64,000 bases of DNA from Chloroflexota bacterium. GTDB lineage: Bacteria; Chloroflexota; Anaerolineae; UBA4142. The notes below the pieces were generated by a model. That model worked only from the letters and a program-made list of their open reading frames with translations. It was not told the DNA's origin and did no database searches. Positions 1-64,000 of the stretch are shown here, piece after piece (position 1 is the stretch's first letter; every line of letters begins with the position of its first letter). The stretch is taken from NCBI GenBank assembly GCA_023381515.1, contig JAMCQI010000057.1, positions 1 to 64,000 on the forward strand, in the 5' to 3' direction. A program made the translations under genes and the position numbers.

Positions 1-27
1 AACTGACTGAAACCAGGGGACGCGACA

Positions 28-1062
28 CTACGGCAGGCTGATCCCTGGGCGGGCAGCGACGTCCCAAACCGCCTTTCGGACCACTCCGGCTTCAAGTCCC
101 CAAAAGCCGCCATTAATCCACACTCTCAAGCGACTGCCAGGCAGCGCTTTGACATACCCCTTGACCTCCGCCGCGAGGTCCGCCACCTGCGACGGGTGCT
201 CCAATATGCGGTTCTCATTCGACACAATGGCGATGGCGAGCGTCATCAGCGGCGCCTGGAACGGATGCCCCCGCCGGTCCACGACCTCCAGGTAGGCCCG
301 TGCGCGGTCCTCCTGGGTGTAATATTCCGGGATCGCCGCATCGAACCGGCGAATCACTTGGGCGGCGATGGCCTCGGCGCGGTCGGGCGTCGTGATGACG
401 ATGAAATCATCGCCACCAATATGCCCACAAAAGTCGTCCTTGCCCCCCTGGTCGAGCACGACTTGCACAACTTGCCGCGCGAGCATCTTGATAACCTCGT
501 CTCCCTTCATCCAACCGTATTTGTCGTTGTACGACTTGAAATGCGTCAGGTCGATGTAAAGAACGGCCAGCGGCGCCTGCGCGTCTAGTCGCGCACGGAG
601 GACTTGCTCGATCATCGGGTTGCCGGGCAAACTCGTGAGCGGGCTCGATCCCAGATCGCGCGCGCTGCGGCGCAAATGCGCCTGTATGCGCGAGACCAAT
701 TCGCGCGGGTCGAAGGGTTTCGTTATATAGTCGTCCGCGCCCATCTGCATACCCCGCACTTTTTCCCCGATTTCCCCGAGCGCCGTCAGCATAATAATCG
801 GCACGTTTGCAGTGAGCGTGTGATTCCGCAACTGGTAGCACACTGAGAAGCCGTCCTGGTCGGGCGTCAGCACGTCGAGCAGTATGAGGTCGGGCCGATG
901 CTCCCAGGCGAGCCTCATTCCCTGTGTGCCCGACTCCGCAAGAGTCACGGTCCAATCTTCTTTGGCAAGAGCCATGGAGACGATGTGCTGCATCAGCGGG
1001 TCGTCGTCGATCAGGAGAATTCGGGTCTGTTTAGCTTTGAGCACTTCCGTCGGCAAACTCAT
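28..1062 (-). CDS. Response regulator with receiver and GGDEF-like domain
   Basis: Two-domain signalling protein of 344 residues. The receiver domain (about residues 12-130) has the acidic pair D20/D21, the phospho-acceptor D63 in LLDV, T93 and K115. A GGDEF-type domain follows, opening with the LTSLPGN signature (about 143-149) and carrying GGDDF at 216-220 in place of GG(D/E)EF. The family makes cyclic-di-GMP in response to phosphorylation by a sensor kinase; whether the GGDDF variant is active cannot be told from sequence. No kinase gene is adjacent. The ATG at 1062 was chosen because it overlaps the rsmA stop by four bases (ATGA), which implies translational coupling; the frame stays open further upstream inside rsmA. 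The last 30 residues show no recognisable domain. Confidence 0.85.
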   Translation of the reverse strand: MSLPTEVLKAKQTRILLIDDDPLMQHIVSMALAKEDWTVTLAESGTQGMRLAWEHRPDLILLDVLTPDQDGFSVCYQLRNHTLTANVPIIMLTALGEIGEKVRGMQMGADDYITKPFDPRELVSRIQAHLRRSARDLGSSPLTSLPGNPMIEQVLRARLDAQAPLAVLYIDLTHFKSYNDKYGWMKGDEVIKMLARQVVQVVLDQGGKDDFCGHIGGDDFIVITTPDRAEAIAAQVIRRFDAAIPEYYTQEDRARAYLEVVDRRGHPFQAPLMTLAIAIVSNENRILEHPSQVADLAAEVKGYVKALPGSRLRVWINGGFWGLEAGVVRKAVWDVAARPGISLP

Positions 1063-1958
1063 CGAGTACCTCGTAGAGCACCTAAACCGCCGTCCGATTT
1101 CGCTCGTTCCCACGCGCGGCCCAATCCGGCCCACTCGGCGAGACTCAGCGACTCGGCTCGCCGCCGCGGGTCCACGAGGGCGCGCGTGAGCAAAGCCTCG
1201 GCAGCGGCAGGCTCCAAATTCAGTCCGCGGCCCAACGAATTGCGCAATTGTTTGCGCCGCTCGCCAAAGCCCGCCCGGACCAGCGTGAACAAGCCGTCCG
1301 TATCCGCAATATCAAAACGAGGCCGCTCGAGCACATCCAGCCGGACCACGGCGGAGTCGACCTTTGGGCGCGGGTAGAATGCGCCCGCCGCAATGGTCCG
1401 CACGATCCGCACGTCGGCCAGGAACTGGACCGTCACCGCGAGCAGATTCGTCGAGGGCGGACGTGCGATCATCCTCTGCGCCACCTCGCGTTGGACCATC
1501 ACCACGATCAGGCGCGGCTTGACCGCCGCCTCCAAGAGGTACCGCAGGATGGCCGAGGTGATATAGTAAGGAAGGTTCGCGACAACCTTGTAAGAAATTG
1601 AGGCGGGTTCCACTCCCGCCTCATGCTTTCGTTTTCCGTTAAGAGTGAGCCACTCGACCGGTTCCCGCTCGAGGATATCTCCTTGCAGGATATTTACATT
1701 CGGGTTTTCTGCAAACTCGGCCTCCAGCTTGGCGGCCAAACCGGCATCCACCTCCACCGCGGTCACGTGTGCGGCTCGCGCCGCGAGCACGCGCGTGAGA
1801 TGCCCCAACCCTGGGCCAATCTCCAAAATCGTATCCGCCAGCGTTATGTCTGCCGCGTCGGCGATGCTCCCCAGAATGCGTGGATCCGTTAAAAAGTGTT
1901 GGCCCCAGCGTTTGCGCGGGGCCAGTCCCTGATCCTTCAATGAGGCCTTGACGCCCAT
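1059..1958 (-). CDS. rsmA: 16S rRNA dimethyladenosine transferase
   Basis: RsmA (KsgA) dimethylates two adjacent adenines in the 3'-terminal hairpin of 16S rRNA during small-subunit maturation, using S-adenosylmethionine. The 299-residue protein begins with the family's GQHFLTDPRIL region, has the SAM-binding loop EIGPGLGHLT and the catalytic motif NLPYYIT, and is close to the usual family length (about 270-290). A short insertion (about residues 105-118, KRKHEAGVEPAS) lies between the SAM-binding core and the catalytic motif. The gene sits between the DUF348/G5/3D gene (46-base gap) and the response regulator (4-base overlap), so the three are probably one transcript. Confidence 0.95.
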   Translation of the reverse strand: MGVKASLKDQGLAPRKRWGQHFLTDPRILGSIADAADITLADTILEIGPGLGHLTRVLAARAAHVTAVEVDAGLAAKLEAEFAENPNVNILQGDILEREPVEWLTLNGKRKHEAGVEPASISYKVVANLPYYITSAILRYLLEAAVKPRLIVVMVQREVAQRMIARPPSTNLLAVTVQFLADVRIVRTIAAGAFYPRPKVDSAVVRLDVLERPRFDIADTDGLFTLVRAGFGERRKQLRNSLGRGLNLEPAAAEALLTRALVDPRRRAESLSLAEWAGLGRAWERAKSDGGLGALRGTR

Positions 1959-2003
1959 TCCTCATTTCCAATTCTATTTCGACTGCGCGTCCACTCACAA
2001 GCG

Positions 2004-3518
2004 CTAATTGCCCGCGTCCGATGGCAGGTCCGGCAAGACGAAGTTGATCTGGTCGTATGGCGGGGGCGGATCGAGAACATAGATGTCTAGCCATTTGTAC
2101 CAAAGGACCAGGTTCTCTTCGTCAAAACCGAGATCCACGCGGCGCCCTTTGATGCGCCCGCCCGTATCGCCCGCCAGTGCCATCCCATAGCCGGGAATGT
2201 AGAGCTTGGACCGCAGGCCGATGACCCGCGGGTCGACTGCCACGATCCCGGTTCCCGCATGCCAACCCAGGTACGTCATGCCAAAGAGCGGATTGGACTG
2301 TGCTTTGCCCGAAGTGGAAGCGGTGTATGACGTGGCGAGGATGCGGATCTTGCGCCAGTAAGTCGTGTTCGTCCCATCGGCGAGGGTAATGGGATGCGAG
2401 ACGATTTTCGTCCCGTAGGCGATGAGCCGGTTGACAGGCGCCTTGTCGATCCACTCCTTGTCAAGCGACCGCTTGATCTCGCGCCCATCCTCGTATACGA
2501 TTCGGATCTGGCGCTTCTTTACGCCCTCCGAACCGACCTGGACCGTCTTGCGTCCGTCGATTTCGAGCGTTGGATCTGCTTGCCAGACGGTTTGAAACGG
2601 GATGGTCTCGGACTCGGTGATGACATCCTCTTTGACCCGGACCACCTGCACCGTCATGCCGTCGGAGACTTGATTGGTCGCGGCCGGCAGCGTATAGTCC
2701 TTGCCGTTGAGCTGGATCCCTTCCTGAGCCAGCAGCCCTGCAATCGTGTTGTTCAGCGTCCGTGTGCGGATCGTTTTCCCGTCCGCCTCGATGGTGGCGA
2801 GTCGTGAGCGGCGAATGTACACCTGCCAACCCGGCATCACCGGATTGCCAAGGTCAGGAGTCACATAATCCCCGAGATAGACGACCAGACCCGCCTGCCG
2901 CAGCGCCTCGCCCAGGGTGGGCGCCGTCGTATAAAACGTGGTGAGTGACCCATTGTCGTCGATCTGAATAGGAACCGCGCGCTGGACCGTGAGCGAGAGC
3001 GCCGGAGGCTCTTGGAAAAGCCCCGCGCTCTCGGGGCGGGCCAGGGAAGAGGTCGGTTCCACCAAGCGGCCGTCGACCAGAATGCGATCCCCCTGTTTGA
3101 GCACCACACCCGCTTCAGAGAGAACCTCGCCTACCGTCTGGCTCTGCGTTCGGCGCGTGATCGTGTCCCCATCCGCCTCAATCTGGACTGGATAGGCCAG
3201 ATGGACGGAGATGGGCTGATTCTGCGGGATTGGCGCGTCTGAGGCCGGAAAGACGACATCGTCGGACGCCAGCGAAATGGAGGCATCATTCAGCACTCCG
3301 GCCACCGTCGTTTGATTGGAGAAGACAATGAGGGGCTGGTTGTTGATCAAAAGCGTGATCGGTCGTAGGGTGCTCAAGTAACCCCACCCCATCGCCGATA
3401 GGGCGACCAGAGTGAGACTGAGGAAGGCGGCGTGAGCATCCAGCCGCAAACGGATTTTGTGTGGTACGCGCGAGGTGATGGCGTCGGGCATCGATTTCGG
3501 AGTGATAGAGCCGTCCAC
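2004..3518 (-). CDS. DUF348/G5/3D-domain exported protein, YabE/RpfB-like
   Basis: Predicted membrane-anchored cell-wall protein of 504 residues. One N-terminal transmembrane segment (about 30-48) is followed by repeated DUF348 modules (roughly 52-270), a G5 domain (about 280-355) and a C-terminal 3D domain, recognisable by the TSYTAS start, VAVDPRVIGL, KLYIPGYG and the Asp-containing AGDTGG. The 3D domain resembles lytic transglycosylase-type barrels such as MltA, and the family (YabE, RpfB relatives) is linked to peptidoglycan remodelling. Carriage of this architecture fits a monoderm-like envelope. The frame opens with GTG at 3518; an in-frame ATG at 3491 (MPDAITS) is an equally credible start. 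It lies directly upstream of rsmA, as yabE often does in Firmicutes. Confidence 0.88.
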   Translation of the reverse strand: MDGSITPKSMPDAITSRVPHKIRLRLDAHAAFLSLTLVALSAMGWGYLSTLRPITLLINNQPLIVFSNQTTVAGVLNDASISLASDDVVFPASDAPIPQNQPISVHLAYPVQIEADGDTITRRTQSQTVGEVLSEAGVVLKQGDRILVDGRLVEPTSSLARPESAGLFQEPPALSLTVQRAVPIQIDDNGSLTTFYTTAPTLGEALRQAGLVVYLGDYVTPDLGNPVMPGWQVYIRRSRLATIEADGKTIRTRTLNNTIAGLLAQEGIQLNGKDYTLPAATNQVSDGMTVQVVRVKEDVITESETIPFQTVWQADPTLEIDGRKTVQVGSEGVKKRQIRIVYEDGREIKRSLDKEWIDKAPVNRLIAYGTKIVSHPITLADGTNTTYWRKIRILATSYTASTSGKAQSNPLFGMTYLGWHAGTGIVAVDPRVIGLRSKLYIPGYGMALAGDTGGRIKGRRVDLGFDEENLVLWYKWLDIYVLDPPPPYDQINFVLPDLPSDAGN

Positions 3519-3596
3519 CTGCAGGGTTTGGGTTTCTTCGGGCCCCGGCTATGGGAGTGGGAGTCCCGACACGCGCTCAAGAGCAGTAGTGATCGG

Positions 3597-3880
3597 TCGT
3601 GCACCTTCCGTCGAAACGTGCACCCCGGCTTGAGGGGGCTAGCCAGCTCCAGCCAGGTGACCCGACGGCACCCAGAAGTGACGATTTACCGTTGCTGCCT
3701 TCCGGCCCTGGCGGGGTTTAACCGGCTTCCGCTGCGTCGGACCCAACCTTCATCGCCGCTTGACCCGAACAGTCCCGATGCACACGCCCCTAGGGAAGGA
3801 GTTCAACCCCGCTGTAGCGGATTGCGGGTCCCTCACCAAAGGCGAGTTCAGGGCACCGCTAGTTCCCCATCTAGCACGAC
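3597..3880 (-). ncRNA. ffs: Signal recognition particle RNA, large bacterial type
   Basis: The minus strand carries the SRP domain IV core (GGCCGGAAGGCAGCA, complementary to 3688-3702 region) that binds Ffh, together with the Alu-domain signature GTGCTAG...GGGGAACTAGCGGTGCCCTG and GCAATCCGCTACAGCGGGG. The terminal helix pairs GTCGTGC at the 5' end (3874-3880) with GCACGAC at the 3' end (3597-3603). At about 284 nt it is the large, Alu-containing form known from Bacillus, Thermotoga and Chloroflexota rather than the short 4.5S RNA of proteobacteria. End positions come from the closing helix and may be off by a few bases. Confidence 0.93.
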
Positions 3881-3891
3881 CAACCAATAGT

Positions 3892-4032
3892 TTAGACGAA
3901 AAGTGGAAAAAAGTCAAAGGCAAAATGGACGACAGACGTCAGATACCAGACTACAGACGTGGGGCACGTCTGACGGCCCAGGCCAAAAACCGTTTTCTAA
4001 TGGCTGTCGTCTGGTATCTTGGTCTGGATTAG
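3892..4032. repeat. Low-complexity CAGAC-rich spacer with inverted repeat
   Basis: The spacer between the SRP RNA and the first tRNA holds no gene. It contains an imperfect inverted repeat: CAGATACCAGAC near 3939-3950 faces GTCTGGTATCTTGGTCTG near 4008-4026, and the stretch is rich in CAGAC/GTCTG words. The spacer between the two tRNAs (about 4122-4230) is made of the same words. These look like dispersed simple-sequence insertions rather than regulatory sites. Confidence 0.5.
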
Positions 4033-4118
4033 CGGAGAGGGCGGGATTTGAACCCGCGAGGCTCATCGCCTACACGATCTCCAATCGTGCGCACTAGACC
4101 GGACTATGCGACCTCTCC
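4033..4118 (-). tRNA. tRNA-Ser (anticodon GGA)
   Basis: The minus strand folds as a class II tRNA. The acceptor stem GGAGAGG (5', ending at 4118) pairs with CCTCTCC (4034-4040 complement), with discriminator G. The anticodon stem CACGA/TCGTG encloses the loop TTGGAGA, giving anticodon GGA (Ser, UCC/UCU). A long variable arm and the T-loop GGTTCAAATCC are present. The 3' CCA is not encoded. A second serine tRNA lies 115 bases upstream on the same strand. Confidence 0.95.
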
Positions 4119-4233
4119 ATGTGGAAACGCAGACCACAGAATCCAGACCACAAACGACAGATAGCGATGCGATGATCTCTAGTCTGGGCTCTGTTGTCTG
4201 GCGTCTGTTGTCTGCATTCTGTCCTGTGCCTGG

Positions 4234-4322
4234 CGGAGGGGGAGGGATTTGAACCCCCGGTGGCCTTGCGACCACACGCGATTTCGAGTCGCGCGCACTA
4301 GACCGGACTATGCGACCCCTCC
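4234..4322 (-). tRNA. tRNA-Ser (anticodon CGA)
   Basis: Class II tRNA on the minus strand. The acceptor stem GGAGGGG at the 5' end (4316-4322) pairs with CCCCTCC (4235-4241 complement), with discriminator G. The anticodon stem GCGCGA/TCGCGT encloses CTCGAAA, giving anticodon CGA (Ser, UCG). A long variable arm is present and CCA is not encoded. Its own promoter lies immediately upstream (4333-4361). Confidence 0.95.
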
Positions 4323-4332
4323 ATTGAACGTG

Positions 4333-4361
4333 ATTATAGCACAGCCCTGGAAAAGTCGCAA
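4333..4361 (-). promoter_or_regulatory. Promoter of the serine tRNA pair
   Basis: On the minus strand TTGCGA (complement of 4356-4361) and a perfect TATAAT (complement of 4333-4338) are separated by exactly 17 bases, and transcription would start about 5-8 bases downstream, just before the tRNA-Ser(CGA) 5' end. Confidence 0.8.
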
Positions 4362-4403
4362 GATTCCCCACGTTTTTCCCTGCGCGCCGCGACCTCTGCG
4401 CTT

Positions 4404-4431
4404 TTGGGGCTGTGGGCAAGTGAGCTATAAT
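4404..4431 (+). promoter_or_regulatory. Promoter for the 4473-7417 transcription unit
   Basis: TTGGGG (4404-4409) and a perfect TATAAT (4426-4431) are spaced 16 bases apart, about 40 bases upstream of the first start codon on the plus strand. It is divergent from the tRNA promoter 43 bases away. Confidence 0.65.
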
Positions 4432-4472
4432 GCGCCGGACAACTTTACTCTATTTATTCCCGGAAGAGGAAC

Positions 4473-4718
4473 ATGCCGTGCTACACGACCAACCTCAACT
4501 CGCTCTTTGAGGAAATCGGGGTTTCCATAACCAAATCAACACGCGTTCGCCTGGATCAGTATATTCAGGAGATCCTCGGGACCGTGGACGCCGACTGTGA
4601 CACCGTCTGGCCGCTTCTCCACACCAAGCTGCAAGACCCAGAGTGGACCGAGCAGTTTAGGAAGCAGCTCAAGGCAAAATGGGATGCACGGGACTGGCGC
4701 GAGGGATTACTCAGTTGA
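4473..4718 (+). CDS. Small hypothetical protein (81 aa)
   Basis: Soluble 81-residue protein that I do not recognise. It is rich in charged residues and Trp (LQDPEWTEQF, DWREGLLS near the C-terminus), with no transmembrane segment. Support for being real: a TATAAT promoter 42 bases upstream, AGAGGA just before the ATG, and a TGATG junction with the following membrane-protein gene, which suggests coupled translation. Confidence 0.6.
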   Translation: MPCYTTNLNSLFEEIGVSITKSTRVRLDQYIQEILGTVDADCDTVWPLLHTKLQDPEWTEQFRKQLKAKWDARDWREGLLS

Positions 4719-7417
4719 TGAGAGACGGCCAGCAGGAAGGGCATGCGCCTTTCAATGTGCTCAAGCGGGATGGGATTACGCTGATCATTTTGCTTGGCCT
4801 GACGCTAGTTATGACCAATCCCCTCGCTCTGCATCTCGCGAGCGCCGTCGAGGACAAGCAAGATGCGCTGCTGAATACTTGGATCATGAGCTGGGTGGGT
4901 CACGGCCTTATCACGGACCCCGTGCACCTGTTTGACGCGAACATCTTTTACCCCTACTCGAACACGCTTGCTTTTTCCGAGACCCTCCTCCCCCAAGCGC
5001 TTTTGGCGCTACCTGTCAGCCTCGCCTTTGACAATCCGGTTCTTGGATACAACCTGGTCCTCCTCTTTTCCTTTTTTCTGGCCGGCTACGCAATGTACCT
5101 CTTTGTGTTGGATCTGACCCATAACCGCCTGGCAGGGCTCATCCCCGGCCTCATTTTTGCCTTTAATCCCTACAACCTCGGGAACCTTGCACAGGTCCAG
5201 CTCTTATCGTTCGGCTGGCTGCCGCTTTGCTTGTTGTTTTTGAGACGAATGGTCGGAGAAAGACAAAACGCAAAGCCAGGGTCCGAAAACTCCTTAGCCA
5301 AAGGCCAAAAGCCAGTGTCGGCAATTCCTGTATTTGGATTTCGCGATTCCTTCCTGTTTGCCCTTTTCTTTGCGATTCAGTCGCTGGCTTCTATCTATTT
5401 TGCCTTTCTCTCAGGGACTGCGGTAGTGGCCTATATCGTCTGGACGCTGCCTGGAAGGTGGATGCGACAGGCGGCAAAACCGAATGTAGCGCAGCCGCCA
5501 TTGGGTCATGTTCTTGGGCGGCTCGCGTTTTCTCTTCTCGTCATCCTGATCCTCATCGTCCCAGTGCTCTGGCCGTACGTGCAAGTCCAGCGGGACCTGG
5601 GGTTCGAACGAACACTGCGGGAGAACGAAACGTTCAGCGCCAGTCTCAAGCTCTACACGGAGGTCTCACCCGCAAACGCACTCTACGGAGGCCTGCTCGC
5701 GCCGCGTCCGCCAATTATGGCAGGGGGCTATCCGCTCGACAACCTGTTCCCCGGCATCGTCGCCGTCGTTCTGGCGATCGCCGGCCTCGTCGGTGCGAAA
5801 AACCGAGAAAAGTGGTTCTTGCTTTTTCTCCTGGCTTTAGCCTTTGTGCTTTCCCTCGGTCCAAGGCTGTACATCACCCCGGGGCTTGGCACGGACATAT
5901 GGCTCCCCTACCGTTGGTTGTACGAGGCATTGCCGATCGCGCACGCTCTGCGCGCTCCGGTGCGCTTCGACGCACTCGTGATGTTCGCCCTAGCCGTGTT
6001 GGCTGCGTTAGGAGTGCAGCGCATAGCAGGCAGTGGGCAGAAGGCCGACCGCAAATCATCCCGCAGACCCCGCGGGACCGCGGGGCGCGATCCCCAGCGG
6101 GAAAGCAAGCCGGCAGGGGAGCGGGGGAGCGGGGGAGCGGACGAGCGGTTGAGCAGCGACGAGACGGAAATGAGGGGACATTGGTTCCGGGGGATCGTGC
6201 CTTTCGTTCTTCCCGTGCTTGTCATTCTAGAATACCTTGCAGTGCCGGCGGCGAATATCACACCTGTGCCCACGGGCGCGGATATCCCTGCCTACGCGCG
6301 GTGGCTCGCCCAGCAACCGCCGGAGGTCGTCCTGGAGCTTCCAATGCTCGCGCCCAAGCCGGGCGAATTGGCCGATCTCACATTCCAATATCTTACCACC
6401 TTCCATTGGCAGCGAACGCCAGACGGCTACAGCGGATTTAACCCGCCCAAGCGAGGAGAGATCGCGTACGAGATGCAATTCTTTCCGAGTGAGCGATCGA
6501 TCAGCCTCCTTCAAGCGCTTGATGTGCGGCAAGTGGTTGTACACTCGAGCCAGTATCGAGATTGGGACACGAGGCTCCAGGCGATCGAGGGGACGCCCGA
6601 TCTACGCCTGACGAAGCAGTTTGGTGCCGACTTTGTATACGCCGTCGCGCCGCGCGGGCAAGAGATTGGCGCCCTCTCAGCCAACATCTACCTGCCCAAG
6701 CCCGCCGCCCCTAGTCAGAGCTATTTTGTCTATCTCATTCTGCGCAACAATGGGCCGCGGAGCTTTGCGATCCAGCCGACGGAGGATCTCCGGACGGAAG
6801 CCCGCTGGATTGCGCAGGGCGGCACCGTCGCGAGCCAGGGTGCAAGTGACCATGCGCAAACGGTGGAATCCTCAATACCTTTGGTCACATCGAGCGTATC
6901 CGTGGTAGCCGTGCGATTGCTGGCGCCTCCGACCCCGGGTACTTACCGGCTCGAGCTCGATACTTTTGTAAGTGGGATTGGACAGTGGGAGCTTGCGGGG
7001 AACGTGAGCGTGGAAAATGGAGAACCGGCGCATGAGGTGGTTGTGCCGGCCCAAGTCTCATTGTCGACGCCTTTGAAACCAGAGTATAGGCCAGGTGACA
7101 CGGTGCAGTTCAATCTGGCGTGGATTCCGCTTAACAAGATCGACGCGTATTACAGTGTTTCCGTGCGCATCGTCGATGCCCACGGAAACAAAGTGGCCTC
7201 GCAGGACCGGGAGCCGGCCGGACGGACGCTACTATGGACGCCAGGGGTGAGCCTACCCGACTCATTTGAACTTGCGCTGCCAAAGGACCTGGCTCCCGGA
7301 GACTACTCCCTCAGTCTTCTCATGTATCACACGGACCCGTGGATGGACGCGCTGTTGCTGGACGGACAGTATACGCCTCAGCACGATACTCCGCTGGGGC
7401 GCATTTCGGTGAGATGA
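4718..7417 (+). CDS. Large multi-pass membrane protein, glycosyltransferase-like or YfhO-like
   Basis: About 899 residues. The N-terminal half has roughly ten hydrophobic segments and an early acidic segment (EDKQDALLNTW) after the first of them, a layout shared with polytopic GT-C-type and YfhO-like proteins; the C-terminal half (from about residue 520) is soluble and probably extracytoplasmic. I cannot assign a substrate. The ATG at 4718 overlaps the preceding stop as TGATG. Two odd polar inserts interrupt otherwise hydrophobic sequence: bases about 5256-5325 and 6040-6175. The second is low-complexity, with repeated GGGGAGCG words, and both look like in-frame simple-sequence insertions. 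A terminator follows at 7468. Confidence 0.7.
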   Translation: MRDGQQEGHAPFNVLKRDGITLIILLGLTLVMTNPLALHLASAVEDKQDALLNTWIMSWVGHGLITDPVHLFDANIFYPYSNTLAFSETLLPQALLALPVSLAFDNPVLGYNLVLLFSFFLAGYAMYLFVLDLTHNRLAGLIPGLIFAFNPYNLGNLAQVQLLSFGWLPLCLLFLRRMVGERQNAKPGSENSLAKGQKPVSAIPVFGFRDSFLFALFFAIQSLASIYFAFLSGTAVVAYIVWTLPGRWMRQAAKPNVAQPPLGHVLGRLAFSLLVILILIVPVLWPYVQVQRDLGFERTLRENETFSASLKLYTEVSPANALYGGLLAPRPPIMAGGYPLDNLFPGIVAVVLAIAGLVGAKNREKWFLLFLLALAFVLSLGPRLYITPGLGTDIWLPYRWLYEALPIAHALRAPVRFDALVMFALAVLAALGVQRIAGSGQKADRKSSRRPRGTAGRDPQRESKPAGERGSGGADERLSSDETEMRGHWFRGIVPFVLPVLVILEYLAVPAANITPVPTGADIPAYARWLAQQPPEVVLELPMLAPKPGELADLTFQYLTTFHWQRTPDGYSGFNPPKRGEIAYEMQFFPSERSISLLQALDVRQVVVHSSQYRDWDTRLQAIEGTPDLRLTKQFGADFVYAVAPRGQEIGALSANIYLPKPAAPSQSYFVYLILRNNGPRSFAIQPTEDLRTEARWIAQGGTVASQGASDHAQTVESSIPLVTSSVSVVAVRLLAPPTPGTYRLELDTFVSGIGQWELAGNVSVENGEPAHEVVVPAQVSLSTPLKPEYRPGDTVQFNLAWIPLNKIDAYYSVSVRIVDAHGNKVASQDREPAGRTLLWTPGVSLPDSFELALPKDLAPGDYSLSLLMYHTDPWMDALLLDGQYTPQHDTPLGRISVR

Positions 7418-7467
7418 GCACTATTTCATTTTCGGCGGGTGTCGGTTATGTCTCGCCAGATTGACAC

Positions 7468-7506
7468 GCCCATCCTTGCAATAGCCGGGGTGGGCTTTCT
7501 CTTTTC
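7468..7506 (+). terminator. Rho-independent terminator after the membrane-protein gene
   Basis: GCCCATCC (7468-7475) pairs with GGGTGGGC (7488-7495), one G-U, and is followed by TTTCTCTTTT. It lies 50 bases after the stop at 7417. Confidence 0.75.
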
Positions 7507-7536
7507 AAGGGGGCTGAACATGCATGCGCTCCGCCC

Positions 7537-8644
7537 CTACGAGCCTCCTTGTCCGACTTGGGATCTCAGGTAGGCCTCGATGAAGGCGTCGAGGTCGCCG
7601 TCGAGGACCAGGTCAGTGCGGGAGGTTTCGTATTCGGTCCGGTGGTCTTTGACCATCTGATAGGGATGAAGTACATAGGAACGAATTTGGTTCCCCCAGC
7701 CCGCCTCAACATGCTGCCCTTTGATCCGTGCCTTGGCCTGCTCGCGCTTTTCGATTTCTAGCTCCACGAGCCGCGAGCGGAGCACTTTGAAAGCGTTCTC
7801 CTTGTTCTGCAGCTGCGACCGCTCGTTCTGGCAAGTGACGACGATTCCAGTCGGGACATGTGTGAGCCGGACTGCGGTCGCGACCTTTTGGACATTCTGG
7901 CCGCCATGGCCCGAGGCATGGTAGATGTCAATTCGCACGTCTTCCGGCTTGATCTCGACCTCGACGGTCTCGTCAATCTCCGGCATGACCTCGACGAGGG
8001 CAAAAGAAGTGTGGCGACGATGGTTCGCGTCGAACGGAGAGAGGCGAACGAGGCGGTGAACGCCTCGTTCCGCTTTTAAACGGCCATAGGCGTACTCGCC
8101 AATGACCTGGATCGTAACCGATTTTATCCCCGCTTCATCTCCCGGCATCTCTTCGAGGATTTCGGTCTTGAATCCTCGCTCATCGGCCCAGCGCAGGTAC
8201 ATGCGCATCAGCATCTGGGCCCAGTCGTTGGACTCTGTTCCTCCTGCCCCCGCGTGGACGGAAAGGATGGCGTTGTTGTGGTCGTACTCGCCCGAAAAGA
8301 GCAAGTTGAATTCGAGCTTGGCGAGCTGATGCTCGATGTCGGGGACCTCGCGGGCGACTTCGTCGATCATCTCGGCGTGGTTCTCTTCGATGGCCATATC
8401 AAGCAACCCGGCGGCATCACCCGCTTGGCGCTCCAAACCGCGCCAGGTGCCGGTCTCCCCTTTGAGCGTGTCAAGTTCCCGCATTGCCTTTTGAGCCGCG
8501 ACATTATCATTCCAGAAATCCGGCTCTGCCGAGGCATGCTCCAGTTCTGCGGCGCGTTTTTCCTTGCCGGCAATGTCAAAGACGCTCCATGAGCGTCGCG
8601 ATGCGGGTATTTAACTCGGCCAATTTTGATTTCAAGTCTTCCAC
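7537..8644 (-). CDS. prfB: Peptide chain release factor 2 (programmed +1 frameshift)
   Basis: RF2 releases finished proteins at UAA and UGA. The protein carries the stop-codon recognition tripeptide SPF (in RLSPFDANH) and the GGQ catalytic motif (GHGGQNVQK), and ends in a normal RF2 C-terminus. The gene is split: a GTG start at 8644 opens a short frame ([11 protein letters not shown]...) that ends at an in-frame TGA, and the rest is in the +1 frame. The junction CTTTGAC (8575-8581) preceded by GGAG is the classical autoregulatory frameshift site, so the gene is intact, not broken. The GTG was chosen because it starts five bases after the ftsY stop with GAAAGGATAGG upstream. Confidence 0.95.
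8575..8581 (-). promoter_or_regulatory. prfB programmed +1 frameshift site
   Basis: On the minus strand CTT TGA C follows a Shine-Dalgarno-like GGAG three bases upstream. When RF2 is scarce the ribosome pauses at UGA and slips +1 on CUU, giving full-length RF2. Translation of the second frame from GAC onward ([12 protein letters not shown]) joins directly to the RF2 body. Confidence 0.95.
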
Positions 8645-8649
8645 GCGTC

Positions 8650-9585
8650 CTATCCTTTCTCTTCGAATAACCCATCGACAAAGTCTTGGGCATCGAACTC
8701 GGCAAAATCGTCAATCGATTCGCCGGTGCCGACGAATTTGATCGGCAGATTCAACTCCCTGGCAATGGCAAAAACAATTCCGCCCTTGGCCGTGCCGTCG
8801 AGCTTGGTGAGAATGAGCCCGGTGAGGGGAGTGGTCTCTTTAAAGGCCCGCGCCTGAAGGAGGCCGTTCTGGCCGGTGACCGCGTCGAGAACCAGCAGGG
8901 TTTCGTGGGGCGCGGTGGGGTCGCTCTTTTTCAGAACTCGGGCGATTTTCTCCAATTCCTTCATCAGATTGAATTTCGTCTGAAGTCGGCCGGCGGTATC
9001 CACGATGAGGATGTCGGCCTTGCGTCCCTCGGCCGCCTGCCAAGCGTCAAACGCAACCGCGCCTGGGTCGGCACCGGGTTGATGCGCCACGACGTCTGTG
9101 CCGACGCGCTGTCCCCAGATCTTGAGCTGGTCAATGGCAGCGGCGCGGAACGTGTCCGCGGCGGCGAGGACAACCTTCTTCTTCTGATCTTTATAAAAAT
9201 GGGCGAGCTTGCCGATGGTGGTAGTCTTGCCAGAGCCATTGACACCCACGATGAGGATGACGTCCGGGTTCGGGGGAGTCGCGCTGCGTACGGGCGCCTG
9301 GGCGGCTGTGTTCAGGAGCGAAACCATCTCCTCCTTGAGCACTTGCTCCGCTTGCAGCGGGGTGCGCAAATGCTCGCTGTCGGCCCGTTCGCGCAGCCTG
9401 CCGACAAGCGCGAGAGTCGTATCGACGCCGACATCCGCACCGATCAGGGTTTCCTCGAGCCCGGTCCAGAATTCTTCATCTAGCTCGTTCTTTTGGACCA
9501 AAGTCGTGAGGCGCGTCATGAGCGATTGGCGCGTTTTGGTCAAGCTTTCTTTCAACTGTTGCGGGCGACGGAAAAATGAGACCAT
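8650..9585 (-). CDS. ftsY: Signal recognition particle receptor
   Basis: FtsY is the membrane-associated GTPase that docks the SRP-ribosome complex at the translocon. The 311-residue protein shows the SRP-GTPase NG domain: P-loop [15 protein letters not shown], the DTFRAAA insertion-box motif, DTAGR and [10 protein letters not shown]. The N-terminal acidic A domain is very short, as in many Gram-positive-like bacteria. The ATG at 9585 is preferred to one six codons earlier, because the earlier ATG overlaps the -10 box. prfB follows after five bases. The SRP RNA is 5.7 kb away, so both SRP partners are in this window. Confidence 0.96.
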
Positions 9586-9592
9586 GTGAGCT

Positions 9593-9598
9593 ATTATA
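9593..9598 (-). promoter_or_regulatory. -10 box of ftsY, predicting a leaderless mRNA
   Basis: A perfect TATAAT on the minus strand lies only seven bases before the ftsY ATG (9585), so the transcript would begin at or next to the start codon. No convincing -35 box is visible (TTTGCT at 17-base spacing), and no Shine-Dalgarno sequence precedes the ATG. Confidence 0.6.
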
Positions 9599-9622
9599 CA
9601 CAATGGTCAGGCAAAAGCAAAG

Positions 9623-9646
9623 GTCGCCGCGCAATGGCGCGACGAC
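9623..9646 (-). terminator. Terminator of the opine-type operon
   Basis: On the minus strand GTCGTCGCGC and GCGCGGCGAC form a 10-bp stem with a 4-base loop, followed by CTTTGCTTTTGC. It lies about 110 bases after the last gene of the operon and just upstream of the ftsY promoter. Confidence 0.6.
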
Positions 9647-9754
9647 CGTCAAAAGCCTCAGCTGAATCAACGGCAAGAATCCGATCGCCCGTGCACTCAA
9701 ATGTGTGTGCTGCTCAGGAAGAGAAAACTCGGCCGGCTCACAACCCGCCTGGCG

Positions 9755-10924
9755 CTACTGAGCTCCCATTTTGCAATCCGCCCACACAAATGGTCGGACC
9801 CGCTCTTCGACCAATTCGACGCCCAAGCCAGGGCGGTCCGGAATTGGCATGAATCCGTTCCGAACATCTAACTCCGGCGCGTGATCGACGATCGCGAAAT
9901 GCTCTGGAGGCCGATAGGGATAGATCTCCTGAATGATGAAATTCGGGATGCAAGCATCCAGTTGTAGAGCCGCTGCGGCCGATACCGGGCCGGCCGAGTG
10001 GTGAGGCTGCACACGCATGTTGTACGTCTCTGCCATCGCCGCAATCTTCTTGGCTTCCATGATGCCGCCCGTATTGCCAATGTCGGGCTGCAGAATGTCC
10101 GCGGCATGCAACTCCAGGATGCGCCGGAAACCATAACGCGTATAGACGCGTTCGCCGACGGCAATCGGAATGTTCACATGCTCCGAAACCTTCTTGAGCG
10201 CCTCCACGTCGAACGGGTCCACCGGCTCTTCGAAAAAGAGGATATCAAACTCTTGAACCCGTTGACCGAAACGGATGATCGCGTCCGTGGTCAGCTCGCA
10301 GCTCAGATCGAGCATGATTTCCACTTGCGGTCCCACGGCATCGCGGACCGCCTTGACACTCGCGACAGCGCGCGCCTCGGATTCGCGATCGAGAGTGCGC
10401 ATGGACACGTGGCGGATACGGCTGTGTGCATCCATCTCCGGGGTGGCAAGCGGGTACAGCTTTAGAGCGGTGTAGCCGTCCTTGAGCACGCGTTCCGCTT
10501 CCCGGGCATAATCCGCCGGTTGCAGACAACGGTAGGACCAGCCGTTTGCGTAGACGCGCACTCGGTCCCGGACTTTACCGCCGAGCATCTCATAGATCGG
10601 AATGCCAAATGCCTTGCCTTTGATATCCCATAACGCTTGCTCCAGGGCGCTGATGCCCGCAAAGATGATAGGGCCGCCCCCTTTGGCCCAGAAGGTGTGA
10701 TCGTACATCTCGCTCCACAATGCCTCTATGCGGAAGGGGTCTTTGCCCAAGAGAAATTGCTCCGCTAGGTCTTTAAGCATGCCCGCGGTTGCGGTCGCGC
10801 CGACGCCGTACGCGATCGCCGTTTCTCCAATCCCACTGATGCCCTCGTCCGTGAACACCTGCGTCAAGACCGGATGTCGTCCGCCCACTGAAATCAGATA
10901 GACCTTGACCTCTGTGATTTTCAT
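9755..10924 (-). CDS. Enolase-superfamily enzyme, mandelate racemase/galactonate dehydratase type
   Basis: Member of the mandelate racemase/muconate lactonizing superfamily (389 residues), which abstracts a proton alpha to a carboxylate using Mg2+. Metal ligands are visible as the Asp of MLDLSCE, the Glu of FFEEPVDP and the Glu of VGERVYTR. QPDIGNTGG and PHHSAGP supply the C-terminal barrel elements, with a His as in the galactonate-dehydratase subgroup. The true substrate cannot be read from the sequence; in this operon an acid or racemic amino-acid derivative is plausible. The ATG at 10924 overlaps the upstream oxidoreductase stop (TGATG); the frame remains open upstream. Last gene of a nine-gene operon. 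Confidence 0.85.
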   Translation of the reverse strand: MKITEVKVYLISVGGRHPVLTQVFTDEGISGIGETAIAYGVGATATAGMLKDLAEQFLLGKDPFRIEALWSEMYDHTFWAKGGGPIIFAGISALEQALWDIKGKAFGIPIYEMLGGKVRDRVRVYANGWSYRCLQPADYAREAERVLKDGYTALKLYPLATPEMDAHSRIRHVSMRTLDRESEARAVASVKAVRDAVGPQVEIMLDLSCELTTDAIIRFGQRVQEFDILFFEEPVDPFDVEALKKVSEHVNIPIAVGERVYTRYGFRRILELHAADILQPDIGNTGGIMEAKKIAAMAETYNMRVQPHHSAGPVSAAAALQLDACIPNFIIQEIYPYRPPEHFAIVDHAPELDVRNGFMPIPDRPGLGVELVEERVRPFVWADCKMGAQ

Positions 10925-12078
10925 CAAACCGTCCCTCGTCGATTGACATTTTCTGCAAACCGGGTAAGGCTCAAGTCGTGCAGGGGAATGGAGGGCTCGC
11001 CCTCGACGATCCATTCGCTCACCAACTTGCCGGCGATCGGGCCCAGGCAAAAACCATGCCCGCTGAAACCGGAAGCGAGGAGATAGCCCTCGACGCCATC
11101 CGCCGGGCTGATGATAGGAACGCTGTCCGGCGTCATCTCCAAGGTCCCGGACCAGGCACGCAGGAAATTTACTCCACGCAGCGCCGGAATCATCTGTGCG
11201 GCGCCGTGCGCCAGGAATTGGAGCCCGTCAGGCGGAACGCTCTGATCGAACGTATGCTCATGAACCGCGACACCGCCGACGTGGACCTGTCCCTCCCTTG
11301 CCTGGCGGGCGTAGACGCCGATATCGTGAGACGAGACGAATTCCTGGAAGAGTGGGGGCAGACGCTGCGTGACGGCGATGGTGGTGCGTTGCGGTCCAAT
11401 CGGCGGCTGGATGCCGAGCTTGCTCGCGAGAGGCGCCGTCCAGGGTCCGCCGGCATGAACCACCCGGGGCGTCTCAATTATAATGTCGCCAGCTTTTGCC
11501 AGTCCTGTCACCGCGGTCACGTGTCCCGCTTGAACGGCAATATCGACAGCCTCCGTCCGAGTCAGGATGGTGACGCCGATGCGCTTGGCTGCCCAACCAA
11601 AGGCGCGCGTCGCGAGGATCGGATTCGCGGTTCCGTCTGATGGGCAGTATTTGGCGCCGACGAACGCGTCGCTGAGATAAGGGGCGCGCCGTCGCAATTC
11701 GTCCCGATTCCAGAGTTCGACGACCAAGCCGTCCAGTAACTCTTCGGCGCCCTCCCGCTGCAAGTCCTCCATGCGCTTATCGTTTGTCGCCATGCGGATG
11801 TTACCGCCCCGCTGGTATTCGATGTCAAAGCCCAGTTCGGCCTCGAGCCCCTGCCACAACTGAACGCTCGCCATGGCTAACACGCGCTCGCGGCGGTCGC
11901 GACACTGCTGTCGAACGCCGCCGCCGTTGCGCCCCGAGGCTTCGCCGCCGATCACCCCCTTTTCAAGCAGCACGACCTTTAGGCCGCGACGTGCCAGATA
12001 GTACGCGCTCGCGCAGCCGACGATGCCGCCGCCAATCACGACCACCTCTGCCCCAATCTTCTCTTGAGGCCCGGTCAT
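10924..12078 (-). CDS. FAD-dependent amino-acid oxidase-type subunit (DAO family, HcnC/OoxB-like)
   Basis: The 384-residue protein starts with a Rossmann FAD-binding motif (VVVIGGGIVGCASAYYLA), followed by GGEASGRNGGGVRQ and a C-terminal segment FLRAWSGTLEMTPDSVPI and ASGFSGHGFCLGP that typify glycine/D-amino-acid oxidase relatives. Placed next to a BFD-type flavoprotein and a small 2Fe-2S protein it completes the heterotrimer seen in hydrogen cyanide synthase (HcnABC), octopine/nopaline oxidases (Oox/Nox) and related amine dehydrogenases. It would hold the substrate-oxidising site and pass electrons to its partner subunits. ATGA overlap with the gene upstream. Confidence 0.88.
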   Translation of the reverse strand: MTGPQEKIGAEVVVIGGGIVGCASAYYLARRGLKVVLLEKGVIGGEASGRNGGGVRQQCRDRRERVLAMASVQLWQGLEAELGFDIEYQRGGNIRMATNDKRMEDLQREGAEELLDGLVVELWNRDELRRRAPYLSDAFVGAKYCPSDGTANPILATRAFGWAAKRIGVTILTRTEAVDIAVQAGHVTAVTGLAKAGDIIIETPRVVHAGGPWTAPLASKLGIQPPIGPQRTTIAVTQRLPPLFQEFVSSHDIGVYARQAREGQVHVGGVAVHEHTFDQSVPPDGLQFLAHGAAQMIPALRGVNFLRAWSGTLEMTPDSVPIISPADGVEGYLLASGFSGHGFCLGPIAGKLVSEWIVEGEPSIPLHDLSLTRFAENVNRRGTV

Positions 12079-13475
12079 TGCACCGCCTCCCCCGCCGTTT
12101 CATCCTCCAGCGACCCGATCGGCACGGGAAAAACAGGCGGACGCGGGCGAAAGGCCCCGACCTCGGCGACGGGCAAGCCCGTCTCACGAGCCATCAGGTT
12201 TGCCAGAATGGGATGGCACATGCGCCCCTGGCAATTGCCCATACCGACGCGCGTGACTGATTTGACTTCGGTCGCAGAATCGGCGCCGAGCTCGAGGGCG
12301 CGGCGCACCTGACCCTGCGTGATCTCTTCACAACGGCAAACGACGGTGTCGTCCCGGCCAAGTTCATATAGCCCAGCGCCGGGTGAAAAGAGCGCTGCGT
12401 ACGCGCGCTGAAAACGCCGTTCGCGTTCGAGCCGCGGGGCGAGGCGCCGCTCCGCCTGCTCGGCGCTTGCACGCGACGCGCCCACTTGCGCCGCAGCAGC
12501 AAGCCCTGCGATTTCTCCCTCCAACATCGCAAGCGGCGCGCCGCCGACCCCCGCGCCGTCGCCGACGGCATAGACGCCGTGCACGCTCGTCTGCATCGTG
12601 GCGTCGCGCAGCGGGACTTGGCCGCCCAACTCGGGCCGCCATTCTTGCTCCGCGCCAAGCAAGCTCGACAGCGTGTTAAAGGGAATGAACCCGTACCCCA
12701 GGCAGATGGTGTCGCATGCGAGTTTCAGCTCTGTTCCGGCAATCGGACGCCAGTCTTCATCGAGTCGTGCCACTGTCGCCTGTTCGACCCGGGCATCCCC
12801 CTCGGCAGCGATAATGCCCCAACCGATGCGATACGGCACGCGATGTTGCGCGAGCACGAGCCCGCTTTCGAGCCCCTCCCGCAGCCGCGCCCATTGCCTC
12901 CAGAATAAACCAATTTGACCTAATCCCCGCCGGACAATTCGATTGCCCTCCAGAACCATAGCGACGTCGGCTCCTGCACGCGACAGCTCCGCGGCAAGAA
13001 CGAACTGCAAAGGACCGGTTCCCGCAAGGAGGATCCGTTTGCCCGGCAAGATGCGCTGAGTCTTCAGCAGCGTTTGCGCCGCACCTGCCGTCATCACCCC
13101 GGGTAGCGTCCATCCGGGGAAAGCGGCGACGCGCTCATACGCGCCCGTGGAGAGAATGATCACCTGGGCGCGCAGAGAGGCGGGGGCGCGCGGACCGTGC
13201 AACTTGAGCAAGTTGCCCTCGAACGCGCCCCAGACGACGGTCTCAGAAAGGAACTGCACGCCCGCGCGGAGTACCTTTTCCCATAGGGCTTGCCCTTGGC
13301 GCTGGTGCGCTGTCGGCGCATGGTGGAGCTCACTTGCCGGTTGGCGGAAATATTGACCCCCAGGCTGGACGTTGCTGTCCACCAGCGTAACCTGCGCCCC
13401 CGCCTGCGCCGCTGCGAGCGCGGCGTTCAATCCGCCCGGCCCGGCGCCGACGACGACGATTTGCGCTTGATTCAT
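12075..13475 (-). CDS. FAD/NAD(P)-dependent oxidoreductase with BFD-like 2Fe-2S domain (HcnB/OoxA-like)
   Basis: Protein of 466 residues. The N-terminal FAD-binding fold (VVVGAGPGGLNAALAAAQ) and PGGQYFRQP are followed by a second dinucleotide fold (ILLAGTGPLQFVLAAEL). The C-terminus carries a bacterioferritin-associated-ferredoxin type cluster site: CRCEE, then GMGNCQGRMC, four cysteines for a [2Fe-2S] centre. This is the architecture of HcnB and of opine oxidase subunit A. The ATG at 13475 was chosen because it overlaps the stop of the 2Fe-2S gene as ATGA; the upstream extension would lie inside that gene. Confidence 0.9.
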   Translation of the reverse strand: MNQAQIVVVGAGPGGLNAALAAAQAGAQVTLVDSNVQPGGQYFRQPASELHHAPTAHQRQGQALWEKVLRAGVQFLSETVVWGAFEGNLLKLHGPRAPASLRAQVIILSTGAYERVAAFPGWTLPGVMTAGAAQTLLKTQRILPGKRILLAGTGPLQFVLAAELSRAGADVAMVLEGNRIVRRGLGQIGLFWRQWARLREGLESGLVLAQHRVPYRIGWGIIAAEGDARVEQATVARLDEDWRPIAGTELKLACDTICLGYGFIPFNTLSSLLGAEQEWRPELGGQVPLRDATMQTSVHGVYAVGDGAGVGGAPLAMLEGEIAGLAAAAQVGASRASAEQAERRLAPRLERERRFQRAYAALFSPGAGLYELGRDDTVVCRCEEITQGQVRRALELGADSATEVKSVTRVGMGNCQGRMCHPILANLMARETGLPVAEVGAFRPRPPVFPVPIGSLEDETAGEAVQ

Positions 13476-13759
13476 ACCTTGACCCCGGCTCGGCGTGTTT
13501 CGACCACCATGCCTTCGCGGACCGGCGTGAGGCACGCGCGAACGTCGGGCGTGCCGTCCACCGTCACGAGGCAGTCAAAGCACAATCCGATCCCGCAGAA
13601 CAAGCCGCGCGGCTGACCGCGGCGCGTGCGCCGCCAGGCCCGGCGTCCCGCCGCGAGCAGCGCGCCCGCGATCGTTTCCCCTTCGAAAGCCGCCAGAGGC
13701 TCCTCATCCACAGTGATTGTGATCTGATGCCCCCGCTCGTCCGAATGTCCCAACCGCAT
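13472..13759 (-). CDS. Small 2Fe-2S ferredoxin-like subunit (HcnA-like)
   Basis: 95-residue protein with the spacing LFCGIGLCFDCLVTVDG and a final Cys in VRACLTP, the plant-type [2Fe-2S] site of the small subunit found in HcnA and in sarcosine- or opine-oxidase-like complexes. It would be the electron-transfer subunit for the two flavoproteins encoded immediately downstream, with which it overlaps. A 16-base gap separates it from the upstream opine dehydrogenase-like gene. Confidence 0.9.
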   Translation of the reverse strand: MRLGHSDERGHQITITVDEEPLAAFEGETIAGALLAAGRRAWRRTRRGQPRGLFCGIGLCFDCLVTVDGTPDVRACLTPVREGMVVETRRAGVKV

Positions 13760-13775
13760 TCTGTCATGTCTCCCG

Positions 13776-14855
13776 TCAAGCCCGCTCGCCTGTCAGCACA
13801 TAGCGGTTAATCTGGTCCCCTGTCAAATGGTCCAATCCGAGGTTTTTAAGATTGCGGCCGATGGAAAAGTATTCGGTCTCATTCACGACCGAGGCGATGT
13901 GGATGATCGAGTCGTAGGTGGGTGTGGGGATGCTGAGCTTGCGCCCAAGCGACGCCGTCAGGGTGACGCCCATCGGCACGTCTTCGGTGATGTAACGGTC
14001 TTGCATTGAAAAAGGACCTTTGCTCGAAGCGACGGCAAACTCCTGCACGGTGACATTGAACAGATCGGTGAAAACTTGCTCGTAGGTCATCGGCGGGTAG
14101 CCGAGCGCTCGCATGATCGCTTGGCGCTCGCCGTCCATGGAGTTGATGATCTTTTTGACGGAAGGTGTGATCCCTTCCTTGTACATCCAAAAGTCGCCGT
14201 GCGAATGTTCAATGCGGCCCATGTTGAACAGCGCGCCGCATGGGTGAACAATGATGTTGGGATTGTATAGGGCCGGTTCAATGATGCTGCGTGCCGGCGT
14301 GACCGTGTCGTATACGCCCACCAGGGCCGCCATGAGTTCCGGAGTGCGGCTTGCCGGCAGCGCGGCGACCATGTTGCGCGGACCGTCGATGCGATGGATA
14401 TTCACCGTGCCTGGTCCTTCCAGTCGGCGGCAGCAATACGGAAAGGTCGCCCCCTCGCCTAACAGGATGTCGGCGGTCACACCCATCGAGTCGAACACCC
14501 GGCGCATTTCGAGTGTGCCGCCGGAACCGGGCCAGAGAATGACTGTCTGCCCTGAGCGTAATAGCGGCGCCAGTGCCTCGGCCACCTTAGTGTGCGTGAG
14601 GGACTGAGTGGCCACCATGATTAGCTCTGCGCCCTCCGTCGCCGCTCTCAGGTCCGTGGTCGCCAACGCGATGTTTGCCAAGCCGGTGTGCGCAATTCCT
14701 GTCACCTTGATCACGGATTTTTCCGCAATTGTGGCAACATTGCTCGCCCACTCGGGAAATTCAAATAACCGGCACTCGTGTCCCGCCAGCGTCAAATCTC
14801 CCGCCATGGCGGTGCCTCCATTCCCGGCGCCGATGACGGCAATTCGTTTGCCCAT
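13776..14855 (-). CDS. Octopine/nopaline dehydrogenase-family protein
   Basis: NAD(P)-dependent enzyme of 359 residues. It has an N-terminal Rossmann motif (IAVIGAGNGGTAMAGDL) and a C-terminal helical domain with NPNIIVHPCGALFNMG, whose His belongs to the catalytic region of opine dehydrogenases. The family reversibly joins or splits an amino acid and a 2-oxo acid through a secondary amine; many bacterial members have unknown substrates. Its position beside an opine-oxidase-like trimer and a dipeptide/opine-type transporter argues for use on N-(carboxyalkyl)amino acids. The whole frame is free of breaks and MGKRIAVIG is an unambiguous start. Confidence 0.9.
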   Translation of the reverse strand: MGKRIAVIGAGNGGTAMAGDLTLAGHECRLFEFPEWASNVATIAEKSVIKVTGIAHTGLANIALATTDLRAATEGAELIMVATQSLTHTKVAEALAPLLRSGQTVILWPGSGGTLEMRRVFDSMGVTADILLGEGATFPYCCRRLEGPGTVNIHRIDGPRNMVAALPASRTPELMAALVGVYDTVTPARSIIEPALYNPNIIVHPCGALFNMGRIEHSHGDFWMYKEGITPSVKKIINSMDGERQAIMRALGYPPMTYEQVFTDLFNVTVQEFAVASSKGPFSMQDRYITEDVPMGVTLTASLGRKLSIPTPTYDSIIHIASVVNETEYFSIGRNLKNLGLDHLTGDQINRYVLTGERA

Positions 14856-14887
14856 TTCTAATCTCCCTGTTTTTATCTCGCAGTATT

Positions 14888-16210
14888 CTACCCCGCCAGC
14901 AGGCGGGTCAGCACCGACACATTGGGCGCGTCCGGCAGAGCCTGGATGGCCGCCCGCAGTTTCTCAGATCGTTCGGATCCAATAATGTCCTCGGTGAGCA
15001 TGCGGAACTTGGTCTCCAGCTCCGCGTCGCTCAGGGGATTTTCAGGATTGCCGCGTGGGTATTCGACGGTGAGCTGCTGTGTGCCGCGCGTGGTCTGCAC
15101 AGTCACACGCGCGATCGTCTTCGCCGGAAACTGGGCGTTCAGGTCCGCGTCCACTGCGACCTCCACTTTGCGTGCCAAGCCGAGGAGGCGCGGGTCGCGG
15201 ATCGTCGTCTCGCTCACCTGCTCCGGCATGATTTGATCGTAAAGGAGCGCCGCCGCGAGCGCGAAGGGTAGACTGTACTGCGCGGCAATCGTATTCGCCG
15301 GCATGTAGTTGGCGAGATGAGTGACCTGGAAAAAGCTCTCCACCTGAATCTTGACGATGTCCTCGACGCGCAAGCAGTACCGCTTTTTCAAACCAAGAAC
15401 AGCGTCGACCGAAGCGTGCGCCCAGCGACAGACCGCATAGGGCTTGAAATAAGTGTCGAGGATAGCATAGTGTTCGCCCAGTCCCTCCGCCAGCGCCTTT
15501 GGGTCCCAACGTCCCGAATAGTCCATCAAGTCGGGAGGACCGATAAAACCACCTTGCGCGAGCAACGCCGCCGCGAGACCGGTCATACCACTCCAGGCGA
15601 TCACTTCTTTCACCATCGCGTGATTCGCCTGCAATCCGCCGGGAGGAAAGGGCCCATGGGAACCGGCGATGCCCAGCGCCGATTGAAGCGTGGCCGCGTC
15701 GAAGCCGAGCAGCTTACCCGCCGCCGCCGCCGCGCCGAAAACGCCCCAGATACCGGTCGAGTAGAGCTGCTCCTTGTACCACGGCACTCGTGCCGCGCTC
15801 GCGCGGACGGCGGCCTCATAGCCCGCCACCAGCGCGGCGAGGAACTCACGCCCGCGCGCGCCGGTTCGCTCGGCCATGGCAAGGGCCGCGGGGATGATGT
15901 TGGCGCCGGGATGCCCCATCGCCAGACGATTGCCGTCGTCCATGTCCAGTGCGCTCGCATAAGTTCCATTGATCCATGCCGCGCCGGTGGCGCTGAGCCG
16001 CTGCGACGAACCAATCACCGCGTTATTCCCGGGCGCGAATTGCTCGTAACCAAAACGCGCACTGATCTCGGCCATCGGTTGACGTGTTCCGGCGATCGCA
16101 ACGCCGACCAGATCCAAAACGCAGCGACTGGCTTGGCGCAGCACGGCATCCGGCAAACCCGACGCGTCAAGATGGCAGACGAACGAAGCGAGCTCTCCCG
16201 TTGCAGACAT
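14888..16210 (-). CDS. MmgE/PrpD family protein
   Basis: 440 residues covering the full MmgE/PrpD fold: an N-terminal helical domain (LDLVGVAIAGTRQP, then SALDMDDGN with the conserved D-DD, and GHPGANIIPAAL) and the smaller alpha/beta domain (TYFKPYAVCRWAHASVDA). Characterised members are 2-methylcitrate dehydratase, cis-aconitate decarboxylase and iminodisuccinate epimerase, so the exact reaction is open. An epimerase of an iminodicarboxylate would fit the opine-like context, but that is inference. Only 17 bases separate it from the permease gene upstream. Confidence 0.88.
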   Translation of the reverse strand: MSATGELASFVCHLDASGLPDAVLRQASRCVLDLVGVAIAGTRQPMAEISARFGYEQFAPGNNAVIGSSQRLSATGAAWINGTYASALDMDDGNRLAMGHPGANIIPAALAMAERTGARGREFLAALVAGYEAAVRASAARVPWYKEQLYSTGIWGVFGAAAAAGKLLGFDAATLQSALGIAGSHGPFPPGGLQANHAMVKEVIAWSGMTGLAAALLAQGGFIGPPDLMDYSGRWDPKALAEGLGEHYAILDTYFKPYAVCRWAHASVDAVLGLKKRYCLRVEDIVKIQVESFFQVTHLANYMPANTIAAQYSLPFALAAALLYDQIMPEQVSETTIRDPRLLGLARKVEVAVDADLNAQFPAKTIARVTVQTTRGTQQLTVEYPRGNPENPLSDAELETKFRMLTEDIIGSERSEKLRAAIQALPDAPNVSVLTRLLAG

Positions 16211-16227
16211 TCTGACTCTCTCGAGAA

Positions 16228-17097
16228 CTAGACTTGAAGCCGCGGGTCAAACACATCACGCAGTCCATCGCCCAGCAAGTTAAAGGCGAAGACGGTAATG
16301 AGAATCGCGAGACCTGGAAAGAGCGAGATCCACGGTGCGTTCGTCAATTGTACCGCGCCCTCTCGGATCATGTTGCCCCAAGTCGGCGTCGGCGGCGAGA
16401 CGCCCAGCCCGATGAAACTCAGGCTGGCTTCGATGCGAATCGCCGAGGCAGTCCAGAGACTCGCCAGAACGAGGATATCGCCCATGATATTGGGGAGGAT
16501 GTGACGCCGCAGGATTCTCAGTCGCCCGACGCCGACCGAGCGCGCGGCTTCGACAAACTCCAGCTCCTTGAGCGAAAGCGTGTTGCCGTGGACGACGCGC
16601 GCAAAGGCCGGCGAGAGCATCAGCCCGATCGCCATGATCATCTTGTCCAAGCCGGACCCCAGCACAGCCAGCACGGTGATGCCGAGTAACAGGCTGGGGA
16701 ATGCCATTAGGACATCCACCAAGCGCATAATAATGTTTTCGGCATGCCCACCGCTATAGCCTGCCACGATTCCCATCGCCGTGCCGATCGAGCCGCCGAG
16801 AAGTACCGAGCACACCCCGACGATCAGCGACACGCGCCCCGCGTATAGTAGCCGGGCATAGACGTCCCGGCCGAAACTATCCAAGCCCAAAAAGTTCGTC
16901 GCGCTCGGCGGCTGAAGGCGATTGCTCGGCGTCTGGATCAGCGGGTCTTGGGTCGCAAAGAGGGGCGCACCGATCGTGACAATGACGATGACTATCACGA
17001 GCGCCAGCCCTACGACCGCGGCTCGGTTGCGGACAAAGGTGTTCCACATTCGGCGGCGCTGGCTGCGCAGTTCAGGCATCGGAGGTTGGATGGTCAT
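16228..17097 (-). CDS. ABC transporter permease, DppC/OppC type
   Basis: 289-residue inner-membrane permease with a DppC N-terminal segment (RNRAAVVGLALV), the FLGLDSFGRDVYARLLYAGR entry region, about six membrane spans, and the EAA loop (EFVEAARSVGVGRLRILRRHILPN) that docks the ATPase. It forms a pair with the permease encoded just upstream. Substrates of the family include di- and oligopeptides, nickel and opines. No ATPase gene of the DppD/DppF type lies nearby, which is unusual. Confidence 0.93.
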   Translation of the reverse strand: MTIQPPMPELRSQRRRMWNTFVRNRAAVVGLALVIVIVIVTIGAPLFATQDPLIQTPSNRLQPPSATNFLGLDSFGRDVYARLLYAGRVSLIVGVCSVLLGGSIGTAMGIVAGYSGGHAENIIMRLVDVLMAFPSLLLGITVLAVLGSGLDKMIMAIGLMLSPAFARVVHGNTLSLKELEFVEAARSVGVGRLRILRRHILPNIMGDILVLASLWTASAIRIEASLSFIGLGVSPPTPTWGNMIREGAVQLTNAPWISLFPGLAILITVFAFNLLGDGLRDVFDPRLQV

Positions 17098-17107
17098 CGG
17101 TTCTCCC

Positions 17108-18046
17108 CTAATGCCGGATCCGCGGATCTACCAGCCCGTAGATCAGATCCGTTGAAAGGTTGATGATGACGACAAAGGCAGTGTAGATAACCATGATGGA
17201 TTGCAGCGCGATATAATCCCGCTGGAGGATGGCACCGACCATCAGCTTACCCAGCCCGGGTCGGGCAAAAATGATCTCGGTCGTGACCGAATCGCCGATC
17301 AGGCCGATCGCCCAGATGCCGGTGAGCGAGACAATGGGGACCAGCGCCGAACGGAGTGCGTGTTTCCCGATCACAACTATTTCTGCCAGTCCCTTGGCGC
17401 GGGCGGTACGCACGTAATCCAGAGTCAGGACGTTCAACATCGCCGAGCGCGCCAGGCGCGCGACCGATGCCGTCATCACGAGCCCCAGCGTCAGCGCCGG
17501 CAGGGCGAGATGACCCACATTATCCGACAAATCGCCCAAGTCGCCGCCGCCGATTGCGGGAACCCATTTGAGCTCCACCGCGAAGAGCAAAATGAGCAGG
17601 ATGCCGAGGTAGAACGCGGGCACCGAAAGCCCGACGAGTGAGATAACCCGGCTCACATAATCCGGCATGCGGTTGCGGTTGATCGCCGCATACGCGCCCG
17701 CCGGGATACCAAGCACGGTTCCGATCAGAATACCGGCGAGGGTCAGCTCCAAACTGTAGGGCAGCACGTGTGCCACTTCATCGCGGATGGGCACACTCGT
17801 GATCATCGAGGTGCCCAGGTCGCCGTGCAACAGTCCGCCAAGAAAATCGGTGTATTGGAAGATCAGCGGCTTGTCCAAGCCCATCTGCACGCGCAGGGCA
17901 TCCACCGCCTGTTTAGAGGCATAATCCCCCAACGCCACCGTCGCAGGGTCACCGGGAATCACACGGACGACGAAGAAGATGATCGTCAGTACTGCGAGGA
18001 ACACAGGGATCGAATATAAAAGACGTTGCGCGACATAGCGCGCCAT
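17108..18046 (-). CDS. ABC transporter permease, DppB/OppB type
   Basis: 312-residue permease with the typical N-terminal span (LLYSIPVFLAVLTIIFFVVRVIPGDPA), GLDKPLIFQYTDFLGGLLHGDLGTS, and the EAA-loop region TARAKGLAEIVVIGKHALRSALVPIV. It works with the DppC-type partner ten bases downstream and the binding protein upstream. A strong stem-loop separates it from the binding-protein gene. Confidence 0.94.
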   Translation of the reverse strand: MARYVAQRLLYSIPVFLAVLTIIFFVVRVIPGDPATVALGDYASKQAVDALRVQMGLDKPLIFQYTDFLGGLLHGDLGTSMITSVPIRDEVAHVLPYSLELTLAGILIGTVLGIPAGAYAAINRNRMPDYVSRVISLVGLSVPAFYLGILLILLFAVELKWVPAIGGGDLGDLSDNVGHLALPALTLGLVMTASVARLARSAMLNVLTLDYVRTARAKGLAEIVVIGKHALRSALVPIVSLTGIWAIGLIGDSVTTEIIFARPGLGKLMVGAILQRDYIALQSIMVIYTAFVVIINLSTDLIYGLVDPRIRH

Positions 18047-18062
18047 TCGGGACTCCTTGAGC

Positions 18063-18099
18063 GGTCACGGGCGTTTCCACGGAGGAAGCGCCCGTGACC
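18063..18099 (-). promoter_or_regulatory. Intra-operon stem-loop after the binding-protein gene
   Basis: GGTCACGGGCG (18063-18073) and CGCCCGTGACC (18089-18099) form a perfect 11-bp stem with a 15-base loop and no T-run. Placed between the substrate-binding-protein gene and the permease genes, it most likely stabilises the binding-protein mRNA or attenuates downstream expression. Confidence 0.7.
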
Positions 18100-18114
18100 A
18101 GGGCCGCGGGGATG

Positions 18115-19812
18115 CTATTTCACAAAATGCGTGGTCTCGTCAACGCCTGGATAGAGCGCGAGCACCGACTTGAGCGGGTGACCGTAATCCACCACGGTCG
18201 AACGCGCATAGACCTGGTTTTGATACTGGATCGGATAAGCGACCATATCTTGCAGGATCTGGATCTGGGCCTGCTTCCACAGGTCCACCTGTTTCGCGGG
18301 ATCCAGCTCTGCGCGTGCCTGCTGGATCAAGTTGTCGATCTTGTCATAGTGCGAAAAGTTGGTATCTGGTTTCTTCCCTGTGACGACGATCGAGTCCGAG
18401 TGGAAGAACTGCGTGAGATAGACGTCGGCATTAGGGCGCCAAGCGATGTAGATCACCAAGGGATCGACGTCCTTTCGAATCATGGCGTGGAAGCTGGAAT
18501 GATCGACAACCTTGAGGTTAATCTTGATGCCCACCTTGGCCAGCTGCGCTTGCAGGGATTCGTACAGCGTCTTGTAACTCGACATCTCCGAGGTGACTAG
18601 ATCGAGCGAAAAGCCATTGGGAAAACCGGCTTGGGTCAAGAGCTGCTTGGACTTGGCGATGTCCGTGGAGTAATCCACCCCTTTGGCTTTAACCTCATCC
18701 AACGTCAGACCACCCGCCAGAAACTGCGCGGGCACCGGAGAATAAACGCTCGCCCCCACCTGCGGGCCGACGAGTGCTAGGAATTGATCGCGGCTCAATG
18801 CATAGGCGATGGCTTGGCGGACGGGCAGCTTGTCTAGCGGCGGGATGTTCTGATTGAAGAGCAGGGTCGCCACCTCGCCGACGCCAAATACATCGACCTT
18901 CACGTTGGGTGCGCTCGCCAACTTGTCGACCCATGCCTTGTCCGACGTGCCCTTTATCACATCGAGTTGACCCCCGCGCAGTCCCAGCTCGCGACTCGTG
19001 AGGTCCGCCATGTAACGGACTTCGACGCTGTCGAGCTGCGGTTTACCTCGAAAGTAAGCATCGTTGGCGACGAGGACGACTTTTTCCTGTGGGGTGTAAC
19101 TCTTGAACATAAAGGGTCCGGTGCCTACTGGGTGCGTCTTTAGACCGGCGGCGCCGAGTTTCTCCGCAGCCTTCTTGCAGAGGACAAAACCGCCAGAATA
19201 GTTCGCGACCAAGGGGTAGAAGAGATTTTTTGAGACCGGTGTACTGAGCGTGACCTTGACCGTGTAGGCGTCGGGCGCATCCGCCGATATTCCCGTATAG
19301 GAGGCGGCGTAGGCGGACGTGTCCTTGTTGGCTGCTTTTTTCAATGAATAGACGACGTCGTCGCTCGTGAGTTCATAAGCGGGGACGCCGTCCATCGGCT
19401 GGCACATGACCCCTTTGCGCAATTGGAACGTCCAGACTTGCTTGCCATCCACTGTCTGCGGATCGGGCAAAGCGGTTGCCAAATCCGGCTCAAAGACAGA
19501 GCCATCCCCGGGCTTGTAGCGGATGAGCGCATTGAAAACCATGTCGACGGTGCTGCGATCCTGGGTCGTGGTCGCATAATCCGGATCGAGATTCCCCAGA
19601 TCCGCCGCATCTTGTCCAATGCGAAGGACTCCGCCCGAACGCGCGGCGGTGGTTGGCTGCGCGGCCGCAGGGGCAGCCGAGGTGGCTTGAAGCGCGGACG
19701 TCGCGGCAGGCGCTGAAGTGGAAACAGGTGCCTGAGGCGCGCCGGGAGCGCACGCGACTGCAACGAGCAGGACCGCTGCCAAGATTGCCAGCACAAGCAA
19801 TCTCATCTTCAT
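18115..19812 (-). CDS. Extracytoplasmic peptide/opine-binding lipoprotein (SBP family 5)
   Basis: 565 residues. It has a signal peptide with a lipobox (LLVAVACAPG, Cys about residue 21), then a Ser/Ala/Thr-rich linker and the family 5 solute-binding fold (GGVLRIGQDAADLGNLDPDYA, YKPGDGSVFEPDLATALP, HPVGTGPFMFKSYTP). The lipoprotein would be anchored outside the membrane and hand its ligand to the two permeases downstream. It is the first gene of the nine-gene operon and so the likely point of induction. The C-terminus (DETTHFVK) is complete. Confidence 0.94.
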   Translation of the reverse strand: MKMRLLVLAILAAVLLVAVACAPGAPQAPVSTSAPAATSALQATSAAPAAAQPTTAARSGGVLRIGQDAADLGNLDPDYATTTQDRSTVDMVFNALIRYKPGDGSVFEPDLATALPDPQTVDGKQVWTFQLRKGVMCQPMDGVPAYELTSDDVVYSLKKAANKDTSAYAASYTGISADAPDAYTVKVTLSTPVSKNLFYPLVANYSGGFVLCKKAAEKLGAAGLKTHPVGTGPFMFKSYTPQEKVVLVANDAYFRGKPQLDSVEVRYMADLTSRELGLRGGQLDVIKGTSDKAWVDKLASAPNVKVDVFGVGEVATLLFNQNIPPLDKLPVRQAIAYALSRDQFLALVGPQVGASVYSPVPAQFLAGGLTLDEVKAKGVDYSTDIAKSKQLLTQAGFPNGFSLDLVTSEMSSYKTLYESLQAQLAKVGIKINLKVVDHSSFHAMIRKDVDPLVIYIAWRPNADVYLTQFFHSDSIVVTGKKPDTNFSHYDKIDNLIQQARAELDPAKQVDLWKQAQIQILQDMVAYPIQYQNQVYARSTVVDYGHPLKSVLALYPGVDETTHFVK

Positions 19813-19989
19813 TAGAATTCTCCTTCCTTTTCAGGGTTCCTCTTTCGAATGTTTCATCGACTCGGTCATCGACAGCCGTGGTCGTTGCCGACATGTGCCT
19901 GGTTGTCGAACGCCGCGCGCCGCTCGAGCCCCAACGGCTCGCCACGCGTGGCCGCGCGACCCGATCGTGATTAGAGAAATAATCGAGGG

Positions 19990-20363
19990 TGGCTAGCCCC
20001 GCCGCGGCAGTGACGGGCACCTACGGAAAAGCGCTGCCGTGGTTGAAATGACCCTTCTCCCTCCACCTGCGTCCCAACCCGGTCACGAGATTTTCGAGGA
20101 TGCGGCCAACGATCGTCCAATTCATCGGCCAAGTCTTGGTGATCTCGGATGGAAAGGACATTGAGCTGGTGATAGTGTTTGGACACTTGCGAACCCATTG
20201 ATCCAAGCAAAGGAGGCGGAAGTGGTCCCGGACCGGGATTCAGTGGCTCGACCGCGGTGACCTGCGCGCCCGCTCGGGCGAGCCTGTAGCTCACGACAGT
20301 GCCCACGGCTCCCGCGCCAATCACCACGATCTGTGCGCCTTTCAGGCTCTCGGATCTGACCAC
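19990..20363 (-). pseudogene. Decayed FAD-dependent oxidoreductase (DAO family)
   Basis: A Rossmann start is intact in one frame (IVVIGAGAVGTVVSYRLARAG, then VTAVEPLNPGPG). The continuation GTTSASFAWINGFAS is in a second frame, and KHYHQLNVLSIRDHQDLADEL returns to the first. Only about the first 120 codons of the family's roughly 380 are recognisable. At least two frameshifts and a missing body make this a pseudogene. It lies directly upstream of the opine-type operon and may be a dead paralogue of its DAO-family subunit. Confidence 0.75.
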
Positions 20364-21007
20364 CTCTTAGTGACCACCTGGCATTATCTTCTGGGCACGC
20401 CAATGAGTGGAGCAAATCAACTGGGGAAAGCTCGATACGATCTGATGCCTCACCATGCAGTCATGGATAAATTAACCGGAGGGTGGTGGCAAATCCAGGC
20501 GCATGGGCGGCGGTGGCACGTACTCTACCTCCCCTCAATCTACCACAGAAGCGGATTCTTGTCACCATGCTTTGGCGCAACGAACGACTACCAATTCGGG
20601 TAGCACGCGGGAGCAAGACCGGGGCGGAGTGTTCGGCAAGGACCTTTCCTATGATCCATGGCACTTTGCTCGCCAAGAACCACCGCTGTAGCTGTTTTTT
20701 GGGGGGCTCTGCTTGCCTCGGAGCAAGCGGGCAATTGTCATCGCGTCCAACGAGCACTGGAGACGCGACTCATCTTCCCTATTGATGGTGGAAGCTTTCA
20801 AGGAGGAAAGCCGCGCGCGGACGCGATAGGCGGACAAGAGCTGCACGTACACTTGCGGCGGCGGGGGGCCGCACTGGGACGGGGTACGTCGAATGGGGCA
20901 GCATACGGGCAGTCATAGCTCTGTACTTTTCACATGCCAGTTCCCGAAGACATCGATGATGGACTTGTCGAGGCTGTTTGCCCTTGGGCGCGACCTGGGT
21001 GCTGCAC
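20364..21007. other. Gene-free stretch upstream of the decayed gene
   Basis: About 640 bases with several short overlapping reading frames, none with a credible start, domain or codon pattern. No tRNA, terminator pair or insertion-sequence end was recognised. It may be residue of the decayed oxidoreductase neighbourhood. Confidence 0.5.
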
Positions 21008-24000
21008 CTAGAGCACTTCCAGGTCGGCCCAGTCGCCGATCATTTGACCCAGAGTGTCCTGGAGAGTGGCATAGCTAGTCGTAAAATTGGGAAAATCGAG
21101 CTGAACGATGCCTTCGGGGTTGGGCACGAAGAAGGAGAAACGGTCTCGGCCCGGAACGCTTCGCAGCAGATTCAGTAACTCACGCATTCGCCGGACTTCT
21201 TCCTCAGGGTCCTGAGTGCGTTGCAGAAATATGCGCAGATGGTGAATGGGCTCCGGCCGGGCCGCCGCGTAGGCGGCCACCCCTTCGCCCAGCTCCCGCG
21301 CAATCACATCGGCCGGCGGCTCTTCGGGAGGGGCTGGCATCGCCGGAGGTTGCGCGCCGGCAGAATCGTCAGGAGCCAATTCGAACTCTTCCGCGCTGGC
21401 GGCCGTGATCGCTTCCTCAGCGTCCGGCATCGCGACCTGGACGCCCTCCGGTTCCGGCGGAGGAATGACCGGCTTGGCGCTACTGGCAGTGATAGAGCCG
21501 TTCCCTGCGGCCGTTTTAGCTTTGATGGCGGCGGCCTTGACCGGTTTGTCGGAAATCTGATATGGGCTAACAGATTCGCAGAGGAGCTTGATCTTGCCCT
21601 CGCGCTCTTCGACCTTGCCCTTGATCCGAACCAGGGCTTCGGCGTGCCAATGCTCTTTGGTTCGCGCGTACAGCTTTGGAAAGACGGTGATTTCGATCGG
21701 CCCTGTCGAGTCCTCAAATTGTACGAACGCCATCGGCTCGTTCTTTTTCGTCATAATCACACGGGCCGAGGTGATCACACCGGTCAGATTGACAACCTGC
21801 CCCGCGAGCGTTTCGTCCAATTGATTCACTAGATGGGAGGCAGCCGCATCCGGATACTTGGTCAGCTGCTGCAAGGGGTGTTCGGAGAAATAGGTGCCGC
21901 TGAGCTCTTTCTCATCCGCGAGCTTTTGTCGATTCGGTATCTCGGCTTCGTCGGGCAGCGTCCCGAACGTATCCGCGGCGAGGCCGGGCGCGGCGCCGAG
22001 GCTGCCGAACATCGAAAGCTGACCCTTGTCGCTCGCCTGGTGGGCGGATTGGCTCGCCGCGATCATTCGATCCAACACCTTGAGGAGCTGGGCGCGGCCG
22101 CCGAAGCGGTCCAATGCTCCCGCTTTGACGAGAGATTCGAGCACGCGGCGGTTGACCAGACGCAGGTCCACGCGGCGGACCAAGTCGTCGAGCGATCTGA
22201 ACGGGCCCCCTGCCTGGCGGGCTCTCAGGACAACTTCCACCGGGCCGAAGCCGACATTCTTGATCGCGCTGAGTGCAAAATAGATCGCCTCGCCGTCCGG
22301 GGCTATGACGAATTCTGCGCCGCTCGTATTCACGTCGGGGGGCAAGATCTCTATCCCCATGCGCCTCACTTCGTTCACGAGGCCGCCAACTTTTTCGAGG
22401 TTGCCGGTCTCGCTCGTGAGAAGCGCGGTCATGTATTCGATCGGATAATGCGCCTTGAGGAAGGCGGTCTGGCACGTCAAGACGGCATAATCGGCCGCGT
22501 GGGCCTTGTTGAAACCATAACGGGCGAAGAATTCGAGGTCGTCAAAGAGTTTTTCAGCAATCGGTTTGGGAATACCGCCATGACTCTGGCACCCCTCGAC
22601 AAAGCGCTCGCGCTCTTTGAAAAGCTTTTCCTTGTCCTTCTTCCCGACCGCCTTGCGAAGCAAATCGGCCTCCGAGGCGGAATAACCGGCCAGGTCCATC
22701 GCCATGCGAAGGATTTGCTCTTGATAGACCACAATTCCATAGGTCTCGTCCAGAATCGGCTCGAGCTTGGGGTGATCGTACACTACCTTTTCAACCCCGT
22801 GCAGTCGATCGATATAGGTCGGGATCTTGTCCATGGGACCGGGCCGGTAGAGACTGATGGCCGCGACGATGTGGCTAAACCGGCTCGGCTTCATCCGTGT
22901 CAGAACAGCCCGGAGGCCCGCGCCTTCGACCTGGAACACACCGGTCACTTCGCCGCGGGAGAGTAGGTCGAATGCTTTGGGGTCCTCGACAGGGATGTTG
23001 CCGAGATTGAAATCCTTGCCGTGCCGCCTGCGAATGAGATCGCAAGCGCGCCGCATGATTGAGAGAGTCGAGAGGCCGAGAAAGTCAATCTTGAGCAGGC
23101 CTATCCGCTCGAGGACCGTCATCTCGAACTGTGTCACGGGAAAGCCGCTCGTCTCGTCGCCGCGGGTGGGACGGTGCAACGGCGCGTACTCGGCGATGGG
23201 CTGGTCTGCGACGACGACGCCTGCCGCATGCGTACTGGCGTGCCTCGCGACGCCTTCCAACGATTTGGCATTGTCGATCAGCTTGCGCAAATAGTCGTTG
23301 CCGTCGTAGACCTCTTTGAGCTCGGGCACCTTTTCGATGGATTCGTCCAACTTGACGTGTGGGCCGGCGGGGACGAGTTTGGCGACTTGGTCGACCTCGT
23401 TGAGTGGGTAGTCGAGAGCGCGGCCGACATCCCGAATCGCAGCCTTGGCGCCTAGCGTTCCGAAAGTGACAATCTGAGCAACATTCGAACGGCCATATTT
23501 TTGGACCGTATACTCGATCAGCTCCGCGCGGCGGTCGTCGGGAAAGTCCAGATCGATGTCTGGCATCGTAATGCGGCCGGGGTTGAGAAAGCGCTCAAAG
23601 ATGAGACGCTGCTCGAGCGGGTCGAGATTCGTAATTTGGAGACAATAAGCGACCATGGAGCCGGCCGCCGACCCGCGCACATTGAACCAGATGTCCCGCT
23701 CGCGAGCCGCGCGGGTCAAGTCCCACACGATGAGGAAATAGGTGTCGAACCCCATCTTGTGGATGACACCCAACTCGTACTCCAAGCGCTCGCGCGTCTG
23801 TGGAGTTGGCTCGGGATAGCGTTTTTTATAGCCTTGCTCGCAGAGATGGCGGAGATAGGTCTCGGGGGTGAATTCGTCGGGAACGGGGAAGACAGGGAGG
23901 TGATACTCTTTAAAATCTAGGTCAATGTTGCAGCGCTCGGCGACGAGAAGAGTGTTCTCGAGCGCTTCGGGCAGTTCGCGCCAGATCGCATGCATCTCGT

Positions 24001-24742
24001 CGGAAGACTTTAAATAGTAATCACTCCCATCCATTCGCATCCGTTTGGGGTCCGTGATAACCGTGTTCGTCTGGATGCATAGCAGGATGTCCTGTGCGCT
24101 CGCGTCTTCAGGCCGCAAATAGTGGGCATCGTTCGTCGCGACAAGAGGGAGGTCGAATTCTCGGGCAAGTCCGATCAACTCCTTGGCAAGACCGGCGAAC
24201 TCGGCGATCCCATGTTCCTGCAGTTCGACGTAGAACCGGTCCTTGAAAACATCACGGTACCAGGCGAGGGCCCGGCGAGCTTGCTCTTTGCGGCCGTCCG
24301 ACAAAAGGCGAGGCACCTCGCCCGAAGGGCAGCCTGTGGTGCAAATGATGCCGGCGCTGTATTTATGGAGAATTTCCTTGTCGATCCGTGGATAGTAGTA
24401 ATAGCCGTCCAACTGGGCGGCAGACACAAGGCGCAAGAGGTTGTGATACCCCTCGTCATTTTCGGCGAGAAGGAGAAGGTGATACGAACTGCGGTCCTCT
24501 TTGGCATCGCGGTCCTTCATGGACCGCTTGGCCAGGTAGGCTTCGACGCCGACGATCGGTTTGATGCCTCTAGACTTGCACGCATCATAGAATTCGATGG
24601 CGGCGAACATGGTGCCGTGGTCGGTCAGCGCAAGCGCCGGCTGCTGCAGTTCGCTCGCGCGGGCGGCCAGGTCTTTGGGGTGAGGCAGCCCGTCGAGGAG
24701 GCTGTACTCGCTGTGGACGTGAAGATGTACAAAGTTGGGCAT
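21008..24742 (-). CDS. dnaE: DNA polymerase III alpha subunit
   Basis: Replicative polymerase of 1244 residues. The PHP domain opens with FVHLHVHSEYSLLDG, the catalytic core includes MPDIDLDFPDDRRAELI (metal-binding Asp residues) and RGSAAGSMVAY, and the FNKAHAADYAVLTCQTA fingers region and a C-terminal OB fold (VVNLTGVITSARVIMTKK) follow. After the OB fold there is a Pro/Glu-rich linker (about 1105-1165) and a further C-terminal domain. The start MPNFVHLHVHSEY is unambiguous. It stands alone, with a low-complexity GGATGAA-rich leader. Confidence 0.96.
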   Translation of the reverse strand: MPNFVHLHVHSEYSLLDGLPHPKDLAARASELQQPALALTDHGTMFAAIEFYDACKSRGIKPIVGVEAYLAKRSMKDRDAKEDRSSYHLLLLAENDEGYHNLLRLVSAAQLDGYYYYPRIDKEILHKYSAGIICTTGCPSGEVPRLLSDGRKEQARRALAWYRDVFKDRFYVELQEHGIAEFAGLAKELIGLAREFDLPLVATNDAHYLRPEDASAQDILLCIQTNTVITDPKRMRMDGSDYYLKSSDEMHAIWRELPEALENTLLVAERCNIDLDFKEYHLPVFPVPDEFTPETYLRHLCEQGYKKRYPEPTPQTRERLEYELGVIHKMGFDTYFLIVWDLTRAARERDIWFNVRGSAAGSMVAYCLQITNLDPLEQRLIFERFLNPGRITMPDIDLDFPDDRRAELIEYTVQKYGRSNVAQIVTFGTLGAKAAIRDVGRALDYPLNEVDQVAKLVPAGPHVKLDESIEKVPELKEVYDGNDYLRKLIDNAKSLEGVARHASTHAAGVVVADQPIAEYAPLHRPTRGDETSGFPVTQFEMTVLERIGLLKIDFLGLSTLSIMRRACDLIRRRHGKDFNLGNIPVEDPKAFDLLSRGEVTGVFQVEGAGLRAVLTRMKPSRFSHIVAAISLYRPGPMDKIPTYIDRLHGVEKVVYDHPKLEPILDETYGIVVYQEQILRMAMDLAGYSASEADLLRKAVGKKDKEKLFKERERFVEGCQSHGGIPKPIAEKLFDDLEFFARYGFNKAHAADYAVLTCQTAFLKAHYPIEYMTALLTSETGNLEKVGGLVNEVRRMGIEILPPDVNTSGAEFVIAPDGEAIYFALSAIKNVGFGPVEVVLRARQAGGPFRSLDDLVRRVDLRLVNRRVLESLVKAGALDRFGGRAQLLKVLDRMIAASQSAHQASDKGQLSMFGSLGAAPGLAADTFGTLPDEAEIPNRQKLADEKELSGTYFSEHPLQQLTKYPDAAASHLVNQLDETLAGQVVNLTGVITSARVIMTKKNEPMAFVQFEDSTGPIEITVFPKLYARTKEHWHAEALVRIKGKVEEREGKIKLLCESVSPYQISDKPVKAAAIKAKTAAGNGSITASSAKPVIPPPEPEGVQVAMPDAEEAITAASAEEFELAPDDSAGAQPPAMPAPPEEPPADVIARELGEGVAAYAAARPEPIHHLRIFLQRTQDPEEEVRRMRELLNLLRSVPGRDRFSFFVPNPEGIVQLDFPNFTTSYATLQDTLGQMIGDWADLEVL

Positions 24743-24896
24743 TGTGATAAAAGGATAAAGTGAGAAGGATGAAGGATGAAGAAAGAAAACGCGCTAAGGT
24801 TCTCAATCTAGCTGCAAGCATTATAACACGGATGCGGCGGTTCTGATACTTAAAGATGCCGCGCGCGAGACAAACTGAAAAGTGTGGCCTACTTTA

Positions 24897-24925
24897 TTGA
24901 CAAGCAAGGTGTCCGGCGTTAGAAT
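24897..24925 (+). promoter_or_regulatory. Promoter of the epimerase gene
   Basis: TTGACA (24897-24902) and TAGAAT (24920-24925) with a 17-base spacer, about 60 bases upstream of the start at 24988. Confidence 0.75.
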
Positions 24926-24987
24926 GGAATACCCATTCGAGAATAAAGTGGTCGCCGCTCGTCGATTCTCTCTAGAGTTGATTCCCC

Positions 24988-25959
24988 TTGATTCTTGTCA
25001 CCGGCGCCAATGGCTTTCTCGGCTCGTGGATTGTTCGGATGCTGGTGGACCGCGGTCACACCGTCCGCGCGTTTGTGCGTCCTCACGGCGATTTACGGAA
25101 CCTGGATTCGTGTCGCAACCGCATTGAGATTGCGATGGGAGATATCCTCCAGCCCGACACGCTCGCGCAAGCGCTGGAAGGGTGCGACGCGGTCGTGCAC
25201 TCGGCCGGCTCCATCCGCACCCGTCAGAGGGAGAGCCAAGAAGCCTGGGAAATGCATTTCACAGGCACCGCAAACGTCCTCGCTGCCGTTCGCAAGGCCG
25301 GCCTGAACCGGATCGTCTACACCGCGTCGATCTTTACCCTTGGCTCCGGATTAAAGGACAGCCCCGCGGACGAAATGAACAGTCACCCCTTTGCACCGCA
25401 CGCCTTTCGATACTGGCAGGCGAAAACGGCGGCGCAAATACTCGCCGAAAAAGAGTGCGCGCATGGGCTCCCGATCGTGTTCGTGTACCCGACGTTCTGC
25501 TTCGGACCGGGAGACCTTCATCTGTCTTCGGCAGGCCAGCTCGTCTCATACCTGCGAGGCCGGCTCCCCATGATCACAAATACGGGCCTAAACGTCGTGG
25601 ACGTGCGCGATGCGGCGCTGGGACACGTCCTCGCGCTGGAACGCGGGCGGGTAGGCGACAAGTACTTGCTCGCTGGGGAAAACGTTGCTTTTCAGGTATT
25701 CTTCCCGCGGGCGGGGCGCATGGCCGGACGGCTGTACGCGACGACCGTTGTCCCGAGCGCGCTCCTGCCGCCGGTGGCCTGGTTCGCAGAGAGGCTCATG
25801 CACGATCCGCCGATTGATTACGCGACCGCACAAATCACCCGGCGGTATTGGTACTATGCGAGCGCCAAAGCCGCGAACGAGCTCGGGTTCGGCTCGCGCC
25901 CATTAGACGAAACGCTGCGGGACGCGATCATGTGGTTCCGCGAGCAGAAGATGATTTGA
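24988..25959 (+). CDS. NAD-dependent epimerase/dehydratase family protein
   Basis: 323-residue extended short-chain dehydrogenase. The coenzyme site is at the very N-terminus (ILVTGANGFLGSWIVRML), with GDILQPDTLAQAL and VVHSAGSIRTR following, the Ser of YTASIF in the catalytic position, and YWQAKTAAQ carrying the Tyr-x3-Lys dyad. Substrates in this group range from sugar nucleotides to dihydroflavonol-like or sterol compounds; I cannot choose. Start: TTG at 24988 gives the native N-terminus MILVTGA. It is followed by its own terminator. Confidence 0.85.
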   Translation: MILVTGANGFLGSWIVRMLVDRGHTVRAFVRPHGDLRNLDSCRNRIEIAMGDILQPDTLAQALEGCDAVVHSAGSIRTRQRESQEAWEMHFTGTANVLAAVRKAGLNRIVYTASIFTLGSGLKDSPADEMNSHPFAPHAFRYWQAKTAAQILAEKECAHGLPIVFVYPTFCFGPGDLHLSSAGQLVSYLRGRLPMITNTGLNVVDVRDAALGHVLALERGRVGDKYLLAGENVAFQVFFPRAGRMAGRLYATTVVPSALLPPVAWFAERLMHDPPIDYATAQITRRYWYYASAKAANELGFGSRPLDETLRDAIMWFREQKMI

Positions 25960-25986
25960 GGCGACAAGAGAGGTTACAGTGATAAG

Positions 25987-26024
25987 AACAAACCCTGCTG
26001 CGTTTGAACAACAGGGTTTGTTTT
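25987..26024 (+). terminator. Terminator between the epimerase and DUF1684 genes
   Basis: AACAAACCCTG (25987-25997) and CAGGGTTTGTT (26012-26022) form a perfect 11-bp stem with a 14-base loop; the 3' arm runs into GTTTGTTTTC. Similar AAGAGAGGT sequences flank the hairpin on both sides. Confidence 0.65.
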
Positions 26025-26039
26025 CAAGAGAGGTGAGAA

Positions 26040-26558
26040 GTGTCCGAATTAACCGAATTCCGCAAAGCCAAAGACGAGTATTTTCGGAGCGGTCCTGGAT
26101 CGCCTTTGACGCCCGAGCAAAAAAAACAATTTCGTGGTTTAAAGTATTACCCGGAGAACCCGGCGTTGCGCTTTGAGCTGCCCCTCGAAAGGCATGAACA
26201 CCCGAAGCACGTGGAAATGGAGATGAGCACCGGCGGCATCCAAAAGTATGAGCAAATTGGCCAAGTCCGCTTCCAGGTGAACGGGCAAGAAGCGGTGCTC
26301 CAAGTTTACGAAGCGGCAGACCAACCGGGTTCCTTCTTCATTCCATTTGTCGATGCGACGGCGCCTGCGGAGACGTACGGTGCGGGGCGCTACCTTGAGC
26401 CGGAAGAAGTCCATCCGAACGAGCTGGGCGTGGACTTCAACTTGGCATACAATCCATACTGCGCTTTTGATCCTCAAAAGTGGAGTTGCCCTCTTCCCCC
26501 ACCCGAGAACCGTCTGAAGGTCCGGATTGAGGCAGGAGAGAAGAATTTCCACCTGTAA
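26040..26558 (+). CDS. DUF1684 family protein
   Basis: 172-residue protein matching the DUF1684 layout: an N-terminal LTEFRKAKDEYFRSGPGSPL, then FRGLKYYPENPALRFELPLE, a central beta-rich part (QVRFQVNGQEAVLQVYEA) and the conserved C-terminal FNLAYNPYCAFDP...CPLPPPENRLKV. The biochemical role of the family is unknown. GTG at 26040 follows GAGAGGTGAGAA. Its last 122 bases are overlapped on the other strand by the recombinase, so this gene's 3' end is the integration target of the element to the right; the reading frame ends naturally (GEKNFHL), so the target gene was not destroyed. Confidence 0.88.
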   Translation: MSELTEFRKAKDEYFRSGPGSPLTPEQKKQFRGLKYYPENPALRFELPLERHEHPKHVEMEMSTGGIQKYEQIGQVRFQVNGQEAVLQVYEAADQPGSFFIPFVDATAPAETYGAGRYLEPEEVHPNELGVDFNLAYNPYCAFDPQKWSCPLPPPENRLKVRIEAGEKNFHL

Positions 26559-28254
26559 GATCGCCTTTTAACAACTTTTCGAGGTCCACCGACTGGACGG
26601 GTACGCCACCAGATAGCTCCAGCATCTCGCCGTTGTAGAGCACGTGAACGTCGAGCAGGCGGAGGATGGTGCGTTTCTCTGCAAACGTCGCCTCCTGCGC
26701 CGCGACGCGCACAGCCTTGAGCAGGCGGATGGCTTCATCTGCCTGCTCTTTGTTCGGCACATCCGGTCCGTTCCGCTGCTGCATCTCGATCAACTGGGCT
26801 TTGAGCCGCTCGATCTCGTCAGCGATCTGAGCGGCTTTGGTTTCATAGTCCTCGCGCGTAATCAGCTTGCCGACCTTGCCATGGTTGAGGTAAACGTCCA
26901 GCAAGTCCGTTTTCTGGGTCTCGTAGCGTTCGATCTCCTTTTGCAGCCCCGCGATCGCTTGGAGTGACAGGTGCTGTTCCCTTTCGGCCTCCTCGCGTCG
27001 TTTGGCCATCTCCGTCTCGATTTGCTCCGGCTGTTCGGCGAGCTTCATGATGGTATTCCAAACCCAGTCCTCGACGTTCTGCTGGCGAAGGCGATGCACG
27101 TCGCAACGAGTGGACTTGTCCATCCGCAAGTTCGGTCCTCGGTGCGGGCAGACGTAATAGCCGTATTGGCCATTCTTGTGAACGGCCGTGTGCCCGTGCA
27201 TATTGACGTGACTTTTGATGCAGCGGAGGATGCCTGTCAGAAGATAATGATACTTGGGATTGCGTCCGCCGCGAGCATGTTTCGCTAGCACACGCTGCGC
27301 GGTCTCCCAGAAGCCGCGGTCGATAATCGCAGGAACCTTGATCGCGATCTGATGATCCGACGGATGGCGGATGTACTTGTGCCGGATCTTGTCCCCAACC
27401 TCATAGCGCTTGAGCTCGCGTTTGGCGTAATGCCAGACACCGGCATAGGTCTCGTTCTGGATCATTCGCTCGACGGTGCTGGAATACCATTGATTCACCG
27501 TGCGCTTCCGATTGTTAGCGTGTCCTTCCGGGACTGGAATCCTTTCCTTGTGCAGCCTGGCAGCGATTGCATAGGTGGTGAGGTCGTCGTACACGAACCA
27601 ATGGAAGATCTTGCGGATAATTCGCGCTTCGGGCTCGTAGATAACGAGCGTGCGTTCGATCAGACGCCCTTTGTCGTCGCGAGCCATTTTGACGCGGTAG
27701 CCATAGGGCCAGAAACGACCCGTGAAGATGCGACCCTCGCTTGCCCACTCGCGGCGGCCGCGGTTCGTCCGGCGGCGGATGTTGAGGCGCTCGATCCGGC
27801 TCACCAGCGTTTCGGTGGCGTCGAGAGCGGCGCCTTCGTAGGTATCGAGATCGGCGGGCTGAGTGGCGTAGACGATTTCGGCTCCGACCTGGCGAGCGAG
27901 GAATTCGAGAACCGCGATAGCGTCGCCGCGGCCGAGCCGGTCGCGGACGTCGACGATGATGAAATGGATTTCGCCCTTTTCGGCAAGGTTCAAGAGGAGG
28001 TTGAATTCCGAGCGCGAGGTGATAGAGACGCCGGTGATCACTTCCGTGCGCTCGATGACGATGCGAGCGCCGCAGGTGAGGGCGAAGCGGCGATTCACGG
28101 CGATCTGGCTTTCAAGGCTTGAGCCATCGAGACTCTTGACGCCGGAGATGCGGCCGTACAAGCCGACCGGCTGACCGGCGAGCTTGGGACTCATTTTCGC
28201 AATCCAGTCAGGATCGAGTTCGATGGACGAACCGGCGGTTCTGAATTTGGACAT
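26437..28254 (-). CDS. Large serine recombinase (integrase)
   Basis: About 605 residues. The resolvase domain has the catalytic Ser in LYGRIS, the SLDGSSLESQ motif and VDVRDRLGRGD. The recombinase domain covers TNRGRREWASEGRIFTGRFWPYGYR to NETYAGVWHYAKRE. A Cys/His zinc ribbon follows (LLTGILRC, then YYVCPHRG, then TRCD), and a long coiled coil (about residues 430-530). Such enzymes integrate and excise elements between short attB/attP sites. The ATG at 28254 follows GAGGAAGG; an ATG six codons upstream lacks a site. The last 40 or so residues read antisense to DUF1684, so the original stop was probably lost or displaced on integration. Confidence 0.93.
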   Translation of the reverse strand: MSKFRTAGSSIELDPDWIAKMSPKLAGQPVGLYGRISGVKSLDGSSLESQIAVNRRFALTCGARIVIERTEVITGVSITSRSEFNLLLNLAEKGEIHFIIVDVRDRLGRGDAIAVLEFLARQVGAEIVYATQPADLDTYEGAALDATETLVSRIERLNIRRRTNRGRREWASEGRIFTGRFWPYGYRVKMARDDKGRLIERTLVIYEPEARIIRKIFHWFVYDDLTTYAIAARLHKERIPVPEGHANNRKRTVNQWYSSTVERMIQNETYAGVWHYAKRELKRYEVGDKIRHKYIRHPSDHQIAIKVPAIIDRGFWETAQRVLAKHARGGRNPKYHYLLTGILRCIKSHVNMHGHTAVHKNGQYGYYVCPHRGPNLRMDKSTRCDVHRLRQQNVEDWVWNTIMKLAEQPEQIETEMAKRREEAEREQHLSLQAIAGLQKEIERYETQKTDLLDVYLNHGKVGKLITREDYETKAAQIADEIERLKAQLIEMQQRNGPDVPNKEQADEAIRLLKAVRVAAQEATFAEKRTILRLLDVHVLYNGEMLELSGGVPVQSVDLEKLLKGDLTGGNSSLLPQSGPSDGSRVGEEGNSTFEDQKRSMDCMPS

Positions 28255-28311
28255 CGTGACCTTCCTCTGCAATGACAGGCATCGTGTGCTGGGTGTGACT
28301 GCTGGCTTTTT

Positions 28312-28348
28312 GGGAAAAAAACCGCCAACCGCATAACAACGGTTGGCG
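28312..28348 (-). terminator. Terminator upstream of the recombinase gene
   Basis: CGCCAACCG (28323-28331) and CGGTTGGCG (28340-28348) form a perfect 9-bp stem. On the minus strand it is followed by GTTTTTTTCCC, a strong T-run, so leftward transcription from the small genes beyond 28.6 kb would end here, insulating the recombinase. Confidence 0.75.
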
Positions 28349-28361
28349 TTAAAAGGCTCTT

Positions 28362-28390
28362 TTGCGCGCCATCAGGGAGGCGCGTATAAT
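28362..28390 (+). promoter_or_regulatory. Promoter of candidate small RNA
   Basis: TTGCGC (28362-28367) and a perfect TATAAT (28385-28390) at exactly 17-base spacing, followed by a short hairpin RNA and terminator and by no translatable frame. Confidence 0.7.
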
Positions 28391-28396
28391 GAAACA

Positions 28397-28480
28397 CAGC
28401 CTGCGCCGTTGGTTAGTTCAACGGTTCGGGTAAGGGTTAGGAGAAGGTTGCCGCCTTCTTCTAACCCGTCTTGTTTCTAT
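28397..28480 (+). ncRNA. Candidate small RNA next to the recombinase
   Basis: About 84 nt from the predicted start to the terminator. Hairpin one: CCGTTG (28406-28411), loop GTTAGTT, CAACGG (28419-28424). Hairpin two: a 14-bp stem GGGTTAGGAGAAGG / CCTTCTTCTAACCC (28434-28447 with 28454-28467, one G-U) followed by GTCTTGTTTC. No open reading frame fits. The first hairpin's loop could pair with another RNA. It is divergent from the recombinase and could control it or element copy number; function is inference. Confidence 0.6.
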
Positions 28481-28688
28481 TCAGGATGGCGTTCTTCGTA
28501 CAATTAGGGTTGAGTCCCTGCGTCTCTCCTCAATCAGTTACGGTCGCTCGTGCAAGCACATCTTTGCGCCAGCAGAGCGTTCCGCTCACCCATTTTCTGC
28601 GCCCTATTGTACTCTGGATTCGCGCGGCTGTCAAGAACGCATGTTCGGCGCGCGTTGTCGCGCGATTTGCGGCTGATGTCGGCAACCA

Positions 28689-28958
28689 TCAGCTGTGTGC
28701 AGTATCGTCGGCGGACGCGGTCTCCTGTTGCGGTTGGGACGCTTTCGCGGCCGCGCGTGCAGCGATGCGTTCGATGATCATGTAGACCGCATGCCAGCGC
28801 GAGGGCAGGTCCGGGAACCAGACTCGTTCGAGAGATGCAAGATCGATTTCCGCAGCGGGAGCTGATGGCAGTTGGCTGGCGTTCGGATCGCCGGCTGGAG
28901 TGCCAGGAACCAAAGTCGTTGCTGATGCCTGTGATTGTGCATTGTCGATTTGCGTCAT
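28689..28958 (-). CDS. Small hypothetical protein (89 aa)
   Basis: I do not recognise this protein. It is Ala/Pro/Ser-rich with one ordered-looking segment (DLASLERVWFPDLPSRWHAVYMIIERIAARAAAK) and a polar tail. No membrane segment. It lies between the small RNA and the Cas2-like gene in the accessory zone; existence as a real gene is uncertain. Confidence 0.4.
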   Translation of the reverse strand: MTQIDNAQSQASATTLVPGTPAGDPNASQLPSAPAAEIDLASLERVWFPDLPSRWHAVYMIIERIAARAAAKASQPQQETASADDTAHS

Positions 28959-29136
28959 TTGCCTCTTTGGAGAATGAATGTTTTAGCTTTCGGGTCGCTG
29001 TCCGATCTTTCAGGTGATGGGTAAGCTGATCAGCATGGGTTGAGCGACGGGCATTCGCTCTTCCCTCAGCGGTCTCTCCCACTTTTGCGCTGACCCGAGA
29101 CCCGAAAGCATTCTCCGAGAAGCTCCAGTCTATGGT

Positions 29137-29466
29137 CTAGCGCGGAGAGGCCTTTTTTCGTCCCCGGTGATGCAGGCGCTGCTGCAAGATACGGCTCACG
29201 AACGCACTGGCTTCGCGGCGGGCTTCGGCCGGCAAACCGATGTTCGCGACGCTGAAGCAGTCGACGCGAGCGCCAAAGTGGTCGGCAAGCGCTGCGAGAC
29301 GGCTCGCGACGAAACCATCACGGCAAACAGCGACGCTCCGCTGAATCAGCTCGTAATCCCCGCCCGCGTGGGATGTCCCAAACTCGTCGACCAGCACTCG
29401 GTAAAAGGTCCCACTCGGCTTGCGCGGAAAGTCCCACGCCACGATGAACTTTTGTCTCTCCTGCAT
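29137..29466 (-). CDS. Small Cas2/VapD-like protein (109 aa)
   Basis: The N-terminal strand and helix KFIVAWDFPRKPSGTFYRVLVDEFG resemble the beta-strand, 'D-PRK' turn and first helix of Cas2/VapD ferredoxin-like folds. IQRSVAVCRDGFVASRLAALADHFGARVDCFSVA would be the matching second half. Length is right for the fold. There are no other CRISPR genes or repeats in the window, so a stand-alone VapD-type nuclease or toxin is more likely than adaptation. The gene starts 40 bases after copy A of the repeated RNA element. Fold assignment is by eye only. Confidence 0.5.
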   Translation of the reverse strand: MQERQKFIVAWDFPRKPSGTFYRVLVDEFGTSHAGGDYELIQRSVAVCRDGFVASRLAALADHFGARVDCFSVANIGLPAEARREASAFVSRILQQRLHHRGRKKASPR

Positions 29467-29505
29467 GCGTCCTCCCCTATTCCGGCCACGTCGCCGTTCT
29501 CAAAT

Positions 29506-29698
29506 GAAAAAGACACAAGCCGATCGCGCGTTCATGCGAACACGCGAATTCTTGCCTGTGTCTCTCGTGTGCGCACACCATTTCTGTGCGCACTCGGCAC
29601 CTGCTTCGCCGCTCACCTCGCTCCTAGCTACATCTCTGCCGTGCGAGGCAGTCCTCTGGGCGAGCAGGTGCCGTCCACTCTCGCGTCTATTCTCTTGG
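29506..29698 (-). ncRNA. Structured RNA element, copy A
   Basis: Read on the minus strand: conserved block CCAAGAGAATAGA (29686-29698), a long helix CGGCACCTGCT / AGCAGGTGCCG (11 bp; 29663-29673 with 29595-29605), hairpin P1 with GTGCGCAC on both sides (29586-29593 and 29569-29576), then the shared linker CGAG and GAGACACAGGCAAG. An inner hairpin CGCGTGTTC / GAACGCGCG (29538-29546 with 29525-29533) is enclosed by the outer stem AGACACAGGC / GCTTGTGTCT (29554-29563 with 29511-29520), ending in TTTTT. The gene-poor 29467-29795 interval holds nothing else. Confidence 0.65.
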
Positions 29699-29795
29699 TA
29701 AGTACAACTTGCCTGACTGCGTACCCGCTTGCGTCAGCGCACTAATGCATAGTGAACTGCTGCAAAGTGCAATATTGCGCATGGCTCCGCAATCT

Positions 29796-31184
29796 TCAAT
29801 CGTCAGGAACGGGCTCGGGCTGGACCTGCAAATGAGCGGCTGGCGCCTGAATCGCTCGCGCCATGAGGGTCGCCATCAAGCCGAGAATGGCAGCGAAGAT
29901 GAACCCGGCCTGATAACCCCCGAGCATGCCCACGCCAAAGTTCCCTACCAGCGGACCGATGACTCCGCCCACGCCCCAACCGAGAAAGATGATGCCATAG
30001 TTCACGCCCACATGCGTCGTGCCGAACCAGTCGGCATTCGTCGCCGGAAAGAGCGTGAGCGTTCCGCCAAAGGTCACGCCAATCAGAAGATACAAAAGAA
30101 GCGTGAGCCAGGCGCTCGCGGCGAACAGGGGCATCAGGGAGACACTCATGGCGGTGAGAACAAAATTCAGCGCCATGGTTTTGTGGCGTCCGATCGCATC
30201 CGAGAGCCAGCCGATGATCATGCGCCCCAAAGCATTCCAAACGGCAAGCCAACCTACCAGCACCGCCGAGAGTTCGGCCGGCTTGCCGGTGAACAAGTTG
30301 AATCCAATGATGGGAAGCGCATTCAACCAATTCAGTCCTTGCACCGCCGCCAGGTCGTCGAACTGGAAAGAATCGAGAAAGCTCTTGGCAAAGCTGATGA
30401 CCATCAGCCCGGCGGCTGTCGAAAAGGCGTACATGAGAATGAGCAGGTATGTCTGCTTCATGCGCAGCAGCTGACCGGGGGAATAGTGGTGTCTGGCGTG
30501 GATAGGTGTGGATGAATCCGCGGCTGCTTTCCAGCCAGCCGGATGCCAACCTACGGGCGGATTCGTGAGGAGGAGTGAACCGACGACGATCATGATCAGA
30601 AAGGCGATGCCTAATTGGTAGAACGTCGTCCAGACGCCGCTCTCCATGATCATCGTATTCGCCAACGGACCAAACAAAGCCGCTGACAATCCGAAGCCGA
30701 GAACGGCAAGCCCTGTCACCAGACCCCGCTGATCGGGGAACCAGCGCAGCGCCGTCGCGACCGGGACGGCGTATCCGAGGCCTGAACCAACGCCGGTGAG
30801 CACGCCGTAGGCAAGCATGATCCAGACCCAGGCGACGCCCGCCTCGCTCGGATCGTGAGGGGCTAAGCTGCTCAGCACAAAGCCGGCGCTTACGAGAACG
30901 CCGCCCACAAGGCCCACCGGACGAGGGCCCCAGCGATCGTTCCAGCGCCCAGCCGGAATCATGAGAACGGCGAATACGATGGTGCTCAAGATGAGCGGCC
31001 ATGTGACGGTCAAGGAATCCCACTTGTAGGCAGCGGCAAGAGGCGAACCGAAGACACTCCAGGCGTGCCGCACGCCAAGTGCCAGATTGATCAAGACGCC
31101 GGCGACGACAATGAGCCAACGGCCGTAGTGATTGCTTGCTAACCAGCGCTGATACGAAAAACGAATACTGACGTGCGGAATCAT
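29796..31184 (-). CDS. MFS transporter, oxalate/formate-antiporter (OFA) type
   Basis: Twelve-span major facilitator of about 462 residues. The first span (RWLIVVAGVLINLALGVRHAWSVFG) is characteristic of the OFA family, and the loop 2-3 motif GRWNDRWGPRP matches the family signature. OFA members exchange small organic anions such as oxalate, formate, lactate or pyruvate; no substrate can be assigned. The chosen ATG (31184) has GAGGAGG about 14 bases upstream; the frame is open another 33 codons (to 31283), but that extension lacks a ribosome site and looks unlike a transporter. It is likely cargo of the element. Confidence 0.85.
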   Translation of the reverse strand: MIPHVSIRFSYQRWLASNHYGRWLIVVAGVLINLALGVRHAWSVFGSPLAAAYKWDSLTVTWPLILSTIVFAVLMIPAGRWNDRWGPRPVGLVGGVLVSAGFVLSSLAPHDPSEAGVAWVWIMLAYGVLTGVGSGLGYAVPVATALRWFPDQRGLVTGLAVLGFGLSAALFGPLANTMIMESGVWTTFYQLGIAFLIMIVVGSLLLTNPPVGWHPAGWKAAADSSTPIHARHHYSPGQLLRMKQTYLLILMYAFSTAAGLMVISFAKSFLDSFQFDDLAAVQGLNWLNALPIIGFNLFTGKPAELSAVLVGWLAVWNALGRMIIGWLSDAIGRHKTMALNFVLTAMSVSLMPLFAASAWLTLLLYLLIGVTFGGTLTLFPATNADWFGTTHVGVNYGIIFLGWGVGGVIGPLVGNFGVGMLGGYQAGFIFAAILGLMATLMARAIQAPAAHLQVQPEPVPDD

Positions 31185-31379
31185 TTTGCTGATTGCATCC
31201 TCCTCAGTTTTGTTTGCGTCGTATGGATTTAGTGCAGCGAAAGCATCGATCTCGCGTTCTCCCATGTCAAGCGGTGGACACATTGGTCAGTCCGTAGAGG
31301 TGCTTGTCCTTCTGCGGAGGAATTGGTTCAGTCCACGCGCCGGCGAATGCCGCAGATTAGGCGCGTACGACCACAGAAG

Positions 31380-31545
31380 CAAAAAGACACAAGCCGGCTG
31401 CGTGCTTAATTGAGCACGTCAACCTTGCCTGTGTCTCTCGGCTGCGCCGGCAATCACTTTATGCGCAGTATGTGCTCCTCTCCCAGGATGCCTATCGCGG
31501 CCAGTTGGAGAGGGTACTAGTCATTCTCGTTATCTATTGTCTTGG
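31380..31545 (-). ncRNA. Structured RNA element, copy B
   Basis: Minus strand: block CCAAGACAATAGA (31533-31545), long helix CCTCTCC / GGAGAGG (31507-31513 with 31477-31483) extended by AGTA/TACT, P1 hairpin CTGCGC / GCGCAG (31463-31468 with 31442-31447), linker CCGAGAGACACAGGCAAG, inner hairpin CGTGCT / AGCACG (31413-31418 with 31401-31406), outer stem AGACACAGGC / GCTTGTGTCT (31427-31436 with 31385-31394) and TTTTT. A good promoter lies about 100 bases upstream (31653-31681), so this copy could be an independent RNA or the leader of the MFS gene. Confidence 0.68.
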
Positions 31546-31652
31546 CAAAGATCGTTCTCGCGGCAGAGGCATTCATGCACTGCTACACGTGGCCCCAGGC
31601 AGATGATGCTACGAAGCCTCACCGTGGTTTCTTACCCGCGAATGCAGTTGCG

Positions 31653-31681
31653 AGTATACCACAGATTATGAGTTTTGTCCA
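31653..31681 (-). promoter_or_regulatory. Promoter upstream of RNA copy B, sharing an operator with the XRE promoter
   Basis: Minus strand TGGACA (31676-31681) and TATACT (31653-31658), spacer 17. Seventeen bases from 31668 (ATGAGTTTTGTCCATAG on the plus strand) are identical to 37718-37734, which overlaps the XRE promoter in the same register. The rest of 31546-31802 shows no gene. Confidence 0.72.
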
Positions 31682-31802
31682 TAGTCCATTATTCTGGCAA
31701 TGAGATTGTTCATCGCGCTCGCGGGCGCCGACGCATGTCTTGCCAGATCATCCGACGGGTCCTCCCGTGCTTTTTGACCTATCTGAACCTATACACATGA
31801 TA

Positions 31803-33089
31803 CTAGGTGCGCAAGTCCAGCGAATTACCCGCCATTGGCGGTGTCGGATTGAGCGCCCTCGCTTGAGAAAGGAGATCATCGAATGTCAGCGGTTTGTCGT
31901 GCGAATACGCTTCACGCAGTGCACCCGCCAGCAGCCTTTCAGTAAGATCCGACGCGGTGAAGGCAATCCCTTTATTCTTCGGCTCTTTTTCACCAGTCAA
32001 GGCGACCAGCATCTCTAGTTCATCCGCCCGAAGATTCAATTCTGGAACCAAACCAGACAGGATTTGTGAGCGAACACTATCATCGGGCCGGTCGAACGAG
32101 AGATCCAATGCTGCCCTGCGACGAATCGCGGGATCCAAAGCATCGGGACGATTGGTGATGAAGATCACGGCCATAGGAATGTGACTGATGCGCAGGTTGT
32201 CAAGGCGCTGCAGCAGCGTGTCTAGGCCTGCCCTATCCTCGTGGTGCATCTGTTGAGTATCCCGGCTCGCAGCAAGTGCATCGGCCTCGTCAATCAGAAG
32301 AAGCACAGGCTCACCGAGAGTCGTCGTCCGTCGTTCCGCATGTGCGAAAGCTTGAACGATCAAATCACTCATTTCGCCCACTTGGCCGGTGCCGCGCACT
32401 TGCGTGTTCACCTTGAGCAAGTGTACCTTATGCGTCCCCTGCATCCGTCTTGCCAAGGCATCGCCAATTGTCTCGGCAAGGGCAGTCTTGCCGGTACCCA
32501 CATCGCCTTCCAAGATGATGAGGGGGGCCCGCGCTTGCTGCAATTCGCAGAGCCGGATCACCCGGCTGTGATGTTTGCGACTCCATGCCTCGACCTGCGC
32601 CGGGTACAGCAGCATCTCCAATTCGATGAGCAGCCTGCGTTTGTGCTCGTCCAGCCCATAGAGCCGGTCGTAAAGTCGTTTCGCATCATCATCGGGAAAA
32701 TCCCGCTCAAGTTCAAAGAATCTCTGGAGTTGACCACCATCGCCTGTATTATCCAAAAGCTCCTTCCCTTTTACCACGCCGCGCTTGCCGCCCATTTGAC
32801 CCTCATTCTTGGGTGTCGGCCTTGGCACTCGAACCTGAATCTGCCTAGGCTGTTTACCTGCTCGCACTTCTGAGAGTGCGCAAACTAGCTGATCGGTTTC
32901 AGCCTGGCCGACACGAAATCCAGCCTCGGCTATTGTTTCACGCGCAATCGCGATTAAGGCATTGTGCTTCGTCAATGATTGGGCGCGCGCTAATGTTTCG
33001 GCGCGCTGGATCAGATCCATTGCTCCGGATCTCAGGCTGCCGATGTACTCTCCCGATTCATCGATGAACTGTATCGAGATGTCGCTCAT
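31803..33089 (-). CDS. TRIP13-like AAA+ ATPase of CBASS (Cap6-type)
   Basis: 428-residue AAA+ protein. An N-terminal helical part precedes the ATPase core: Walker A LEGDVGTGKTALAE, Walker B PVLLLIDEADALA, sensor/arginine-finger region FITNRPDALDPAIRRRAALDLSFDRP, and a C-terminal lid helix bundle. In type III CBASS this remodeller (related to eukaryotic TRIP13/Pch2) disassembles the active HORMA-CD-NTase complex and so switches signalling off. The start overlaps the HORMA stop by four bases (ATGA), and the HORMA and CD-NTase genes precede it in one operon. Confidence 0.92.
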   Translation of the reverse strand: MSDISIQFIDESGEYIGSLRSGAMDLIQRAETLARAQSLTKHNALIAIARETIAEAGFRVGQAETDQLVCALSEVRAGKQPRQIQVRVPRPTPKNEGQMGGKRGVVKGKELLDNTGDGGQLQRFFELERDFPDDDAKRLYDRLYGLDEHKRRLLIELEMLLYPAQVEAWSRKHHSRVIRLCELQQARAPLIILEGDVGTGKTALAETIGDALARRMQGTHKVHLLKVNTQVRGTGQVGEMSDLIVQAFAHAERRTTTLGEPVLLLIDEADALAASRDTQQMHHEDRAGLDTLLQRLDNLRISHIPMAVIFITNRPDALDPAIRRRAALDLSFDRPDDSVRSQILSGLVPELNLRADELEMLVALTGEKEPKNKGIAFTASDLTERLLAGALREAYSHDKPLTFDDLLSQARALNPTPPMAGNSLDLRT

Positions 33090-33604
33090 GGTCGTGCAAA
33101 CCGATTGCGAGCAAGACCGTAACCATCCTTTGAATACGTTCGGTCAACGATCCAGGTGCCGCCACTATAATCCAGCTGACCTGCCGGTCCCCACGTGAGC
33201 AGGAGTCTACTCCGAAGATCAGCTTGCTGTTGCGGGCCCATGGCATTCCAGCGCTGATTGTAAAAGACGCGTACGCTGAACGCCGCGTTCGCCAGGAGCG
33301 GATTGTATCGGATTCCACCAGAATGGTCATCAGCGAGGCCAATACCGCCTGTAATCACGCGATAGTCGAATTCCGCAAGAACGTAGTTGGTGCCTTGTCT
33401 GGTCCACACGAACTTGACACGGTCGATCACCTCGTCGTCCAAGAACATCCGGACATCATTGCTGAGCTTCGCCGCATATGCCACGTCAAAATACCCATAG
33501 GTATCGAGAATAGCAAGGAAGTCAGCCTGTACCTTTCGCGTCACGTAAACAATCTTCGTTAACGTGGACGTGTGGGTAGTCGTGAGGGTCGAGGTCGATG
33601 ACAT
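33086..33604 (-). CDS. HORMA-domain protein of CBASS (Cap7-type)
   Basis: 172 residues with the N-terminal Ser/Thr-rich run (SSTSTLTTTHTSTLT) and VYVTRKVQADFLAILDTYG typical of bacterial HORMA proteins. Its C-terminal part (about 120-172, including LLLTWGPAGQLDYSGGTWIVDRTY cut into strands) would be the safety-belt that closes around a peptide. In type III CBASS the HORMA protein senses infection and, when closed, binds and activates the CD-NTase. It lies two bases after the CD-NTase gene and overlaps the TRIP13 gene. Confidence 0.85.
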   Translation of the reverse strand: MSSTSTLTTTHTSTLTKIVYVTRKVQADFLAILDTYGYFDVAYAAKLSNDVRMFLDDEVIDRVKFVWTRQGTNYVLAEFDYRVITGGIGLADDHSGGIRYNPLLANAAFSVRVFYNQRWNAMGPQQQADLRSRLLLTWGPAGQLDYSGGTWIVDRTYSKDGYGLARNRFARP

Positions 33605-33606
33605 CC

Positions 33607-34614
33607 CTAGTCCTCCTCATCCGGCTCCGAGAGGATCTCGAAATCTGGACCAAAGACTCGGCACCATTCCCCGATTTCCGCTTCCTCATCCCCATCCTGC
33701 GCACAGCTTGACGCCATCATGATGGCATCGTATGCATCCTCCACTCGTTCGAGAAAGCGGGTGCGGGTATCCTCCGTCCAGGAGTGAGTAACGTTGTTCT
33801 CTGCATTGACGGGGTCCAAGACGATAACCGCCGCGGTGGGCAGCTTCACCTGTTGCCTACGGTAGTAATCGTCGAAAATGATGGGATCGCGGAACTGGTG
33901 CTTCCGCAGGAACGAGAACACCTGGCGCAGGCTGCTGGACCATTCGCCGGTTACCGGCGTATTCTCGAATGCCGCCGCAACAATCAGGTCACATAGGAAA
34001 GATGGTTGCTGGAGATCCCCCTGCAGGTTGTTCCACCACTTGAACATTCGTATGAGGAGGTTAAATTTGACCGGACCGGGGATCTTGTTGCTCTTGTCCG
34101 TGCGTCTCTGGATGAATTCGATATGGCACGTGACAGATGTGAGCCGCCACTCATCTGAGCGTGGTATCCAGCCCCCATTTTCGATACGCAGGGAATCGTC
34201 GCGGATAATCGGGGTAACATCCACCTCAAGCTCAATCCCACTGCGGAAATGGACGCGGACAGCACTCTTGAGAATCTCAAAATCCTCGCGCGTTTTTGTC
34301 ACCTTGTATATATCGTAGAGCTGATCCTGCGTGAACGACAGCAAGGCGTCCAACCGGTCCTTGCTGATTCCCTTGCCCGAGTAGTATGCCCCTAGATCAA
34401 CATCGTAGGCATGTTCCTCAGTCGGGCGTAGTGATGTACCCTTGGCGTTTGATCCCGCTTTCAGGATTTTTTCGAGGGTGAATGTGCAATCAGCGGATGC
34501 GCGGTTCTGCAGCTGCTCAATCATGTAGTCGGTCTGCCGCTGTGCTTCATCCAAATAACCCTGATCTGGTCGAAGATTGCGCGCGAACTGGTCTAGCCTT
34601 GCCTGTGTGGACAT
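33607..34614 (-). CDS. CBASS CD-NTase (cyclic oligonucleotide synthase)
   Basis: 335-residue nucleotidyltransferase. The active site is seen as GSNAKGTSLRP (GS motif) followed by YDVDLGAYY (two metal-binding Asp) and the third Asp in IELEVDVTPII. The C-terminal helical part contains LLIRMFKWWNN and a Pro-rich segment. Such enzymes make cyclic di- or trinucleotide alarms on phage infection. The clade and product cannot be decided by eye; the HORMA/TRIP13 partners and a SAVED effector are most often paired with cyclic trinucleotides. Twelve bases separate it from the effector gene. Confidence 0.92.
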   Translation of the reverse strand: MSTQARLDQFARNLRPDQGYLDEAQRQTDYMIEQLQNRASADCTFTLEKILKAGSNAKGTSLRPTEEHAYDVDLGAYYSGKGISKDRLDALLSFTQDQLYDIYKVTKTREDFEILKSAVRVHFRSGIELEVDVTPIIRDDSLRIENGGWIPRSDEWRLTSVTCHIEFIQRRTDKSNKIPGPVKFNLLIRMFKWWNNLQGDLQQPSFLCDLIVAAAFENTPVTGEWSSSLRQVFSFLRKHQFRDPIIFDDYYRRQQVKLPTAAVIVLDPVNAENNVTHSWTEDTRTRFLERVEDAYDAIMMASSCAQDGDEEAEIGEWCRVFGPDFEILSEPDEED

Positions 34615-34626
34615 GCGCCCTCCTCC

Positions 34627-36252
34627 TTACTCAACGCCTGGTTCGCGAATGATGGCGTCGCGTCCAGAGCCGACCAGGCTGAGATCAATTGCCCATTCGT
34701 ACTGTCGGCGATAGTTCCAGGATATCACAGGTGGGTGGATGTTGCCGGATATCTGCTGTCCGATGTGAAATGCCAGGGACACAGGGCCAGCGTAAAACAA
34801 ATGTACCCGGGTAGCCGCCGGAAGCCGCTGCACGATGAGGTCCATCGCCTTGCGGAAAACGCGTCCATACTCGCGCGCTTGGTCTTCCGTCCGAACAATG
34901 CTGCGCGTCGGAGCGGGAATCTTTAGATCCACCTCTAGCGCCGCATTTGGAACGACTGCCCGAGTCTCAATGGGCTTCACCTCGTAGCTCACCGAGACGC
35001 GGACGACCACGTCACCACTCTGTGTCAACGGCTTGTCGGGGATTCCAGTAATGCCCAGCTCAGGAGGCTCCCCATCACCGCTTTGCCAATTCCAGCTGTT
35101 GTCCTCCGGATGGAAATCGAAAAGACCGACGGGTTGACGGTCGGTCACGAAATATCCCGCCAGGATTGCCAAAGGAATGTGCACGAGGCCACCGAAAACA
35201 AGCGATGCGCCCGGTTCGATTTGGCTGGCTAATTGATTGCCGCACATATCCAGTAATCGCTGCGTCGCAGCCTCGACGTCGCGTATTCTGCCGTCCACCA
35301 CGAGATCCGTAAAATCCAATGGCGTCCAGCGAATCTCTCGGTTCGGGTAGACGTCAGCCAAGACTTCGGCAAGTTCTAATTGTGGTATTTTGCGAAGTGA
35401 CTGAGCAACCAATACGACCAAGGGAGGCAATACCTTTCCGGAATCGGGGCCGCTGCCACCTATCGGACCAATGGGACGATCTTTCAATAACCCGAATGTG
35501 AACGCTGCGGCAACATCTGCTGCATAGGGCTGCCAGTCATCATTCTTGTTTGAGTCTGCGAGATCACAAATCCCTCGGATTTCCAAGAACCCTGCGGGTG
35601 GATGGGTCATCTCGGCTGCGCGCGCCACACCCGCCCCTTCCATGGCAGTCGCCACCAGTTTGGAGCATTCCGCTCGGAGGCGGGTCATGAAGCTTTCATC
35701 CGCGATCACTTTTTCACCCGAGGCAATCGGGCCGAAGTGGACCTTGGAAAGCACAAGATTGTCGGCTTGCGCGCCTGGGCGCGCTGTACCAATCGAGTTT
35801 CTCCAGTCAACGGCGGTGTACGCCAGTGCGCGGGCATAGAGCATCCGATTTGAATGGAACTGCTCGGGGCGCGGTTGCTCGCCGCTCGGCGTCATTTTCG
35901 CGGGCTCATAGTAGAATGAGTAATCTGCAATCGCGACGTCGCCTAGCGACACCTTGCCCGGGACGCCGCCGGCGATGCCTACCATTAGCACATGCATGGG
36001 CTGCCATCTGCGAATGAGGCTGGTGGTTGCAGCGGCAGCGCTGTCATTCCCGGGTTCCACGAGCATGATTGCGACGATGCTATAACTTTCACCGGTTGCA
36101 GCGATGGTGACCGAGCCGCGATAGTATGTAACCGGGTCTGAGTCAAAACGGACCGGCTGATAGCTACCCAGATGGCGGAGCACCGCATCTCGTTCGATTG
36201 GGAGAGCGGTGACAATGCCGAAATCAACCGGGCCGGTGCTATCCTGATCCAT
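34627..36252 (-). CDS. CBASS effector: nucleoside phosphorylase-like domain fused to SAVED
   Basis: 541 residues from the ATG at 36252 (AAGGAG nine bases upstream). Residues about 8-275 form a nucleoside phosphorylase/MTA-nucleosidase fold: GIVTALPIERDAVL, MVGIAGGVPGKVSLGDVAIA, the substrate-binding TAMEGAGVARAA and the catalytic Asp of IRGICDLADSN. The remaining part is a SAVED sensor domain, ending in HLFYAGPVSLAFHIGQQ and RRQYEWAIDL. Ligand binding to SAVED would switch on the nucleosidase. A promoter at 36382 lies just before another in-frame ATG (36375), so a 41-residue longer, leaderless form is possible. Confidence 0.9.
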   Translation of the reverse strand: MDQDSTGPVDFGIVTALPIERDAVLRHLGSYQPVRFDSDPVTYYRGSVTIAATGESYSIVAIMLVEPGNDSAAAATTSLIRRWQPMHVLMVGIAGGVPGKVSLGDVAIADYSFYYEPAKMTPSGEQPRPEQFHSNRMLYARALAYTAVDWRNSIGTARPGAQADNLVLSKVHFGPIASGEKVIADESFMTRLRAECSKLVATAMEGAGVARAAEMTHPPAGFLEIRGICDLADSNKNDDWQPYAADVAAAFTFGLLKDRPIGPIGGSGPDSGKVLPPLVVLVAQSLRKIPQLELAEVLADVYPNREIRWTPLDFTDLVVDGRIRDVEAATQRLLDMCGNQLASQIEPGASLVFGGLVHIPLAILAGYFVTDRQPVGLFDFHPEDNSWNWQSGDGEPPELGITGIPDKPLTQSGDVVVRVSVSYEVKPIETRAVVPNAALEVDLKIPAPTRSIVRTEDQAREYGRVFRKAMDLIVQRLPAATRVHLFYAGPVSLAFHIGQQISGNIHPPVISWNYRRQYEWAIDLSLVGSGRDAIIREPGVE

Positions 36253-36381
36253 CACGTCTGGCTCCTTGTGGCCGTTCAACGTTAATCCCGCGTTGTGCAG
36301 TGCATAACTCGAACAACAGAGCGTGTCGCGCACTCGCCGGCGCGCCGATGCTGCCCGCGATGTGGACACGCTCATCGCTTC

Positions 36382-36410
36382 ATACTAGCACAAGTGAGCT
36401 AGTTAGTAAA
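36382..36410 (-). promoter_or_regulatory. Promoter of the CBASS operon
   Basis: Minus strand TTTACT (36405-36410) and TAGTAT (36382-36387) at 17-base spacing. The spacer holds the inverted repeat CTAGC / GCTAG, a possible operator. Confidence 0.6.
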
Positions 36411-36515
36411 GTTTGGGCTTTGCAGTTGTGGGATTGATTTCTGATGTGACGTCGACAGCTGGGCAATAACTATCCAATGGAGCCATCGGGGCGTGCACGC
36501 GCTGGCACCGTCGCT

Positions 36516-36668
36516 GAAAAACGAGGACACAGGCCGGTCGCGTGCGGTTTCCCTCCGCCGTTTGGCCTGTGTCCTCGTGTCCTGGTCGTTGCCAGGCGAT
36601 GCTATGCCTGCCTAAGGTATGCGCTCTGTGTCCATCGCGACCAAGTTTCGCTCGCACATCAACTTGGT
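36516..36668 (-). ncRNA. Structured RNA element, copy C
   Basis: Minus strand: ACCAAGTT / AACTTGGT helix (36661-36668 with 36640-36647), GCGATG / CATCGC helix (36633-36638 with 36596-36601), P1 hairpin CCTGG / CCAGG (36592-36596 with 36581-36585), linker ACACGAGGACACAGGCC, inner hairpin GCGG / CCGC (36555-36558 with 36544-36547), and a perfect 14-bp outer stem CGAGGACACAGGCC / GGCCTGTGTCCTCG (36564-36577 with 36522-36535) followed by GTTTTT. It lies 3' of the ImmA-like gene and upstream of the CBASS promoter, so here it probably ends the XRE/ImmA transcript. Confidence 0.65.
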
Positions 36669-36711
36669 TTGCATGTGGCGCTTTTGTGCAGTCTTTTGAC
36701 ACCCAATCGAC

Positions 36712-37305
36712 TCATGCCAGCCGCATTGTCATCGCACGGAGCCCGAACGCCTCGCGAAATGCCTCCATCCGCCCTTGGTAAAATTCGGCGCTGACCGCGA
36801 AGTGCTCTTGAATGTCGCTGTCGGACCAGCCGCGCCTGAGGAGAGTGTTGACTCGGCGTGCAGGCATCAACAGCTCATAAGCATATGCCCACGCCTGATG
36901 CTCCCACTTCCAGGCGACGACGCGATCTCCCTTTTCCAAGAGATACCGCTGATTGCCTTCATGCATCAAATAGTGTCCGATGGCATGCGCGATCAGTTCG
37001 CGCACCTGGCGCGAGTCCTCGATGGTACTCTGGATTCCAATGACATCGAGGACAATCTCCTCCTGCGCGCGACCGGCGAACGGATAGCGCTGGACTTTGA
37101 GGCGGAGCTTTCCAAGCACGCGATCAAGGTCCGCGGGATTCCCGACTCGATAGCGCCGCCGCGTGTCACCAGCATACCACTCTGGCGACCGGTTCCCTGC
37201 TTTGAGGTGCCGGGTAGTCAAGGCGCGAGAGCCTTGAATGAGTTGAGCAAGGATTATGCCTCCTTGGTTTGCTTGGTTCTCTTCGCCTTGCGTTCCCGCT
37301 TCCAC
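36712..37305 (-). CDS. ImmA/IrrE-family protein with altered zinc-site motif
   Basis: About 197 residues, or fewer if translation starts after the overlap with the XRE gene. The family's helix is present as RELIAHAIGHYLMHEG, and the downstream helix KWEHQAWAYAYELLMPA supplies the third ligand region. The zinc-peptidase signature HExxH reads HAIGH: the catalytic Glu is Ala. In ICEBs1-like elements ImmA cleaves the partner repressor to trigger induction; without the Glu this protein may bind but not cut. The 52-base overlap with the XRE gene and lack of a clear ribosome site leave the start open; an in-frame TTG (RALTTRH) is an alternative. Confidence 0.8.
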   Translation of the reverse strand: MEAGTQGEENQANQGGIILAQLIQGSRALTTRHLKAGNRSPEWYAGDTRRRYRVGNPADLDRVLGKLRLKVQRYPFAGRAQEEIVLDVIGIQSTIEDSRQVRELIAHAIGHYLMHEGNQRYLLEKGDRVVAWKWEHQAWAYAYELLMPARRVNTLLRRGWSDSDIQEHFAVSAEFYQGRMEAFREAFGLRAMTMRLA

Positions 37306-37646
37306 TCTTTGTTGCGCTGTGCGATCACAAAGCGGGCGAACATTTCGAGCGAGTTCCGTTCTTCGTCGTCCATGTCATCGAACAGGCGCATCATCACATT
37401 CAGTTGCGGGTCCAGCGGCTCGACTTCGAGCGGCTCCGACGAGATGAACAAGTCATCCGTGGCGACACCGAAGGTGCGCGCCAGCTGGACCAGCGTCTCA
37501 ATGCGCGTCTTTTCCTGAATGTTGTTCTCCAGGCGCGAGATGGTCCCCTGATCGACCCCCGATACTCTGGCGAGGTCTGCCTGGCTCCACTGCTTCGCCT
37601 GCCGCAACCTCCGAATCTTGTCCCCATCGAGCAGAATATCGTCCAT
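37254..37646 (-). CDS. XRE-family transcriptional repressor
   Basis: 130 residues. The N-terminal helix-turn-helix (KIRRLRQAKQWSQADLARVSGVDQGTISRLEN) is canonical cI/Cro type, followed by a linker and a charged C-terminal helix (RNKEWKRERKAKRTKQ). With the overlapping ImmA-like gene it forms the repressor/antirepressor pair typical of integrative elements and prophages. It is divergent from the long transfer operon and probably binds the ATGAG/CTCAT sites between the two promoters. Confidence 0.92.
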   Translation of the reverse strand: MDDILLDGDKIRRLRQAKQWSQADLARVSGVDQGTISRLENNIQEKTRIETLVQLARTFGVATDDLFISSEPLEVEPLDPQLNVMMRLFDDMDDEERNSLEMFARFVIAQRNKEWKRERKAKRTKQTKEA

Positions 37647-37702
37647 TTTCGGCTCCTCTATCGGCCGCTGTCCGCGGCCGGCTCTACTTTGCGGATGTTC
37701 CC

Positions 37703-37731
37703 ACTATAGCACAATTGATGAGTTTTGTCCA
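37703..37731 (-). promoter_or_regulatory. Promoter of the XRE-ImmA operon
   Basis: Minus strand TGGACA (37726-37731) and TATAGT (37703-37708), spacer 17. Overlapped by ATGAGTTTTGTCCATAG (37718-37734), which recurs at 31668. Confidence 0.78.
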
Positions 37732-37756
37732 TAGGTGATTCAGAAATTTAATGTTG

Positions 37757-37822
37757 TAACTCATTGACAAATGAGAGTTCCTGCCTTACAATATGCATAA
37801 TCTCATCGTCATTATATGAGTT
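37757..37822 (+). promoter_or_regulatory. Promoter and operators of the long transfer operon
   Basis: TTGACA (37764-37769) and TACAAT (37787-37792) with a 17-base spacer. Two inverted repeats of the word CTCAT/ATGAG overlap or follow it: 37760-37775 around the -35 box and 37802-37820 past the -10 box. The same half-site lies in the opposing XRE promoter, so one regulator could control both directions. Confidence 0.78.
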
Positions 37823-37857
37823 TCCCCATTGAACGCAAATCCGCTACGAGGTGATCC

Positions 37858-38100
37858 ATGATGGAGTTGAGTGACCGGCAAGTGCGCGTGCACCAATTCG
37901 TGCGCGAGTACGTGGATGAGAATGGCTATCCCCCTACCTTCCGGGAGATCGGACGCGCGGTGGGTATCACGTCGACATCCGTCGTTCGCTACACGCTGGA
38001 TGCCCTGGAGAAAGCAGGCATTCTGAGACGAGCCCCGAACCGCTCCCGCGCCCTGGCCCTGCAGGCGCGCCGCAGCCGCAGAGGAGTGCATGGAGAATAA
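37858..38100 (+). CDS. LexA-type DNA-binding protein lacking the protease domain
   Basis: 80 residues that match only the winged-helix N-terminal domain of LexA: LSDRQVRVHQFVREYVDENGYPPTFREIG, then AVGITSTSVVRYTLDALEKAGIL. The S24 autocleavage domain is absent, so SOS-type self-cleavage is not possible. It is the first gene of the long operon with GAGGTG before the ATG, and overlaps the SSB gene by 11 bases. It may be a small regulator set opposite the XRE repressor. Confidence 0.85.
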   Translation: MMELSDRQVRVHQFVREYVDENGYPPTFREIGRAVGITSTSVVRYTLDALEKAGILRRAPNRSRALALQARRSRRGVHGE

Positions 38101-38449
38101 CCGGGTCTACCTGCTCGGGCGGCTATGCCATGCCCCCAAACTGTTCCAAACGCGTTCCCAACGCCCCAAGATGGTCTTCCGCCTGGCAATTCCGCGAATG
38201 CTGCCGGCAACGCGACCCGCTTCGGCAGGTCGTCAAAACACGCGTCCGGATTCCAGGCACATCGCCGATTTCATCACCGTGGTCGTTCTGGGCACGCCCG
38301 CGAACGAGCTCAACCGGCGCCACCTCGAAAAAGGAATGTGGGTCCAAGTCGCGGGCTGGCTCCGCAGCTGGGATCGCCCGTCGCTCCGGACGAATGGGGT
38401 GCTCGAAGTGGTTGCCGAACAAGTGCAGGTCGGCGGAGAACAGAAATGA
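38090..38449 (+). CDS. Single-stranded DNA-binding protein (SSB-like)
   Basis: 119 residues with an SSB-type OB fold: MENNRVYLLGRLCHAPKLFQT, KMVFRLAIPR, then DFITVVVLGTPANELNRRHLEKGMWVQVAGWLRS. It lacks the acidic C-terminal tip of housekeeping SSB and is shorter, as in plasmid-borne copies. It would protect single-stranded DNA during replication or transfer of the element. Confidence 0.82.
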   Translation: MENNRVYLLGRLCHAPKLFQTRSQRPKMVFRLAIPRMLPATRPASAGRQNTRPDSRHIADFITVVVLGTPANELNRRHLEKGMWVQVAGWLRSWDRPSLRTNGVLEVVAEQVQVGGEQK

Positions 38450-38733
38450 GCGCGGCTGAAAATGCTGTCCTAGAGCGCTGGCTCTCGGCGCTCAATGCCT
38501 TCCAGCCCGGGTTGCCTCAGCCGGTCGCAACTGCGATGGTGGAGGGCACGGCGAAAGGGCCTTCCGGACGTCTCCTTGAACAAATCGAAGAGGCGCTGAT
38601 GAATCTGGAAAGTGCTGCTTTGGAGAATCTCACCGGGAGCGAAGCGCGGGTGACCATCGCTATCCTGCACGAGATGAATCAGCAAGTGGCACAACTGCTC
38701 GTCAAATTGGGCAGTCTATGGGAGCAACCCTAG
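38446..38733 (+). CDS. Small hypothetical protein (95 aa)
   Basis: Unrecognised, predicted all-helical 95-residue protein (AAENAVLERWLSALNAF, then LEQIEEALMNLESAALENL and VTIAILHEMNQQVAQLLVKLG). The ATG overlaps the SSB stop (ATGA) and its own stop abuts the CpaB-like gene, so it is a genuine member of the operon. Confidence 0.65.
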   Translation: MSAAENAVLERWLSALNAFQPGLPQPVATAMVEGTAKGPSGRLLEQIEEALMNLESAALENLTGSEARVTIAILHEMNQQVAQLLVKLGSLWEQP

Positions 38734-40035
38734 ATGTTGAGATCTGCAACCTTCACTATCGGCCTCGTGCTGGCGGGGCTTGCCTTCGTCGGCTTCCTGA
38801 TGCTCGGCGGCATGACGGCGCCACCGCCCTATTCGATCGTCGTCGCAGTGCAAGATATCCCGGCTTACACACTGCTCGACGCAGGCGCCCTCGGCGTGGA
38901 TGCCCAGCGCATCAACAGCCAGGTGGCGCATACCCTCGTCCAGCGTGAGGAAATCGATCAATTCGTCGGCGGCTTTGTGCTCGAGAACATTCACGCCGGC
39001 GAACCTCTACGCAAGGGAGCGATTGTTGCACCGGATAATCCGCAGGCCGCGTCGCGCCTCGCGCTCATGATGACAGACCCGGGCCGCGTCGCGATGGTAG
39101 TCCCCCTCGATGCGAAAACCGCACCGGGCCAGATCGCCCCCGGCGATTGGGTGGATCTCGTTCTCGGTCTTACGCCCGGCAACATCTCGGCGAGCAGCGG
39201 AACGACGTTTGGCAGCCTGCTCACACCCACGCCAGTTGCCCTTTCCTTTCCGCTGGGTCCTTCACTTCCAATAACGTCATCAGCGAAGGCAACTCCCCAA
39301 CCGCAACCGGTCCCCAATTTCTCATTCGGCACCGCAGTGACAACCACGGGAAGTGTCAGCGCGAGTGAAATGAATTTGCCGGTTGATAAGGTCGTGATCC
39401 AGAACATCCCCGTGGTTGGCGTGCGTTTTCAGCAGGTGCCCAATCCCGCCTTCACGGGTTCGGGGGGATCGCTGGGTCAAAGCGGATCAACTACAAGCTC
39501 CCCTCAGCCTGCCTACATTCAAGGCGACATCCAATCGGTCACGGTCCTCTTGCCGAGAGCAAGTGTCGAACTGGTGACCTTTGCAATGGACAACGGCCGC
39601 GTCCACGTTGCCCTGCTGCCCGCGCAGTCCGGGCAGGCGGCCAATGGCGCCCAGTCGCCTACTTTCGGCATCAGCTTCAATGATGTGCTCGCGTGGATGA
39701 TGCGCGAGCGTGCACTTTCTGCCAGCGGACAACCACCTGTAGCGCCAGCGCAAGCGACGCCAACGCAATCTGCTCCATCCGCTCCACAGACGCCTGTGGG
39801 CGGAGCGCCCACCCAGGTCGCGCCGGGTATACCGCCCGCGACGACACAACCAAATGCAACCGAAATGAGGCTGACGCCCGCTCCCAAGTCAACTCCTGCG
39901 CCCGCGACGATTGCGACCGGACTCGATTTCATGGCTCTCCTGATTCCGTTGAGCTGCGGAATTGTCCTGCTCGTCCTTTTCGTCGCGGTCGTCCGCTTTG
40001 TTCGGAAACGGAGGCGCGATGATGACGTCGTCTAG
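38734..40035 (+). CDS. CpaB/RcpC-like pilus assembly protein, first copy
   Basis: 433 residues with an N-terminal membrane segment and an SAF-type domain (SIVVAVQDIPAYTLLDAGAL, then GGFVLENIHAGEPLRKGAIV), followed by the RcpC/CpaB beta domain (VAMVVPLDAKTAPGQIAPGDWVDLVLG). A Pro/Thr/Ala-rich stretch and a C-terminal transmembrane segment with a basic tail (VRFVRKRRRD) complete it. CpaB helps assemble Tad pili at the cell surface. It begins immediately after the small gene upstream, with no gap. Confidence 0.85.
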   Translation: MLRSATFTIGLVLAGLAFVGFLMLGGMTAPPPYSIVVAVQDIPAYTLLDAGALGVDAQRINSQVAHTLVQREEIDQFVGGFVLENIHAGEPLRKGAIVAPDNPQAASRLALMMTDPGRVAMVVPLDAKTAPGQIAPGDWVDLVLGLTPGNISASSGTTFGSLLTPTPVALSFPLGPSLPITSSAKATPQPQPVPNFSFGTAVTTTGSVSASEMNLPVDKVVIQNIPVVGVRFQQVPNPAFTGSGGSLGQSGSTTSSPQPAYIQGDIQSVTVLLPRASVELVTFAMDNGRVHVALLPAQSGQAANGAQSPTFGISFNDVLAWMMRERALSASGQPPVAPAQATPTQSAPSAPQTPVGGAPTQVAPGIPPATTQPNATEMRLTPAPKSTPAPATIATGLDFMALLIPLSCGIVLLVLFVAVVRFVRKRRRDDDVV

Positions 40036-41449
40036 TCCATCCGCCAACGGATCTCAGTTCCCCGCACCCGAACGAAGCGGAGCCTTGAAGCTGCTCCTCG
40101 CCTTGCGCGAATGGGGCGATGTCCAGCAACTGAATGCCATGTTCGCCCCGGGCAATTCGAATGGGATCGAGATCGTCACATGGACGCAGGACGGCTCGCG
40201 CATTTTCGGCGACGCGACCGCGCTTGACGCCGACATCGTTCTCATTGACCCGACCTTGCCGGCCTTCGAGCCAAACGATATCCAGCGCCTGTATCACTTT
40301 GAACAGAAACCGGTCGTCACACTCGGCGCGATCCCGCCGCAAGGCGACTGGGGCTCGAAGTTGTACCAGCTCGGCATCAAGGGTCACGTCGATCTTCCTA
40401 TTGGGGAAGCCCAGGCGCGCGCGTTGGTGGCGATGTCGCACAAGGCGGTTCAGGATGCGTTGCGGGAACGGTCGTCCCCATCCTACATTCCGCAGGTCTC
40501 CACTCAAGTCGCGCAGGTGATCGCTACCCACGGCTGGGAAAAGAGCATGGTCGCGGTGTGGGGTGCGAAAGGTGGTGTTGGGAAAAGCACGGTCTCCGAG
40601 AATCTCGCCAGCATCCTGGGTGTCCTGGCAAACCGCAACACGGTCCTAGTCGATGCGAATATGGCAGGCGGGAATGCTCATATTCACCTGGGTTATTCGG
40701 AAGCGCAGATCCCGAAGAACATTGCGGCGCTCGCCCGCCGCTACCAAATGAATCTATCGACCTCCGCCTACCGGAATACGTCGAGCGTTGGGATCCTATC
40801 GGCGCAGCCGCTTCTTTCGCCGGCGGAAGTGCAGGGACATCTCACTCCCTTTCGCGGCAAGCTGGGAGTTTTGATCGGAATTCCGAAGCAACACATGGGC
40901 GGCGAGGAATACTTTCAAGGGGAACTAGGTCGCGGCTTCATGCACGAGCTGCTGAACGTGCTGCGCGGGATCGTCGATTTCGTCGTGATGGATCTGGGGC
41001 AGGACACGAATGCTGCCATTCACCTGCAGGCGCTGCGCGACGCCAACTATATCTTTGTCATCGTTAACCCCGACGCGGCCAGTGTGCGGGCCACGGGCGA
41101 AGTGATGGAGGATTTGTTCAAGCACGTTCAGCTCGACCCGAAGAAATTCCGCCTGGTTGTCAATCGCTTTCATCCCGAGCACGGCATACCGCGCAAGGAC
41201 ATTGTCCGGGCTTTGCAGATGCCGGAAGTCGGCATCGTGCCGGATGGAGGTCCCAAAGTGACGGCTTCGCTCAACCGCGGCGTGCCCCTCGTTCTCGATT
41301 CACGCGGCGAGATTGCCCGCAACCTGGTGGCGATAGCCTCCACGCTGTACCCGCCTGTCACGCAGGTATGGTCACATCGCAATCGATTGGGCGGTGAGAA
41401 GAATCCTGGTTTGGGAAAGAAGCTCGCCGAAATGGTCTTTGGAGCTTGA
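40019..41449 (+). CDS. CpaE/TadZ-like ATPase, first copy
   Basis: 476 residues: a receiver-like atypical N-terminal domain and a ParA/MinD-type ATPase with the deviant Walker A VWGAKGGVGKSTVSENLA, VLVDANMAGG, and FVVMDLGQDTN in the Walker B position. CpaE/TadZ places the pilus machine at the pole or membrane. Two adjacent ATGs (40019, 40022) follow GGAGGCGCG and overlap the CpaB stop; the first is given. Confidence 0.88.
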   Translation: MMTSSSPSANGSQFPAPERSGALKLLLALREWGDVQQLNAMFAPGNSNGIEIVTWTQDGSRIFGDATALDADIVLIDPTLPAFEPNDIQRLYHFEQKPVVTLGAIPPQGDWGSKLYQLGIKGHVDLPIGEAQARALVAMSHKAVQDALRERSSPSYIPQVSTQVAQVIATHGWEKSMVAVWGAKGGVGKSTVSENLASILGVLANRNTVLVDANMAGGNAHIHLGYSEAQIPKNIAALARRYQMNLSTSAYRNTSSVGILSAQPLLSPAEVQGHLTPFRGKLGVLIGIPKQHMGGEEYFQGELGRGFMHELLNVLRGIVDFVVMDLGQDTNAAIHLQALRDANYIFVIVNPDAASVRATGEVMEDLFKHVQLDPKKFRLVVNRFHPEHGIPRKDIVRALQMPEVGIVPDGGPKVTASLNRGVPLVLDSRGEIARNLVAIASTLYPPVTQVWSHRNRLGGEKNPGLGKKLAEMVFGA

Positions 41450-41493
41450 CGTTTCGCTTCATCTCGAAACGTCTCCTTGAAAAAGAGGAAAGA

Positions 41494-41916
41494 ATGGGAA
41501 TGGAACAGCCCTGTGAAGCCTGGTTCGACAACTTTTGGGCACGACGCGAAGGGAATCGGATCTGGATCGGCAAGTCATATGACCACCGAGCCAGCTACTC
41601 CGAGGCTACCCTGGTGCTTTGGTTGACCGAGGAAGGCGGGCTCACCGTCGATCCAAAATGGGCAAAGGTCCGCTCGTCGGAAACCGCGCATGAGCGCGCC
41701 TGGCTGGGAATGCTCCGGCGCTTGATGCTCCCGGTCACCCTTCAGTCCAAGCTCTTGGAACCACCTCCCTTTTGTCTCTTCTCAGAGGAGCCCGGGATGC
41801 TGGAATACCTGTACAGGATCGCGAAGGATGAGCTGCATTCGGCGCATCTCGATGAAGCGGAGAGGGACTTGCTCACCCAAGCCCTCACCGCCAATTTTCC
41901 GGAAGGCCGATCATGA
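41494..41916 (+). CDS. Hypothetical protein of the pilus operon (140 aa)
   Basis: Unrecognised soluble protein with many aromatic residues in its first third (EAWFDNFWARREGNRIWIGKSY) and an acidic C-terminal half. The start at 41494 follows AAAGAGGAAAG; the stop overlaps the CpaF gene by four bases. Possibly an accessory factor of the secretion ATPase, by position only. Confidence 0.65.
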   Translation: MGMEQPCEAWFDNFWARREGNRIWIGKSYDHRASYSEATLVLWLTEEGGLTVDPKWAKVRSSETAHERAWLGMLRRLMLPVTLQSKLLEPPPFCLFSEEPGMLEYLYRIAKDELHSAHLDEAERDLLTQALTANFPEGRS

Positions 41917-43298
41917 ACCGGGACGCGGCGACCAGACCGACCAGCGAACTGGCACAACTCGTCAGTGCGTCGCTCCGGCGTCCTGAGGCGGGCGAGAATC
42001 CGTACCGTGTCATTTTGCGGCAGGTCCGCCAGCGGCTGACCGCGACTTCTGACCCCTATGAACTCGCCCACCCGACTCCGGCAACCCGGATGAAGGTTGA
42101 GACACTCACGCGGCAGATCATCACAGACTATCGTCTGGCCCAGCCGGTGCAGGGCTTGCCCGTTCTCGACATCAGCGATGAAGAGGTCGTGCAGCGCGTC
42201 GTGAGTGACGTGCTCGGCTTCGGTCCTTTGGACAACCTCCTGCACGATGAAGCCGTCGAGGAAATTATCGTCAATGGAGTGGATATCTGGGTCATCGACG
42301 AAAGCGGCAAGCACCGTGCGCCGGGCAATGTGGGAGACCCGGAGAGCCTGGTCGAGTTGATCAATCGGCTGGTTGCGACCACCGGGCGCCAGGTCAACCT
42401 CTCGAATCCGATTCTGGACGCGCAACTACCGGACGGAAGCCGTCTCAATGCGACGATTTCCCCGGTCGCCACGCCCAGTCCCGCGATGACCATTCGACGC
42501 CATCGGCTCGTGGCCCGCCAGATGCAGGACTTGGTCGCGCTCGAATCGCTCACCGAATCAGCGGCCGCGTTCTTGGCTGCGGCAATTCAAGCGCGGTTGG
42601 GGATTTTGGTCGCCGGAGGGACGTCCAGCGGCAAGACCAATTTCCTGAATGTGCTCGCAGGGATTTTCCCAGAGAGCGAACGTGTGGTCGTGATCGAAGA
42701 CACGCGCGAATTGCAGCTCCCCATCGCCGACGTCGTGTACCAGAGCGTTCGCTATGCCAACGCCGAGGGAACAGGCGAAATCACGCAGCGGCGCCTTGTG
42801 CAGAATGCGCTCCGCATGCGCCCTGATCGCATTGTGATTGGAGAGGTGCGCGGTGCCGAGGCACTCGATATGCTGCTCGCCGCGAACACCGGGCATGAGG
42901 GATTCCTTTCGACCGTGCACGCGAATTCGGCGGGTCAGGCACTCACGCGTCTTATACAACTTACCAAGCTTGCTCCGGAGGGGAGCCAGATCGACGAAAA
43001 GACGGTTGCCGAATGGATTACGGAAGCTTTCCATCTCGTCGTCTTTCTCCGTCGCGATCCATTTTCGGGAAAAAGGCGGGTGGAGGAAATCATCGAACTC
43101 ACGGGCTCGGTCGAACAGGGCAACCGCATCCTGAACCAACCGATTTTCTCACAAGATGCCGATCGCCGGACACTCGTGCGGACACCCTACCCTCTCGCCC
43201 GAGCAGACAGACTCCGGGATCGCGGCGTAGACCCGACGGCTTTTGCGCCCATGCCGCGGGCAATGGGTGCTCCCGAATCCTGGGCGCGGAGGAGCTAG
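41913..43298 (+). CDS. CpaF/TadA-type secretion ATPase, first copy
   Basis: 461-residue hexameric ATPase that powers pilus extension. It has an N-terminal domain (VLGFGPLDNLLHDEAVEEIIVNG), Walker A VAGGTSSGKTNFLNVLAG, the Asp box VVVIEDTRELQLP, Walker B RPDRIVIGEVRGAEALDML and the His box GFLSTVHANSAG. All catalytic elements are present. ATGA overlap with the upstream gene; TadB follows after 24 bases. A C-terminal tail of about 40 residues is extra. Confidence 0.95.
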   Translation: MNRDAATRPTSELAQLVSASLRRPEAGENPYRVILRQVRQRLTATSDPYELAHPTPATRMKVETLTRQIITDYRLAQPVQGLPVLDISDEEVVQRVVSDVLGFGPLDNLLHDEAVEEIIVNGVDIWVIDESGKHRAPGNVGDPESLVELINRLVATTGRQVNLSNPILDAQLPDGSRLNATISPVATPSPAMTIRRHRLVARQMQDLVALESLTESAAAFLAAAIQARLGILVAGGTSSGKTNFLNVLAGIFPESERVVVIEDTRELQLPIADVVYQSVRYANAEGTGEITQRRLVQNALRMRPDRIVIGEVRGAEALDMLLAANTGHEGFLSTVHANSAGQALTRLIQLTKLAPEGSQIDEKTVAEWITEAFHLVVFLRRDPFSGKRRVEEIIELTGSVEQGNRILNQPIFSQDADRRTLVRTPYPLARADRLRDRGVDPTAFAPMPRAMGAPESWARRS

Positions 43299-43322
43299 AG
43301 ACGACATGGGTGGAGACGAATA

Positions 43323-44219
43323 ATGCTTTACGGTCCTAACGTTCTTCTCGCGTTCATCGGTGCGGCGGGCGTGCTCGTCATCGTCCTTTCCATCCTCGCG
43401 ATTCCGCATTACCGGATGGATCGCGAGGAGGACGAAGGGAGCCTCACCGTCCGCTTGCAGCGCAAGCTCGACCAGGCCGACCTCCAGATCACTGCAGCCG
43501 AATACTTGAAGACATCGCTCTTCCTTGCGCTCGTGCTCGGAGTGGTCGCCTTCATTCTCACCGATGCCATCGCGGCGGCTCTCCTCGGGATGCTGCTTGG
43601 ATTCTTTGGGTATTGGACGTATCTGGAGGACCGGCGGGAAAAACGCCGGCGCGAATACCAGGAGGCATTGCTCGAAGTGATCAACATTCTACAGGAAGGC
43701 TTTGCGTCCATGCGCAGTTTGGAGATGGCACTGGCTACGGTCGCCGAGCACGCGCCGGAAATTGCCCGGAGGGATTTCGTCGAGATTGTTACCCAGATGT
43801 CGCTCAAAGAACACCTCGAAGAGGTGCTCATGCAGATCGCCCAGCGCCGCCGCGACCTCATCTTCGATCGACTTGTGGAAGCGCTCATCGCCAATCGGCG
43901 CACCGGTGGGCAGCAATTGGGTCCCGTGCTTTCCGCTCTGAGGGAGAGCGTGCAGGCTCTCGCTTCGGGACGACGTCGAGTGGAGACCGCGCAGCAGCGC
44001 ATCCGCTGGGAGGCGCGCATCGTCTGCCTGGCTCCCTTTACCTTCATTGCGATTCTGCGGCAGACGGCACCCGACCTCCAGGCACCCTTCTATGCGAGCG
44101 TTTTCGGGCAAGTTGCCATCCTCCTCGTCGGCTGCATGTCGGCCCTAGCCTATTACATCATGAACCGCATGGGTTCACAGGCGGTCCAGCCACTCGAAAC
44201 CGCCGGGGTAAAGGCATGA
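43323..44219 (+). CDS. TadB-like pilus platform protein, first copy
   Basis: 298-residue integral membrane protein with one N-terminal span, a central pair (LFLALVLGVVAFILTDAIAAALLGMLLGFFGYW), the T2SSF/GspF cytoplasmic helical domain (YQEALLEVINILQEGFASMRSLEMALATVAEHAP) and two C-terminal spans. With TadC it forms the inner-membrane platform on which CpaF acts. Confidence 0.9.
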   Translation: MLYGPNVLLAFIGAAGVLVIVLSILAIPHYRMDREEDEGSLTVRLQRKLDQADLQITAAEYLKTSLFLALVLGVVAFILTDAIAAALLGMLLGFFGYWTYLEDRREKRRREYQEALLEVINILQEGFASMRSLEMALATVAEHAPEIARRDFVEIVTQMSLKEHLEEVLMQIAQRRRDLIFDRLVEALIANRRTGGQQLGPVLSALRESVQALASGRRRVETAQQRIRWEARIVCLAPFTFIAILRQTAPDLQAPFYASVFGQVAILLVGCMSALAYYIMNRMGSQAVQPLETAGVKA

Positions 44220-44280
44220 GGAATCTCATCTCATCTAGACACTGCAATAACACAACCTATGCCGCGAATGGGAGTAAGCG

Positions 44281-45180
44281 ATGAATCTCGTCCTTGCCCT
44301 GCTCGGAGCGCTCGGCGTACTGCTCGTCTGGACGGGAGTCACACACCCCTTTGCCGTTCGTGTTGCCAATTCAAGGAAACGGGTCCAGCTGACAGCGGGT
44401 GAAGAAGAGCATGTTCAGATCTCACCACTGCTCGACCGCTCGCTGGGTCCCATTCTCGAAAGCGCGAGTCATTTGCTGGTCGTCCTCTTGCGCCGGGAAG
44501 ACAAGGACCGCGAGTTGATCGCCGCCGCGGGTTACCCGCCGCGCTATCGCACGGTCTATAACTTGTACGCCTGGAAAGTCTTGATCGCGGTGATGCTCTT
44601 TCTCGTCGGGCTTTTCAATGCGCTGTTGATCGGACCCGGCTTTCTCGCCGTCGCACTCGGAATGGGCATCTTGGGACTCCATCTGCCCGACTTTCACTTG
44701 CGACAGTTGGTGAAGAAACGCCGTGAGCTCGTCCGCACGGAGATGGCGTTTGTGCTCCACCGGCTCGCGATCCAAGTGGCCGCGGGTCAAGCACTGCCGC
44801 AAGCGCTCGAGCAAATCGCTTTGAAACCGGGCGGCCCTTTTGTCAAGGAACTGCGCGAGGTGAGCAGCGATATTTCGACCGGACATTCGCTCAATGAAGC
44901 GCTCGACCGGCTGGCGGCCAGGACTGCCGGCATTGATGAGGTGCGGCGGTTCGTCAACCTCCTGCAGCGAGCGCAGCAGTTGGGCAGCCCGATTGCCGAA
45001 GCACTGACAAGCATGGGACGCATCCTGCAGGAACGCGTGCAGCAGGACATCGAGGCCCGCGGCATGGCGGCATCGGTGCAGATGGTGCTGCCAGTCGGAT
45101 GCCTGATCCTTCCTGCGATTGGATTGGTCGTCATCGGGCCCGGCATCTATCTCGCCGCTCAATACTTTTTCGTGCGCTAA
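44281..45180 (+). CDS. TadC-like pilus platform protein, first copy
   Basis: 299 residues with N-terminal spans, the helical T2SSF domain (EMAFVLHRLAIQVAAGQALPQALEQIALKPGG, then STGHSLNEALDRLAARTAGI) and a C-terminal hydrophobic pair. Partner of TadB; a 61-base gap separates them. The sequence differs clearly from the second TadC at 56.3 kb, so the two are not a recent duplication. Confidence 0.9.
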   Translation: MNLVLALLGALGVLLVWTGVTHPFAVRVANSRKRVQLTAGEEEHVQISPLLDRSLGPILESASHLLVVLLRREDKDRELIAAAGYPPRYRTVYNLYAWKVLIAVMLFLVGLFNALLIGPGFLAVALGMGILGLHLPDFHLRQLVKKRRELVRTEMAFVLHRLAIQVAAGQALPQALEQIALKPGGPFVKELREVSSDISTGHSLNEALDRLAARTAGIDEVRRFVNLLQRAQQLGSPIAEALTSMGRILQERVQQDIEARGMAASVQMVLPVGCLILPAIGLVVIGPGIYLAAQYFFVR

Positions 45181-45201
45181 CCATATCAAAGCACTCGTGC
45201 C

Positions 45202-45212
45202 AAGGAGGTGAT
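45202..45212 (+). promoter_or_regulatory. Perfect Shine-Dalgarno sequence without a start codon (upstream of pilin 1)
   Basis: AAGGAGGTGAT matches the 3' end of 16S rRNA over 11 bases, but no start codon stands at a usable distance; the pilin ATG is 97 bases further on and has its own GGAGG. A matching site precedes the second pilin cluster at 57193. It may be an mRNA-stabilising (STAB-SD) or standby site. Confidence 0.5.
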
Positions 45213-45308
45213 CGGGGCATCTACTCCCTGCACGAAAACGGGAAAGGTAAGGAGGGGCAGGCTGGCTCCCCACCAGTCTTCCCCTCATTCAAGACTCATG
45301 GAGGAACC

Positions 45309-45497
45309 ATGAACCATCTGCTGAACGCGTTCGACGCTGTTAAGCGGTTCCATGCATCGGAAGCGGGACAAGACATCTTGGAGTACGCGATCATCGTCGC
45401 GTTTGCGGTGACCGTCATCGCGGTCCTTGCCCTGCTCTACAACTCGATCAAAGGCGTGCTGACCAATGCCAACTCTCAACTGCAAGGCATTCATTAG
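45309..45497 (+). CDS. Flp-type prepilin, first copy
   Basis: 62-residue prepilin with a short basic leader and the type IVb cleavage motif: EAGQDILEYAIIVAFAVTVIA, with Glu at +5 and Tyr at +6 after the Gly. The peptidase at 57.7 kb would process it. The mature protein is one hydrophobic helix plus a short tail, the Flp/Tad major pilin pattern. GGAGGAACC precedes the ATG. Confidence 0.88.
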   Translation: MNHLLNAFDAVKRFHASEAGQDILEYAIIVAFAVTVIAVLALLYNSIKGVLTNANSQLQGIH

Positions 45498-45951
45498 GCG
45501 CAGTCGCCGTCTTGCCCGACGTACGGCGTTCGAGGTTGGCCGTTTCCATCGAGACAAAGACGGCCAAGACCTGGTCGAGTGGGCAGTCGGCCTGCCGGTA
45601 TTCCTCATTCTCTGCGCCGGAATCGTTTTTTACTCCTGGATGTGGTGGAACCAGGTTACCGCCGCTGCGGCGGTTCACGATGGCACGTATCTCGCGGCGA
45701 TGCGGGGCGGCGACACGGGCGCCGGATACACACGCACGCAACAGATGCTGCGATCATCGGTCGGAAATTTCGCAACTACTTACGGCATCTCGATCGGAGC
45801 CGATGCGAGCCGGCGCAGCATGATCGGCTCGGTCCAGAACCATTCTTTGTTTCGATTGCCCTTTCTGGGCGCACTGCCGCTGAACATTCAAGCACGCAGC
45901 TTTCAGAGACAGGAGCAGTTCTATGGCGGTCCACCGCAAGGGTGGTGGTGA
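45466..45951 (+). CDS. TadE-like pseudopilin
   Basis: 161 residues. A basic N-terminus precedes KDGQDLVEWAVGLPVFLILCAGIVFY, a prepilin-like motif (Gly, Glu at +5) joined to the membrane helix. The remainder is predicted to be outside the membrane (MLRSSVGNFATTYGISIG). TadE-family minor pilins are needed for assembly. It overlaps the pilin gene by 32 bases and the next pseudopilin by 29 bases; the long basic leader is unusual, so translation might start further in. Confidence 0.72.
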   Translation: MPTLNCKAFIRRSRRLARRTAFEVGRFHRDKDGQDLVEWAVGLPVFLILCAGIVFYSWMWWNQVTAAAAVHDGTYLAAMRGGDTGAGYTRTQQMLRSSVGNFATTYGISIGADASRRSMIGSVQNHSLFRLPFLGALPLNIQARSFQRQEQFYGGPPQGWW

Positions 45952-46369
45952 AAGCGAGTGCGGTCAAGCTTACGTGGAATTGGTGATGGTCCTGCCCGTC
46001 TTTCTGCTCGTCATTGCAGGGCTCATTTTCTTCGGCCGCGTGCTTTACGTGAAGATCGCTCTCGACATGGCGAGTTACGACGCCTGCCGGGCTGCGGTCG
46101 AGGCGCTCCGCCCAGGCGATGGTATCAGCCAAGGCATGACCGCAGGCAGGCAAACGCTCGCTGGCTTTTACCTGAATCCCGGAGGAGCAAGCTTATCCGT
46201 CAGCCCCGCGGGGGGTTGGGCACGTGGGACACCGGTTCAGTGTACCGCTGCCTACGATTTGTTTGTGGGAGACATACCAGGGGCCGCATCGTTCGGAAGC
46301 GGATCGGGCGTGGCGATCCAATCCACCACCTGGTCACGGGTCGAACTCTGGCGCTCGGACTGGCAGTAA
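45923..46369 (+). CDS. TadE-like pseudopilin, second
   Basis: 148 residues with ESECGQAYVELVMVLPVFLLVIAGLIFFG, a TadE-type cleavage motif and membrane helix, then an extracytoplasmic part with one Cys. Together with its neighbours it forms the minor-pilin group of the first Tad set. Confidence 0.8.
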   Translation: MAVHRKGGGESECGQAYVELVMVLPVFLLVIAGLIFFGRVLYVKIALDMASYDACRAAVEALRPGDGISQGMTAGRQTLAGFYLNPGGASLSVSPAGGWARGTPVQCTAAYDLFVGDIPGAASFGSGSGVAIQSTTWSRVELWRSDWQ

Positions 46370-46444
46370 CTGACTCTGGATCAGTTAACCTGCGCACGGC
46401 AAGAAGAACGAAAGACCATACCCAATGAGGAGCTGAAGAGAACC

Positions 46445-47032
46445 ATGGAGATTACAACGTACAACCTGAAAGTGATGTTTACCGAGCCGATCCTGGGGAC
46501 CCAGCCGCAGAAGGATGTGGCGACCGAATTCACCCAGGACAAAGCCCGCGCTAAAGGAATTCCTGTGGAGGACGAAGAGGAAACGCTCCCCGAGATGCTG
46601 GAGAAAGGCACGACGGCGTTTCATCGGCTCGACGGCCAACCCATCTACTACGATTATATGGTCAAGGGATTTCTCAAGGAGGCCGGCCTGGTCTTCAACG
46701 GCACTCACGGCGTCAGGGCCTTGCGGTCGAAAATCGACAACCTCGTATTCGTGCTACCCAGGCGTATCCCGCTGCAGCTGCCTCTCGGGTCTGACGCGTC
46801 TTTCCTCGAACGGCCGCTGCGAGCGCTCACGGCTCAGGGTCCACGCGTGTCGCTCGCCCGCAGCGAGACACTTCCAGCAGGAACGTCATTCGCCTGCATG
46901 GTGCAGGTGCTCGGCGGCCCCATCAGCGAGCCTGTGCTGCGCGAATTGTTGGATTACGGGCAGTTCAAGGGCTTTGGACAGTGGCGGAACGCGGGTTTTG
47001 GACGGTTCACGTACGAACTGGCACAAGCCTAG
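46445..47032 (+). CDS. RAMP-like protein of unknown function
   Basis: 195 residues, soluble. The N-terminus is a beta-strand (TYNLKVMFTEPILGT), the centre contains FLKEAGLVFNGTHGVRALRSKIDNLVFVLPR and ERPLRALTAQGPRVSLARSETLPAGT, and the C-terminus holds GFGQWRNAGFGRF. This last segment fits the Gly-rich loop GxGxxxxxGxG of RAMP-fold RNA-binding proteins such as Cas6. I recall similar proteins in prophages and elements of Firmicutes, function unknown. No other CRISPR component is present. It stands alone between two groups of pseudopilin genes. Confidence 0.55.
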   Translation: MEITTYNLKVMFTEPILGTQPQKDVATEFTQDKARAKGIPVEDEEETLPEMLEKGTTAFHRLDGQPIYYDYMVKGFLKEAGLVFNGTHGVRALRSKIDNLVFVLPRRIPLQLPLGSDASFLERPLRALTAQGPRVSLARSETLPAGTSFACMVQVLGGPISEPVLRELLDYGQFKGFGQWRNAGFGRFTYELAQA

Positions 47033-47436
47033 TTGGAAACTAACACGTGGGCGCTAAGTGATGTCTTTTCAGGCAACGGCAAGGTATCGTCATGCCGCGT
47101 TTCGTGCAGCAATGGCAAAGCATTGTCACGCCGGGCTTTGTGCGGCACAGGAAACGCAAAGTACGGTGGCGCCAAGATACGTGAGGTGATGGTATTGCTT
47201 TGTGGGGCGGCGCCGCGCGCAGGCACGGCAGTGCTTCGCAAAGTGCAGTTTCGCTGAGCCAAGGTATTGCAAAGGTAATGTATTGAGTCGTCACGTGTAG
47301 CACAACTCGTGCGCAGCAATGGCATGGTGACGTCGCGTGTCGTTTGGTCGTGTTCCGCGCAGTACCGCGGAGACTCGTTGCGCAAGGGCAATGCATATCG
47401 AAGCCAAGCCCGGCTAAGCAAAGCAAAGGCACTGAA
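47033..47436. repeat. Gene-free spacer built of imperfect GCAA/GTGC repeats
   Basis: About 400 bases inside the operon without a credible gene. It is made of related words such as CAACGGCAAGGTATCGTCATGCC and CAATGGCAAAGCATTGTCACG (cut here to under 25 bases), repeated with about a 36-base period from 47072 to about 47145 and again, more loosely, to 47420 (GCAATGGCATGGTGACGTCGCGTG, AAGCAAAGCAAAGGC). Long frames on both strands exist because stops are rare in the repeats, not because of coding. Confidence 0.55.
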
Positions 47437-47895
47437 ATGATCAAGCGTCTCGTATCGCATGCTCTCGTCTGGTTCCATAACGAAGCCGGTCAGTATCTCG
47501 TGCAGACGGTGATCCTGCTCCCCGTCATGCTGATTCTTGCGGGGCTGGTCCTGGATGGCGGCTGGATGTACTGGCAGTATCGCCGCGCCGAGATCGCCGT
47601 CAACGCGGCGGCGCAGGCCGCGAGCCATGCGATCGACGTCGAGCACTTTCGCGAAACGAACGAAGTGCGGCTCGGCAACGGCGAGGCGTATGGCGCTGCT
47701 AGCGGGTACGTCAATATCAACCAGAGGGGCCAGATGCAAGTCACCGGGATCTACATCGGCCCGAATCGCGTTATCGTCGACGCTGATGCGCAAGTCCAGA
47801 CCATCTTTTTCCGGCTCGCGGGAATCTCGTCACTCAGCATGCGCGTAGAAGGACAAGCTTATCCCGCGTTCGGAATTAACCGAGAGGGACAATGA
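47437..47895 (+). CDS. TadG/TadE-like pseudopilin
   Basis: 152 residues. NEAGQYLVQTVILLPVMLILAGLVLDGGW is a pilin-like motif with Gly and a membrane helix (here Gln rather than Glu at +5), followed by YRRAEIAVNAAAQAASHAIDV, the pattern of TadE/TadG minor pilins. The ATG at 47437 is the first after the repetitive spacer. It overlaps the next gene by four bases. Confidence 0.75.
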   Translation: MIKRLVSHALVWFHNEAGQYLVQTVILLPVMLILAGLVLDGGWMYWQYRRAEIAVNAAAQAASHAIDVEHFRETNEVRLGNGEAYGAASGYVNINQRGQMQVTGIYIGPNRVIVDADAQVQTIFFRLAGISSLSMRVEGQAYPAFGINREGQ

Positions 47896-48665
47896 CACTC
47901 AAAGGGAAATTCGTGCGCGAGAACGTCTTCAGCAGCCGCAAAGAGCTGGGTCCACTCGGCTGGATCTCCATCTTTATCGTGGTGCTCTTCATGGCTGCCT
48001 GCATGGTCGGTAGTTACCAGTTGCTCACGCATAACGTCGCGCGCCTCGAGGTGCCGACCTCGGTTGCCGCCGCGGCGTCTCTCGTAGAGACACCTGAAAA
48101 CACGAACCAGACCAACATCTCGCTTACGGCCACCCCATCAATTACGTGGACTGTCTGGGCAGCCCAAGACCCGCTCGGACAGCCGATCTACGAAGGGTCA
48201 GCCGAGATCAAAGCCTGGGTTCTGCGGGACTATCGAACGGATCAAGAGTGGTTCAATGCGCACCTGTTGGAGAAGGATTACTTGCTCCAGCACTTGGGAG
48301 AATACTTTACGGGCAAGGCGCTAGCGGACGGACGCCGGAATATCGAACGCGCCTTTGGCGAGACCTTTGTGATCATGGCTCCGCCGATTGCCCAGCCGCG
48401 CCAGCGTCCACCAATGGATCAACCGCGCTGGGTCACCTTTTCGCAGGATGGTCGACTCGCCCGCGTGAATGACTACACCGATGCCGGTCCTGCGAAACAG
48501 TATGACACCCGCACGCGCAAGCCAATGCCCGTCACACTCAAGAATGCTTTCGTCTGGCAATACCTGATGGAATACGACCCGGAGAGCAAACGCTGGAAGG
48601 TCGAGCGGAATACGCAAGTGATCAACATCGACACGAACGCCTTGGTATTCTCGGATGAACCATGA
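47892..48665 (+). CDS. Membrane-anchored protein of the pilus operon (257 aa)
   Basis: One N-terminal transmembrane segment (LGWISIFIVVLFMAACMVGSYQLL) and an extracytoplasmic domain of about 200 residues (AEIKAWVLRDYRTDQEWFNAHLLEKDYLLQHLGEYFTG). I do not recognise the domain; its length and position could suit a periplasmic-type VirB8-like scaffold, but that is speculation. ATGA overlap upstream and a short overlap downstream. Confidence 0.65.
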   Translation: MTLKGKFVRENVFSSRKELGPLGWISIFIVVLFMAACMVGSYQLLTHNVARLEVPTSVAAAASLVETPENTNQTNISLTATPSITWTVWAAQDPLGQPIYEGSAEIKAWVLRDYRTDQEWFNAHLLEKDYLLQHLGEYFTGKALADGRRNIERAFGETFVIMAPPIAQPRQRPPMDQPRWVTFSQDGRLARVNDYTDAGPAKQYDTRTRKPMPVTLKNAFVWQYLMEYDPESKRWKVERNTQVINIDTNALVFSDEP

Positions 48666-48675
48666 GGAAATCGTG

Positions 48676-49836
48676 ATGCGTATCAAGTGGCCCCGTCGAT
48701 TTGTCGCCGTCTTCGTCGTTGCTCTCCTGCTGCTCGCGCTTTTCTTGATGGGAGGTAGTGTGGACGCGGAGCCCGGCAACTGCCATCTCGATCCATCCGG
48801 CAATTTGGTCTGCGAAGGAACCGCAGTAGCCACCGCCGTACCTTCACGTGCCATCACATCTGTCCCGGGCACGCCGCGGCCGACTTCGCGGCCTCGACCG
48901 TCACCGACTCCGACCGTCTGGGAACTATACACCATGTGGCGCTATTGTCTCGCCGATCCGACATCACCTTCGGGCTACGTAAACCTCAAATGGAATTGCA
49001 ACCGACTGACCAAGCAGTGTACGCTCGTTCAGGTAGTCACGGCCTATGATTGTGGGACACCGACTCCCGCAACTCTCAAAGTCAAGCCATTGCCCTGCCC
49101 TGTTGGATTCTCGCAGACGGGCCTCTGGTGCCTGATCGGCTGGGCGCGGCGAGCCGAGGCACGCATCCCGCCCGTCCCGATTACGTACAAGCCATACCCA
49201 AGGGGTATCGTCACCGACCCGATGGATTTCACGGCACCGGCGCTCATCGTACAGAATTGGGCCTGCACATCGCCCCAGGTCGATAACTGGAATCCCCACA
49301 GCTGGGGCTATGACGAAGACTATCGCAATCTTTACTTTTGCATCCGCTGGCGGCAGGTCGCCTGGCCCAATCCTTCGCCCGATCCTGCGCCGGCCTGGAT
49401 TCGGTACGTCTGGGATGAGCGGAGTTGGGGGCAGCCGCAAGAAGATAGTTCGCGGTCCCAGGTCACGCAGCATACGTACGTCACATCGTCGGCGCAGAAA
49501 CTGGAAAACGGACCAGGCAGCCTACCCGCTTATCAGGTGGAGGCACACTCGTATTGGGTCATTGACTGGAAGGAAACCTGGGAACATGCCTACCGCTGGA
49601 CCGAGTGCCGGCGAACGGGGAACAAGAACGACCGGTGCGACGGGCAGTCAGGGTACGCACCCGAGCAGCATGTCGAGTGGCGCCCAGAAGGGGATGACGG
49701 AACCGCGGACCTGAGAAATTACGGCGGGGCGCATTTCTACGCCGACAGTACGCTTCTCCAGATCCCTGACAGCCGCATCTTGAATGTGTTGCCCGTGCCC
49801 GTGATCGAAGTCCAGGGCGTGATCGGGAACCCATAG
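48676..49836 (+). CDS. Secreted protein, unknown (386 aa)
   Basis: Signal peptide (FVAVFVVALLLLALFLMGGSVDAEPG), a Pro/Thr/Arg-rich linker, then a long Trp- and Cys-rich domain (ten or so Cys, many Trp, e.g. NPHSWGYDEDYRNLYFCIRW). Cysteines suggest disulfides and an exposed location, possibly on the pilus or cell surface. The ATG at 48676 follows GAGGAAATC; an ATG seven codons earlier is possible. Confidence 0.65.
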   Translation: MRIKWPRRFVAVFVVALLLLALFLMGGSVDAEPGNCHLDPSGNLVCEGTAVATAVPSRAITSVPGTPRPTSRPRPSPTPTVWELYTMWRYCLADPTSPSGYVNLKWNCNRLTKQCTLVQVVTAYDCGTPTPATLKVKPLPCPVGFSQTGLWCLIGWARRAEARIPPVPITYKPYPRGIVTDPMDFTAPALIVQNWACTSPQVDNWNPHSWGYDEDYRNLYFCIRWRQVAWPNPSPDPAPAWIRYVWDERSWGQPQEDSSRSQVTQHTYVTSSAQKLENGPGSLPAYQVEAHSYWVIDWKETWEHAYRWTECRRTGNKNDRCDGQSGYAPEQHVEWRPEGDDGTADLRNYGGAHFYADSTLLQIPDSRILNVLPVPVIEVQGVIGNP

Positions 49837-49847
49837 GGAAGGAATCC

Positions 49848-50897
49848 ATGCTGAAAAAGATGTCGATCGGCTCTTCAAAGAAGGCCGCTGCACCCACCCG
49901 CGCTAGTCCGACCGTCCGCGTCCTGGTTGCGACGCGGCGAACGGACGTCCATGCGGCTTTGGAGCAAATTGCCCCCTATGCCTTGACAGAGGCGGTCTCC
50001 ACGCGCGGCGTCTATACCGGCTTAAGGGGCACACAGCTCGCGATTGTCGAATTGGATGCGCTTCTCGAAGAAGAGATCCCATGCCCCACATTGCTGCAGG
50101 TGCTTCAGCAGTCGCCCACGGTTGTCTGGACGACACCGGATGGGTTCTTGCGCGAGCCGGCGACCTGGCGTTCGCATGCGCTCGCGGCCTCGGGTCATTT
50201 TGAGTGCTTTCCCCCAGCCACCGCGGCGCTCACCTCGTACAGTGGAGGAGTAGGCAAGACGACGCTGTCGCTGGATGCTGCCGTCCACTTTGCCGATCGA
50301 ACCAGACTGCCGACCGCCGTCGTCGAGTTTCCTTACGGACCCAGCGCGCTGCGCGTCATTACGGGTACGACTGAGGGAGCAGGTTTTGTCGACGCCGTTC
50401 ACAACGATCCATCGACGGCGCTCCGGTCAGATTTCCCCGTATGGCGTGGGGTAACGCTCGTGACCGTGAACTATGCGGATGTGAGCGGGCTCTTGAAGCC
50501 CGAAGAAGTCGCGCAATGCTTTGAGCGCATCCGGAACGCGCATATCTTGACGATCGTTGATTCGGAGTTTCCGCATCCCTGGCTCGAAACAGTCGCGAAG
50601 CAAGTCGGAAGCTTTGTCATCGTCGGCGCTCCACGCCCGGATGCCTGGAACAACGCGGCGGCGTTGCAGCAGCTCATGGCTCGGACTCCGGAACTCTACC
50701 CGCATGCGCAGGTGGTGTTCAACTTGGTTGAGGGATGGGGCGACCGGCTCACGCAACTTGGATTGGAGCGGACCATGGATCTCCCGCGGGTCAAGTACCC
50801 TGAACGGCTGGAAGGACGATTGGGCTCCCTGCTGCTCAAAGCCATCTATCCGTATTGGGCCCAGACACCGGGAGCTGCCACGCGGAGGGGGATGTGA
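49848..50897 (+). CDS. CpaE/ParA-like ATPase, second copy
   Basis: 349 residues with a degenerate N-terminal domain and a P-loop SYSGGVGKTTLSLDAAVHF of ParA/MinD type. The Asp motifs of ParA are changed (TAVVEFPYGPSALRV), so it may bind rather than turn over ATP efficiently. Partner of the second Tad set. It overlaps the CpaB-like gene as GTGA. Confidence 0.78.
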   Translation: MLKKMSIGSSKKAAAPTRASPTVRVLVATRRTDVHAALEQIAPYALTEAVSTRGVYTGLRGTQLAIVELDALLEEEIPCPTLLQVLQQSPTVVWTTPDGFLREPATWRSHALAASGHFECFPPATAALTSYSGGVGKTTLSLDAAVHFADRTRLPTAVVEFPYGPSALRVITGTTEGAGFVDAVHNDPSTALRSDFPVWRGVTLVTVNYADVSGLLKPEEVAQCFERIRNAHILTIVDSEFPHPWLETVAKQVGSFVIVGAPRPDAWNNAAALQQLMARTPELYPHAQVVFNLVEGWGDRLTQLGLERTMDLPRVKYPERLEGRLGSLLLKAIYPYWAQTPGAATRRGM

Positions 50898-51664
50898 AGA
50901 ACCGTTGGACCTTCTTAATCGGCGTCGTATCGCTCCTCGTGGCGCTCGGCGTCGGGTGGTTTGCCGAGACCCAGTACCAGGCGCTCGTGGCGACGACGGA
51001 ACTCGTGGTGCCCGCGATCGAGATCCCGCCGTACACGATTGTTGTCCCACAGATGTTCAAGACGCGTCCCTTCCCGGCACCGATGGCTAACGAGCCCGTC
51101 TATCGCGGGCTGAACGAGGTCGCGGGCATGATCACGACGATTACGCTCAAACCCGACCAACTGGTGTACCGCGATCAACTCGTTCCGCCGCGCCAGTTTC
51201 GCTACACGGACGATGAGCGGCTGGAAGTGATCTCGTTCCCGATCAAACCGGAGCAGGCGGTCGGCGGCCAGATCAAGACGGGCCAGCACATCAATATCTA
51301 CCGGCTGGTCCTCCAGACGGCGCCCAACCAAAGTGTCGCGGCCTCGCCCGACCCGAAAGTGTGGCTGGCGGCGCCGGGAGCCGGAGTCGAGCTACTGCAG
51401 CCCGACGTACTAGTCGTGGACGTCCGCTCGACCCAAGGCTCACCTATTGCGCCTGCGCCCAAAGTGCAGTCGACGACGAGCGAAGCGACGACCTATAACA
51501 CAGCTGAGACGGATACTTCGAATGCCTCGCGGCCGCTGACGATTCTCACGATCGCAGTGCCGCCCGAAATCGCAAAAGACGTGCTTCGCCTGGCAGGGGA
51601 ATCCCATGTCGCGAGTCGCTACCTGCTCTGGGTCTCGCTCGCACCCATAGTCAAGAGCAAATGA
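50894..51664 (+). CDS. CpaB/RcpC-like protein, second copy
   Basis: 256 residues with one N-terminal membrane span (FLIGVVSLLVALGVGWFAET), SAF-type LVVPAIEIPPYTIVVPQM, and the RcpC-like domain (VISFPIKPEQAVGGQIKTGQHINIYRL). Much shorter than the first copy and without the Pro-rich C-terminal part. GTG at 50894 follows GGAGGGGGAT. Confidence 0.8.
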   Translation: MKNRWTFLIGVVSLLVALGVGWFAETQYQALVATTELVVPAIEIPPYTIVVPQMFKTRPFPAPMANEPVYRGLNEVAGMITTITLKPDQLVYRDQLVPPRQFRYTDDERLEVISFPIKPEQAVGGQIKTGQHINIYRLVLQTAPNQSVAASPDPKVWLAAPGAGVELLQPDVLVVDVRSTQGSPIAPAPKVQSTTSEATTYNTAETDTSNASRPLTILTIAVPPEIAKDVLRLAGESHVASRYLLWVSLAPIVKSK

Positions 51665-51706
51665 TTGATGGTTTGAACCAGAAATCCGTAAAGGGGAAGA
51701 GCTTCT

Positions 51707-53260
51707 GTGACCGAGACGTCCAAGCTGGGTGTGTTTCTCTCGATCGAGCACGACCAGCGGATCGATTTGACCTCCGATGGTCAATTCGTCCGCGGACACG
51801 AGACCTACATCCGGGAATACGTCGGCATGCTCGACTCCGGGCTGATGGCTCAACTGAGCAATGCCGCCTACAAGGTCCTTCACGCGCTCGCCTTGCGGGC
51901 GCGCATTCTCGGCGACTCGCGGCGCGCGGGCGCCGAGGAGGAATTCAAGGAATTGTGTGAACTCGGTATCGTCACGATTGCAGACAAGGGGGAGCTCTTT
52001 TGCTTCCCCTCCAGGGAGCAGTTGTTGAAAGACACCGGCATCGGAAGCGTGCATACGATTGACACCGCTCTGGACGAATTAGCCGAACTCAACCTCATTC
52101 GCCGGATCACGGTCGCGCAGCCCCGCTTTGGACGCGGCTATTTTGGCTCGAACATCTACCTGATCTATCCCGGGAGCTTTATCGGCAAGTTCGATTCGGG
52201 GAGTGGTTCGCAGAAATCGCCCACCGGGCGTCTCACGGGGGAGCCAATCGGGGAGCAGAAACCGCTCCCCGCAGAAGGAGGAGACGGAGAGCAGAAAGTG
52301 CTTCCCGATGCTCATAATAGCGGAGAGCAGAAACTGCTTTCCGCTGAAGGGACGGAGAGCAGTTTGCGGAATACCGCCAATCGCGCGCTAAAGAGACAAG
52401 ATCTATTAACAACTACTACAACAATGGAGGCTCCGTTCCAAAACGAAGAAAAAGGCGAGACAGGCAAACCGGCTCGAGCAGAATCCTTCGGTGATCTCTC
52501 GAAAACGCATGCGCAGCTCTTCATTGGACTCGTGCTCGATGAAGCGAGTAAGGAGGAGATGGAGAGTCTTTTGTCGCTCATCGAGGAACACCATCACCGG
52601 CCTCTCTCACGCGCCGATGCGCGCCGTTGGCACAAGGTCGCACAAGACTTTCGCGAGCTTGCCCAAGCGTGGGATCTCAACCCATTCACTTTGGCTCGCC
52701 AGGCAGTCGAGGAAGCCATTGACGCCGGAAGCGCACGTGGCGGCTACATTGCTCCCAAGCTGGCGCGCGCGATCCTCACGCGGTGGAAAAGCCGAGGGAA
52801 AACGGAGAATCGCCCGAAAAACGAAAAGCCGGCCCCTCCAAAGCGGGAGATACCGCCCGCTGTCCAGGTCTATCGGCAAGTGCGCCGGCGCTTTCCGGCG
52901 CGGGAGCTATGGGAACAGATTGCACAGGCAGTTGGGACCGATGAGTGCTCTCTCGCGTACTGGCAAGAGGTCCTGACTCTATGGGTCGCTCGCGGCTACA
53001 ACCCGCTCAACATTGAAGGTCCGCTGCAATGGTTCAAGGCCCACGCGCTCCCGCTGAGGACCGCGGGACCGAATGTCCCAGCCAGAAACGGAGGGGCCAA
53101 TGTCCACCAGAACGTTCAGAACACGCTACCTTCCCCCGATCAGCGTCCGATTGAGCGCCTGGAAGTCATTCAAGAACGCTTGCGCCAGAATAGTGTGCGC
53201 CAAGCAGCCACGCAACCCATGACGTCGGATCGCAAGGAAGGAACAGGAGAATCGACATGA
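51707..53260 (+). CDS. Plasmid-type replication initiator (RepA_N/DnaD-like architecture)
   Basis: 517 residues. Residues about 45-165 form a winged-helix domain (LSNAAYKVLHALALRAR, LFCFPSREQLLKDTGIGSVHTIDTALDELAELNLIRRI, GYFGSNIYLIYP), as in RepA_N initiators and primosomal DnaD relatives. A variable linker follows (about 180-260), then a helical C-terminal domain (about 280-440). Three 36-base direct repeats lie in the linker-coding DNA, where RepA_N plasmids keep their origin. A DnaC-like loader gene follows with ATGA overlap. GTG start after AAGGGGAAGAG. Family assignment is by architecture, not by search. Confidence 0.7.
   Translation: MTETSKLGVFLSIEHDQRIDLTSDGQFVRGHETYIREYVGMLDSGLMAQLSNAAYKVLHALALRARILGDSRRAGAEEEFKELCELGIVTIADKGELFCFPSREQLLKDTGIGSVHTIDTALDELAELNLIRRITVAQPRFGRGYFGSNIYLIYPGSFIGKFDSGSGSQKSPTGRLTGEPIGEQKPLPAEGGDGEQKVLPDAHNSGEQKLLSAEGTESSLRNTANRALKRQDLLTTTTTMEAPFQNEEKGETGKPARAESFGDLSKTHAQLFIGLVLDEASKEEMESLLSLIEEHHHRPLSRADARRWHKVAQDFRELAQAWDLNPFTLARQAVEEAIDAGSARGGYIAPKLARAILTRWKSRGKTENRPKNEKPAPPKREIPPAVQVYRQVRRRFPARELWEQIAQAVGTDECSLAYWQEVLTLWVARGYNPLNIEGPLQWFKAHALPLRTAGPNVPARNGGANVHQNVQNTLPSPDQRPIERLEVIQERLRQNSVRQAATQPMTSDRKEGTGEST
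52250..52370 (+). repeat. Direct repeats (iteron-like) inside the initiator gene
   Basis: GG(A/G)GAGCAGAAA-TGCTT-CC units start at 52250, 52286 and 52322 (period 36), with a shorter fourth (GGAGAGCAG) at 52354. They encode the peptide repeat GEQK(P/V/L)L. Position between the DNA-binding and C-terminal domains of a Rep-like protein suggests a replication origin. Confidence 0.55.
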
Positions 53261-54006
53261 CCTGTCCAATTTGTGGAGGTGCTGGATTCCTACGCCGGGA
53301 CGTGCCGATCGATCATCCGGATTTCGGGCGGGCGATCCCGTGCGAATGCAAGCGGTTGGAGATGATTCCCTCGCTCATGGAATGGTCGGGGCTTGGGCAC
53401 TCCAACCAGGATTGGACACTCGATCGCTTTCCCGGCGATCCAGAGGCGCTCGCCGTCGCCCGCGAAGCCCTCGCCGCGAGGCGCGGCCTGTGGGTGTTTT
53501 GGTCGAGTGCTTTCGGCACGGGCAAGACCGGCATCCTGGTTGCCATTGTTCGGGCCTGTTGGGATCAGCAAATCCCCGCGCTGTACCAATCCGTGCCCGC
53601 CATGCTCGACCGGTTGCGCTCGGCGTATCAACGAGGCGATTACCAGCAACTGATGGACGAACTAAAGCAAGTGCAGGTACTCGCCCTGGACGAATTCCAT
53701 CGCTGGCATGACAAGTCTTCCCGTTGGGACAACAATGCCTCTCGCGGGGACCTGACGGAAGGATCGCCGAGCTGGGCTGCCGAGAAAGTCTTTCAGATCA
53801 TCGAGGACCGCTACGTGCATTGGGATGAACGCTTGACGCTCGTCGCAACGAACCGCAATCCCGACCGCGGCGATAACGACCCCATTGCTTCGCGCTTTTC
53901 GGATACGGTGCGTTCGCGCATTGTGCCGGTGCACGGCGGCGACCTCCGGCCCAGCGCACGCATGTTTGAAGGAATGGCCATTACCACCAAGGAGAAAGCG
54001 GCGTGA
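53257..54006 (+). CDS. DnaC-like helicase-loader ATPase
   Basis: 249 residues. An N-terminal zinc-finger-like segment (CPICGGAGFLRRD, then IPCEC) is followed by an AAA+ core with Walker A SSAFGTGKTGILVAI, Walker B VLALDEFHRW and a sensor/arginine region LTLVATNRNPD and RFSDTVRSRI, as in DnaC/DnaI/IstB. It would load the replicative helicase at the element's origin. Directly downstream of the initiator gene. Confidence 0.85.
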   Translation: MTCPICGGAGFLRRDVPIDHPDFGRAIPCECKRLEMIPSLMEWSGLGHSNQDWTLDRFPGDPEALAVAREALAARRGLWVFWSSAFGTGKTGILVAIVRACWDQQIPALYQSVPAMLDRLRSAYQRGDYQQLMDELKQVQVLALDEFHRWHDKSSRWDNNASRGDLTEGSPSWAAEKVFQIIEDRYVHWDERLTLVATNRNPDRGDNDPIASRFSDTVRSRIVPVHGGDLRPSARMFEGMAITTKEKAA

Positions 54007-55142
54007 CCCAAACCGGATACGACCAGGTCCTGCCCCAATTGCAGGACGTCCTCATCCGCCGGGGCGTTTCGATTCCAGCCTGGCGCGCGAGCGCCAAGGA
54101 ACGCGGAGAATTCGCTTTTGCGGTGGCGCGGGTGCTAGCCGAAGAGCGCCTGCTGCCATCGGGCGAGGCCCGTTCCGCGGCGGGCGATCTCGCGAATCGG
54201 ATGATGGGCTTGGGGGTCCTTGATCCTTTCCTTCATCAAGAGGGAGTCGAGGAAATCATCGTGCGCAATGGGACCGTGCTGATCGGGAGAAACGGGCAGG
54301 TCGGGAAAAGCGGCGTAACTGCGCCGGAGATGTACTTTTATGCGCTGGCCCAGCGCGTGGCGGAGATGGGTGGCAAGCCTCTGCGAGCCGCGAATCCCTT
54401 TGTGCTCGTCGATCTACCCGATGGCTCGCGCTTTACCGCGATGGTGCCACCTCTCTCGCGCCGCGGCACCGCGATCAACATCCGCGTCTTTTCGAGACAT
54501 GTTCTGAGCGTTGAAGATCTAGTGCGAGTGCAGATGCTGAGCCGATGGCAGGCGGATTACCTCAAAGAAATCGTGCTCGATCGACGCAAGAGCATCCTCG
54601 TTTCAGGGCGACCGGCCGCGGGCAAGACCACGCTCCTGAATGCCCTCCTGGCGCTCTTGCCCGAGAACACGCAACTCTGTGGAGCAGAGACATTTGAAGA
54701 GATTGTCACCTCGAATCCCTTCGAAGCACGCGCCGTCGTCCGCGATCAAGTGGAGGCCGGGCGGGTCACGATGGCCGAGGTGGTGAATGTGCTCTATACC
54801 CGCATGCGGCCCGATGTAGTCGTGGTGGGAGAAGTGGTGAGCGAAGAAGCGAAAGAGTATTTGCAGGCCATCAACCTGGGTGTCGTCGCCCACACCACCA
54901 TCCATGGGAATTCCGTCCTTGATGCCCTTTTGCGTCTTGAGACACTCGCGCGCGAAAAGGAAATGCCGCTCGGGGCGATCCGAGAGCGGATTGCCCGTGG
55001 GCTGGGAGTAGGCGTGCATGTGGATTTGAAACTGAACGCAGAAGGGACTGGTTGGCAAAGGCAAGTCACCGAGATCGTCGAAATTAGCGGGGATTCCGAA
55101 CGCTACATTCTCACACCCATTGCCGGAGACCACAATGCTTGA
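54003..55142 (+). CDS. CpaF/VirB11-type secretion ATPase, second copy
   Basis: 379 residues: LGVLDPFLHQEGVEEIIVRNG, Walker A VSGRPAAGKTTLLNALL, Asp-box equivalent LCGAETFEEIV, Walker B RPDVVVVGEVVSEEAKEYL and VVAHTTIHGNS as His box. It is shorter and strongly diverged from the first copy (e.g. GEVVSEE for GEVRGAE), so it serves a distinct machine, either pilus retraction or DNA transfer. GTG start overlaps the loader gene as GTGA. Confidence 0.92.
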   Translation: MTQTGYDQVLPQLQDVLIRRGVSIPAWRASAKERGEFAFAVARVLAEERLLPSGEARSAAGDLANRMMGLGVLDPFLHQEGVEEIIVRNGTVLIGRNGQVGKSGVTAPEMYFYALAQRVAEMGGKPLRAANPFVLVDLPDGSRFTAMVPPLSRRGTAINIRVFSRHVLSVEDLVRVQMLSRWQADYLKEIVLDRRKSILVSGRPAAGKTTLLNALLALLPENTQLCGAETFEEIVTSNPFEARAVVRDQVEAGRVTMAEVVNVLYTRMRPDVVVVGEVVSEEAKEYLQAINLGVVAHTTIHGNSVLDALLRLETLAREKEMPLGAIRERIARGLGVGVHVDLKLNAEGTGWQRQVTEIVEISGDSERYILTPIAGDHNA

Positions 55143-56025
55143 GATTACGCTCCATTGGCTGTTTATCGGCGCGAGCGCGCTCGCGGCGAGCCTGTTCGTC
55201 TATGGCGCGCTGACAAGCACAATTCGGCTCGCCCAATGGGTGTATCTGCGGCGCAGACCCTGGTGGATGCGAATGACAATGCGGGCTCGGCCAAGTTCGA
55301 CCCAAGCGTCATTACCATCGAACCAATTATCGCGTCTTGCCGTGCTGATAGCAGCCGGTGCCCTCGCGGCCAAAGCGGCATTGACTGGCGGGCTTTTGGT
55401 CGCGGTCTACCTGGTCATGGTCGGCCTCGCGCTCTACTGGTATTTGGGGCGTCATGCCTCGGCTCAATCGCGCGAGCAGATCTCAGGTGCGATCGGCGAT
55501 CTGGTGTCCGCCTATTACTCGTCCTACCTGGTTGTCCCGACCGTCTTCAACGCCCTCCTGGAAGCGAGTAAGACGATTACGGATTCGTCACTGCAATCAG
55601 CGGTGCAGCGTGCGCTGGACGCCTTCGGCGCCGGTCGGACAACCGAAGAGGCGCTCGCTCAACTCGTGAATGAGGTACCCGATCCTTACATCGCCCAATT
55701 CGCCTTTATCTTGCGCCACACGTCGGAATCCAACCAAACGGAGATCCTAGCCGCGCTGCAATCACTCGGCAAGCGCCTCGATCAGCGCAAACGGCTGAAA
55801 GACCGTTCACGCGTGGCTCTGGCGCTGGTGAGTGGAACAGTGCGCTTTTTGCAGTCGGCGAACGGTGCCGTGATTTCACTCGCCGTGCTCGCGCCCTTCT
55901 GGTGGAACTTTTATGCATCGTCCGTGTCTCACCAGGCTTTCTTGATGATTGGCGCAACCATTGCGCTGATGGGATCGTGGTATTTCGAGAATCAGCTGCA
56001 GCAACTGCGGGAACGAGTCTTGTAG
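55135..56025 (+). CDS. TadB-like platform protein, second copy
   Basis: 296 residues with N-terminal spans (LHWLFIGASALAASLFVYGAL), a second hydrophobic pair near 85-110, the T2SSF-type helical domain (SYLVVPTVFNALLEASKTITDSSLQSAVQRAL) and two C-terminal spans. ATG at 55135 overlaps the ATPase stop. Confidence 0.82.
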   Translation: MLEITLHWLFIGASALAASLFVYGALTSTIRLAQWVYLRRRPWWMRMTMRARPSSTQASLPSNQLSRLAVLIAAGALAAKAALTGGLLVAVYLVMVGLALYWYLGRHASAQSREQISGAIGDLVSAYYSSYLVVPTVFNALLEASKTITDSSLQSAVQRALDAFGAGRTTEEALAQLVNEVPDPYIAQFAFILRHTSESNQTEILAALQSLGKRLDQRKRLKDRSRVALALVSGTVRFLQSANGAVISLAVLAPFWWNFYASSVSHQAFLMIGATIALMGSWYFENQLQQLRERVL

Positions 56026-56027
56026 CC

Positions 56028-56234
56028 ATGGGCGACACGCAGCGGGAGATTTCCGAAGACATTATTCGGCGCGTCCAGACGAATCGCAAGACGATTAACG
56101 GCTTGCAGCACGGCCTCGTCGTCTTTCGGATTTATCGAGGACAACTGGTGCAAATCACGGCCTCAGAGACATTGACGCTCTCTGCCGGCGAACAACTCTG
56201 TCCCTTGCTGTTGCAAGAAGAACCGAACTCATAG
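56028..56234 (+). CDS. DUF2292-like small protein
   Basis: 68 residues. The segment GLQHGLVVFRIYRGQLVQITASETLTL resembles the DUF2292 pattern (short strand, xGxVxxxVQDGxVVQIExTEK). Function of the family is unknown. It lies two bases after TadB2 and before a strong hairpin terminator. Confidence 0.55.
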   Translation: MGDTQREISEDIIRRVQTNRKTINGLQHGLVVFRIYRGQLVQITASETLTLSAGEQLCPLLLQEEPNS

Positions 56235-56286
56235 CTATTTGCTTTCCAATTGAGTAGTAAGTCAATACGCTCCTCTCTGGTTTTCC

Positions 56287-56325
56287 AAGCCAACAGGTGT
56301 GGGTCCTGTTGGCTTTTCCTTTTGG
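56287..56325 (+). terminator. Internal terminator in the second Tad cluster
   Basis: AAGCCAACAGG (56287-56297) and CCTGTTGGCTT (56305-56315) form a perfect 11-bp stem with a 7-base loop, followed by TTCCTTTT. It falls between the DUF2292-like and TadC2 genes, so only part of the transcripts would reach the pilin genes unless there is antitermination. Confidence 0.78.
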
Positions 56326-56345
56326 GGAGGGATGAAGAAAACTCC

Positions 56346-57167
56346 ATGACTGAGACGATCATTCACACGATTCTCGTGAGCAGCGCCTTCAGCGCCGCGT
56401 TCTTCGGCCTCTACGCCGTTCTTCGTTCAGCCGGCGAGATGGTCGCGCATGTCGTCTATCTGCGCACGCCGGCATGGAAACGGTTCGCACGACGCGCGGA
56501 AGCGCCGTCTGGTCCGAGGGACTCGGTCGACGAATTGCCCTGGGAAACATGGCGGCTGGTCGCCGGAATTAGCGGGGTAATTGCACTGTTTTTCGCACTG
56601 TGGGGCACGGACTATATCTACCTCGCGGTCTTTGGGATTGCCGCGGCGTACATTCCCTCTTTTGTTCGCCGACAGATGAAGGAGAATGCGCGCTGGCGCC
56701 TGCGCCTCGAAGTGCGGGATTTCGTCGCCGAGCTGCGTTTGGCACTCGCGCTCAACGTGACGGTCTCGCAGGCTTTGGAACATCTTACCCAGCGTTCAAG
56801 GGAGACTAACACGCCCTTTGCCGAACGAATCGCTCACCATGTCGAACGGACTTTGCGGATGGAGGGACCCGAAAAGATGCTCGAAGCATTGGCGGAGGAG
56901 TTCGACTCGGAGGACCTGCGCAAGCTCCTCGTGCTTTTGCGGGCTGCGCTCCGCGGCGGAATGTCACTCGCCGAAGCGCTTTCCGAAAGCGCGGATTCTA
57001 TCGCGCAGAACATCCTCGCGAGCGCCGAGCTCTCCATTGAGGAAATGCCGACGCGTCTCATTCTGCCAATGCTGTTCGCGCTGTTCCCCACCATCATGGT
57101 ACTCGCCCTGATCCCGGCCGTGAGCCTCCTCGTCACATCGCTCTCGGGAGTGCCCACGTCGCCGTAG
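56346..57167 (+). CDS. TadC-like platform protein, second copy
   Basis: 273 residues: an N-terminal span (IIHTILVSSAFSAAFFGLYAVL), a membrane pair near 80-115 (LVAGISGVIALFFALWG), the helical T2SSF domain (DFVAELRLALALNVTVSQALEHLTQRS, GMSLAEALSESADSIAQNIL) and a C-terminal hydrophobic hairpin. Together with TadB2 and CpaF2 it makes a second platform. Confidence 0.85.
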   Translation: MTETIIHTILVSSAFSAAFFGLYAVLRSAGEMVAHVVYLRTPAWKRFARRAEAPSGPRDSVDELPWETWRLVAGISGVIALFFALWGTDYIYLAVFGIAAAYIPSFVRRQMKENARWRLRLEVRDFVAELRLALALNVTVSQALEHLTQRSRETNTPFAERIAHHVERTLRMEGPEKMLEALAEEFDSEDLRKLLVLLRAALRGGMSLAEALSESADSIAQNILASAELSIEEMPTRLILPMLFALFPTIMVLALIPAVSLLVTSLSGVPTSP

Positions 57168-57192
57168 GCCTGGCGAGATTATCGGTCGCGCT

Positions 57193-57204
57193 AAAGGAGG
57201 TGAT
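57193..57204 (+). promoter_or_regulatory. Perfect Shine-Dalgarno sequence without a start codon (upstream of pilin 2)
   Basis: AAAGGAGGTGAT, 112 bases before the next pilin ATG, mirrors the site at 45202. Only trivial frames (e.g. TTG-CAG-GAA-ATG-stop) follow at usable distance. Confidence 0.5.
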
Positions 57205-57315
57205 GTCTATTGCAGGAAATGTAGTGGTCTGAAGTGCAAGCATTCCGGCAAGTCAGGTGCAATCGATCGAGCAGGAGGAGCAGTCCTCCCAATCATTCCA
57301 GACAAGGAGAAAGAA

Positions 57316-57504
57316 ATGCACGCCCTGCGCAAGTTTCATTCAGATGAACGCGGCACGGAAATGGTCGAATTCGTAGTCGGGGCCACGCTGATCATCGCCA
57401 TAATGATGCTCATCATGGTGAGTTTGTGGAATACGACCCACGAACGCGCGGCCGCGACGAACACCATCATCACGGACAACGTTCCGACTGCCGCCCAGCC
57501 GTAG
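57316..57504 (+). CDS. Small pilin-like protein (62 aa)
   Basis: 62 residues with DERGTEMVEFVVGATLIIAIMMLIMVS: Gly then Glu at +5 and Phe at +6, a TadE/Flp-type prepilin motif, followed by a short polar tail. AAGGAGAAAGA precedes the ATG. Confidence 0.8.
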   Translation: MHALRKFHSDERGTEMVEFVVGATLIIAIMMLIMVSLWNTTHERAAATNTIITDNVPTAAQP

Positions 57505-57565
57505 AGCATTGACTGCGGGATGGCTCAAGCACGAGAGCCATCCCATCTCCGATCAAGGAGCAAGA

Positions 57566-57724
57566 ATGAACTCTATCCGAACCTTTTGGCGTGAAGAGAG
57601 CGGCCTCGAAACCATGGAGTACATCGTGCTGGCGACATTGGTCGCAGCGCTGCTGACGCTTTCCGTGGTCGCCCTCTTCAACACTATCGCCGACAAGATC
57701 AAGGCCATCAACGGCAGCCTGTAG
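57566..57724 (+). CDS. Flp-type prepilin, second copy
   Basis: 52 residues. Leader MNSIRTFWREESG, then LETMEYIVLATLVAALLTLSVVALF: Glu at +5 and Tyr at +6, the classical Flp signature, and a short tail. AAGGAGCAAG precedes the ATG at 57566. Sequence differs from the first Flp, so the element can build two kinds of filament. Confidence 0.9.
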   Translation: MNSIRTFWREESGLETMEYIVLATLVAALLTLSVVALFNTIADKIKAINGSL

Positions 57725-57738
57725 GAGAGGAGAATTCC

Positions 57739-58314
57739 ATGAGACGAATCCTGACGCTTGTGTGCAAGGTCGCCATCCTTTTGGGGCTGGTCGCGCTCGC
57801 ATTAGTCCTTGTTTTCCCAGCCTGGTCCTCCGTCCCAATCTGGATACCGATGGTCGGGATGGACGCACTCTTTTTCGGTATCGCGGTCAAGGACTTGCAG
57901 GAGGAGCGCATCCCCAATCTCGTCACCTACCCGCTGATGTTCGCCGGGGTGGTGCGTGCCTACATCCTGCAGGACGCGACCTTTCTGTTGTTCTGGTTCA
58001 TGCTCTGGCTCGCGTGGGAGACTCACCTGATGGGAGCGGGAGACGCCAAGCTCCTCATGGGACTCTTCGCGTTATGGCCCGACATGCAGCTTGCCTACGT
58101 CGTCACGGCATCCATTCTCATCACCGGCATCCCTTATCTCATCTTCAAGTATCGCCGACAGTGGCGTGTCGCTCTCCGAGGATTGGGTTGGAGGCTTTTC
58201 ACTTTGAGGCTCCTTCCTAGCCCGGCCGAGTTTCAGAGTGAAGCGGTCCCGTACGCCTTTTCTTTCTGTCTCGCCGGAGGCATCTACCTCTGGCTTCGAC
58301 TGGGAATGGCGTGA
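57739..58314 (+). CDS. Prepilin peptidase, A24 (TadV/CpaA) type
   Basis: 191-residue polytopic aspartyl protease. The two catalytic Asp are in KDLQEERIPN and in MGAGDAKLLMG (the GxGD motif). It cleaves the leader of Flp and TadE-like precursors at the cytoplasmic face of the membrane. It is the only prepilin peptidase in the window and must serve both pilin sets. Overlaps the following gene by four bases. Confidence 0.92.
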   Translation: MRRILTLVCKVAILLGLVALALVLVFPAWSSVPIWIPMVGMDALFFGIAVKDLQEERIPNLVTYPLMFAGVVRAYILQDATFLLFWFMLWLAWETHLMGAGDAKLLMGLFALWPDMQLAYVVTASILITGIPYLIFKYRRQWRVALRGLGWRLFTLRLLPSPAEFQSEAVPYAFSFCLAGGIYLWLRLGMA

Positions 58315-59609
58315 ACATGCGAACGCTCATGCGCCTGATCACCATTGTCATCGCTCTTTTGGTCCTGCTCATTGCCAGTACTACGACCGTACCTGCAGCA
58401 CCTTTCAACGCGCCCAATGCGCAGTGGGCATGGCAATTGCACTACGCCGACGAGTTCAATGCATCCGGCGACCTCTCCGGCTGGGCGATTGCTCGCGGGG
58501 GCGGCAACTACTGGATCGACACAGGCGGTGGATTCCTGCACATGGAATCGGGCTGGGCCGATACGTACCCGATGATCTGGCGCAACGACCTCTACAACTA
58601 TATCAATACCTACAACCTTGACTACGCGGTGGAGGTCCGCTTTCGCCGCCCCTATCTCACGGCGTACGGAGCAGCCTTCGGCGTGGGCACGACCGCTTTC
58701 AGCGGAGCGCGCTATTGGGTGACGGATTCGTATCCGGTCAACAACTACGAGAACATCATGCACAACGAGCAGCACCAACCCGCATCGCCTGGAGCGTTTG
58801 GCGGAAATGCCAATGTGTACCAGGGTGGTGCCGGACGCGTCCCCATCCCGGTGGACTACACCTGGCACACGATGCGCGCTGAGTTCATCGGAGGTACCGG
58901 GTCACTGTACTTCGACGGAGTCTACTACTCCGGCGCGAATCCCTGGCGATCTTGGAGGCCGGTCTCGACCTATTTAGGAGACTCGTACAACCAGAGCTGG
59001 GGGGATGGAGGACCGGGTTCGTGGACGAATGAAGATATTGACTATATCCGCATCTACATCCGCGTGCTTTCGGTAACACCGACGTTTACGCCCACGGCCA
59101 CGAGGACGTCGACACCAACGCCGACGTTCACTCCAACTCGGACCGCGACGCCAACCTACACACCCACACCAACCAATACGGCCACACCGACCCGGACGGC
59201 GACACCGACGTTTACGCCGACTCCGACGAGCACTCCGACGCCGACGTTCACGCCAACGCCAGTTCCGACTCTCACACTGACAGCTGACTACGGGTACCTG
59301 CTGATGTGCGGGGCGATCCTGGGCGAGCCAACCCAGGTGCTGCGCGGAGTCCTAACCGGTGGCAGCGTCGGCGGACAGATGATTCGCGTGCAGATCACAG
59401 ATTCGAATGGCAGCGTCTCGAACTATTTTGTCTTTACCGACAACGCCGGCCGCTTCACACTCGATGCTTCGAACGTGCCCGGCGATCTGTGCTTTGGCTC
59501 GTCTGTGACTGGCACATGGTCGGCGCAAGCGTATTACGACGTCCTGGGCCTCTCAAGCAATACCGTTCAATGGAGCGTCTCTTGGTACATCATCCATACC
59601 ACGCGCTGA
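58311..59609 (+). CDS. Secreted lectin-like protein with TPT-repeat linker
   Basis: 432 residues. After a signal peptide, residues about 35-250 look like a concanavalin-type beta sandwich (DEFNASGDLSGWAIARGGGNYWI, VDYTWHTMRAEFIGG, NEDIDYIRIYIRV). A Thr/Pro linker of about 70 residues built from TPTxTPT repeats (bases about 59080-59285) leads to a C-terminal beta domain (LRGVLTGGSVGGQMIRVQI). The linker type is typical of Chloroflexota exported proteins. Likely an adhesin or pilus-associated surface protein, by context. Confidence 0.72.
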   Translation: MNMRTLMRLITIVIALLVLLIASTTTVPAAPFNAPNAQWAWQLHYADEFNASGDLSGWAIARGGGNYWIDTGGGFLHMESGWADTYPMIWRNDLYNYINTYNLDYAVEVRFRRPYLTAYGAAFGVGTTAFSGARYWVTDSYPVNNYENIMHNEQHQPASPGAFGGNANVYQGGAGRVPIPVDYTWHTMRAEFIGGTGSLYFDGVYYSGANPWRSWRPVSTYLGDSYNQSWGDGGPGSWTNEDIDYIRIYIRVLSVTPTFTPTATRTSTPTPTFTPTRTATPTYTPTPTNTATPTRTATPTFTPTPTSTPTPTFTPTPVPTLTLTADYGYLLMCGAILGEPTQVLRGVLTGGSVGGQMIRVQITDSNGSVSNYFVFTDNAGRFTLDASNVPGDLCFGSSVTGTWSAQAYYDVLGLSSNTVQWSVSWYIIHTTR

Positions 59610-59640
59610 GATGCATCGGAGAAGGAAGACGAAGGACTGA

Positions 59641-60061
59641 TTGTCTACGGCTACAAGTTCCGACCCTTCACCCAGTTTTATCGGAGCGCGGTGCCGTTTC
59701 GGTCGAGATGGTCTTTTTCCTCCTCATCTTCGCGATCACTTTTTTCGGTGCCATTGAGATGGCGCGGGAAATCGCGGTGAAACACGCCCTTGACGTGGGG
59801 ACCTATCGCGCGGCTCGCTATCTGTCTCTCGTGCCCACCGATTCGGCAACGGCGAGAACCATGATCCAGAACGAACTGGACGCCAATGTCCTCGGCGGTG
59901 CGGGCTCGGTTCAGATGTCGGTGGATATGCCAAGCCAATCGTTTCAAGCCATTTTCAGCGTCACGGCGCAGGTGTCCTATCAGCCCGCAGTGCCCTTTAT
60001 CATCTTCGCGCCCAAGGTGTTGAGCGTAACGCATTCGCAGAGCATTGAGGAATACCCGTGA
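59641..60061 (+). CDS. TadE-like pseudopilin with probable frameshift near its start
   Basis: The body is clear: SERGAVSVEMVFFLLIFAITFFGAIEMAREIAVKHALDVG, a TadE motif with Glu at +5, and about 120 residues in total to the stop at 60061. No start codon in that frame precedes the motif. A TTG at 59641, after GGAGAAGGAAG, opens the neighbouring frame; deleting one T from the TTTT run at 59676-59679 would join the two as MSTATSSDPSPSLSERGAVS. Either a sequencing/assembly error, a real frameshift or ribosomal slippage explains this. Confidence 0.65.
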
Positions 60062-60663
60062 TGACGCGCACCCGCTTGTCTCAAATGCAACCTTCCAGCT
60101 TTGATCGCCTGGCTCACCTATGGGCGGCGCTCGGTCGCTGGGATCAGGAACTCGCCCAACACGGCGAAGATACGGCTCAGCTCGCTTCCAGGTTGGCCGC
60201 AGTTCTCGGGTTAGCGCAGCCCATTCCCTGGGCTTTGTGCTGGGCCGGCCGTCTCCACGACATCGGCAAAGTCGCCGTGCCCCGCAAGCTCCTGGAGAAA
60301 CAAGGCCCCCTCAGCGAAGAGGAACAGCGAGTCGTGCGCCTGCACCCGGGTCATTCGTTCACGATCCTTCAGCGGACGGGAATCTCTTCCGAGTTCCTGA
60401 ACACGGTCCTATTTCATCACGAACGATTTGATGGCTCCGGTTATCCCATCGGACTCAAGAGGGAGGACATCCCATTCGCTGCGCGCATTGTCGCAGTAGC
60501 GGACGTTTACTGCGCGTTGACGCGGCGCCGTCCCTATCGCGATCGCTACAGCGCCGAAGCCGCCTGGGCTCTTGTGGTACGCAACAGGGCCAGAGCCTTT
60601 GATCCTGTCATCGTAGATGCTCTAGAGGAGGTATTGAAACATGATGCGACGAGCGAGGGATGA
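60061..60663 (+). CDS. HD-GYP domain protein
   Basis: About 200 residues, almost all HD-GYP: HDIGKVAVPRKLLEK (metal-binding HD), LHPGHSFTILQRT, then VLFHHERFDGSGYP, the expanded GYP signature, and ARIVAVADVYCALTRRRPYR. Such proteins hydrolyse cyclic-di-GMP (or act as its sensors). It lies inside the pilus operon, so it could tie piliation or transfer to the second messenger. A GTG directly before the ATG (60058) is an alternative start. Confidence 0.88.
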   Translation: MTRTRLSQMQPSSFDRLAHLWAALGRWDQELAQHGEDTAQLASRLAAVLGLAQPIPWALCWAGRLHDIGKVAVPRKLLEKQGPLSEEEQRVVRLHPGHSFTILQRTGISSEFLNTVLFHHERFDGSGYPIGLKREDIPFAARIVAVADVYCALTRRRPYRDRYSAEAAWALVVRNRARAFDPVIVDALEEVLKHDATSEG

Positions 60664-61159
60664 ACGTGGAAGCGCAGCTGTTGCCGGTCTTTTGTTTACC
60701 CTGATCCTCCTGGTTCTTGCAGCAGCCATCGTCGATGTCTACCGCATCCAGGACGTGAGAACTTTTGCCTATTCGGCGGCGAACGATGCCGCGCTGCGTG
60801 GAGCAAGCCTCGGGCGCGATTGGGACCGCTTCACGGCCACAGGCGAAATGTATCTCGATCCCTACGCCGCGAACGATGCGGCTCAGACCGCCTTGGAGCA
60901 GATCATGCATGCTCGCGGCATCACCAATTTCCAGTATGTCGTCGGCGTCATGCCTAATCCAGGCGGAGGCACCTTTACGCTCCCGGCACCCTGTTTACCG
61001 CGCGCGAGTTTCTGGAACACGACCACTTGGACAGAAACCGAACCGGCGGTGGGAGTCTGCACCGTCGTCACCGTGCCAACCATTCTGTTCGGACTTGTCA
61101 ATGGCAACCAGCCCATTGCCGTCAATGCCTTCGCAGCTGCAGGAGTAGCGCATCAATGA
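60641..61159 (+). CDS. TadG-like pseudopilin
   Basis: 172 residues with DERGSAAVAGLLFTLILLVLAAAIVDVYR, a pilin-like hydrophobic helix after a basic leader, and RTFAYSAANDAALRGASLG typical of TadG/TadE proteins. The cleavage-motif Glu is missing (Ala). It overlaps the HD-GYP gene by 23 bases and the next gene by four. Confidence 0.72.
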   Translation: MMRRARDERGSAAVAGLLFTLILLVLAAAIVDVYRIQDVRTFAYSAANDAALRGASLGRDWDRFTATGEMYLDPYAANDAAQTALEQIMHARGITNFQYVVGVMPNPGGGTFTLPAPCLPRASFWNTTTWTETEPAVGVCTVVTVPTILFGLVNGNQPIAVNAFAAAGVAHQ

Positions 61160-61932
61160 ACCCATCGCTGAAGATCGGCCAGTCTGCTTCATTTCTAGCA
61201 CTCGTCATCGCACTTGCCTTCGCACTCTCCAGTTGTGGGATCAGCGAACTCCTCCCAGGCAGCGGCGGGATTCAGCGCGGCACTGCGACGCCCATGATTC
61301 GCCCGACGTTTACGCCGCGGCCGACCAATACCGCCTGGCCAACGTTCACACCCGTTCCGACCTTGGCTCCGGTGACTCTTGTTGCACCCACACTGCCGGG
61401 AGTGATCACGGGAGTGATCTCGAGCACAGTGAATCTGCGCGCCGGACCGGGAACCAACTATCCCGTTCAGACTCGTCTTTCGAAGGGGACGAAAGTCAAG
61501 TTCCGGGGGCGGGACCTCGAGAGCGCATGGCTGATGCTCGTTCCGCCTCCTAATGGATGGATCAAGGCGGACTATGTCGCACTCGCCAGCGATATCGAGA
61601 GTTTGCCAGTCGTTGAGGCGCCGCCCACTCCCATTCCCACGGCAACGATCGCACCTTCGCCGACCGCCATGCCTACGGCGACGCCGCCGATGTACGTCGA
61701 TTTTCGCGTGGATGCACCCTACCTTCCCGCGGGAGGCTGCACCACGGCTCGATGGGACGTCGAAGGCGTCCGCGGGGTGTACTTTGAGGGCCAAGGTCAG
61801 CCGGGGCACGGTTCAGCTGACATCTGCCCGAAGGAAACCCATACCTTCGTGCTGCACGTCGTGTTGAATTCAGGTTATCTCGACCGGGCGATCACCGTCA
61901 CCGTCCTGCTGGTTCCGACTCCCAAGCCATGA
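61156..61932 (+). CDS. SH3b-domain lipoprotein
   Basis: 258 residues: signal peptide with a lipobox (FALSSCG), a TPRPTNTAWPTFTP-type linker, a bacterial SH3 domain (ISSTVNLRAGPGTNYPVQTRLSKGTKVKFRGRD), a second Pro/Thr linker, and a C-terminal beta domain (YLPAGGCTTARWDVEGVRGVYF). SH3b domains bind peptidoglycan or surface polymers. In a transfer operon it may anchor the pilus or channel to the wall. Confidence 0.85.
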   Translation: MNPSLKIGQSASFLALVIALAFALSSCGISELLPGSGGIQRGTATPMIRPTFTPRPTNTAWPTFTPVPTLAPVTLVAPTLPGVITGVISSTVNLRAGPGTNYPVQTRLSKGTKVKFRGRDLESAWLMLVPPPNGWIKADYVALASDIESLPVVEAPPTPIPTATIAPSPTAMPTATPPMYVDFRVDAPYLPAGGCTTARWDVEGVRGVYFEGQGQPGHGSADICPKETHTFVLHVVLNSGYLDRAITVTVLLVPTPKP

Positions 61933-62330
61933 GGCGTCCCATGTGGAAACCGATCCTTACCTTAACACTCGTTCCGCTGTTTCTCGTCGGCGCACAGCCC
62001 ATCAGCGTCGATGCGAGAACGGTCGTCCCGTTTGCCGCTCAGATCGCCATCGAGCGGGACTATTTGGAGTGGGTCCACTTGCCGCGCTGGACAGGCGATT
62101 GCGTGGACACGCCCGTTGTCGGTATCACGTGGCTTGAGCCGGAAGGTGTTGTGGGAAAGCGCCCGGTACTGTGGTTGAAGGAGCGGGCGACTGGCCGCTA
62201 TGGAGCCATTCTCGGGCTAACGGAATCCCGCCTGCGGTCGCTCGGGCTGAGCGTGCCCGCTGAACCAGTGATCATCTTGCCTCAAGTCACCATCTATCGC
62301 CTGTGCCGTCCCTGGTCAGCAGGCTACTGA
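61929..62330 (+). CDS. Exported hypothetical protein (133 aa)
   Basis: A signal peptide or membrane anchor (ILTLTLVPLFLVGAQPISVDA) followed by a compact domain with two Cys (GDCVDTPV and YRLCRPW), possibly a disulfide. Not recognised. ATGA overlap with the lipoprotein gene upstream. Confidence 0.65.
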   Translation: MRRPMWKPILTLTLVPLFLVGAQPISVDARTVVPFAAQIAIERDYLEWVHLPRWTGDCVDTPVVGITWLEPEGVVGKRPVLWLKERATGRYGAILGLTESRLRSLGLSVPAEPVIILPQVTIYRLCRPWSAGY

Positions 62331-62351
62331 AGGAACGCGAGGAGAAATCGA

Positions 62352-62636
62352 TTGCTCATCAATGCAATTTGGCTGAGTGCTCTCCCATTGCTCGACCCTT
62401 TTGCCGAGCTGCGCGGTGTCATCAGCGAGATTCTCACGATCATCATTCAGGTGACGGCCGTGCTACTCGCGCTCGCCATCGCCACCGGGTTCCTCGAAGC
62501 ACAGGCAGGGTTTGTTCTCGGCGCGCCGTCCCTTTTGAGTGCGCTCTGGTTCAAGATCGGCGCCGTCATTCTGTGTCTCATGGTCGCCCTCATGGCGGTT
62601 TCCATTTCGAATACCCTCGTAGGCATTCTCTTCTAG
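62352..62636 (+). CDS. VirB2/TrbC-like small membrane protein
   Basis: 94 residues, TTG start after AGGAGA. Two or three hydrophobic segments (LTIIIQVTAVLLALAIATGFL and FKIGAVILCLMVALMAVSIS). Size, topology and position before a VirB6-like gene resemble conjugative pilin or VirB2/VirB3-type subunits, but sequence alone is not decisive. Confidence 0.5.
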   Translation: MLINAIWLSALPLLDPFAELRGVISEILTIIIQVTAVLLALAIATGFLEAQAGFVLGAPSLLSALWFKIGAVILCLMVALMAVSISNTLVGILF

Positions 62637-62645
62637 GAGGTAAAC

Positions 62646-63035
62646 GTGAAGCTGCTCCAATTCATCAATCGTCCGAGCGTGCGTGCCCGCATTATCGGCG
62701 TGTTGGGCGCACTGCTCCTCGTCGCCGCAAATCAAGCCGTCGCCTATGCAGCGGATAGCAGTATGGGGGATGCCATTGCCAATCTCGCCAAGATGCTGAT
62801 CGACGGGATCATCGCGCTCGCCGCCATCCTGCTCGCCGTGGGCATCGCCACGAATTTTGTGACGGGGATGGTCGAAGTGATGGTCGGGAGACCCAATGGG
62901 CTGTCCTCTACCTGGATGCGGCTCGCGGGTGTGGTGATCTGTTTCCTCGGCGCCATTTTCACGATCACCATTGCCAATACCATCATCGACACGCTCAAGG
63001 CGTACAAGAGCACGGGCGGAATTGATCTGCCTTAG
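62646..63035 (+). CDS. VirB2/TrbC-like small membrane protein with signal peptide
   Basis: 129 residues, GTG start after AGGAGGTAAAC. A cleavable signal (IGVLGALLLVAANQAVAYAADSS) followed by two membrane spans (LIDGIIALAAILLAVGIATNF and LAGVVICFLGAIFTITIANTI), the VirB2/TrbC pilin layout. It is similar in pattern to the preceding protein. Confidence 0.55.
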   Translation: MKLLQFINRPSVRARIIGVLGALLLVAANQAVAYAADSSMGDAIANLAKMLIDGIIALAAILLAVGIATNFVTGMVEVMVGRPNGLSSTWMRLAGVVICFLGAIFTITIANTIIDTLKAYKSTGGIDLP

Positions 63036-63044
63036 GAACATGAC

Positions 63045-64000
63045 ATGGCTGACCTTCGCGTCTTGAAAATCGTCGGGCTCGCAATCATCCTGTTTCTGAC
63101 GATCTCGCTCCTTGTGCCGGCTCGCGCCGCGTCCGCACAGCCGCCAATCGCGCCGCCGATGCAGACACCCACGCCTGAGCCGAATCCGATCACGCAGATT
63201 ATCAATCAAATCATCCAGTTCCCCTTCGAGAATCTCACGCAGGCACTCCAAAACGCGCTGCAGTCAATTCTCACGAACTCGGTGGCCCCGCTCGAAAGCA
63301 TCTTCTCCGCCTCCATCGGGCGCTGGCTCACCTCCAGCCCCGGCATTGTCACACCGGGCGGAGGAATCGCGAACGGGGGCGACGTGATGGGACCTGCCTG
63401 GCGCCTGATGATCAAGATCGCCGTGCTCTTGTGGCCACTCACTTTGGCGATCATTGCAGCCATTGCGGCCAAAGATGCGGTCGCGGCTGCGTCGTGGGGA
63501 ATTGGGGATCTCAAAGAGGCTCTGGGCGGATGGCTCATTGCCGTCGTCGCGAGCGCGACGAGTCTCTACTGGATGGACCTCGCAAACCGCTTTACTAACG
63601 GAACGACGATGGCGATTCTGAATATGAGTTTCACTGGGGAAGCGGGCTTTCAGCCCAATGCGCTCACAGGGCTCGTGTTTGGAACGGCCGGGCTTTTGCT
63701 GGCCCAGTTTGCCCCGCCCGCCTCGCTCTTCATCGTCATCTTTGTGATTCTTCTGGGACTTGCCGTGCTCACCGCTCTCATCTTTCAGTTCATGGCGCGC
63801 TTTGTGGTGCTCTATGTGCTCGTCGCGCTTGCGCCTGTCGTCATGATCCTGGGTGTTCTGCCGCCCATGCGCTGGTTCAGCTACACCTGGCTGCGCGGCT
63901 TTGTCCTGGTGGAAGCCGTTGGACCCATCAACGCGCTCCTCTTGAAGCTCGTCATGATTCTCACCGTGCGCGGTAATTCGAATGATCCCATTACTGCCTT
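63045..64000 (+). CDS. VirB6/TrbL-like channel protein, 3' end beyond the window
   Basis: At least 318 residues, truncated by the window edge. Signal segment (LAIILFLTISLLVPARAASAQ), a hydrophilic stretch, then at least five membrane spans, including LLWPLTLAIIAAIAAKDAVAAASW and ARFVVLYVLVALAPVVMILGVLP, close in pattern to the TrbL/VirB6 region 'R-x-L-L-x-L-L-APl'. VirB6/TrbL forms the inner-membrane channel of type IV secretion. ATG at 63045 follows TTAGGAAC. Confidence 0.75.
   Translation, partial: MADLRVLKIVGLAIILFLTISLLVPARAASAQPPIAPPMQTPTPEPNPITQIINQIIQFPFENLTQALQNALQSILTNSVAPLESIFSASIGRWLTSSPGIVTPGGGIANGGDVMGPAWRLMIKIAVLLWPLTLAIIAAIAAKDAVAAASWGIGDLKEALGGWLIAVVASATSLYWMDLANRFTNGTTMAILNMSFTGEAGFQPNALTGLVFGTAGLLLAQFAPPASLFIVIFVILLGLAVLTALIFQFMARFVVLYVLVALAPVVMILGVLPPMRWFSYTWLRGFVLVEAVGPINALLLKLVMILTVRGNSNDPITA

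Follow-up and report, generated by a model that had tools for sequence, protein, structure and literature searches.

Type IV secretion systems (T4SSs) that carry out conjugation in Gram-positive bacteria are described without pilin genes and as relying on adhesins in the part of PMC12102498 that deals with them. By comparison, the same source presents the IncI conjugative plasmid R64 as encoding both type IV pili and a T4SS, the pili assisting conjugation and being needed for mating in liquid. Tad-type genes have been described beside T4SS genes in two further groups of plasmids. Plasmids of Sulfobacillus thermotolerans carry them together with VirB4, coupling protein and relaxase genes, according to the relevant section of PMC6803676. 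On linear plasmids of Cutibacterium acnes, a tad locus adjoins genes for VirB4 and TcpC-like proteins; for these, the pertinent passages of PMC5696575 report an FtsK-domain, TraB-like translocase and do not mention a VirD4-type protein, and the authors could not tell whether there is a link between the Flp pili and the transfer machinery.

Here, we analyzed a 64,000-nucleotide stretch of a contig from a Chloroflexota bacterium (JAMCQI010000057.1, positions 1 to 64,000; the window), which, like R64, combines type IV pilus with T4SS-like genes. Positions 38125 to 64000 are taken up by a single plus-strand run. It encodes two Tad sets together with candidate Flp pilins, TadE-type pilins and a single prepilin peptidase; it also includes genes for a replication initiator, a loader and two VirB2-like proteins, and the window ends within a gene for a VirB6-like protein (Table 1).

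Organization of the gene run

The composite of this run and about 15 kb of continuation in the nearest relative (G001) comprises 43 open reading frames, is 94.5% coding and has a largest gap of 583 bp; no broken frame was noticed in the window's part. The almost gapless plus-strand operon of a preliminary description is confirmed, with the corrections given below. Its gene order is found again in other genomes, so that a chance grouping of these genes is not an issue.

The components TadA, TadB, TadC, CpaE/TadZ and CpaB/RcpC of a Tad/Flp pilus are all present as judged from profile matches, topology and position, and the first set is good apart from a weak TadB1. Two copies each of CpaB, CpaE, CpaF, TadB and TadC had been claimed and were found, with the second-set CpaB and CpaE and TadB1 weak by Pfam and TadB2 lacking a Pfam match. 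TadA1 matches TIGR03819 ('TadA family conjugal transfer-associated ATPase') at 1e-79, below that family's cut-off, and the profile match between TadB2 and TadB1 spans 42 columns with a probability of 80%. The TadE/F-type pseudopilins and prepilin peptidase expected of such a pilus are encoded as well. Instead of the two Flp pilins described earlier we find three candidates by size and motif, of which only the third has an Flp match in Pfam, a weak one; in place of roughly six pseudopilins, Pfam identifies five TadE/TadG-like proteins, two of the five with scores below its cut-off. The single prepilin peptidase, the initiator and the loader were all matched by profiles, as claimed. No secretin, the outer-membrane component confined to diderm Tad systems, was found among the operon proteins scanned.

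The VirB2/VirB6-like proteins reported at the visible end are likewise there, with a weak Pfam match below the cut-off for the second VirB2-like protein and no Pfam or NCBIfam match for the VirB6-like relative in G001. The VirB2-, VirB6- and VirB8-like assignments were made by topology, position or common fold. The two VirB2-like proteins are paralogous and hydrophobic, gave nothing relevant against NCBIfam, and both adjoin VirB6 in all eight first-ring loci that have VirB6. This G001 protein is 858 aa long; the VirB6-like family profile aligns with the corresponding Embleya plasmid protein over 254 columns (probability 95%). The ORF at 61929-62330 encodes a different, exported-looking protein.

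Table 1. Features of the window; values following family names refer to the match with that family.
Feature	Position	Strand	Evidence or remark
Conserved DUF1684 chromosomal gene, 3' end likely attachment site	26040..26558	+	PF07920 2.6e-45
Large serine recombinase, likely integrase	26437..28272	-	Resolvase 7e-14, Recombinase 5e-16, Zn_ribbon_recom 1e-7
M78-type (IrrE-like) metallopeptidase, likely element regulator	36712..37305	-	PF06114 4e-10
XRE/Cro-type helix-turn-helix protein	37254..37646	-	HTH_3 2e-14
First gene of run, w01	38125..38733	+	kept in related elements; true start may be further in
CpaB1/RcpC	38734..40035	+	PF08666 SAF 5e-6; PF16976 RcpC 1.4e-6, just below cut-off
CpaE1/TadZ ATPase	39962..41449	+	PF01656 CbiA 2e-9
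Small protein	41446..41916	+	no Pfam match
TadA1/CpaF secretion ATPase	41913..43298	+	PF00437 T2SSE 5e-44
TadB1	43323..44219	+	PF00482 weak, 0.001; 3 membrane segments
TadC1	44281..45180	+	PF00482 7e-18
Flp-like pilin candidate 1	45309..45497 (listed ORF 45099-45497)	+	prepilin-like segment; no Flp match in Pfam
TadE-like pseudopilin a	45466..45951	+	PF07811 3e-9
TadE-like pseudopilin b	45923..46369	+	PF07811 2e-12
TadE/G-like pseudopilin c	47344..47895	+	PF07811 3e-7
Membrane-anchored NTF2-like protein, VirB8-like candidate	47892..48665	+	within Tad set
w14, exported-looking	48655..49836	+	no Pfam/PHROG match; conserved in related loci
CpaE2	49848..50897	+	weak P-loop matches (0.006); family also in G002, G003
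CpaB2	50855..51664	+	PF16976 RcpC weak, 0.002
Replication initiator (O-like)	51707..53260	+	phrog_678 3e-10
DnaC-like helicase loader	53257..54006	+	phrog_50 2e-18
TadA2/CpaF ATPase	54003..55142	+	PF00437 3e-24
TadB2	55120..56025	+	position and membrane segments; no Pfam match
TadC2	56250..57167	+	PF00482 4e-7
Flp-like pilin candidate 2	57316..57504	+	prepilin motif and hydrophobic segment
Flp-like pilin candidate 3	57509..57724	+	prepilin-like segment; Flp_Fap 0.014, below cut-off
Prepilin peptidase	57739..58314	+	PF01478 4e-10
Exported-looking, phrog_15511-like	58311..59609	+	5e-8
TadE-like pseudopilin d	59306..60061	+	start uncertain; PF07811 7e-4, below cut-off
HD-domain (HD_5) protein	60058..60663	+	PF13487 1.5e-34
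TadE/G-like protein e	60641..61159	+	PF13400 0.006, below cut-off
SH3-domain exported-looking protein	61027..61932	+	true start probably near 61156; PF08239 3.5e-7
Exported-looking protein	61929..62330	+	no match; signal-like N terminus
VirB2-like membrane protein a	62352..62636	+	topology; paralogue of b; no relevant Pfam match
VirB2-like membrane protein b	62646..63035	+	topology; PF04956 TrbC/VirB2 0.07, below cut-off, not best match
VirB6-like channel protein	63045..64000	+	cut by window end; membrane segments

Continuation to the right and the left flank

The window itself contains no VirB4, coupling protein or relaxase gene. Contig C57 of G001 is 99.6% identical to the window's last 7.7 kb and, beyond the match, carries a split VirB4, an M23 peptidase, a VirD4-type coupling protein, a PF13814 relaxase candidate, ParB and DnaB. 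The preliminary description held that a lack of relaxase, VirB4 or coupling protein to the right would speak against it; since all three genes lie there in the relative, the relaxase as a PF13814-family candidate, that objection falls away. VirB4 and the relaxase are probably present on the contig of the window, too.

The G001 VirB4 matches PF12846 above the cut-off (1e-11) and the CD1110 conjugal ATPase family below the curated one (6e-64), and the coupling protein matches PF10412 above the cut-off (3e-11) and the CD1115 VirD4 family below the curated one (2e-8). A 230-aa protein preceding VirB4 has weak matches to TrsD (2e-5) and a VirB4 N-terminal region (5e-5). The TrsD and CD1110 matches are the profile results that bear on a possible place in the MPF_FATA class of T4SSs. 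PF13814, recognized as MobC in a section of PMC5357655, is precomputed on 67 of 89 homologues of the relaxase candidate and on only 4 of the 19 closest (both counted by eye); the G001 protein scores 24.2, just below the Pfam cut-off of 25.3. Within the candidate family, E494, D546, E563 and K577 (P0069 numbering) are invariant in 66/66, and fold searches matched mainly the first winged-helix domain. The relaxase families PF03432 and PF08751 had matches in none of the seven carrier genomes, and no inverted repeats that could mark an oriT turned up in two short segments next to the G001 genes for relaxase and coupling protein.

On the left, the serine recombinase named earlier was confirmed, and its frame extends into the 3' end of DUF1684, which is likely the integration site of the element. 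The order dnaE, epimerase, DUF1684 is found again in G013, and extra copies of the DUF1684 3' end (aa 136-172) occur in G001 and G017; neither the window nor C57 has a second copy. As the element's right end and attR were not seen, the recombinase may be part of a smaller element next door. In both G009_C357 and G003_C3, this operon has a relative of the M78 metallopeptidase next to it, and the XRE/Cro-type gene, whose product we take to be ImmR-like, is also kept there.

Comparison with known plasmids

The S. thermotolerans plasmids are reportedly pL15 and pY0017, described by Deane and Rawlings in 2011. In pL15, as in the present element, genes for a TadA-like ATPase and a type II secretion F protein (TadB-type) precede the VirB4-type gene by about 20 kb on the same strand; those for relaxase, coupling protein, TrbL and transglycosylase lie between or after them. 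By comparison, the S. thermotolerans plasmids have one Tad set, a MOBP relaxase and a Bacillota host, and MOB-suite types them as MPF_T. The Streptomyces and Embleya linear plasmids (NZ_CP108445, NZ_CP108778) resemble the present element in holding VirB4-type, coupling-type and PF13814 replication-relaxation proteins in a block with SAF/CpaB, TadA, two type II secretion F genes, TadE and TadG. VirB4 (AAA_10 6e-40) and PF13814 (9e-23) were confirmed on the Streptomyces plasmid, and our relaxase and VirB6 profiles align with the Streptomyces/Embleya counterparts. Unlike the present element, these plasmids have a single Tad set that follows the T4SS genes rather than preceding them, with no replication genes annotated within the Tad block. 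Within the Chloroflexota, the circular plasmid NZ_CP128402 of Candidatus Chlorohelix allophototropha lines up PrgI and NlpC/P60 with CpaB, a TadA-type ATPase, a pair of type II secretion F genes and TadE/G, whereas its VirB4-like gene lies about 41 kb away on the other strand and an FtsK-type protein is present. R64 has another subclass of type IV pilus, another T4SS and another relaxase.

The proposal of a new conjugation architecture is therefore not supported, since plasmids with Tad and T4SS genes are in print for Sulfobacillus and C. acnes and annotated for the Streptomyces type.

Distribution of the pairing, and co-inheritance in a test case

Among relatives, the VirB4 family is distributed patchily: 6 of 79 have it, with up to four matches per genome, one of those four partial. 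This multi-copy, patchy spread and the recombinase at a likely attachment site speak indirectly against the other objection foreseen in the preliminary description, a fixed chromosomal position in many genomes with no recombinase close by. In the Chloroflexota survey, TadA lies upstream of VirB4 on the same strand within 40 kb in 23 of 147 matches and in any other arrangement in 2; 124 of the 147 lack TadA in the former arrangement, in part because contigs end. Tad-family proteins share the contig stretch with VirB4 in 9 of 12 loci, G001 included, the remaining three being stretches of 3.6, 4.3 and 17.9 kb. Thirteen of 20 second-ring stretches yielded no Tad family, and at least five of these have TadA 32-40 kb upstream. 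Judged from these sequences, the Tad-T4SS pairing is a recurrent module in the Chloroflexota. Elements of the same type in two genomes agree at 85% for TadA1 and 91% for VirB4, as compared with 45% for TadA and 64% for VirB4 between two element types in one genome; in this single test case of two genomes, Tad goes with VirB4 and not with the host.

A putative mating apparatus

We propose that this operon probably provides the transfer and replication functions of an element in which Flp pili join the mates, either an integrative conjugative element or a conjugative plasmid that has become integrated; excision, transfer and a likely mating role of the Tad pilus are what we infer from the genes and their arrangement. 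The XRE/M78 pair would control the operon, and the serine recombinase would excise the element from the DUF1684 3' end. The MOBC-type relaxase would nick the transfer origin, and the coupling protein would hand the strand to a channel of VirB6, the split VirB4, the VirB2-like proteins and the VirB8-like protein, with the M23 hydrolase opening the wall. Replication and maintenance of the circle would fall to the initiator, loader, DnaB and ParB. Flp pili built by the Tad machinery would draw donor and recipient to each other, a task that adhesins or VirB pili perform elsewhere. A bolder version, which we regard as doubtful, makes Tad an obligatory part of a distinct mating-pair class in Chloroflexota, Actinomycetota and some Bacillota, with the double set providing two filaments or extension and retraction and TadA standing in for VirB11, as the run showed no other candidate for that part.

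If true, a Tad-based mating filament would change the picture of pilin-less, adhesin-reliant Gram-positive T4SSs and would explain two plasmids (NZ_CP108445, NZ_CP108778) that MOB-suite types as non-mobilizable despite their coupling-type and PF13814 proteins. It would also offer a route to gene transfer that can be put to the test in a phylum most of whose members are uncultured, the actinobacterial relatives being open to cultivation.

The element may instead be conjugative with its Tad pili as cargo for host attachment, biofilm formation or surface sensing, outside the mating machine. These are the functions for which Tad pili are best known in the portion of PMC13170226 concerned, the C. 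acnes authors left the link undecided (PMC5696575, passages cited above), and many Chloroflexota VirB4 matches have no Tad within 40 kb, so that the channel may work without it. We nevertheless consider this rather unlikely, as T4SS-like and Tad genes form one strand run, the VirB8-like candidate sits within the Tad set, Tad is inherited along with VirB4 in the single test case, and the pairing recurs on plasmids of Actinomycetota and Bacillota.

The TnpB-like insert between TadB2 and TadC2 in G001, the relaxase gene split into two frames in G002 and the stop within one VirB4 match in G017 would fit an element that has decayed or been domesticated, or a T4SS for protein delivery; against this reading, which we hold to be very unlikely, no broken frame was noticed in the window and the composite run is densely coding. 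Least probable of all is a system that takes DNA in, competence-like or Ced-like, even though Micrococcus luteus transformation needs a tad locus (as cited in part of PMC5696575): a relaxase-family gene adjoining a VirD4-type coupling gene, the partition and replication genes, and the multi-copy, patchy spread all fit an outgoing element.

The transfer operon and its continuation in a relative

From position 38125 a gene-dense run of plus-strand genes extends to position 64000, where it leaves the window. As the preliminary description had listed, it encodes two Tad sets, one prepilin peptidase, and a replication initiator and loader; the TadE/TadG-like proteins number five, against about six pseudopilins in that inventory, and the short Flp-like pilin candidates three, against two. 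Also encoded in the run are a pair of VirB2-like proteins and the beginning of one that is VirB6-like. Pfam support is good for the first Tad set except for TadB1 (weak), and in the second set TadB2, CpaE2 and CpaB2 are assigned weakly or from gene order and conservation. Both reading frames previously described as VirB2-like are present, and their Pfam support comes down to a single weak match (Table). By profile comparison, the VirB2-like proteins gave no match to a Pontibacillus pilin-like protein, and the VirB6-like protein matched a Pontibacillus protein weakly (probability 26%). The VirB8-like candidate adopts an NTF2-like fold, which is common; its top-ranked matches are plastid division proteins and its best Foldseek E value is 0.002.

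The continuation is provided by contig C57 of the nearest relative, G001 (G001:C57), which aligns to window positions 41579-56091 at 92.7% and to 56346-64000 at 99.6%. There the VirB6-like protein is complete (858 aa) and is followed in order by a weakly GDSL-like exported protein, a VirB4 N-terminal-like protein, VirB4, an M23 peptidase, a coupling protein, a PF13814-type protein, ParB and DnaB, beyond which lie minus-strand genes, BREX among them. The VirB4 and coupling protein that had been predicted to the right are thus present in this relative. Joined, the window and G001 give a composite run of 43 ORFs over 40.8 kb that is 94.5% coding, with a largest gap of 583 bp. The window's own contig probably carries VirB4 (100% to G001) and the relaxase candidate (93% to G001) as well, because both searches matched a contig of 137,543 bases, which was taken as the window's own. 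One more unsourced match (P0081, 55%) sits on a contig of 40 kb.

Coordinates of features in the window and in related contigs
Feature	Location	Strand	Content or evidence
Imperfect direct repeats	window 29507-29574, 31381-31447		either side of MFS transporter gene
38-bp repeat (82%)	window 31647-31684, 37697-37734		brackets CBASS and XRE/M78 genes
Type III CBASS-like defence operon	window 31803-36375		AAA, bacterial HORMA, SMODS nucleotidyltransferase, SAVED protein fused to phosphorylase (PNP_UDP) domain
VirB8-like candidate	window 47892-48665		NTF2-like
VirB2-like pair	window 62352-62636, 62646-63035	+	Pfam TrbC/VirB2 weak, second protein only (0.07)
1.7-kb insert between TadB2 and TadC2	G001:C57 14513-16221 (stretch L002)		TnpB/Cas12f-like protein (weak match, under cut-off); without counterpart in window
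Genes past transfer operon	G001:C57 39000-67500 (stretches L003-L005)		TIR/response-regulator protein, histidine kinase, BREX genes (BrxL, PglZ, methylase), UvrD/PD-(D/E)XK helicase-nucleases
DUF1684 3'-end copies	G001:C59 (stretch L162) 689-838, 4204-4335, 6338-6466		within 13.5 kb
VirB4 of same family	Acidobacteria MAG contig (stretch L024) 2317-5084		adjoins CpaB2-like gene

The relaxase candidate

The PF13814-type protein of G001 (691 aa) adjoins the coupling gene and is the relaxase candidate of the system. Its score falls slightly under the Pfam cut-off for PF13814; counted by eye, the domain is carried by 67 of 89 family members, and by 4 of the 19 closest members. Residues E494, D546, E563 and K577 (numbering of P0069) are invariant in all 66 aligned members, and presumably form a PD-(D/E)XK site. 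The predicted structure has a pLDDT of 87.8; fold searches with it matched mainly the first winged helix, mostly as MarR-type, with no nuclease-like domain among the matches listed, and the family profile against PDB sequences gave a best E value of 0.16. By profile alignment, the PF13814 protein of a Streptomyces plasmid (9e-23) aligns with the family over 235 columns (probability 91%). Matches to the classical relaxases PF03432 and PF08751 were found in none of the seven carrier genomes for either family, and two short stretches of G001 sequence, next to the relaxase candidate and the coupling gene, contain no inverted repeats of the kind expected for an oriT. CONJscan treats PF13814 as MobC (PMC5357655), and MOBC relaxases are described as being of restriction-endonuclease type (PMC11104534).

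Probable integration and mobility

The left flank keeps the chromosomal order dnaE, epimerase, DUF1684, common to the related genome G013, and the reading frame of the serine recombinase extends into the 3' end of DUF1684. Further copies of this 3' end occur in G001 (four) and G017 (one), and two of those in G001 adjoin recombinase-like C-terminal sequence, as in the window. Since no second DUF1684 3' copy (attR) was found in the window or in G001:C57, the element's right end lies out of view. Three copies of the 3' end on G001:C59 resemble a single integration hot spot at which elements have accreted into an array.

At E 1e-120, the VirB4 family is found in 6 of 79 relatives, with up to four matches per genome, one of the four being partial. 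An XRE/M78 regulator pair adjoins the operon and holds the same position at two related loci; close to one of these, G009_C357, there is also a distant serine recombinase (24%). The likeliest reading is that of an integrative and conjugative element, and the Tad pilus would most likely be its mating filament, the latter a view we hold with fair but by no means full confidence. The Acidobacteria contig suggests that the VirB4 family with a CpaB2-like neighbour may have spread beyond Chloroflexota.

Of 400 genomes searched, the 106 that have VirB4 make up the survey of TadA near VirB4 across the phylum. Its VirB4 matches, a few of which are two halves of one gene, are a lower bound because at most three candidates were scored per genome, and its TadA counts are to be read as 'at least'. 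Genomes present under two handles (G002 and G019, G004 and G024, G005 and G028, G009 and G011, and probably G003 and G017) were counted once.

Comparison with known systems

The preliminary description proposed a new conjugation architecture, a claim that is too strong. The combination of Tad with a type IV secretion system is already known, because Sulfobacillus, Cutibacterium acnes, Embleya/Streptomyces and Chloroflexota plasmids pair Tad with transfer-type genes. Sulfobacillus pL15 likewise carries a TadA-type ATPase, relaxase, coupling protein, TrbL and a VirB4-type gene, all in one direction; the published account describes in Sulfobacillus a conjugation system with homologues of both T4SS and T2SS, TadA and TadB/TadC-like proteins among them (PMC6803676), and C. 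acnes plasmids are reported to carry tad together with VirB4 and TcpC homologues (PMC5696575). In the Embleya and Streptomyces plasmids, a VirB4-type ATPase, a coupling-type protein, a PF13814 protein and Tad genes form one block. For the Streptomyces coupling-type protein Pfam gives no match of its own kind, but tblastn matches it to the coupling protein of the present system. The Embleya VirB6-like protein aligns with the VirB6-like family of the present system over 254 columns (probability 95% by profile alignment). At least five accessions are common to the 20 coupling-protein matches listed and the 40 TadA matches listed. On the Chloroflexota plasmid of Candidatus Chlorohelix allophototropha, PrgI likewise accompanies Tad genes. 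No occurrence of Tad was found in a Streptomyces ICE paper (PMC9513070).

What is new is the Chloroflexota family itself and its double Tad set enclosing replication genes, together with evidence, from sequence comparison, that points to co-inheritance of Tad and VirB4 and to a one-sided placement of TadA. Judged by titles and abstract starts, searches of open-licence PMC papers listed nothing on Tad genes in conjugative elements of Chloroflexota. The linear plasmids NZ_CP108445.1 and NZ_CP108778.1 are typed by MOB-suite as non-mobilizable, yet encode coupling-type and replication-relaxation (PF13814) proteins.

Genes and repeats left of the operon

Upstream of the transfer run lies the CBASS-like defence operon, whose AAA protein we take to be TRIP13-like. 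The direct repeats around the MFS transporter gene are perhaps traces of a separate insertion, and the 38-bp repeat is possibly an operator of the XRE protein.
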